A stretch of 26,234 nucleotides of DNA from IMG/VR virus record IMGVR_UViG_3300044911_002797, positions 1 to 26,234 of that record; one strand, 5' to 3'. Source of the DNA: a virus. Shown piece by piece: positions 1-26,234 of this stretch. The stretch's first letter is position 1. Each line of letters begins with the position of its first letter. Position numbers and translations under genes: made by a program. The notes under the pieces were generated by a model. The model worked only from the letters and a program-made list of their open reading frames with translations, searched no databases and was not told where the DNA came from.

Positions 1-513
1 ACTATAGGCTCATTTGCTGTATATGAGCCTAACATATCATTTTTTGAAGATGGAATTTTTGTATATGAAAACAATAATACATCTTTCGAAAAACATTTGA
101 AACATTTTGGCGATGAAGATAAAAATGTATTTTTGAAATTTGATATTGAAGGGTGTGAATATGATTTTTTAAATTCTATCAATAAAAATTATTTAAAAAA
201 TGTTGTAGGTATTGTAGGCGAATTTCATTGGCTTTTCGATAAGAAAAATAAAAATGCATTAATTAATATTTTAACTACAACATTAGACAATTTTGATATT
301 GTTCATATTCATGGAAATAATCATGGCCCAATGTTAGATCCTATCGCAGATGAGTTGGAAGATTTTAAATTGCCGTCTACTATAGAATTAAGCTTCATAA
401 GAAAAGATTTGAATACATGTTCTAATTATGTTGATCGCAATTACCCTATAATTGGATTAGATTGGCCTAATAGTTTGTCGTTGCCTGATCAAGAATTTAG
501 CGTGTTTCAATAA
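1..513 (+). CDS. FkbM-type methyltransferase, C-terminal part (truncated by window edge)
   Basis: The reading frame is open from the first base, so the gene starts outside the window and at least 170 residues are visible. The segment FLKFDIEGCEYDFL (bases 130-171) matches the FkbM methyltransferase signature, a K-x-D-x-E-G-x-E stretch in the SAM-binding fold, and it is followed by a strand-rich segment with HIHGNN. The family transfers methyl groups to sugars or other small hydroxylated substrates. Its stop overlaps the next start (TAATG), so it is translationally coupled to a glycosyltransferase, which fits O-methylation of a sugar. The TTG at base 97 is only an internal codon, not a likely start. 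The family call rests on one motif plus context; the substrate is unknown. Confidence 0.6.
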   Translation, partial: TIGSFAVYEPNISFFEDGIFVYENNNTSFEKHLKHFGDEDKNVFLKFDIEGCEYDFLNSINKNYLKNVVGIVGEFHWLFDKKNKNALINILTTTLDNFDIVHIHGNNHGPMLDPIADELEDFKLPSTIELSFIRKDLNTCSNYVDRNYPIIGLDWPNSLSLPDQEFSVFQ

Positions 514-1331
514 TGAAAGCGATTGGATTTGTTCAAGGTCAATACGGAGATTTATGCATGGCTACGGTAGCTGCTAAATCTTTTAAAAAAAGGTATATAA
601 ATGGACACTTGACTTTTGGGATTAATAAAAAATTTGAAAGTATATTAGATTTATTTTTGAATAATAAATTTATTGATGATATACATATTTGGGAAAAATA
701 TGATGGATGGCCTAGCGAATCTGATTCTAAATTTTTAGAAGATAATAGATATAATTTGTTATATCATCCAATGCCTCCACATACTTCTAATTATTGGTAT
801 TTGGAGAGGCATCAAAGTGATGAGATGTGTGCTAGATATGGGCTAGATATTATTGAAGATAATTCTGTATATTTAAATGATTATTTTTCTGATGGAAGAG
901 AAATAAAAGATTGTATAGTTGTGAGTTTAATTGGAAATGTATCTGGGAACCCAAAATCTTATTCGGTAGATGATGCTGCGAGGTTTTGTAAATTTATAGA
1001 AAAGCATTTTGGATTGAAAACCATCCAAATAGGTCATCATACGGATCCTTTATATGCATCTGAGAAATTTTCAGGAACATTTAAAGAATCTGCTAAATTG
1101 GTTATAGAATCTAAATTATTGATTACTGTAGATACGTGTTGGGCGTGGATAGCATCTGGGTATAAAAAGAAAACTTTAGGATTATACTCTTATAATTATT
1201 ATCCAAATGCTAAAACATCAAAAAATTGGCAAGCAATAAACGAAAATGCTATATATTTGGAATCGGATTTGCTTAGAAATATAGAAACGGAAAATATTAA
1301 AAATGGAATATCAAAACTTTTACGAAACTGA
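513..1331 (+). CDS. GT9-like (heptosyltransferase-type) glycosyltransferase
   Basis: This 272-residue protein starts with a Rossmann-like segment, VQGQYGDLCMATVAAKSF (about residues 7-24). It resembles the G-x-x-G-D-x-x-x-A start of glycosyltransferase family 9, the ADP-heptose:LPS heptosyltransferases. The second half has the family's nucleotide-sugar region: VVSLIGN (about 135) and SKLLITVDTCWAWIASGY (about 201-218), which replaces the usual D-S/T-G-x-x-H. It is shorter than typical GT9 enzymes (about 320-350 residues). It overlaps the upstream gene by one base and the downstream methyltransferase by 29 bases, so it belongs to a tightly coupled surface-glycan operon. It probably moves a sugar from a nucleotide donor onto a host or virion glycan. 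The fold is fairly clear; the donor and acceptor are not. Confidence 0.6.
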   Translation: MKAIGFVQGQYGDLCMATVAAKSFKKRYINGHLTFGINKKFESILDLFLNNKFIDDIHIWEKYDGWPSESDSKFLEDNRYNLLYHPMPPHTSNYWYLERHQSDEMCARYGLDIIEDNSVYLNDYFSDGREIKDCIVVSLIGNVSGNPKSYSVDDAARFCKFIEKHFGLKTIQIGHHTDPLYASEKFSGTFKESAKLVIESKLLITVDTCWAWIASGYKKKTLGLYSYNYYPNAKTSKNWQAINENAIYLESDLLRNIETENIKNGISKLLRN

Positions 1332-1935
1332 TTTACATTCATATCAGGACTATGAAAATTCACACAAACCAAGATTGGATTTTTTAGTTCATGATTTGAG
1401 TTTAAATGAATTGCACAATAAAAAAATAGCAGATGTTGGTTGTGGATTGGGATTTATACATGACAGATTGCATTCAGATATTCAAAAAAATTATTATGGA
1501 TATGATGGAGCTATTATAAAGTCTCCTAGATTTAATTATACTCAAGTAGATTTAGATAACTTTTCTACTGATAAGGAAAAGTTTTTTGATGTAGTAATGT
1601 GTTTTGAAACTTTGGAACATTTAACTAATCCATATGTTTGCTTATTGGAAATAAAAAAAATGCTTAAACCTGATGGATTGTTATTGATTAGTATTCCTCA
1701 TGTGGCGACTACGCATAATACAATATATCCAGGTTTGATGTATCCAGTTGAAAATTTTATAACATTTTTAAAGCAAATGGCTTTTGAAGTGGTTCATATG
1801 AGATACCATAATAAAAGTTTCCATCAACATGTATTTGTATTGAAAAGTCATGGATGGGATAAAAGTGAGATGCTTTGGTATAAGTCTGGAGAGAACTTTA
1901 GAAATATTCCTCCACATATTTCAATTAATATTTAA
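1303..1935 (+). CDS. Class I SAM-dependent methyltransferase
   Basis: This 210-residue protein has a standard class I methyltransferase core. Motif I is KKIADVGCGLGFI (about residues 40-52). An acidic residue follows strand 2 (YGYDGA, 65-70), and motif IV/post-IV is FDVVMCFETLEHL (95-107), with LLLISIPH closing the next strand. This pattern is common in Methyltransf_11/23 enzymes that methylate sugars or small metabolites. It starts inside the preceding gene, 29 bases before that gene's stop, which suggests translational coupling, and is separated from the next glycosyltransferase by 3 bases. Its place in the glycan cassette suggests it caps or decorates a sugar. No substrate can be read from the sequence. 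Confidence 0.75.
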   Translation: MEYQNFYETDLHSYQDYENSHKPRLDFLVHDLSLNELHNKKIADVGCGLGFIHDRLHSDIQKNYYGYDGAIIKSPRFNYTQVDLDNFSTDKEKFFDVVMCFETLEHLTNPYVCLLEIKKMLKPDGLLLISIPHVATTHNTIYPGLMYPVENFITFLKQMAFEVVHMRYHNKSFHQHVFVLKSHGWDKSEMLWYKSGENFRNIPPHISINI

Positions 1936-1938
1936 TTT

Positions 1939-2961
1939 ATGAAATATTTTCCTTACGACAATAATATTTTTAATGCCACTGAATGTGGATCATTTACAAT
2001 AGTAGCTAGACAATTATTCGATCAATTTAGATTATTAGATAAATTAGGAGATCCATATAATCATAGCACAACTATGATACATGCTGATTGTTTGAATCCA
2101 ACCAATAGAGCACCTAAATATATTCCATATCTAGCTTGTGAATATTCTTATGCCAACAATTTTACAGCTGGAGTTTTAGCTAGACAGAAGAATTTCATAT
2201 TAACTATAAGTGAATTTTCTAAACAAAATTTATTAAGATCTATTGGATCGCTGAATCTTCAAGTTCATGCAGTACATTTAGGAACAGATCCATCTAAATG
2301 GTATGATATTAAAGAAGATAAATTTAAAACTTTTACATATCTAACTGTAAACACTTCTAATGAACGAAGCGGATTTGAATATTTAATTCCTGCTTTCTTA
2401 GAATTTTCTAAAGACAAAGATGTTAGATTAATCATAAAAGATGGACCATATAATCCTAAATTCGAAAATTATGTAAACAATTTAAACAATCCTAAATTAA
2501 AGTATTCTTGTGATTTGCTTACAGAATCAGATTTGAGAAGATTATACTGCAAGAGTCATGTATTTGTTTATGCCAATAACACTACATCTTTTGGTATGAA
2601 TATTATGGATGCTGCTATGTGTGGAACTCCAGTCATAGCTACATTAGGATCTGCCATCAAAGAATTTATTCCTGATTGGACTCAACCATCAAAAATAACA
2701 TCAATTAAACATAAATTTGATCATTCAATTTTTAAAAGATTTGATGACTATTGTATTAATTATGCTCATGATATATTACAATCTCATCCTCAAGGAGTTG
2801 AAGGTGAAATAGTTGATCAAGAAAGTATTATAAAGTCTCTTGAATATTCATATTTCAACTATAAATTATTACAAGAAATAAATGAATCTCATAGGAAATT
2901 TATTGTAGATAATTTTACATGGAGACATACTGCTGAGAAGATGCTTTCAATTTTTAGATAA
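1939..2961 (+). CDS. GT4/GT1-family glycosyltransferase
   Basis: This 340-residue protein is a GT-B fold glycosyltransferase. The N-terminal half contains ILTISEFSKQNLL (87-99), typical of the inter-domain region of GT4 enzymes, followed by VHLGTDPSKW (112-121). The C-terminal donor domain has the family motif TSFGMNIMDAAMCGTPVIA (216-234). In the usual E-x7-E version both ends are Glu; here they are Thr216 and Asp224, which may mark an unusual donor site. The C terminus (NFTWRHTAEKMLSIF) has the usual closing helix. It sits directly before the ColD-type dehydratase, and its last codons overlap a possible N-terminal extension of that protein in another frame. It probably adds a sugar in the same glycan pathway. 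Confidence 0.75.
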   Translation: MKYFPYDNNIFNATECGSFTIVARQLFDQFRLLDKLGDPYNHSTTMIHADCLNPTNRAPKYIPYLACEYSYANNFTAGVLARQKNFILTISEFSKQNLLRSIGSLNLQVHAVHLGTDPSKWYDIKEDKFKTFTYLTVNTSNERSGFEYLIPAFLEFSKDKDVRLIIKDGPYNPKFENYVNNLNNPKLKYSCDLLTESDLRRLYCKSHVFVYANNTTSFGMNIMDAAMCGTPVIATLGSAIKEFIPDWTQPSKITSIKHKFDHSIFKRFDDYCINYAHDILQSHPQGVEGEIVDQESIIKSLEYSYFNYKLLQEINESHRKFIVDNFTWRHTAEKMLSIFR

Positions 2962-3040
2962 ACTTAAAATAAGTAAGTTTATTTTAAATCCAAATAGTAG
3001 ATGGACTCAAGACAAGTTAGTTTCTGAATTTGAACAAAAG

Positions 3041-4066
3041 ATGGCTAATTTAGTAAATCAAAAATATGCTGTTTTTGTTTCCAGTGGATCTACTGCAAAT
3101 ACATTAATATCGATGTATTTGAGAGATACCACACCATCTTTTAAAAATGTTGTGATATTTCCATCAACTACATGGATCACTTCAGTAGCTCCTTTTATCA
3201 GAGAAGGATTTACGCCTAAGTTTATTGATGTTAATTTGAATGACTTATGTATGGATTTTGATGAATTGGAAGAATATTTGAAATTAAATTATGACAAAGT
3301 TGCTTGCATTTTTCCAACATCTTTATTGGGATTCGTTCCAGATATTAATAAATTAAAATCTATTGAATCTAGATATGGTGTAAAAGTGATGATGGATAAT
3401 TGTGAAAACACATTAGGATCGTACAATGGAGAGAATGTGTCACATTACTTTACGTCAACTACTAGTACGTATTTTGGTCATCAACTGCAAAGTATAGAAG
3501 GCGGATTTATATTCACATCTAATCAGAAAGAGTATGAATATTTTACAATGTGTAGAAATCATGGAATGGTAAGATCTCTTTCTTCTAATCAAGAAAAATA
3601 TAGAAATCCCGATGTAGATAGTAGATTTGATTTTGCATTTTTAGGTTCCAATTTTAGAAATACTAATTTGAATGCATTCGTCGGAATGTTGGATTTTAAA
3701 CGAGTGAACGACTACATTAAAAATAGAATTAAAATTTATGATTTGTATTATAATGTTTTAGATAAAAATAAATTTATTTTGCCTAAAAACTATCAAGATA
3801 GACAGCATGTTGCATTTACACTTCCAGTAATTTGCAAAAATCAATCCGATAAAGATATCTTATTAAAAAAGTGTGATGATCTTGGTATAGAAACTAGACC
3901 TATTATTTCTGGAAATCTTTTGAGGCAAACTTGTTTCAAGCAATATGGAGATTATTACAAATTTAAAAATAGCGAATTTTTGCATAACAATGGATTTTAC
4001 TTGGGACTTCATAATAAAGTTTCAAAGTCTGATGTTTTGAATTTGACTTACAAATTAAACGGATAA
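3041..4066 (+). CDS. colD: ColD-like PLP-dependent GDP-4-keto-6-deoxymannose 3-dehydratase
   Basis: This is a DegT/DnrJ/EryC1/StrS-fold enzyme that uses PLP. Counting from the ATG at 3041, it has VSSGSTAN (13-20), the phosphate-contact region, MMDNCE (117-122) with the PLP aspartate, and the active-site segment TYFGHQLQSIEGG (143-155). Aminotransferases of this fold carry a Schiff-base lysine here; this protein has His147. A His at this position is the hallmark of the C3-dehydratase ColD, which removes the 3-hydroxyl of GDP-4-keto-6-deoxymannose on the way to colitose. The late segment GIETRPIISGN is also ColD-like. The ATG at 3041 leaves out about 25-40 residues of the family's N terminus; the open frame continues upstream with fitting sequence (about 2954-3040) but has no ATG, GTG or TTG. 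The substrate matches the product of the nearby GDP-mannose dehydratase. Confidence 0.75.
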   Translation: MANLVNQKYAVFVSSGSTANTLISMYLRDTTPSFKNVVIFPSTTWITSVAPFIREGFTPKFIDVNLNDLCMDFDELEEYLKLNYDKVACIFPTSLLGFVPDINKLKSIESRYGVKVMMDNCENTLGSYNGENVSHYFTSTTSTYFGHQLQSIEGGFIFTSNQKEYEYFTMCRNHGMVRSLSSNQEKYRNPDVDSRFDFAFLGSNFRNTNLNAFVGMLDFKRVNDYIKNRIKIYDLYYNVLDKNKFILPKNYQDRQHVAFTLPVICKNQSDKDILLKKCDDLGIETRPIISGNLLRQTCFKQYGDYYKFKNSEFLHNNGFYLGLHNKVSKSDVLNLTYKLNG

Positions 4067-4074
4067 ATTTTATT

Positions 4075-4425
4075 ATGATTAATTTAAAAGTTGATGAAGC
4101 TTATGCGTTTGATTATCTTTCAATTTTATACATAAAGAGGAATCATTCTGACTGCGCTTTAAATAGTTGGTTTCATTGTGGATACTTTTTAGAAGAACAG
4201 CTCGGTGCTGAATTATATAAATCAATAGTAAATTCTGAAGAGTATGCTAACATGATAGAAGCAAATCAAAAAACTTTTAAATTAGTAGACTTGGCTAAAG
4301 AAGACAAGTGTTCTGCTAAAGAGGTAGATGCTTGTAATTATGAAAGATACAAAGCAAAAGTTACGTTGCAAAATAAATTTTTCGATCAAAAAATTTCTGA
4401 AATTAAAATTGGCTACGAAAAATAA
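4075..4425 (+). CDS. Small hypothetical protein in glycan operon
   Basis: I do not recognise this 116-residue protein. It is soluble-looking and mostly helical: MINLKVDEAYAFDYLSIL at the start, then a Cys/Trp/His-containing segment (NSWFHCGYF), and a charged C-terminal half with two more Cys. It lies 8 bases after the dehydratase and 3 bases before gmd, with no independent promoter, so it is co-expressed with the sugar genes. The two flanking genes catalyse consecutive steps, so a role linked to that pathway is possible but not shown. A weak GATAAATT sequence 5 nt before its ATG resembles the late box but overlaps the upstream stop codon and may be chance. Confidence 0.6.
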   Translation: MINLKVDEAYAFDYLSILYIKRNHSDCALNSWFHCGYFLEEQLGAELYKSIVNSEEYANMIEANQKTFKLVDLAKEDKCSAKEVDACNYERYKAKVTLQNKFFDQKISEIKIGYEK

Positions 4426-4428
4426 AAT

Positions 4429-5481
4429 ATGAAAAAAATAATCGTTACTGGAGTTACTGGACAAGATGGAAGTTTAATGGCTGATTATTTGCTTAAAGAT
4501 CCAAATAATTTAGTGTATGGATGTCATAGACGTTTAAGCGTTCCTAATCATGAAAATATCTCTCACTTGATCGGTGATAAAAAGTTTAGGAAATTAGAAT
4601 TAGATGTAACCGATCCCGAAAATGTTAACAATGTAATTGAAACAATTCAACCAGATTATTATATTAATCTGGCGGCAAATTCATTTGTAGGAAATAGTTG
4701 GGCTATGCCTGTAAATCATATGACTACAAATGCTATGGCAGTTTTGTTCGCTTTAGAGTCTATTAAAAAATATTCTCCACATACAAGATTTTATAATGCA
4801 GGAAGTTCAGAACAATTTGGTGATGTGTCGTATGCTCCACAAGATATGAATCATCCATTCAAACCTAGATCTCCATATGGAGCTTCTAAATGTGCTGCTC
4901 ATCATCTAGTTAAGGTTTACAGAGACTCGTATAATATGTATGCAGTTCAAGGCATTTTATTTAATCATGAAGGAGTTAGACGAGGCGAGGAATTTGTTAC
5001 TAGAAAAATAACAAAAGGAGTTGGTAGAATATTAAATTGTATTACTAATAAGAAAGCTTTCGAACCAATACAACTAGGTAACATATACTCAAAGCGAGAC
5101 TGGTCTGATGCTGAAGATTTTGTGAAAGGAATTTGGCTAATGCTGAATCAAGATCAGCCAAAAGATTATATATTATCTTCTAATGAAACTCATACAATTA
5201 AAGAATTCATAGAATTAGCTTTCACACATGCTGGCATCGAAGGTGTTTGGGTTGGTTCTGATGAAGGGGAGAAATATATAATACCAAATTATGTTTATGA
5301 TATAGGAACTCTTAAGTCTAATATTTTAATGGAAATTAACCCAGATTTTTATAGGCCAGCTGAAGTTGATTTATTGTTGGGCGATTCTTCATTAGCTAGG
5401 AAAGAGTTGGGATGGGATCCTGAAGTTTCGTTTGAACAATTAGTTAAAAAAATGGTTGATAATGATTTAAAAAGCGACTAA
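4429..5481 (+). CDS. gmd: GDP-mannose 4,6-dehydratase
   Basis: This 350-residue short-chain dehydrogenase/reductase of the extended class converts GDP-mannose to GDP-4-keto-6-deoxymannose. The NAD(P)-binding motif is TGVTGQDGS (7-15). The catalytic region has NAGSSEQFG (123-131) with Ser/Glu and YGASK (150-154) with Tyr150 and Lys154. HRRLS (33-37) and FNHEGVRRGEEFVTRKIT (about 178-195) are typical of Gmd and contact the cofactor and the GDP-sugar. Its length is normal for the family (about 340-370). It supplies the substrate of the ColD-like enzyme encoded two genes upstream, so the two probably act in sequence. Phage copies of gmd are known, and host Gmd could also be supplemented. The identification is secure. 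Confidence 0.92.
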   Translation: MKKIIVTGVTGQDGSLMADYLLKDPNNLVYGCHRRLSVPNHENISHLIGDKKFRKLELDVTDPENVNNVIETIQPDYYINLAANSFVGNSWAMPVNHMTTNAMAVLFALESIKKYSPHTRFYNAGSSEQFGDVSYAPQDMNHPFKPRSPYGASKCAAHHLVKVYRDSYNMYAVQGILFNHEGVRRGEEFVTRKITKGVGRILNCITNKKAFEPIQLGNIYSKRDWSDAEDFVKGIWLMLNQDQPKDYILSSNETHTIKEFIELAFTHAGIEGVWVGSDEGEKYIIPNYVYDIGTLKSNILMEINPDFYRPAEVDLLLGDSSLARKELGWDPEVSFEQLVKKMVDNDLKSD

Positions 5482-5490
5482 CATCTTTTG

Positions 5491-5865
5491 ATGGAAGATA
5501 ATATTTTTAATTATATAGATTCCATTCTATATAAAAAATCTTTAAAGGATTCAAATGTAGAATTCGCTCCGCAATATAATTCTTATTTAATTAATAGATG
5601 GATATCTATGTATTCTATAGATATGGCTAATATTATAAATTCTACTTCGAATGTATATGGAGCAGTTATGTCTAAAGAAGAACACTATAAGTTGTTATAT
5701 AATTTAATTAGTAAGTGCAGTAAAAAGAAAATAAATTATATTAAAAAACCAAAACAAAGTGAAGATACTTGTTTGGAAGATATAAATGAGCTTTCAGAAG
5801 TTTTAGAATTATCTAAACGAGAAGTTAAAGAACTAATTGACTTAACAAATATACTTAATAAGTAA
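5491..5865 (+). CDS. Clamp-loader small subunit, T4 gp62-like
   Basis: This 124-residue protein has the pattern of the phage clamp-loader A subunit (gp62 family): NYIDSILYKKSL near the start, then YNSYLINRWISMY (about 29-41), a segment around MSKEEHYKLLYNLISK (about 60-75), IKKPKQ, and a C-terminal helix SKREVKELIDL. In T4, gp62 joins gp44 to load the gp45 sliding clamp for replication, and the clamp also activates late transcription. It is shorter than T4 gp62 (187 residues), as in many marine relatives. The start is set at the ATG (5491) rather than the in-frame TTG just before it. No gp44 partner is in the window. The motif match is from memory and moderately strong. Confidence 0.6.
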   Translation: MEDNIFNYIDSILYKKSLKDSNVEFAPQYNSYLINRWISMYSIDMANIINSTSNVYGAVMSKEEHYKLLYNLISKCSKKKINYIKKPKQSEDTCLEDINELSEVLELSKREVKELIDLTNILNK

Positions 5866-5871
5866 AGATAT

Positions 5872-6279
5872 ATGAGTATGGAAATCCCAATGCACGCAGA
5901 TAATTTGAAATTCACAAAAGGTCTAATCGATCTTAGCGCCAATTCCGAAGGATTTTTTGGATTGGAAGATTTCAAATTAAAGATGCTATTTGATGATATT
6001 ATTTTAGTAGAATTTATTGATGAGGTGGAAGATAATAAAGGATCAGCAATTATGCGCAATGGTCTTTACGTCCCCACTAATGCTAATACCAAAGCATGGA
6101 GAAAGGCGAAAGCAGTTCTAATTGGGCCTCATGTGAGATACACAAAGGTTGGGGATATAGTATTGTTCCCAAATGACAAGGGGGTCAGCGTTTCTGGTAT
6201 TGACGTTGATGGATATGGTAAAATTGGTAAAGGTATGTTCTTGAATGAGCAAAGGTTATTCGGGATTTTGACTAAATAA
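5872..6279 (+). CDS. GroES-like co-chaperonin (T4 gp31 analogue)
   Basis: This 135-residue protein has a GroES beta-barrel pattern: MLFDDIILVEFIDEVED (38-54), a glycine-containing loop NKGSAIMRNGLYVPT (55-69) that fits the mobile loop docking onto GroEL, then KAKAVLIGPHVRYTKVGDIVLFP (split around residue 90) and the closing strand NEQRLFGIL. In T4, gp31 replaces host GroES so that GroEL can fold the large capsid protein, and this phage has a 508-residue capsid protein needing such help. The N terminus is about 35 residues longer than bacterial GroES. It lies 6 bases after the clamp-loader gene, in an apparent operon without a late box. Confidence 0.78.
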   Translation: MSMEIPMHADNLKFTKGLIDLSANSEGFFGLEDFKLKMLFDDIILVEFIDEVEDNKGSAIMRNGLYVPTNANTKAWRKAKAVLIGPHVRYTKVGDIVLFPNDKGVSVSGIDVDGYGKIGKGMFLNEQRLFGILTK

Positions 6280-6283
6280 TTTA

Positions 6284-6718
6284 GTGGCAATAATTCATGA
6301 CAGGAAAATATCTAGGCTGCAATTATTAGAAATTCTTAAAAGAACTGTTTGCGAAATTTTCTTTATCAGAAGGCATCCTGAAAAATTCAGACCTTCTGAT
6401 AGAAATATGCTTTGCAGCAATTGCTATGAATTGCTCAATAGCCCAAATGGAAGGAGAGCTTTGGGCTATAGGCCTCCAAAAGGTCTTCCTAATTTTAATC
6501 CTGATGCAGTCAATCTTATTATAACATGGGATATACTGCAAATGGATTTTAGATGTGTTAATATGACTTATAGCTTTTTAATAAAAGAATATGAGACACA
6601 TGATGAATTTTGGCAAACTTTTAACGACACATATCATAAAATGACTCCGCTAGATAAGTTAGCTTGGATGGATGGAGGGTTTCCCGCTCAATATACCAGA
6701 AGTAAAACGCGAAAATGA
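6284..6718 (+). CDS. Conserved phage protein, possible WYL_2/Sm-like SH3-barrel family
   Basis: This 144-residue protein starts with GTG, 4 bases after the GroES-like gene; no ATG fits better. Residues about 27-60 (FFIRRHPEKF, then RNMLCSNCYELLNSPNGRRALGY) are followed by a tryptophan-rich part (ITWDILQMDFR, then MTPLDKLAWMDGGFPAQY). The pattern of a basic start, a cysteine-containing strand, a G-R-x-x-L-G-Y turn and a W-D-I strand reminds me of small phage proteins assigned to the WYL_2/Sm-like SH3-barrel family, but I cannot verify this. Three Cys could bind a metal. Its role is unknown; neighbours are replication and folding genes. Confidence 0.55.
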   Translation: MAIIHDRKISRLQLLEILKRTVCEIFFIRRHPEKFRPSDRNMLCSNCYELLNSPNGRRALGYRPPKGLPNFNPDAVNLIITWDILQMDFRCVNMTYSFLIKEYETHDEFWQTFNDTYHKMTPLDKLAWMDGGFPAQYTRSKTRK

Positions 6719-6732
6719 TATTGATATAGAAC

Positions 6733-6752
6733 AAAATACTAATAAGTATTTT
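6733..6752 (+). promoter_or_regulatory. Perfect inverted repeat directly before a start codon
   Basis: AAAATACT and AGTATTTT form an 8-bp perfect stem with a 4-nt AATA loop; the ATG at 6754 follows after one base. It could be a repressor site or an RNA hairpin masking the start. It has no T-tract and is all A/T except for two G/C pairs, so it is not a strong terminator. Confidence 0.4.
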
Positions 6753-6753
6753 G

Positions 6754-7092
6754 ATGGTTAATGATGAAAAGTGCTTCGACTATTTCCTTCAAAGAAACAT
6801 GGCATTTATTTTGGATGATAAGGTTATAAAAAAAGGAAAATTAGTTTTAGTCGTAAAAAAAGATTATTATTACGTTTTTAGTATGTATATTGATGGAGTT
6901 CTTAAAAAGATAGAATATCCATATCCATTTATTATAAACGAGCATGGAAATGGATTATCTTTAAATTATCATTTAACTTCATTAGGAATTGGCAATTACG
7001 AACTATATTATAGATATTTGGCTTTGAATAGAATTTCAAATTCTAAATTGTATGATCGAATTATGAGGTTTGAAATAGTTGACACAGTGTAA
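6754..7092 (+). CDS. Hypothetical protein preceded by a hairpin
   Basis: I do not recognise this 112-residue protein. It is rich in Tyr, Ile and Lys, with alternating beta-like stretches (GKLVLVVKKDYYYVFSMYI) and no signal peptide. The start is taken as the ATG at 6754; the in-frame TTG at 6751 lies inside a perfect hairpin and is less likely. The gene stands between the GTG-start unknown and the helicase in the same direction, so it is probably part of the replication-linked group. Base composition is as AT-rich as its neighbours. Confidence 0.55.
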   Translation: MVNDEKCFDYFLQRNMAFILDDKVIKKGKLVLVVKKDYYYVFSMYIDGVLKKIEYPYPFIINEHGNGLSLNYHLTSLGIGNYELYYRYLALNRISNSKLYDRIMRFEIVDTV

Positions 7093-7113
7093 TTTTGATG
7101 GTAATTTCGTTGA

Positions 7114-8742
7114 ATGTCGATTTTGTCACATTTTCCAGAGAATCAAATTCCAAGAGATTCTCAAATAACTCTTCTAAAGAAGATTGAAGCAGCTTTCAAT
7201 TCTGGTAAAAAATTTGTAATAGCGTATGCCCCTACGGGGTGTGGAAAGTCGTTTTTAGCTAAAACTTTAGCTAACAGTAGTAAGAATATTTCGGATGTTA
7301 TCGTTACAGGCGTGAAGGAGGACGATGCATTCGCACATAGGTATTCTAATTCAGCTGCGATACCAACTAGTTGCGAAGACTACAACAAGGCTGAACGAGG
7401 TGGAGCATTTGTACTTACTATAACCAAAAATTTACAAGAGCAGTATAAGGAATTATTTCCAGATGCAAAGGTTTTAAAGGGTAAAAATAATTATAAGTGT
7501 GTAGTAGATACTACTAGAACGGTGGATATTGCTCCTTGTATTTTTTCGGATGGGTTGCGGAAAAGATGTGAGCATAATAAAATTTGTCCGTATTACAATG
7601 CTAGGAATAATTCTATTATTAATAAATTTAGCATTCTAAATTATAAAATGTTTTCTACTTTACCGAAGCATATTAAAAATCGTGAATACATGGTATGTGA
7701 TGAAGCATCTGAATTACCTAATGAATTAATTTCAATTTACAGTAGAAAAATTATGTTTAAGACTCTTAAAGAATTGAGAGTGCCTATTCACAATATTCCA
7801 AAGGATAGTCCTTCTAAATTTTTAGGATGGATTAATGATTTAAGCTCAACTTTGGTGGAAAAAACTACTTCAATTGAAAGGAAATACAAGAAAAAGACAA
7901 TTCCAGACAATATTATGAAGTCATTGATGTCTTATAGAGTTCTGCTTAATGAATTGGAACTAACTATTTCGATGTGGGATTACACTGAATATGTAGTAGA
8001 TACTGATTTAGTTTCGCTGAAGATTGTTCCAGTTAGAGCTAATAAATTGAGTAATACTATATTTGATCATGCTGATAAAGTATTGTTGATGTCTGGTACT
8101 ATTATAGATCATCAAAGATTTGCTAGGAATTTAGGAATTAAAGATTATGAATATATTGAAGTAGATTCTGAATTTGATCCTAAAAAGGCTCCAATATATA
8201 CAGTTAATCCAAGTAGATCCTTGAATAGGACTAATATTCAAAGATTGCTTCCTGTCTTAGCTTCGGAAATCGCAGAAATTTGTAAAAGACATAAAAATGA
8301 GAAAGGAGTTATTCATACTCACACAAATGACATTACTAAGTTTTTGTATAGTAATTTAAGAGGTGATAGGTTCCTTTATAGGATGGATGATAACGAAAAT
8401 GATTATATCTTAGAACGGCATTCTCAGAGTGATGAGCCAACTGTACTAGTCAGTCCATCTCTTAGCTATGGAATTGATTTGAAAGGCGATCTAGCTAAGT
8501 TTCAAATTATCGTCAAAGCGGCATTCCTTCCATTGAACGATGCTAGAATTAAAAAACTATTTGAAGAAGATCCTCAATGGTATACTAATGAAATGCTCAA
8601 TACTCTTATCCAAGCCTGTGGAAGGGGGGTTCGTTCTAAGGATGATGAATGTGTTACCTACATATTAGATGGCAATATTACTAAAAATGTCATTCGAAAT
8701 AAATCTATTCTACCTAAATATTTTGTAGAAAGATTTGTTTGA
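7114..8742 (+). CDS. XPD/DinG-type superfamily 2 DNA helicase with predicted Fe-S cluster
   Basis: This 542-residue helicase has a Walker A motif YAPTGCGKS (38-46), a Walker B/DEAH-type box VCDEAS (194-199), motif III-like LLMSGTI in the middle, and motif VI QACGRGVRSKDD near the C terminus. Between motifs I and II are four cysteines, Cys129, Cys142, Cys152 and Cys158, in the place and spacing of the 4Fe-4S cluster of XPD, Rad3 and DinG helicases. These unwind DNA 5'-to-3'. The start is the ATG at 7114; there is no late box. Its stop overlaps the next gene's start (TGATG). It could act in recombination, repair or R-loop removal during phage replication. The family assignment is strong; the role is inferred. 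Confidence 0.85.
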   Translation: MSILSHFPENQIPRDSQITLLKKIEAAFNSGKKFVIAYAPTGCGKSFLAKTLANSSKNISDVIVTGVKEDDAFAHRYSNSAAIPTSCEDYNKAERGGAFVLTITKNLQEQYKELFPDAKVLKGKNNYKCVVDTTRTVDIAPCIFSDGLRKRCEHNKICPYYNARNNSIINKFSILNYKMFSTLPKHIKNREYMVCDEASELPNELISIYSRKIMFKTLKELRVPIHNIPKDSPSKFLGWINDLSSTLVEKTTSIERKYKKKTIPDNIMKSLMSYRVLLNELELTISMWDYTEYVVDTDLVSLKIVPVRANKLSNTIFDHADKVLLMSGTIIDHQRFARNLGIKDYEYIEVDSEFDPKKAPIYTVNPSRSLNRTNIQRLLPVLASEIAEICKRHKNEKGVIHTHTNDITKFLYSNLRGDRFLYRMDDNENDYILERHSQSDEPTVLVSPSLSYGIDLKGDLAKFQIIVKAAFLPLNDARIKKLFEEDPQWYTNEMLNTLIQACGRGVRSKDDECVTYILDGNITKNVIRNKSILPKYFVERFV

Positions 8743-9893
8743 TGAATTCTAAAGCGTTCCATTTTGAGATCCATGACCTATTAAATCAATTTGTAGCCGC
8801 ATACGATGACGTAGTTATATCTAGATACAATAAAGAAAGAGAGGAAAAGTCTAGAATTAAAGTTAGATATGTTCATGCGCCGAAGCAGAGGATAATGCAT
8901 GATTTAGTAAATAAAGCTCAAAATATTACATTACCAGTCATATCAGTTAATGTGTCATCTGTGGCTAGGGATGAAACGAGGGTTTTTAATAAAATCACTG
9001 GAATGTTTCTACCTACAAAGTATGATGACAAGCATTCCAAAACTACTCAAATACGAATGCCAGTTCCAGTAAACTTAGGAGTTTCTGTGAGTATAATTGC
9101 AAATTATCAAACTGATCTTGAACAAATTATATCAAATTTCATACCTTATACTAATCCATATATAATAATTTGTTGGAAAATTCCTGAAGATTTTAATTTG
9201 TCTTATATAAGTGAAATACGTACTGAGGTTTTATGGGATGGTAGTGTTTCATTTACGGAACCACTAGAACCTGCTTCTAGTGACAAAGCTAGATTCTCAG
9301 CAGACGCAAGTTTTACTATTAAAGGATGGTTATTCCCAGCAAATCCTAATGAACCATTTTCAAATATACACGTAGTTAATAATAATTTTAATGTTACTAG
9401 TAATCTATTATTAAATTTAGATGAATATGATAAATTGAAAAGTAATTCATACAAATATAATTCTAGAAATCATTTATTGTCCGAACTTGAGTATGCTCCT
9501 GTATCTGGAGCGCCAGAAGTCACAAATTTGTTTAATTTAACATCTAATAAACTTAGAGAATTGTCTGGTTCTCATAATATATTTGGAAATCTCAATACTT
9601 CTCACGATTATGCTATATATGGCAGAAGATTTGACGATACCACATCAATACTTATAAGTTCAGCTTCAGCTATAGGCACTAAGCCATTAACTTCTTTTAG
9701 TTTTTCTCGATATCCAACTATTAGTGGATATATTGTTGATAAAAATCATGTAAATGTAGTTAATGAAAACATATTAAATTTTACTTTATCTGGAGTTAAC
9801 GTTAACACTAAAATTAATTTTATAGCGTTCAATGCTATTGGATGGAATGATACGAATTCTATAAATACAGTATTAAATTACATTACAATTTAA
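8742..9893 (+). CDS. gp15: Tail sheath stabiliser / tail completion protein, gp15-like
   Basis: This 384-residue protein follows the T4 gp15 pattern: an N-terminal helix, then VRYVHAPKQRIMHDL (about 42-56), LPVISVNVSSVARDETR (about 67-83), PVPVNLGVSVSI (about 107-118) and DLEQIISNFIPYTNPY (about 127-142), with the buried Pro-rich and strand segments in the usual order. gp15 forms a hexamer at the top of the contractile tail and joins it to the neck. T4 gp15 is 272 residues; here a C-terminal extension of about 110 residues is rich in Asn, Ser and Thr. The gene begins within the helicase stop (TGATG) and has no late box, an unusual arrangement for a structural gene. It is directly upstream of the portal gene. 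Confidence 0.75.
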   Translation: MNSKAFHFEIHDLLNQFVAAYDDVVISRYNKEREEKSRIKVRYVHAPKQRIMHDLVNKAQNITLPVISVNVSSVARDETRVFNKITGMFLPTKYDDKHSKTTQIRMPVPVNLGVSVSIIANYQTDLEQIISNFIPYTNPYIIICWKIPEDFNLSYISEIRTEVLWDGSVSFTEPLEPASSDKARFSADASFTIKGWLFPANPNEPFSNIHVVNNNFNVTSNLLLNLDEYDKLKSNSYKYNSRNHLLSELEYAPVSGAPEVTNLFNLTSNKLRELSGSHNIFGNLNTSHDYAIYGRRFDDTTSILISSASAIGTKPLTSFSFSRYPTISGYIVDKNHVNVVNENILNFTLSGVNVNTKINFIAFNAIGWNDTNSINTVLNYITI

Positions 9894-9901
9894 ATTTTTA
9901 G

Positions 9902-9909
9902 TATAAATA
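9902..9909 (+). promoter_or_regulatory. Late promoter box, portal gene
   Basis: A perfect T4-late TATAAATA, with 7 nt between it and the portal ATG at 9917. Transcription would start 1-2 nt before the ATG. This is the first box after the gp15 gene, which has none. Confidence 0.65.
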
Positions 9910-9916
9910 TGTATTA

Positions 9917-11752
9917 ATGGAAAATACATACGATGATGGGAAAAGTTCCACATTTGGTAAGCAATTGATGTCATATGTGATGTCAAAATTGCCATATTCT
10001 GGCTTGGATATGAATCAGATGGCAGATCAAATGAATCCGAAATACCGATATTTCGAGAATACTGGTGAACGGAGAGCTGAAGTTCTTTCTAAATATTCTG
10101 TAACTCAAAATCACGATTATAATAATCAAGGAGTATCGAATATTTCTTCTGATAAAAGATACTCCCAAGTAATGTATGCAAATATCCAAAAGGATAAAGC
10201 CGCTAGGATAAAAGATTATAGGATCATGGCAGCTTTTTCCGAAGTTGCTAAAGCTTTAGATGAAATATGCGATGAAGTTATAAATGTAGACACAAACAAT
10301 AATAGCTGCACTGAACTTAAAATAAAAGACATTCAAGTATCAGAATTTGAATATGAAACTCTCCAAAAAGAATTCAAAAAGTATGTTTCGTATTTTGATT
10401 TTGAACATAAAGGTTGGTCTTACTTTAGACAATTATTAGTTGAAGGCGAAGTTTTTTGGGAGCATATTATTCATGAAGAATATAAAGAAGAAGGTATTTT
10501 AGGTGTGGTGCAGATACCAACTGAATTGGTGGATCCAGTTTTTTCAAACGTACAGAACGTGATGGTTAAGGGGTATTTGTATAGGAAGCCGATATACGAT
10601 CCAAAGAATCCAATGAAGCAAGTTAAAGTAGAATATGTTCCATTGGATAAAAACCAAGTTACTTACGTTCACTCTGATGTATGGAATGAAGCTAAAACCA
10701 TGCGTCTTCCATTTCTAGAAAATGCTAGAAGAGCATATAGACAATTGTCTATGTTAGAGGATTCTATAATAATTTATAGATTAGCTAGAGCGCCAGAAAG
10801 ATTGGTGTTTAATGTTGATGTTGGTAATATGCCGCATCCTAAAGCTGAAGCATATCTTAAAAAGTTGGTATCTCAATATTGGTCTAGCAAAACGTATGAT
10901 CCAGATCAAGGTGGTATTGTTCAGAAATTTAATCCTCAATCTATTTTAGACAATTTTTGGTTTGCAAAAAGAACTGGTTCTGAAGGAACTAGTGTAATAA
11001 GTTTGCCTGGTGGACAAAATCTAGGTCAATTAGATGACTTAATGTATTTTGTTAAAAAATTATATCAGTCTTTAAATGTTCCCACTACTAGATTAGATCC
11101 TCAAGATGCATTCCGTGATGGAGCAGATATGCTTCGTGAGGAATTAAAGTTTGCTAAATTTATAGTTCGATTGCAGCAAGAGTTTGCTGCTGGAATTAAA
11201 AATGGCTTTGTAACTCATTTGCAATTAAAAGGATTGATGAAAGACTTCGAATTGAAGGAACATAATTTAGATATAACATTTAATGTTCCCACAAATTTCT
11301 ATGAAGTCAGACAACAGCAAAAGATCGAACTTAAAACTTCTACATTCGGAAATATAGCTAATATTCCAAGTGTTTCTCAGACCTATGCTCAGAAAAAGTA
11401 TTTGGGATGGACTGATTTGGATATTAAAGCTAACAGAGAATTTTTAAGAAAAGACAAAGCTTTTAATTGGGAATTGCAACAAATTGAAAATTTAGGTCCA
11501 GATTGGAAAGAGCAAATAAAAGCTCAAGCCGAAGCTATGGGTGGAGGCATGGGTCCAGATGCTGGTGGCGGAGGTGGTATGCCTCCGATGGGTGGCGGAG
11601 GTGGAGGAGGTGGTGGAATGCCACCTCCATTTGCTGGGGGAGAAGCTACAGTAGGTGGAGATGCTGGGGGAGAAGCTCCCCCACCAGAAGCAGCTGGTGG
11701 CGCACCAGCACCAGAAGCAGCTCCTTCAGCAGGTGGTCCTCCAGCAGCATAA
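9917..11752 (+). CDS. gp20: Portal vertex protein, gp20-like, with Gly/Pro/Ala-rich tail
   Basis: This 611-residue protein is the dodecameric portal through which DNA is packaged. Diagnostic segments are MLEDSIIIYRLARAPERLVF (around residue 290), DVGNMPHPKAEAYLKKL, GTSVISLPGGQNLGQLDDL and FVKKLYQSLNVPTTRL, all in the gp20 order. T4 gp20 is 524 residues; here the last 75 or so (from about 537) are a low-complexity tail of Gly, Pro, Met and Ala blocks, encoded by a local island of high G+C with short direct repeats and a strong hairpin. Tandem stops (TAATAG) end the gene. A TATAAATA late box lies 7 nt before the ATG. The tail is not typical of the family and may be disordered. Confidence 0.92.
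   Translation: MENTYDDGKSSTFGKQLMSYVMSKLPYSGLDMNQMADQMNPKYRYFENTGERRAEVLSKYSVTQNHDYNNQGVSNISSDKRYSQVMYANIQKDKAARIKDYRIMAAFSEVAKALDEICDEVINVDTNNNSCTELKIKDIQVSEFEYETLQKEFKKYVSYFDFEHKGWSYFRQLLVEGEVFWEHIIHEEYKEEGILGVVQIPTELVDPVFSNVQNVMVKGYLYRKPIYDPKNPMKQVKVEYVPLDKNQVTYVHSDVWNEAKTMRLPFLENARRAYRQLSMLEDSIIIYRLARAPERLVFNVDVGNMPHPKAEAYLKKLVSQYWSSKTYDPDQGGIVQKFNPQSILDNFWFAKRTGSEGTSVISLPGGQNLGQLDDLMYFVKKLYQSLNVPTTRLDPQDAFRDGADMLREELKFAKFIVRLQQEFAAGIKNGFVTHLQLKGLMKDFELKEHNLDITFNVPTNFYEVRQQQKIELKTSTFGNIANIPSVSQTYAQKKYLGWTDLDIKANREFLRKDKAFNWELQQIENLGPDWKEQIKAQAEAMGGGMGPDAGGGGGMPPMGGGGGGGGGMPPPFAGGEATVGGDAGGEAPPPEAAGGAPAPEAAPSAGGPPAA
11632..11683 (+). repeat. Direct repeat and hairpin in the portal tail coding region
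   Basis: TGCTGGGGGAGAAGCT occurs at 11632-11647 and again at 11662-11677. The second copy also forms a perfect 8-bp hairpin, TGGGGGAG (11665-11672) with CTCCCCCA (11676-11683) around AAG. The surrounding stretch is far richer in G+C than the rest of the window. Confidence 0.8.
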
Positions 11753-11765
11753 TAGTGTAATTAGA

Positions 11766-11773
11766 TATAAATA
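11766..11773 (+). promoter_or_regulatory. Late promoter box, gp13-like gene
   Basis: A perfect TATAAATA, 5 nt before the ATG at 11779. The predicted +1 falls on the A of the start codon, giving a leaderless mRNA. Confidence 0.7.
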
Positions 11774-11778
11774 GTTAT

Positions 11779-12957
11779 ATGTCATGCGACACTATAACTC
11801 CTATCTCAGCTTTTCAAAGTACTAATTTAAATTCTAAAATAGATTCTTTTCATCGTTTGGGTGAAAGAATTGTCAGGAGTTTAGGTGCGCCATTAGTTTC
11901 AGTTGAAGTAAGCCAGGATCAATTGTACGAAAATATTTCTATTGCATGTGAAATGTTTTCTAAATTTGCAGGATTTACTAAGGAGTATTTAATTTTTGAT
12001 TCGTCTTTATATGAGAGAGGTAAAGGAATTAGAATTGATACTTTATATACGTTAGCAAATAAACAATTATCTTTAAAGGAAAAAATAAGTCATACTACTG
12101 AATCACATTCTACTTCTCAGTATCTATCTAGACCTGATACTGAATATGTTTGTATAACTCCTATAGATAAAATATATTTCAGTTTAATGCCAGATTTGTC
12201 TAGCTATTTTCCCGATGGAGTATTTCAGAATCAAATATTTGATTTTTCTACATATAATTCCATATTAACATCTTTTTCAACTAATCAAAATGCTTTAGTC
12301 TCTTCGGTCCCAGTTTCTGGATACTTTAAATCTTCGTATTCTGATAAGATAACAATAGGCGGCGAAGAATCTAATTCAAGTTTGAAAAAATTTAATAACA
12401 TGTTCGATTATGATATAATGGATTATAGAAGAGTCGTTGCAATAACAGATTTTGAAGAAGGTACTAGTGCTGGCTTGAATACTTTGTTTACTATCGAGCA
12501 GACATTAGCTCAGCAAACTTATTTCTCATATGCTATGGGAAATTATGGTTTTGACTTGATAAGTTGGTGGACTGTTAAAAATTGGTTAGAAACTAGGGAA
12601 AAGGTTTTAGCAATTAGACGTTCATATGAATTTGATGACAGAACTCAGTATTTGAGATTATATCCAGAACCTACTAATGCAGTTAGATTTTATGGGGTGT
12701 TTCCAGCATATGTAGAAAGACCATTAAGAGATATAATTAAAGAGTTGTGGGTTTACAAATATTCATTAGCTTTAACTAAAATTAATGTTGGTTTGGTTCG
12801 TGGTAAGCTTGGATCAACTTCAGTATTGGGTGGTCAAATATTCTCTCAAGATTTGATCCAACAAGGAATTACAGAACGTGATGCTTTAGAACAGCAACTA
12901 TACACTACTTCTGCTGGATTGGGAGATTCAGATCCAGTTACATTTTTCATAGGCTAA
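11779..12957 (+). CDS. gp13: Neck protein, gp13-like
   Basis: This 392-residue protein resembles the T4 gp13 neck protein. It opens with FHRLGERIVRSLGAPLVSVEV (split near residue 33), matching the family's LG-x-R-V-M-R-x-L-G-A-P start. A helical segment with SQDQLYENISIACEMFSKF follows. Its end has LWVYKYSLALTKINVGLVRG, then GGQIFSQDLIQQG and a Glu-rich helix, the family's W-x-x-K-Y-x-x-A-x-x-K pattern. gp13 binds the portal after DNA packaging and seals the head before tail joining. The central region is longer than in T4 gp13 (309 residues). In T4 gene 13 lies before 15 and 20; here it follows the portal gene. A perfect late box stands 5 nt before the ATG. Confidence 0.75.
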   Translation: MSCDTITPISAFQSTNLNSKIDSFHRLGERIVRSLGAPLVSVEVSQDQLYENISIACEMFSKFAGFTKEYLIFDSSLYERGKGIRIDTLYTLANKQLSLKEKISHTTESHSTSQYLSRPDTEYVCITPIDKIYFSLMPDLSSYFPDGVFQNQIFDFSTYNSILTSFSTNQNALVSSVPVSGYFKSSYSDKITIGGEESNSSLKKFNNMFDYDIMDYRRVVAITDFEEGTSAGLNTLFTIEQTLAQQTYFSYAMGNYGFDLISWWTVKNWLETREKVLAIRRSYEFDDRTQYLRLYPEPTNAVRFYGVFPAYVERPLRDIIKELWVYKYSLALTKINVGLVRGKLGSTSVLGGQIFSQDLIQQGITERDALEQQLYTTSAGLGDSDPVTFFIG

Positions 12958-12964
12958 AAAATAT

Positions 12965-12972
12965 ATTAAATA
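12965..12972 (+). promoter_or_regulatory. Late promoter box, lipoprotein gene
   Basis: ATTAAATA, a one-to-two-base variant of the late box, ends 5 nt before the ATG at 12978. Confidence 0.55.
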
Positions 12973-12977
12973 CTTAT

Positions 12978-13511
12978 ATGAAATCAATTTTAAAGTTTTT
13001 AATTATTTGTTTCATTTTAACTGGGTGTGCATCTCCAGTTAAGAGATATTCTGAAATATCTTTTAAAATAGATAAGAAAGAAGAAATAGTTAAAGAGAAA
13101 GCTAAAGATTTGATATCAGCTGGACAAAGATTAATAGAAAAAGGTGATGTCAAAACTGGACTATATGCTATCAAAAAAGGCCAAACTTTACTAGGTACAG
13201 ATCTAGATAGTGGTTCTGAAATTTTAGAATCTAAAGATATCACCGCCAGCATAAAGCTAACTTTTGAAGAAGGTAAAGAAATTGTCGAAGATGTAGACGA
13301 ATTGGAAGAAGAATTAAAGGCGGAAACAAATGATATGGCTTATGATTCTATTGGAAAAGATGCAGTAGAAAAATATAAATTTTGGTTAAGCATGAAACTA
13401 TATGGAGTGCTTTTGACTATAATTGGAGCTGTAGGTGTATATTTTTATTTTAAACCATCTGGTTTAATTTCTGGAACATTCAGTGCAATAACATCCTTCT
13501 TTAAAAAATAA
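12978..13511 (+). CDS. Lipoprotein with C-terminal membrane helix; unimolecular spanin candidate
   Basis: This 177-residue protein has a lipoprotein signal: basic start MKSILK, hydrophobic stretch, then lipobox LTGC with Cys17 as the lipidated residue, followed by Ala, which favours outer-membrane sorting. The middle (about 25-130) is charged and helical, with Glu/Lys-rich stretches. A single transmembrane helix follows at about 140-158 (KLYGVLLTIIGAVGVYFYF), with a short tail ending in FFKK. One protein spanning from outer-membrane lipid to inner membrane is the architecture of u-spanins such as phage T1 gp11, which fuse the two membranes in the last step of lysis. It sits inside the head gene block with its own late-type box. 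A virion or other envelope lipoprotein cannot be excluded. Confidence 0.6.
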   Translation: MKSILKFLIICFILTGCASPVKRYSEISFKIDKKEEIVKEKAKDLISAGQRLIEKGDVKTGLYAIKKGQTLLGTDLDSGSEILESKDITASIKLTFEEGKEIVEDVDELEEELKAETNDMAYDSIGKDAVEKYKFWLSMKLYGVLLTIIGAVGVYFYFKPSGLISGTFSAITSFFKK

Positions 13512-13512
13512 T

Positions 13513-13962
13513 ATGGCTATATTAAAGAAGGATGACAGATTTATTCAAGGAATATTCAAACCAAATAATCCTAAAAAGTTTATAGGAAAGCATGCGATTT
13601 TTAGATCTTCGTTTGAAAGAAAGTTTTTCTTATGGGCAGATTCCAATCCTAATGTATTAGAGTGGGGATCTGAAAACATTATTATACCATATAAAAGTCC
13701 AGTAGATGATAGATGGCATAGATATTATGTAGACAATTTTGTAGTCCTTAAAGAAGGAGCTAATATAGTTAAGTATTTGGTCGAAATAAAACCTTATAAA
13801 CAAACTATACCTCCAGTAGTTTCTAAAAGAAAAAAGAAATCCACTTTAATATACGAATCGACTCAATGGGCTATTAATCAAGCCAAATGGGAAGCAGCAG
13901 AAAAATTTGCAAAATCTAAAGGATATAAATTTATTAAAATAACTGAGAAAGAATTATTCTAA
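13513..13962 (+). CDS. gp4: Head completion protein, T4 gp4-like
   Basis: This 149-residue protein matches T4 gp4 (also 150 residues): GIFKPNNPKKFIGKHAIFRS (13-32), then FERKFFLWADSNPNVLEWGS (34-53), IIIPYKSPVDDRWHRYYVDN and VEIKPYKQ. Asp74, Glu91 and Lys93 form a D-(x)n-E-x-K set typical of PD-(D/E)xK nuclease folds, to which this family has been related. The T4 pattern at the Asp is PDF; here it is VDN. In T4, gp4 finishes filled heads before tails attach. It begins 1 base after the lipoprotein gene's stop and ends exactly where the opposing gene's stop begins (TAATTA). Confidence 0.82.
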   Translation: MAILKKDDRFIQGIFKPNNPKKFIGKHAIFRSSFERKFFLWADSNPNVLEWGSENIIIPYKSPVDDRWHRYYVDNFVVLKEGANIVKYLVEIKPYKQTIPPVVSKRKKKSTLIYESTQWAINQAKWEAAEKFAKSKGYKFIKITEKELF

Positions 13963-15126
13963 TTAATTCCCTTTAGAAAAACCTTTGGCCGTGTCTTTTA
14001 CTCTGTGCCCAGATTCCATAGATCCTATACCACCAACGCCTAAAAATTGAGAAGCTTTCCCATTGGCTATAGTTTTGTATGAAGTAAACTCGGGAAATTC
14101 TGGATTTACAAATGACTTGCGTTCCAAATCAAAAAATTTAACAAGACAATTGTCTGTTAAATTATAAATTAATTTGAATCTATAATTGCCTTGAATTCCT
14201 TTAGTTTCATTTCCATCTATAAAATCTACTAATCTTTCAGCTTTTTGTAAGGCGTTTTCGGGAACTACTTCTCTTCTAACTATTTTTTCTGGTTTGAATT
14301 TTATATTAGTAGCTAGATCGGTATCATAATCAGCCCAATCATTATCTGGAGAAATATATGATGTTATATATTTTTTGCCATTTATTTCCATTACACTTTC
14401 AGGAAACATCTTTTGATATCCATCTAATAATATATCTAAATAAGATTTTAGGTCTTCATCGTTAATTGTAACTTTTAATGGTAGAGGTCCATCTTGCGGA
14501 ACGTATTTTTTATACTTAGATCTCATGTATCTAAGTCTAGCAAACAAATCTCTTGATATGCTTTGAGTTTCCCCATATTGGGAAAACATATTATTCAAAG
14601 TTCCTCCTATCAATGGCTTTTCAGTTTCTTCATAAAATCTACCAACTTTATGAGGTTTCCCATTTATCATTTGAATAATTCCATGAGTATCTACTAATCT
14701 CTTAATTAATTCTTTTGGTGCAATTGCGCTGATTTTTTCTTTAGGAATACGATTCCCTTTATCATCCAATTTCCAATCTCCAGTGACTGGATCAATTTCA
14801 TAATTTTGAAATGCCGCAAAAAATTTTCCACTAGTTAAAGGTGCCGCAGCACCAGCACTCATCTTCAATTCTTCTGCCCTGTTACTCAATCTATCTCCTA
14901 CTTCCGCAGCGCCTTTTTTAGAACCTCTAGTTCTAGTTCTTTCGGCATGAGTTACATTTTGAGGAGATAAAAATTCATGGCCTAATTGTCCTGAGGACTT
15001 ACTAGTTGTATTTTCTTCATCATTAGCTCCGCCATAATTACTACCTTTAGCTTTTGCTCCACCTCTTCCTCTAGCTTCTAGAAGCCTAAAATATTCTTTA
15101 AATGACATACTCTCATCAAACATCAT
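13963..15126 (-). CDS. Hypothetical head-block protein, candidate internal (capsid-targeted) protein
   Basis: I do not recognise this 387-residue protein. It opens with MMFDESMSFKEYFRLLEARG; the LLE|A site at residue 17 fits the L/I-x-E rule of the gp21 prohead protease, and the preceding helix resembles capsid-targeting leaders of T4 internal proteins. Residues about 19-75 are Gly, Lys, Arg and Ser-rich and probably disordered; the rest looks folded, with many strands and helices. It lies on the minus strand inside the head operon, next to the protease gene, and shares a divergent promoter region with it. A late box (ATTAAATA) is 5 nt upstream of the ATG. A packaged or ejected protein is the leading guess. 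Confidence 0.7.
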   Translation of the reverse strand: MMFDESMSFKEYFRLLEARGRGGAKAKGSNYGGANDEENTTSKSSGQLGHEFLSPQNVTHAERTRTRGSKKGAAEVGDRLSNRAEELKMSAGAAAPLTSGKFFAAFQNYEIDPVTGDWKLDDKGNRIPKEKISAIAPKELIKRLVDTHGIIQMINGKPHKVGRFYEETEKPLIGGTLNNMFSQYGETQSISRDLFARLRYMRSKYKKYVPQDGPLPLKVTINDEDLKSYLDILLDGYQKMFPESVMEINGKKYITSYISPDNDWADYDTDLATNIKFKPEKIVRREVVPENALQKAERLVDFIDGNETKGIQGNYRFKLIYNLTDNCLVKFFDLERKSFVNPEFPEFTSYKTIANGKASQFLGVGGIGSMESGHRVKDTAKGFSKGN

Positions 15127-15131
15127 TCAAC

Positions 15132-15139
15132 TATTTAAT
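15132..15139 (-). promoter_or_regulatory. Late promoter box, minus-strand internal-protein gene
   Basis: Read on the minus strand this is ATTAAATA, followed by GTTGA and then the ATG ending at 15126. It has the same 5-nt spacing as the plus-strand boxes and lies back-to-back with the protease promoter. Confidence 0.6.
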
Positions 15140-15169
15140 TAAAATGTTCTTAATTTAGAGGATTATAAT

Positions 15170-15186
15170 TATAAATAACATAAATA
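15170..15186 (+). promoter_or_regulatory. Tandem late promoter boxes, prohead protease gene
   Basis: TATAAATA at 15170-15177 and CATAAATA at 15179-15186 lie 9 bp apart; the second ends 5 nt before the ATG at 15192. The duplicate could give two start points 9 nt apart, one leaderless and one with a 9-nt leader. Confidence 0.62.
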
Positions 15187-15191
15187 ATTTT

Positions 15192-15854
15192 ATGTCATTG
15201 AGATTAATTGCTGAGAAGCCAGAATGGAATGAAGAATTTGAATATATTGTAGAGGAGAAAGACAGAAAATCTCCCTCTACATTATTTATCAAAGGCCCAT
15301 ACATGATGGCAGAAGGTGTGAATAGAAACAATAGATTATATCCATTACATGAATTAGTTCGTGAAGTTGATAGATACAAATCTGAAATGATTACAAATGC
15401 AAGATCATTAGGAGAACTTAACCATCCTCAGAGTGCTGAAGTTAATCCTGAGAGAGCTTGTCACATGGTTACTGAATTACATCAAGATGGAAACATCTTC
15501 ATTGGAAAAAGTAAAGTTCTTTCGACACCAGTAGGTTTAGTAGTGAAAGCATTAATTAATGATGGAGTTAAATTGGGGATGAGTTCTAGAGCATTAGGAC
15601 AATTGGAAGAGAAGGGTGGCAGGAATATTGTAAAGAATTTAAGATTAGTAGCTATCGACTGCGTAGCTGATCCTAGTTACCCAAAAGCATTTGTAAATGG
15701 AATTTTAGAATCTAAACAGTATGTATTAAGTGAAAACGGTAATTATGAAGAATTATATTCCAACTTTGAATCTAGTTTGAATAATTTACCTAAACGTGAT
15801 GTAGAATCCTTCTTGAAAGAATCTATCATCAATTTCTTAAAAAACTTAAAATAA
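15192..15854 (+). CDS. gp21: Prohead core protease, gp21-like (peptidase family S77)
   Basis: This 220-residue serine protease cleaves scaffold and capsid proteins during head maturation. The family core is clear: NRNNRLYPLHELVREV (44-59), GELNHPQS (74-81) with the catalytic His78, KVLSTPVGLVVKALINDG, and KLGMSSRALG (127-136) with the nucleophile Ser at 131 or 132. DCVADPSYPKAFVNG (156-170) completes the pattern. Near the N terminus, LIAE|K (5-8) fits the enzyme's own IxE cleavage rule, suggesting self-processing. It lies upstream of the scaffold and capsid genes as in T4, except that two extra genes are interposed. Two late-type boxes in tandem precede it, the nearer one 5 nt from the ATG. 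Confidence 0.92.
   Translation: MSLRLIAEKPEWNEEFEYIVEEKDRKSPSTLFIKGPYMMAEGVNRNNRLYPLHELVREVDRYKSEMITNARSLGELNHPQSAEVNPERACHMVTELHQDGNIFIGKSKVLSTPVGLVVKALINDGVKLGMSSRALGQLEEKGGRNIVKNLRLVAIDCVADPSYPKAFVNGILESKQYVLSENGNYEELYSNFESSLNNLPKRDVESFLKESIINFLKNLK
15839..15854 (+). repeat. 16-bp direct repeat, upstream copy
   Basis: AAAAAACTTAAAATAA spans the last codons and stop of the prohead protease gene. An identical copy lies at 16656-16671, after the FkbM-like gene, so the two copies bracket that gene. Confidence 0.7.
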
Positions 15855-15858
15855 TTTT

Positions 15859-16644
15859 ATGACTGATAATTGGATTTTTAATTTAAACACTAAAAATAAA
15901 AAAATATTTTCTCAAGGAGGACAAGATGGTATAATCGAATCTATAATTGAAAATATACATATAGAAAACAAATTTTGTATTGAATTTGGATACGATACGC
16001 CGGATTTAACTGGAGGATGCGGGCCAAATTGCGCGAATTTAGTAGTCAATAAACAATGGAATAACCTTTACTTAGGAGGCTCTTATGAAAATCCAAATAT
16101 AAATCTATATAAGCATTTTTTAACTACTGAAAATATAGTAGAAGTTTTTAGGAAATATAATGCTCCAACAAATTTGGGCTATCTATCCGTAGATGTAGAT
16201 TCTACTGATTTATGGTTATTAGATAAGATATTAGAATTTTACAAACCTAGTTTTTTTAGCACAGAATACAATGTCAACATACCGCATGAATATGCAATAA
16301 CATTTCCAAACAATCCAAATGAATATTGGCAAGGTAATAAAATTTTCGGAGCTTCATTAAAATGCTTTGATATAGTATCTAAAAAATATGGATATTCTTT
16401 GGTTTATGCTGGATGCGTATATCAAAATAATCATCACGATGCATTTTTTGTCAGAAATGATTTAATTAAAGGTTTAGATACTCCTACAATTCAAGATTTC
16501 AACCATACAGTAAGACCGTTGCATGAAAGACCAAGTAATGATAGACATTTAATCTGTTTGGATTATGAACATTTTTTGAAAACCAATGATGAAAAGGCTT
16601 CACAAGAATATGCAATTTTTGTGACTAGTAAATATTTGACTTAG
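15859..16644 (+). CDS. FkbM-like methyltransferase-family protein inserted in the head operon
   Basis: This 261-residue protein has the architecture of FkbM-like proteins: SQGGQDGIIESIIENI (18-33), FCIEFGYDTP (39-48) at the SAM-binding strand, and YLSVDVDSTDLWLLDKIL (about 108-125), followed by PSFFSTEYNVNIP. The D-V-D-x-x-D and E-Y-N pattern recurs in this subfamily. Lys- and Glu-containing motif residues of classic FkbM (K-x-D-x-E-G) are changed, so the activity is uncertain. It sits between the prohead protease and scaffold genes, where T4 has none of this kind. A 16-bp direct repeat, which includes the last codons of the protease gene, flanks it. It looks like a cargo gene (moron). It might modify capsid or glycan; this is inference. 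Confidence 0.6.
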   Translation: MTDNWIFNLNTKNKKIFSQGGQDGIIESIIENIHIENKFCIEFGYDTPDLTGGCGPNCANLVVNKQWNNLYLGGSYENPNINLYKHFLTTENIVEVFRKYNAPTNLGYLSVDVDSTDLWLLDKILEFYKPSFFSTEYNVNIPHEYAITFPNNPNEYWQGNKIFGASLKCFDIVSKKYGYSLVYAGCVYQNNHHDAFFVRNDLIKGLDTPTIQDFNHTVRPLHERPSNDRHLICLDYEHFLKTNDEKASQEYAIFVTSKYLT

Positions 16645-16655
16645 TCTAATTGGCA

Positions 16656-16671
16656 AAAAAACTTAAAATAA
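16656..16671 (+). repeat. 16-bp direct repeat, downstream copy
   Basis: Identical to 15839-15854, but non-coding here. It directly precedes the late-type box of the next gene, which would have followed the protease gene before any insertion. Confidence 0.7.
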
Positions 16672-16679
16672 ACTAAATA
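16672..16679 (+). promoter_or_regulatory. Late promoter box, Lys-rich prohead protein gene
   Basis: ACTAAATA ends 5 nt before the ATG at 16685. It directly follows the downstream copy of the 16-bp direct repeat. Confidence 0.55.
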
Positions 16680-16684
16680 AAAAT

Positions 16685-16993
16685 ATGACAAAAATCGAAA
16701 GAGAAAAAATTGTAGATTTTATAGATGCGCTAATGGAAAGCGATTATAGCAGAGCTAATAAAGATTTGGGTATTGTGGTTAAAGAAAAAATTAAAGCAAA
16801 GCTTAATGAGGCGAAACATGTAAAGCCATTTGGAAAAGAAACTGAATGCGATGATGAATGTGATAATGATGGTGAAAGTAACAAATCAAAAAAAGGATCA
16901 AATAAAAAGAAATCGCAAAAACCTAAAAAGAAATCGCAAAAACCTAAAAAGGGACAATTGCCACCTTGGTTAAAAAATAAAGGTAAAAAGTAA
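16685..16993 (+). CDS. Small prohead-core-like protein with acidic patch and Lys-rich repeat tail
   Basis: This 102-residue protein starts with a helical segment, KIVDFIDALMESDYSRANKD (8-27), then IVVKEKIKAKLNEA. Similar starts occur in small T4-like prohead-core or head-assembly proteins, and LME|S (16-18) fits a gp21 cleavage site. Residues 52-64 form an acidic, Cys-containing patch (ECDDECDNDGE). The rest is lysine-rich with a tandem KKSQKPK unit and ends LPPWLKNKGKK. It lies just before the scaffold gene, the position of T4 genes 67 and 68, which encode prohead core proteins. A late-type box is 5 nt from the ATG. The function is inferred from location and composition. Confidence 0.55.
   Translation: MTKIEREKIVDFIDALMESDYSRANKDLGIVVKEKIKAKLNEAKHVKPFGKETECDDECDNDGESNKSKKGSNKKKSQKPKKKSQKPKKGQLPPWLKNKGKK
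16907..16948 (+). repeat. 21-bp tandem repeat inside the Lys-rich gene
   Basis: Two identical 21-bp units (16907-16927 and 16928-16948) each encode KKSQKPK. In-frame duplication lengthens a basic tail, and unit number may vary between relatives. Confidence 0.9.
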
Positions 16994-17011
16994 ATAAATA
17001 ATATCAAAATT

Positions 17012-17019
17012 GATAACTA
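17012..17019 (+). promoter_or_regulatory. Variant late promoter box, scaffold gene
   Basis: GATAACTA ends 5 nt before the ATG at 17025. The core AACTA variant recurs as TATAACTA before the capsid gene, so this may be a genuine subclass. Confidence 0.45.
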
Positions 17020-17024
17020 ATTAT

Positions 17025-17945
17025 ATGGGAAAAGAAATTTCTAACATTCTTAAGGAAGCTACACAAGGCATCTTGACCGAAGAAACACTTCAGCAAATCG
17101 AATCTGCATTCAATGAAGCTGTCAATGAACGTGTTAAGATTCATGTCGAAAAAGCATTAAACGAACAAGACAGTGAATATAGTACAAAGCTCGAAAAGCT
17201 TTTAGAAACTATCGATGTAGATAGAACTGCTAAAATGAAAAAACTCGTCGAAGCTGTTGATACTAATAATGCAAAGAAATTACAATTAGTTGTCAAACGT
17301 TATCAAAAAGTTATTAGCGAGCAAGCATCTCAATTTAAAGATGATTTGGTTGATAAGATTTCCCATTATTTAACATTATTTGTCGAAAGCAAAATCCCGC
17401 AGAAAACTGTCGAAGAATCTGTTAGAAATAATAAAGCTAGAATCATCTTAAATAATTTAAGAGAGTCTTTAGCTATTGACACCGCTTTATTGAGCGATTC
17501 ATTGAAAGACGCATTAGTAGACGGTAAGAAGCAGATTATAGAAGCTAAACAAGTTGCTCGAAAAGCTACACAAGAACTTGAATTAGTAAAAGAAGAATTT
17601 TCCAAAACAGAAGCTAAATTACTTATTGAAAGTAAGACTGCGAAACTTACTCCTAAGAAGAGAGAATATGCTCTCAAGGTATTGGAAGGCAAGTCTGTTA
17701 AATTTATCAAAGAAAACTTAGATTATACATTAAGTCTTTTTGATAAGAAAGAAGAAGAGCGTTTATCGATGCTCAAGGAACAAGCTTTTGAAACTAGAAA
17801 AGTTAAGTCTGATCGTCCTGTAACATCAGAAGTTAAATCAAATGTATTTGGTGTTGAACCAGATGAAAATGAATTAATTAGCGAATCTAGTCAACAAAAA
17901 TTTGGCCATGTTAATAATTATTTGAGTGAATTGAGTAAATATTAA
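17025..17945 (+). CDS. gp22: Prohead scaffolding core protein, gp22-like
   Basis: This 306-residue protein is almost entirely helical and highly charged, as expected for the major scaffold that fills the prohead and is later degraded. It opens MGKEISNILKEATQGILTEE and has several LxE or IxE sites (LKE, LTE and others) for gp21. Coiled-coil stretches are rich in Glu, Lys and Gln. The segment RNNKARIILNNLRESL and the C-terminal GHVNNYLSEL region fit gp22 relatives. It is directly upstream of the capsid gene, the usual place. The start is the ATG at 17025; the in-frame TTG at 17010 is not preferred, and a late-type box (GATAACTA) lies 5 nt before the ATG. Confidence 0.85.
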   Translation: MGKEISNILKEATQGILTEETLQQIESAFNEAVNERVKIHVEKALNEQDSEYSTKLEKLLETIDVDRTAKMKKLVEAVDTNNAKKLQLVVKRYQKVISEQASQFKDDLVDKISHYLTLFVESKIPQKTVEESVRNNKARIILNNLRESLAIDTALLSDSLKDALVDGKKQIIEAKQVARKATQELELVKEEFSKTEAKLLIESKTAKLTPKKREYALKVLEGKSVKFIKENLDYTLSLFDKKEEERLSMLKEQAFETRKVKSDRPVTSEVKSNVFGVEPDENELISESSQQKFGHVNNYLSELSKY

Positions 17946-17969
17946 TAAGCCTCTAAAATTTGGTAGAAG

Positions 17970-17977
17970 TATAACTA
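17970..17977 (+). promoter_or_regulatory. Variant late promoter box, major capsid gene
   Basis: TATAACTA, one base from the T4 consensus, lies 57 nt before the capsid ATG. Initiation about 6 nt downstream would give a leader of about 52 nt, unlike the leaderless neighbours. Confidence 0.5.
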
Positions 17978-17985
17978 CTTGAAAT

Positions 17986-18008
17986 CCTGTGTCGAGTGAC
18001 ACTTGAGG
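17986..18008 (+). promoter_or_regulatory. Leader hairpin of the major capsid mRNA
   Basis: CCT/AGG (17986-17988 with 18006-18008) and GTGTC/GACAC (17989-17993 with 17998-18002) pair around a GAGT loop, with a 3-nt TTG bulge. It lies near the predicted 5' end of the leader, before an A/G-rich stretch that leads to the ATG. Stabilising the mRNA end or controlling translation are possible roles. Confidence 0.5.
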
Positions 18009-18034
18009 TCGTAAAAAAGAAAGAAAAATAAAAC

Positions 18035-19561
18035 ATGAAACAAATCAAACCTACACAAGCTTATATCAATCAAGATCGTGCTCAGGCTCTTTTGGAAAAG
18101 TGGGCACCAGTGCTCAACTATTCCTCCAAGAACGTAAGCGCAATTGAAGATGATCATACTCGCTTAAACACTGCTATGCTTTTAGAGAACCAAGAATCTT
18201 GGTGCTTAAATGAAGCTGGTATCTATGCTGGTGGATCTGGTAGCGTATTCGGTTTCAATGGTATCAATGGTGGTCTTGGTAATGGTGCGACTGGTGGCGG
18301 CAACGCTTCCTTGACACCTGCTGGAGACAACTATGCTACTGGCGATAATCGTTTGCCAAAGATCCTTATTCCTATGATTCGTCGTACTTTCCCAGAATTG
18401 ATTTCTAATGAAATCGTTGGGGTTCAGCCAATGTCTGGTCCTGTTGGATTAGCATTTGCTTTACGTTATAAGTACGGTCAGTCCACATTGGGCGGAAATT
18501 ATCAAGATAATTCCCATCCTACTGCTGGTAATGGAACTTTGGAAGGAAGCAATAGTACTCGCGGCCAAATCTTTAATTCTTATAATGCATCTAAGGCTGC
18601 TGGCAACAACGAATTAGGATGGCAGTTCTTGGATACCAGATTTACTGGTACATCTGCTGCTGGCTTATCTGGTAACGCTGAATGGGCATTTAATGCTGCT
18701 GATCAAGGCGTTGCTGAAATTCTTAAGAATTTCGAAATCAGCCAAAACATTCCTACCGTTGAACTTGGCTTCGAGAAGACCGCTGTTGAAGCTGGTACTC
18801 GTCGTTTAGGTGCTCGTTGGTCCGTTGAGTTAGAACAAGACTTGAAGAACATGAACGGTATCGATATTGATGCTGAGATCACAAATGCCATGAGCTATGA
18901 GATCCAAGCTGAAATTGACCGTGAAATGATTATGCGTATGGTCCAAGCCTCCTTGAATGGTGGTCGTGGCCAAGGTTATTCCGTATGGTCCCCAGCTTCT
19001 GCTGATGGCCGTTGGCTTGTTGAACGTAATCGTGACTTCTACCAGAGAATTATCATTGAATCTAACCGTATTGCAGTTCGTAACCGCCGTGGTTCCGCAA
19101 ACTTCATCGTAGCTACACCTCGCGTGTGCGCTATCTTCGAAATGTTGCCAGAATTCCAGTGGTTGACTGTACAAGGTAATGTCAATACCAACCAAACTGG
19201 CGTTGCCAAAGTTGGTTCCTTAGGTGGACGTTTTAACGTTTATCGTGATACACGTACCGAAGTTCAGAACAGTGCTGTTTATGGATCTAATATCGGTTAT
19301 GGTGCTAGCACAACTGTAGAATATGCTCTCCTTGGATACAAGGGTTCAGACTTCTATGACACTGGTATCATTTATTGTCCATACATTCCTGTTATGGTTC
19401 AGCGTACAATTGGTCCAAATGATTTCGCACCTCGCGTTGGGTTATTAACCCGTTACGGAGTTGTCGATAACATCTTTGGTGCTAACTTGTATTACCATAC
19501 CATTATTGTTAAGGGATTAGGCGAAGCCTTTACTCCCGGGAATCAGGCAGTATATTTCTAA
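18035..19561 (+). CDS. gp23: Major capsid protein, gp23-like
   Basis: This 508-residue protein matches gp23 across its length: LIPMIRRTFPELISNEIVGV (around 110), QPMSGPVGLAFALRY, RLGARWSVELEQDLKNMNGI, IDAEITNAMSYEIQAEIDRE and GLLTRYGVVDNIFGANLYY. The N terminus holds the cleaved propeptide; LNE60|A61, followed by a glycine-rich stretch, fits the gp21 site and the T4 position. Codons differ from neighbours: Arg is mostly CGT/CGC rather than AGA, and C-ending codons are frequent, as expected for a heavily translated gene. It has its own leader with a hairpin and an A/G-rich stretch before the ATG, and a strong terminator follows. Confidence 0.96.
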   Translation: MKQIKPTQAYINQDRAQALLEKWAPVLNYSSKNVSAIEDDHTRLNTAMLLENQESWCLNEAGIYAGGSGSVFGFNGINGGLGNGATGGGNASLTPAGDNYATGDNRLPKILIPMIRRTFPELISNEIVGVQPMSGPVGLAFALRYKYGQSTLGGNYQDNSHPTAGNGTLEGSNSTRGQIFNSYNASKAAGNNELGWQFLDTRFTGTSAAGLSGNAEWAFNAADQGVAEILKNFEISQNIPTVELGFEKTAVEAGTRRLGARWSVELEQDLKNMNGIDIDAEITNAMSYEIQAEIDREMIMRMVQASLNGGRGQGYSVWSPASADGRWLVERNRDFYQRIIIESNRIAVRNRRGSANFIVATPRVCAIFEMLPEFQWLTVQGNVNTNQTGVAKVGSLGGRFNVYRDTRTEVQNSAVYGSNIGYGASTTVEYALLGYKGSDFYDTGIIYCPYIPVMVQRTIGPNDFAPRVGLLTRYGVVDNIFGANLYYHTIIVKGLGEAFTPGNQAVYF

Positions 19562-19590
19562 GCGATTAGAAAAAAGAGTCAAAACAAAAA

Positions 19591-19619
19591 AACCCGCAGA
19601 GAAATCTGCGGGTTTTTTC
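19591..19619 (+). terminator. Rho-independent terminator after the capsid gene
   Basis: AACCCGCAGA (19591-19600), loop GAAA, TCTGCGGGTT (19605-19614), then a run of T. The G+C-rich stem stands out from the AT-rich background. A-tracts before the stem may extend the pairing and allow some function in the opposite direction. Confidence 0.93.
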
Positions 19620-19640
19620 TTGTCTTTTTTAGTCTATTAT

Positions 19641-19648
19641 GCTAAATA
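19641..19648 (+). promoter_or_regulatory. Weak late promoter box, small gene after capsid
   Basis: GCTAAATA ends 9 nt before the ATG at 19658. It is the only candidate between the capsid terminator and this gene, but its spacing is not the common 5 nt. Confidence 0.35.
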
Positions 19649-19657
19649 TTTTCCCTT

Positions 19658-19891
19658 ATGGAAATCATACCAACATCAACATCCGTATCAAACTACCTAG
19701 AACTTCAACCAATTATGCAAGCAATGAGATCAGGCAATAATAAGTTGCCTGCGAATTCACTGCCAACCAATACCGAAGGAACTATTCAGCAAAATGCGGA
19801 GGAACAAAAGCTACCACCAGTTACATTATACAATGCTCATGGACTTTTAGTTAATAATAAGAATCCAAATAGTTTAATTGCTCATGCCTGA
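19658..19891 (+). CDS. Small hypothetical protein between two terminators
   Basis: I do not recognise this 77-residue protein. It is rich in Asn, Gln, Pro, Ser and Thr, with no membrane segment or clear domain, and looks largely disordered (for example PANSLPTNTEGTIQQNAEEQ). It is an isolated unit: the capsid gene terminator lies upstream and a second terminator lies 24 bases downstream. A box-like GCTAAATA lies 9 nt before the ATG, longer than the common 5-nt spacing. Position and length would suit a minor head accessory protein, but there is no direct evidence. Confidence 0.5.
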   Translation: MEIIPTSTSVSNYLELQPIMQAMRSGNNKLPANSLPTNTEGTIQQNAEEQKLPPVTLYNAHGLLVNNKNPNSLIAHA

Positions 19892-19915
19892 GTAAATATA
19901 ATTACCTAATAATCA

Positions 19916-19945
19916 AGCCCATAGAGAAATCTATGGGCTTTTTTT
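19916..19945 (+). terminator. Rho-independent terminator after the 77-residue gene
   Basis: AGCCCATAGA (19916-19925), loop GAAA, TCTATGGGCT (19930-19939), then a T-tract to 19945. It shares loop and layout with the capsid terminator and runs into the next late promoter box. Confidence 0.92.
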
Positions 19946-19952
19946 ATAAATA
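19945..19952 (+). promoter_or_regulatory. Late promoter box after second terminator
   Basis: A perfect TATAAATA, 5 nt before the ATG at 19958. Its first T is the last T of the preceding terminator tract, so termination and restart are packed together. Confidence 0.68.
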
Positions 19953-19957
19953 ATTAT

Positions 19958-20158
19958 ATGTTGGAATTTAAAAACCCCATTCCAGTAGTTACTCCATTTG
20001 GAGAAGGTTACGCAATATATGCAGTATGGACGGGACCATTCGAAACTGACATATGGGCTGTAGCGTTATGCGATGGAGGTTTTATAAGACACTTTAGAAC
20101 TGATCAAATAAAAATGCATGTTAGCGGAACATTAGGTATATCTAAGAAAGATAATTAA
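19958..20158 (+). CDS. Small conserved-looking hypothetical protein
   Basis: This 66-residue protein has a compact beta-like pattern: VVTPFGEGYAIYAVWTGPFE, then WAVALCDGGFIRHFRTDQIK. It looks like a small folded SH3- or Sm-like barrel, and I have the impression of similar proteins in marine T4-like phages, which I cannot check. A perfect TATAAATA box overlaps the end of the previous terminator's T-tract and stands 5 nt before the ATG, so it is expressed late as the first gene of a new unit. No function can be assigned. Confidence 0.6.
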   Translation: MLEFKNPIPVVTPFGEGYAIYAVWTGPFETDIWAVALCDGGFIRHFRTDQIKMHVSGTLGISKKDN

Positions 20159-20161
20159 ATA
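20154..20161 (+). promoter_or_regulatory. Late promoter box, candidate internal-protein gene
   Basis: ATTAAATA ends 5 nt before the ATG at 20167 and overlaps the stop codon of the previous gene. Confidence 0.52.
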
Positions 20162-20166
20162 TAATT

Positions 20167-20538
20167 ATGAAAACTTTTAACGAAGCCTATAATAAATTGA
20201 TATCAGAATATTCCAATAAAGAATTAATTTCTTTTATAGAAAAAAGAAAATCTGGTGCAAAAAAAATAGAAAAAAGTTCTAATGCAAAAGGCGGACCTGC
20301 AAAGCTAACTGCTATACACTTTGCTGCCAAAGATATTCCATACAAACAAGCTATATCTATGGCTTCTAAAGATAATTGCGCTGAAAAGTTGAAAGAAAAA
20401 GGAGACGAATTACTTAAGAAATTAAAATCTTGGAGTACTATGTCTCAAAAAGAATTTCAACATGTAATGGGACAACTAGAAGCGTATGGAGAAGTTTATA
20501 TTAAAACTGTCAAACCAGATTCTATCAAATTAGATTAA
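20167..20538 (+). CDS. Hypothetical late protein with capsid-targeting-like N terminus
   Basis: This 123-residue basic protein begins MKTFNEAYNKLISEYSNKEL. The start resembles the T4 internal-protein leader (MKTYQEF followed by an IAE cleavage site), and LISE|Y at residues 11-14 fits the IxE rule. The rest is Lys-rich and helical (KKRKSGAKK-like composition around 25-45), compatible with DNA contact inside the head. A late-type box (ATTAAATA) is 5 nt before the ATG. Its stop overlaps the stop of the opposing gene within the palindrome TTAA. An internal head protein is proposed; the family is not recognised. Confidence 0.6.
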   Translation: MKTFNEAYNKLISEYSNKELISFIEKRKSGAKKIEKSSNAKGGPAKLTAIHFAAKDIPYKQAISMASKDNCAEKLKEKGDELLKKLKSWSTMSQKEFQHVMGQLEAYGEVYIKTVKPDSIKLD

Positions 20539-20813
20539 GCCCAATCTTTACAGGCTTGTGCTTGTGGACTACCAGCTTTGGCTTTTCCACATTTATGTCT
20601 GGCCTTAAAACTCTTTTTACGTTTAGAATTTCCAGACTTACCAGTTACTCTGACACCAGCTTGACCCCAATGAATTCTTTTAATTGATCCATCTGGTTGC
20701 TTAGCACATTTCATCCACTTTTTTCCCTTTCTAGTGGAATGAGCCTTTTGAGTAACCTTAGTGCATTGAGCTTCAAGTAGTAAAGCTTTTTCAAGTAATT
20801 GATCGAAATTCAT
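20535..20813 (-). CDS. Small basic Cys-containing protein, candidate internal head protein
   Basis: This 92-residue protein is strongly basic. It begins MNFDQLLEKALLLEAQC, where LLE|A at residue 14 fits the gp21 cleavage rule after a short hydrophobic helix. The body contains STRKGKKWMKCAKQPDGSIK, RIHWGQAGVRVTGKSGN, KRKKSFKARHKCG and QACKDWA; four Cys and two His could bind metal. The tryptophan and R-V-T-G-K pattern looks like a conserved marine-phage small protein, though I cannot name the family. High charge and the leader suggest it is packaged with DNA. It is on the minus strand with its own late box, 5 nt from the ATG. Confidence 0.65.
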   Translation of the reverse strand: MNFDQLLEKALLLEAQCTKVTQKAHSTRKGKKWMKCAKQPDGSIKRIHWGQAGVRVTGKSGNSKRKKSFKARHKCGKAKAGSPQAQACKDWA

Positions 20814-20818
20814 ACAAT

Positions 20819-20826
20819 TATTTAGT
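20819..20826 (-). promoter_or_regulatory. Late promoter box, minus-strand basic protein gene
   Basis: On the minus strand it reads ACTAAATA, then ATTGT, then the ATG ending at 20813. Spacing is 5 nt. It is divergent from the box at 20834. Confidence 0.58.
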
Positions 20827-20833
20827 AAAAAAG

Positions 20834-20841
20834 AATAAATA
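20834..20841 (+). promoter_or_regulatory. Late promoter box, structural gene at 20847
   Basis: AATAAATA ends 5 nt before the ATG at 20847. The divergent box for the minus-strand gene lies only 7 bp upstream. Confidence 0.58.
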
Positions 20842-20846
20842 TTATC

Positions 20847-21515
20847 ATGGCAATATATTCAAATCCTACAACCTATCCTACTTTCAACAGTTTTGTATTT
20901 GATGTAGGATCACAAACTCCTTCATTAATTGGACCATCACTTTCCGCAGTAGATAATTCTGTTGTATTCTTACCAACAGTCTCTTATTATCAAGCTAGAG
21001 TAGCTATCCCTGTCACTTCATTCACCACTCCTCCTGTCAGTGCCGCGCAAGCTAATGCATTGAGTGCTATGGGCACTTATTGGACTGATATATCTTCTAC
21101 TGGAGTATATGTCGGAGAATTAGTTGAAGCCAATGCATATAGACTTTTATCATCTACTTTTGCTGGACAACAATATTTAAGTTCCCAATATGCAGCATTG
21201 ACTTCCTCATTTATTCTATCTCCAAAATTTGGTACAGGAACTGTCAATGGAACTAACAAGACTTTAGTAGGTATACTTTATAATAGTGTTGCTGGCACTT
21301 CTACTGCAACAACTACTTTATCAGTAGCTAATAACGTTCAATTTAGTGTACATCCATTATATCATGGATCTACTTTTGCTTTGTACTTCTCTGACAGAAG
21401 TACTACATTGTTCACTGTAAATACCGCTACTGCTCTTCAAACTGGATTATCTGCGAATGAATTCTCCGCTAGAGGCCCAGAAGAATTGCGTAAGAGATTA
21501 TTAGGATATATTTAA
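20847..21515 (+). CDS. Probable virion structural protein of unknown role
   Basis: I do not recognise this 222-residue protein. It is rich in Ser, Thr, Ala and Tyr with many predicted strands (for example NKTLVGILYNSVAGTSTATT) and few charges until the last 20 residues, which hold EFSARGPEELRKRLLGY. Such composition is usual for phage decoration, tail or baseplate proteins. A late-type box (AATAAATA) is 5 nt before the ATG, so it is expressed with the structural genes. The divergent gene 33 bases upstream uses its own box in the same short region. Its stop overlaps that of the opposing gene by TTAA. Confidence 0.6.
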   Translation: MAIYSNPTTYPTFNSFVFDVGSQTPSLIGPSLSAVDNSVVFLPTVSYYQARVAIPVTSFTTPPVSAAQANALSAMGTYWTDISSTGVYVGELVEANAYRLLSSTFAGQQYLSSQYAALTSSFILSPKFGTGTVNGTNKTLVGILYNSVAGTSTATTTLSVANNVQFSVHPLYHGSTFALYFSDRSTTLFTVNTATALQTGLSANEFSARGPEELRKRLLGYI

Positions 21516-21787
21516 TTATATAAATTAAACATATATTCAGGAATTCCAAGGTCTATTAAACGAGAGTTTGATAGACCTTTTCCTTTTAATATTTCTATAA
21601 CAGATTTCCAAAATTTTCTAAATGCAGCGTTTCTACGAGAACCAATCTCCATATTTTTTATTGAAAAGTATTTTTTGCTAAATTTATTATCCCAATTAGA
21701 TTCTAGTTTTTTAGCCCATTCTGGTATGTCTCTAAAATCAAATTCTAATTGATTCATCATCGATTCATAATAAGTATCAAATTTCAT
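21512..21787 (-). CDS. Small hypothetical late protein
   Basis: I do not recognise this 91-residue protein. It begins MKFDTYYESMMNQLEFDF and has an aromatic, Lys-rich helical body (IPEWAKKLESNWDNKFSKKY) with a basic stretch RRNAAFRKFWKSV. The N terminus is loosely like the leaders of the other minus-strand late genes but lacks a clear LxE|A site. It sits alone on the minus strand, has a TATTAAATA box ending 5 nt before the ATG, and shares a 31-bp divergent promoter region with the next plus-strand gene. A role in the virion or assembly is plausible. Confidence 0.6.
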   Translation of the reverse strand: MKFDTYYESMMNQLEFDFRDIPEWAKKLESNWDNKFSKKYFSIKNMEIGSRRNAAFRKFWKSVIEILKGKGLSNSRLIDLGIPEYMFNLYN

Positions 21788-21792
21788 GTGAT

Positions 21793-21801
21793 TATTTAAT
21801 A
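21793..21801 (-). promoter_or_regulatory. Late promoter box, minus-strand small gene
   Basis: On the minus strand it reads TATTAAATA, then ATCAC, then the ATG ending at 21787, with 5-nt spacing. Confidence 0.58.
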
Positions 21802-21805
21802 CTCT

Positions 21806-21813
21806 AATAAATA
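21806..21813 (+). promoter_or_regulatory. Late promoter box, baseplate operon
   Basis: AATAAATA ends 5 nt before the ATG at 21819. With the opposing box at 21793-21801 it forms a 31-bp divergent promoter. The next two genes follow at 1 and 3 bases and lack clear boxes. Confidence 0.58.
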
Positions 21814-21818
21814 TTCTT

Positions 21819-22424
21819 ATGCCACTAATTAATAGCGAAGACGGTACAGTCCCTCAACAAGCTTTTAAATACGCCGTAAATGGCACCGCAGATAGTCTAA
21901 TGGCGGCTACTAAACAAGCGATGTGCTTAACTACTGGAATATTTGGCATACTGTCAAATCCGTCTTCTATAATGGGCGCTTTAGCAGGAGCGGCAATAGG
22001 ATTAGCAACATCTATTATTGGAATAGCTACTAAAATTATCATGGATAAAGTCCGTGATTTAACTAATTCAATATTATCTCCACTGAGATTAATTACCGCA
22101 GAAATACAAAATTTAACCGCTAAATTATTAAGTATACAACAAACTGTATATAGATTAAAAGCAAAATCTAAAGCTTTAGAAGACTATTTAAAAAGTAGGC
22201 AAGATTGTAGCGCACAAGCTGCAAATATGTTGAATTGTTTGATTCAAAATATTAATAATAAAATAACAAATAAAGTGGCGAAGAATATAGATAAATCACT
22301 TACTCCTTTAGTTAATAGCGTAGATAAAAGTATGAGAGGGGTAAATGGCGTGTTGCATAGTCACATTAAAAGACACACAAGATTTGTTGATAAAGCGGAT
22401 AAACAAACTAAATTATTAATATAA
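21819..22424 (+). CDS. Hydrophobic helical protein upstream of baseplate hub
   Basis: This 201-residue protein has a long hydrophobic, glycine-rich region (about 35-75), including GALAGAAIGLATSIIGIATK, which could form one or two membrane-inserting helices. It is followed by a long helical segment (76-130), then a Cys pair (130 and 140) and an Asn/Lys-rich C-terminal part. It ends 1 base before the hub gene and has a late box 5 nt before its ATG, so it leads the baseplate operon. A role at the tail tip, perhaps as a chaperone, plug or membrane-active ejection protein, is suggested by position; I recognise no family. Confidence 0.6.
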   Translation: MPLINSEDGTVPQQAFKYAVNGTADSLMAATKQAMCLTTGIFGILSNPSSIMGALAGAAIGLATSIIGIATKIIMDKVRDLTNSILSPLRLITAEIQNLTAKLLSIQQTVYRLKAKSKALEDYLKSRQDCSAQAANMLNCLIQNINNKITNKVAKNIDKSLTPLVNSVDKSMRGVNGVLHSHIKRHTRFVDKADKQTKLLI

Positions 22425-22425
22425 T

Positions 22426-23655
22426 ATGCCAATTAAAAAAGACGGTAAAAATTATGGATTTTTCAGAGGCATGGTTCTACAAAATAATGATCCTTTGAGA
22501 ATGGGAAGAATTAAAGTTTTTATACCAGAATTTTCAGCACATGTTGCTAGATCATCTGGAATGGATCCTACTATCTCGGAAGCAAGGTTTGCTGGTGGAG
22601 CTAACATAGATACTTTTATAAATGCTGAAGTAAGAGAAAAATTAAAATCAGCACTTCCTTGGTGCGAACAAGCTTCTCCATTAATTGGTTCGGGTACGGC
22701 TGGAGTGTGTGATGTTAAGAATAATAGAGCTACTGTTGGTGAAGGATATAGGGGAAGTGAATTTGAAGTAATAGGGGAAGAGTCTATCACACCAACAGGA
22801 GAATCAGTTTCTCCTAAAGCTGCGATGTCCGTAAACGCTATACCCGGCGGCTTCAGTCAAGGATACAAAACTGGATTAATCGACACCTACAATGAATCTT
22901 TAGCTCCAACTGGATACAACAATGCCGTGAAAGGAATGTTATCTATACCAAAGGTTGGATCTCATGTATGGGTGTTTTTCGAAAATGGAAACATACAGCA
23001 TCCAGTTTATTTTGGATATGTATTTGATAAAAGCGATTGGAATTCTGTATTCAATCCTCAAGAGAGTAATCCCGATCCGCACTATCCCGGCGGATCAGAG
23101 AACATCCCAGACGATGGCCAGCCTTTCTTTAGTACTGGAAAGACTGTATTAAATACTAAAGCTGGATCTTTAGAGTTTATAGAAACTGATGATTTAGAAA
23201 AAATAAAAATTTCCCAATATAGCGGATCATTTTATGAAATATCGAATCATGTAACTGCCGAAGTTTGTGTTGAAAACAGAACCTCAGTGGTAAATGAAAA
23301 TAGTTTTGAAACAGTCAAAGGCAAAAAGGTCACTACAGTGTTGGGAGATTGTCATGAAACTTACAGAGGAAATCATGTAATTCATTACGGAGATCCAGAT
23401 AACAAATATCTATATGAAAGTTGGATGGAGGCAGCTGAACCGGCCTTTCAACAAGCATCATTATTTAATAAAAAAGAAATTACCGCAGATGATCCAACAT
23501 TAAACGGAAAATCTAAAGGCAATAGTAATGCCAATTACTCGCATCCATCAAAATTGACTTTAGAAAAAGATTGGACTAGTCATATTAAAGGTGAGGCTGG
23601 AAATCCAAGTTCATATTCAAAAAAGGTACAGCATACGTATTTAGGAGTAAAATAA
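22426..23655 (+). CDS. Baseplate hub protein with gp5-type OB domain
   Basis: This 409-residue protein starts with the OB-fold domain of contractile-tail hubs: GFFRGMVLQNNDPLRMGRIK (11-30), VFIPEF, then LPWCEQASPL and, later, GMLSIPKVGSHVWVFFENGN with HPVYFGYVF. This is the pattern in T4 gp5 and VgrG-like proteins, which form the trimeric hub below the tail tube. The C-terminal half (about 240-330) has short repeating strands suited to a beta-prism or beta-helix. No lysozyme domain, as in T4 gp5, is visible, so cell-wall cutting must come from another gene. It is followed 3 bases later by the spike gene. Confidence 0.82.
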   Translation: MPIKKDGKNYGFFRGMVLQNNDPLRMGRIKVFIPEFSAHVARSSGMDPTISEARFAGGANIDTFINAEVREKLKSALPWCEQASPLIGSGTAGVCDVKNNRATVGEGYRGSEFEVIGEESITPTGESVSPKAAMSVNAIPGGFSQGYKTGLIDTYNESLAPTGYNNAVKGMLSIPKVGSHVWVFFENGNIQHPVYFGYVFDKSDWNSVFNPQESNPDPHYPGGSENIPDDGQPFFSTGKTVLNTKAGSLEFIETDDLEKIKISQYSGSFYEISNHVTAEVCVENRTSVVNENSFETVKGKKVTTVLGDCHETYRGNHVIHYGDPDNKYLYESWMEAAEPAFQQASLFNKKEITADDPTLNGKSKGNSNANYSHPSKLTLEKDWTSHIKGEAGNPSSYSKKVQHTYLGVK

Positions 23656-23658
23656 TAT

Positions 23659-24708
23659 ATGCCAGCAGTAAAAATTAAACAACCCGCTAGTAAAGAGTCG
23701 CAAGCCGAAGTTCTAAAAAACGTAGCCGAAAAGGTTATGGATGTGGAAATGCAAATGCCGCCAGGTGGATCTTACATGATCCATTACGAAAAAAACAAAT
23801 ACGAACACATAGGGTTATCCACTAATGTGTCTCCACCTACTAGAAAGCACAATGCAAAATTTAGACCTAAAGCCGTCGAAATTGATAGTGATGGTTCTTT
23901 TCAAAGACAAGAGCAAGTTCAATATGTAGAAGAAGTAGAAAACTCTAGGTTTCCTTGTGGCTTCTATAATATAGAAGTTGGTAATAGATATAATCTTACT
24001 GTAGGAAGTGGTGGTATGGGGTTAAAGACTGCTGGAAGTTTTAAAATAGCCGGTGATGGTAGAGGGGTAATTACTGCTGGAGATGAGTTATATATGTCGT
24101 CTCAAGGAAATATTAATATAGCCAGCAGTGACAATATATCTATTGTAGGAAAATCATTAACATTGGAAACGCCCAATCAAGTAGTAGTAAACTCCAATTT
24201 AGGAGTAAACAAAAACATGATTGTAAACGGAGGAGCATTTATTGATGGAGAAGTGTTTTTAAACCATATTAGCTGTCCAGCTGAAGTTCAATATACTGGA
24301 GGTGGTATAGGTAGTTATGGGCAGTTAATGGTCGGCGCTGGTCCAACTGGAAGTATTAAAGGTAATGGTGGCGGTGGTGCAATTATAGCCTATGCAGATG
24401 TGAGTTATATTAAGAGTTTATATCAAAGTATCGGAGCACCAAAAGCTCCGTGGACAATGGTGGATAAAGTTCCTGTTATGGTATTGCCAGACAGCTCAAT
24501 TGGACTGGCTTCATCTGTTGGGAATACAGCAGCATCAAATCCTACATATTCAGTATTTGTATACCCACATGAACATCCATTTAATAATATTCCATTGTCG
24601 TTTACTACTGGGAATAATAAAAATAGAGACAATGCCGCTGCTATGAACAGCGGACAAAATTTAATGAAAGCTAAGCCAATATCACATGGTTATAAAACTC
24701 CTCAATAA
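23659..24708 (+). CDS. Beta-helical baseplate central spike protein
   Basis: This 349-residue protein contains a run of short strands characteristic of trimeric spike beta-helices: NRYNLTVGSGGMGLKTAGSF, GVITAGDELYMSSQGNINIA, then NISIVGKSLTLETPNQVVVN (about 108-185). The distal part holds a glycine-rich loop and YPHEHPFNNIPL (302-313). His304 and His306 form an H-x-H, as in P2 gpV and phi92 gp138 spike tips, where it binds iron. It follows the hub gene by 3 bases and probably completes the membrane-piercing device that T4 builds into gp5 itself. The iron site is inferred from the motif alone. Confidence 0.72.
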   Translation: MPAVKIKQPASKESQAEVLKNVAEKVMDVEMQMPPGGSYMIHYEKNKYEHIGLSTNVSPPTRKHNAKFRPKAVEIDSDGSFQRQEQVQYVEEVENSRFPCGFYNIEVGNRYNLTVGSGGMGLKTAGSFKIAGDGRGVITAGDELYMSSQGNINIASSDNISIVGKSLTLETPNQVVVNSNLGVNKNMIVNGGAFIDGEVFLNHISCPAEVQYTGGGIGSYGQLMVGAGPTGSIKGNGGGGAIIAYADVSYIKSLYQSIGAPKAPWTMVDKVPVMVLPDSSIGLASSVGNTAASNPTYSVFVYPHEHPFNNIPLSFTTGNNKNRDNAAAMNSGQNLMKAKPISHGYKTPQ

Positions 24709-25353
24709 TTAGAGGATTTCATCGACTAATCCATACTTTAAACAAGAGGCAGAGTCTAGCCATATATCTCTTTTAAGGATAGCTTCCAATTCTTTCATTG
24801 GAAATTTGGTATATTGTTTGTAAATGCTTTTAATAATTTCCATTAACTTAACATTATTTTCCTGTTCATCTTTGAGATGCTCAAATGTCCCACATGCAAA
24901 TGAAGATAGTTGATGAATTAACATTAGCGAATTTTTTCCAATAAATCTTTTAGCTCCAGCTACTGTCATTAGTGTTGCCGCACTGGCGCAGCTTCCTTCC
25001 ACATAAGTCCATACTTTAGATTTCAAACCTCTAATTGTATCTACTGTGGATAGTCCAGCCAATAAATCTCCACCAAAACTATTAATTCGTAAATGTATAA
25101 TTGGAGTGTATGTTGGATTGTTTATGACTACAGCAGATTGACATAATTTACAATCAATTTCTCTCAGCAATCTATTAACTTCGGCACACGAAGTTAATGT
25201 GACATCCGAATAAAAATGTATTGTATTATCGAAAGATTTAATAGATCCTGCCGTATTTAAAATATCTGCCATTGTTAAATGTTGGCTAAGCTGTTCGGCG
25301 TTAATAGCAATGTCTTGCTCCTCTTCAGTAGACCCCCAGTATTTTTTTCGCAT
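24709..25353 (-). CDS. clpP: ClpP-like serine protease
   Basis: This 214-residue protein has the ClpP fold: PIIHLRINSFGGDLLAGL (84-101), then VEGSCASAATLMTVAGAKRF (118-137) with the nucleophile Ser124, and NSLMLIHQLSS with His147. RDIWLDSASCLKYGLVDEIL (195-214) supplies Asp196 and the conserved ending. All three triad residues are present, so it should be active. The first 45 residues are atypical. ClpP needs a Clp ATPase, not seen here, so it may pair with a host ATPase or act alone, possibly on phage structural proteins. Its stop abuts the spike gene's stop (TAATTA). It starts 6 bases after the PAS gene ends, probably in one operon. Confidence 0.85.
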   Translation of the reverse strand: MRKKYWGSTEEEQDIAINAEQLSQHLTMADILNTAGSIKSFDNTIHFYSDVTLTSCAEVNRLLREIDCKLCQSAVVINNPTYTPIIHLRINSFGGDLLAGLSTVDTIRGLKSKVWTYVEGSCASAATLMTVAGAKRFIGKNSLMLIHQLSSFACGTFEHLKDEQENNVKLMEIIKSIYKQYTKFPMKELEAILKRDIWLDSASCLKYGLVDEIL

Positions 25354-25359
25354 ACTTAA

Positions 25360-25923
25360 TTATTTACCTAAAACTTTAGATAAACCAAGTATGAATACTC
25401 TCTTGTGATTATCATCAAATATATCAGTAGCAGTACACTTAACTTTAGTTATTTCTTTAGTTATTCTATGCTGATATCTAAAAATTTCTTCAAATGGATT
25501 ATTGTGTTCAATTAAATTTATCCATTTCTCTTGGACGACTTCTCTATCTTGTGGATGTACTGATAAGAGCCAATTATGTCCCAATGCCTCACTTTCAGTA
25601 AGACCTGTTAACGATACCCATTTACCATTAACTTTAATACAATCTCCATTAGAATCGCAAACAAATTGTCCGATCTCTAAACTTTCTAAAATAGAATTTA
25701 CAATTTTGTATTGAAGTTGCATCTGCGAATACATGCTAGATTGCACTTCCTTTATATTACTAATTTTTTCTGGAACTTGACTTATAAGTTGCATTGAAGT
25801 ACTAAAAAAACTATTTTTTATTTTTTTAATTAAAAGATTATATGTAGTATATAATATAGCTAATACAGAAAGCGCATAATAAACATGCTCGACATTATTA
25901 AACAATTTTAAAAAATTCTCCAT
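25360..25923 (-). CDS. Membrane-anchored single PAS-domain protein
   Basis: This 187-residue protein has one membrane helix (about 13-32), a coiled linker (about 45-75) and a PAS domain (76-184). PAS features are GQFVCDSNGDCIKVNGKW (85-102), LTGLTESEALGHNWLLSVHP (105-124) with the typical W-x-x-x-V-H-P-x-D-R, and the closing strands KCTATDIFD and VFILGLSKVL. No kinase, cyclase or HTH follows, so it is a sensor without an obvious output domain. PAS domains bind ligands or cofactors and mediate dimerisation. It lies between a small membrane protein and ClpP on the minus strand. The domain call is strong, the function open. Confidence 0.8.
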   Translation of the reverse strand: MENFLKLFNNVEHVYYALSVLAILYTTYNLLIKKIKNSFFSTSMQLISQVPEKISNIKEVQSSMYSQMQLQYKIVNSILESLEIGQFVCDSNGDCIKVNGKWVSLTGLTESEALGHNWLLSVHPQDREVVQEKWINLIEHNNPFEEIFRYQHRITKEITKVKCTATDIFDDNHKRVFILGLSKVLGK

Positions 25924-25944
25924 AAAAATTTATATTAATATTAG

Positions 25945-26178
25945 TTATTGACTATCATCTTTTTTAAAAAAACCTGATACTGAAGTATCAAAAAAAGCCT
26001 TCATTGCGATGACTGCTGGGAGTACAGATTTTATAGTCAATTTAATCCAATCTAATAATTTGAAAGCTTCTAAGCTATGGATGTTATCTATTTGAGCTTC
26101 GAATCCTATCAATAAAGAAGCGAAAAAATAAAACGCAATTTTAAAATACATTGATATAGTTGAACTTTTTTCTCCCAT
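25945..26178 (-). CDS. Small two-helix membrane protein, holin candidate
   Basis: This 77-residue protein has two likely membrane helices: about 8-28 (SMYFKIAFYFFASLLIGF) and about 46-65 (LTIKSVLPAVIAMKAFFDTS), and ends with a charged tail (GFFKKDDSQ). Size, two helices and charged tail resemble class II holins, which open the inner membrane at lysis. The linker carries charges (AQIDNIHSLEAFKLLDW). A late-type box (ATTAAATA) lies 5 nt before the ATG, consistent with lysis timing. No endolysin gene is in the window. Other small membrane proteins would look the same, so the call is tentative. Confidence 0.5.
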   Translation of the reverse strand: MGEKSSTISMYFKIAFYFFASLLIGFEAQIDNIHSLEAFKLLDWIKLTIKSVLPAVIAMKAFFDTSVSGFFKKDDSQ

Positions 26179-26183
26179 ATTAT

Positions 26184-26192
26184 TATTTAATA
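26184..26192 (-). promoter_or_regulatory. Late promoter box, holin-candidate operon
   Basis: On the minus strand it reads TATTAAATA, then ATAAT, then the ATG ending at 26178, with 5-nt spacing. It may drive the holin candidate, the PAS gene and clpP. Confidence 0.55.
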
Positions 26193-26211
26193 AAAACCTT
26201 ATATAAAATAT

Positions 26212-26234
26212 AAAAAAAGCCGCATAAGTTTATG
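26212..26234 (-). terminator. Terminator cut by the right window edge (minus strand)
   Basis: The + strand reads seven A, then GCCGCATA, AGTT, TATG, and would complete a hairpin if CGGC follows outside the window. On the minus strand this is a hairpin followed by a T-tract, which would end transcription of a gene lying beyond the edge, just before the holin-candidate promoter. Confidence 0.5.

Follow-up and report, generated by a model that had tools for sequence, protein, structure and literature searches.

The late promoters of bacteriophage T4 have no −35 element and are characterized by an AT-rich start region (PMC2988020). Their −10 box, of the TATAAATA type, lies mostly 21–29 nt before the ATG, and strong Shine–Dalgarno (SD) sites are found at 7 nt. 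In Actinobacteria and Deinococcus a large share of genes is expressed from messages that open with the start codon and have no SD (PMC4633059, PMC9031893). A phage mRNA, that of lambda cI, has also been named leaderless (PMC9031893). Leaderless mRNAs of phages are so far known mainly from single genes, and a search restricted to open-access literature returned no report of a genome-wide leaderless T4-like phage, nor of any tailed phage based on leaderless messages. The uncultured phage clade described here shares with T4 the −10 box at late genes, the AT-rich start, the lack of a −35 element and homologues of gp55 and gp45; it differs in that the box stands 5–7 nt before the ATG, without SD, and in that gp33 has not been found. 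As in the case of lambda cI, mRNAs starting at AUG are predicted, but across the genome rather than for one gene. The difference from Actinobacteria and Deinococcus is that the system belongs to a phage and combines a phage-specific late sigma box with a class of sigma70-type promoters. As far as sequence alone can tell, TAAATA forms, with high confidence, the core element of T4-type late promoters in this clade, and late mRNAs as well as early mRNAs made from sigma70-type promoters are predicted to start at or near the AUG.

The window, that is the whole stretch of DNA under analysis, is a 26.2 kb virus record from a T4-like myovirus, encoding the portal gp20, gp13, gp4, the protease gp21 and the major capsid protein gp23. 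Cyanophages are its nearest cultured relatives by gp23, with ∼33% identity in this protein, and close relatives of the window's gp23 are present on hundreds of uncultured IMG/VR contigs. Five near-complete relatives (G001–G005; 204–236 kb, 34–41% GC) were analysed whole, their gene starts being taken from a simple ORF caller. T4 (35% GC) and the cyanophages Syn9 and S-SM2 served as controls for motif spacing, and the cultured Pelagibacter (SAR11) phage HTVC008M was also compared.

Within the window, 13 of the 34 gene starts are preceded by an exact TAAATA at spacing 5 (the box ending 5 nt before the start), two have it at spacing 7, and it is absent at spacings 4 and 6; shuffled upstream regions of the same starts contain on average 0.15 boxes at spacing 5 and never more than 2 (1000 shuffles). 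A count that ignores annotation gives 12 occurrences of TAAATA-N5-ATG, compared with a mean of 1.44 and a maximum of 6 in 300 dinucleotide shuffles, and 0–3 at every other spacing. The original prediction, according to which late mRNAs are leaderless, was to be refuted if no spacing peak emerged genome-wide: the peak at 5 was found when the relatives were surveyed. Eighty related loci hold 283 copies of TAAATA at spacing 5 and ∼30 at other spacings, the profiles of other motifs being flat, and the five large relatives carry 72, 42, 42, 38 and 27 copies versus ∼4–8 elsewhere. Among all combinations of 6-mer and position before ATG, the top one in G001, G002 and G004 is TAAATA at 5, which is outranked by other, repeat-like strings in G003 and G005. 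Both ATG and GTG are enriched as start codons at spacing 5; TTG is not.

All 14 box sites listed in the original prediction are present as described, 12 as exact TAAATA and two with one mismatch. On the plus strand, exact boxes end 5 nt before the ATG at 11768–11773 (ATG 11779, gp13-like neck protein), 12967–12972 (ATG 12978), 15181–15186 (ATG 15192, gp21 protease), 16674–16679 (ATG 16685), 19947–19952 (ATG 19958), 20156–20161 (ATG 20167), 20836–20841 (ATG 20847) and 21808–21813 (ATG 21819). On the minus strand they occur at 15132–15137 (ATG 15126), 20819–20824 (ATG 20813), 21793–21798 (ATG 21787) and 26184–26189 (ATG 26178). The one-mismatch forms, both on the plus strand and 5 nt from the ATG, are AAAATA at 15848–15853 (ATG 15859) and TAACTA at 17014–17019 (ATG 17025). 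Full TATAAATA is found only before the genes at 11779 (11766–11773) and 19958 (19945–19952), and the conserved part is TAAATA, whose position is fixed, whereas the first two bases are weakly conserved. Two further exact boxes stand at 7 nt, one at 9904–9909 (+) before the gp20 portal gene (ATG 9917; predicted leader of 0–2 nt) and one at 25361–25366 (−) before the gene for a ClpP-like protease (ATG 25353). The latter gene, ClpP/head-protease-like (24709–25353, minus strand), adjoins one for a protein that has a PAS domain and a hydrophobic N-terminus (25360–25923, same strand), an unusual pair for a block of virion genes.

The distance between box and ATG is kept across orthologues although the flanking sequences diverge. 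Among orthologues of gp21, with divergent flanks, the box stands at 5 in 41 of 49 and at 6–7 in another 3 (44/49 at 5–7). The gene at 21819 has it at 5 in 10 of 14 orthologues and at 7 in the other 4 (14/14 in total), that at 20847 at 5 in 14/15, and that at 16685 in 6/6. Corresponding figures are 17/32 at 5 plus 5 more at 6–7 for the gp13-like gene and 11/19 at 5–6 for gp20, and the one-mismatch box of gene 17025 is found at 5 in 16/56. The region 513–8742, which had been described as lacking a good box, mostly does so; the exception is an exact TAAATA at 6273–6278 (+), 5 nt before GTG 6284, which a single one of 13 orthologues shares. The helicase gene at 7114 bears a sigma70-type promoter instead.

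The major capsid gene departs from this arrangement, having no box at 5. Of 70 loci, 27 (the window plus 26 of 69 checkable others) have a box 70–130 nt upstream of gp23; a pyrimidine–purine step occupies nucleotides 5 and 6 after it in 21 of these 27, with no ATG at +1. Box and initiator lie ∼93–111 nt from the ATG. In the window the predicted promoter is TAAATA at 17936–17941 (+), 93 nt before the gp23 ATG, followed by TTAAT/A, where the stroke marks the predicted start at 17947. The leader predicted from this start (17947–18034, plus strand, ∼88 nt) would fold into two covarying hairpins with CCU/AGG closing pairs, succeeded by an A-rich tract that forms its tail. The structure was written by hand and scored on 12 close leaders: seven pairs are changed on both sides, and none of 500 shuffles reaches the covariation score. 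RNAalifold returned no structure for a set of 21 gp23 leaders, because the distant ones misalign, and a search of the window against Rfam gave no match. The conserved structure is also seen upstream of gp23 in loci L003–L020 and L030.

Genes devoid of the late box show a different pair of enriched strings, TTGA-type 28–30 nt and TATAAT 6 nt before the ATG. TTGANN followed by 16–17 nt and a −10 element ending at −7 corresponds to the canonical sigma70 geometry, and at these genes +1 would then fall on the A of AUG. On a 31 by 21 grid of gap lengths, TTGA-N18-TANNNT-N6-ATG is the top cell in G002, G004 and G005 (18–20 versus ∼2); G001 reaches at most 9, with the adjacent spacing N19, and the repeat-rich G003 is less clear. 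No TTGA-TANNNT-N6-ATG peak was detected in T4, Syn9, S-SM2 or HTVC008M. Sites of this type precede 22, 39, 41, 38 and 54 genes in the five relatives, compared with 2, 2, 5, 5 and 1 when a control spacing is used; no more than one gene has both such a site and a late box. The example in the window, TTGACA-17-TAATTT at 7079–7107 (+), ends 6 nt before ATG 7114 of the helicase gene, whose transcript is predicted to be leaderless; the arrangement is kept in 8 of 12 orthologues. Two other candidates in the window count only as weak: a match at 4075, which overlaps a near-late box, and one at 5491, retained in 0 of 10 orthologues. In G005 (G005:C1:220748–228407, L140) six predicted leaderless promoters of the sigma70 type follow each other closely and resemble one another in their −35 and −10 elements, probably an early gene block. 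Early transcripts are hence also predicted to be leaderless, a class that the original prediction, correct for the late genes, had missed together with the gp23 exception and its predicted ∼88-nt leader.

The box meets what is expected of a T4-type late promoter, being of the TATAAATA type, located about one helical turn before the predicted +1 and followed by an AT-rich start region; no −35 conservation was seen upstream of the late boxes. Under the proposed mechanism, host RNA polymerase equipped with the phage sigma factor gp55 would read TAAATA and begin transcription at the sixth nucleotide past the box, which in most cases is the first base (A or G) of the start codon. At spacings of 6–7 the mRNA would begin 1–2 nt ahead of the AUG. 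Early genes would employ ordinary sigma70-type promoters whose −10 element is placed in the same way relative to the AUG. Both the promoter geometry and the initiator fit a +1 at or near the AUG; the 5′ ends of the transcripts are unmapped and thus inferred.

A search for homologues of gp55 and gp33 had been called for together with the original prediction. Each of the eight relatives tested encodes a gp55 homologue (E 1e-16 to 1e-28), as do HTVC008M and Syn9; none was seen in the window, a 26 kb fragment too short to test presence. Iterative searches found the gp45 sliding clamp in 5/5 large relatives. The gp33 co-activator was detected in the relatives neither with PF16805 nor by iterative search, although a diverged small protein could be missed. 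Since gp33 was not found, the claim is limited to a box that works like a gp55-type late promoter, its dependence on gp55 and the binding of this factor being inferred; a complete T4 activator set is not claimed. In G001 the gp55 ORF is 502 aa long and its two match halves are ∼330 aa apart (G001:C1:103522–105027, within L088), possibly because this late sigma factor contains an intein or another kind of insertion.

The AT-rich character of these genomes might suggest that intergenic DNA yields TAAATA near ATG by chance or base composition. This explanation can be considered already refuted by the shuffle tests and by the flat profiles of other motifs and spacings. AT-richness is not the cause of the peak, because one relative with a strong peak has a GC content of 41%; moreover T4, at 35% GC, shows no clear TAAATA peak at 5 and the cyanophages Syn9 and S-SM2 show none. 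A more substantial alternative is that TAAATA plus 5 nt represents a translation-initiation signal of a host that does not use SD, transcription starting elsewhere and the mRNAs carrying leaders, as both the fixed position of the motif relative to the start codon and the almost complete absence of SD enrichment in these phages would allow. Five independent tests nevertheless favour, at the level of sequence, a T4-type late promoter that starts at or no more than 2 nt from the AUG. When genes were classed by homology to HTVC008M and T4 proteins, an exact box at 5 was found for 21 of 63 late homologues and 0 of 66 replication/early homologues (Fisher p 4e-8), a bias that a translation signal does not account for. 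The spacing is one-sided, not centred: in G001–G004 it is 5 for 186 genes, 6 for 66 and 7 for 34, while spacings 0–4 remain at background (∼1 per genome and spacing). This is expected of transcription, because a start nearer than 5 would drop the AUG from the transcript. The initiator dinucleotide is keyed to the box rather than to the ATG. In the spacing-7 set, where the ATG comes 2 nt later and does not dictate these bases, 81% have a pyrimidine at nucleotide 5 past the box and 83% a purine at nucleotide 6; the start therefore tracks the box, not the codon. Nucleotide 5 is likewise a pyrimidine in 81% of the spacing-5 set, versus 61% at −1 of non-box genes, and the spacing-6 set has no clear initiator. 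The same box and initiator recur far from the ATG of gp23, and boxless genes often carry a sigma70 promoter at the matching place: a two-element promoter with a 16–17 nt spacer is needless for translation. A translation signal is accordingly regarded as most improbable.

The boxes might still be promoters whose true start lies a few nucleotides off, generating short leaders of ∼1–5 nt and messages that are not strictly leaderless. The existence of spacings 6 and 7 and the 2-nt leader implied by the spacing-7 initiator point in this direction, but at the dominant spacing the pyrimidine–purine step falls exactly on the AUG, and spacings below 5 do not rise above background in G001–G004; short leaders as the general rule are deemed very unlikely. 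G005 exhibits, besides 5 and 6, a second peak at spacing 4 (23 genes, 11 with GTG starts; L129–L140), which is unexplained by a +1 fixed at nucleotide 6 and counts against it. Leaderless late mRNAs made from T4-type promoters, as originally predicted, remain the best-supported reading, on the grounds of spacing, gene class, initiator, the gp23 promoter and the sigma70 promoters placed alike. The extension of the original prediction to most structural genes was too strong, because many late genes are internal to transcription units and directly adjoin the gene before them.

The ribosome would have to initiate on a 5′-terminal AUG with neither a leader nor an SD site, a mode of translation that is inferred, the host being unknown. 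The absence of SD before box genes, noted at the outset, is borne out: SD-like 4-mers precede only 2.7% of them (local control 8%) and 11.5% of other unambiguous starts, the figures for T4 and HTVC008M genes being 63% and 62%. Where a gene has neither promoter, the median distance to the upstream gene is 1 nt, and if that neighbour is on the same strand, the distance is 12 nt or less in 68% of cases. Coupling is therefore the likely route to promoterless genes, and the downstream genes of a unit are inferred to be reached probably by translational coupling. The phage bS21 protein of HTVC008M was not found in the relatives. Their tRNA content varies: G002 harbours 23 clustered genes and a predicted tmRNA (L098 = G002:C1:60001–80000, and L097), and G001 has none. 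Two scans of GTDB genomes for a host by means of gp23 gave no match. Promoters of Bacteroidota differ from the TTGACA/TATAAT form. As the early promoters have this form, they would tentatively speak against a Bacteroidota host.

HTVC008M provides a cultured point of comparison. It contains 14 TAAATA-N5-ATG sites, of which 12 coincide with annotated starts; many of these belong to structural genes, including those for head closure, DNA end protector, baseplate and tape-measure proteins. It differs from the clade in that its other genes use SD-like sites and no leaderless sigma70 class exists, which amounts to a mixed strategy. In 80 marine contigs related to HTVC008M the peak at 5 is present (88 versus ∼18) and SD peaks are retained. 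T4, a pelagiphage and the clade may, by inference, form a series that runs from leader plus SD through a mixed state to a leaderless one.

Taken together, it is probable that the uncultured clade gave up leaders and SD sites, early and late RNAs starting at the AUG, with coupling within units and structured-leader exceptions such as gp23. The partial form in cultured pelagiphages makes the leaderless idea testable now. If the interpretation is true, it suggests a host that translates 5′-AUG messages well, an annotation rule, start = box + 6 nt, would become available for a large group of uncultured phages, and a change of spacing would be shown to suffice to make the T4 late system leaderless.
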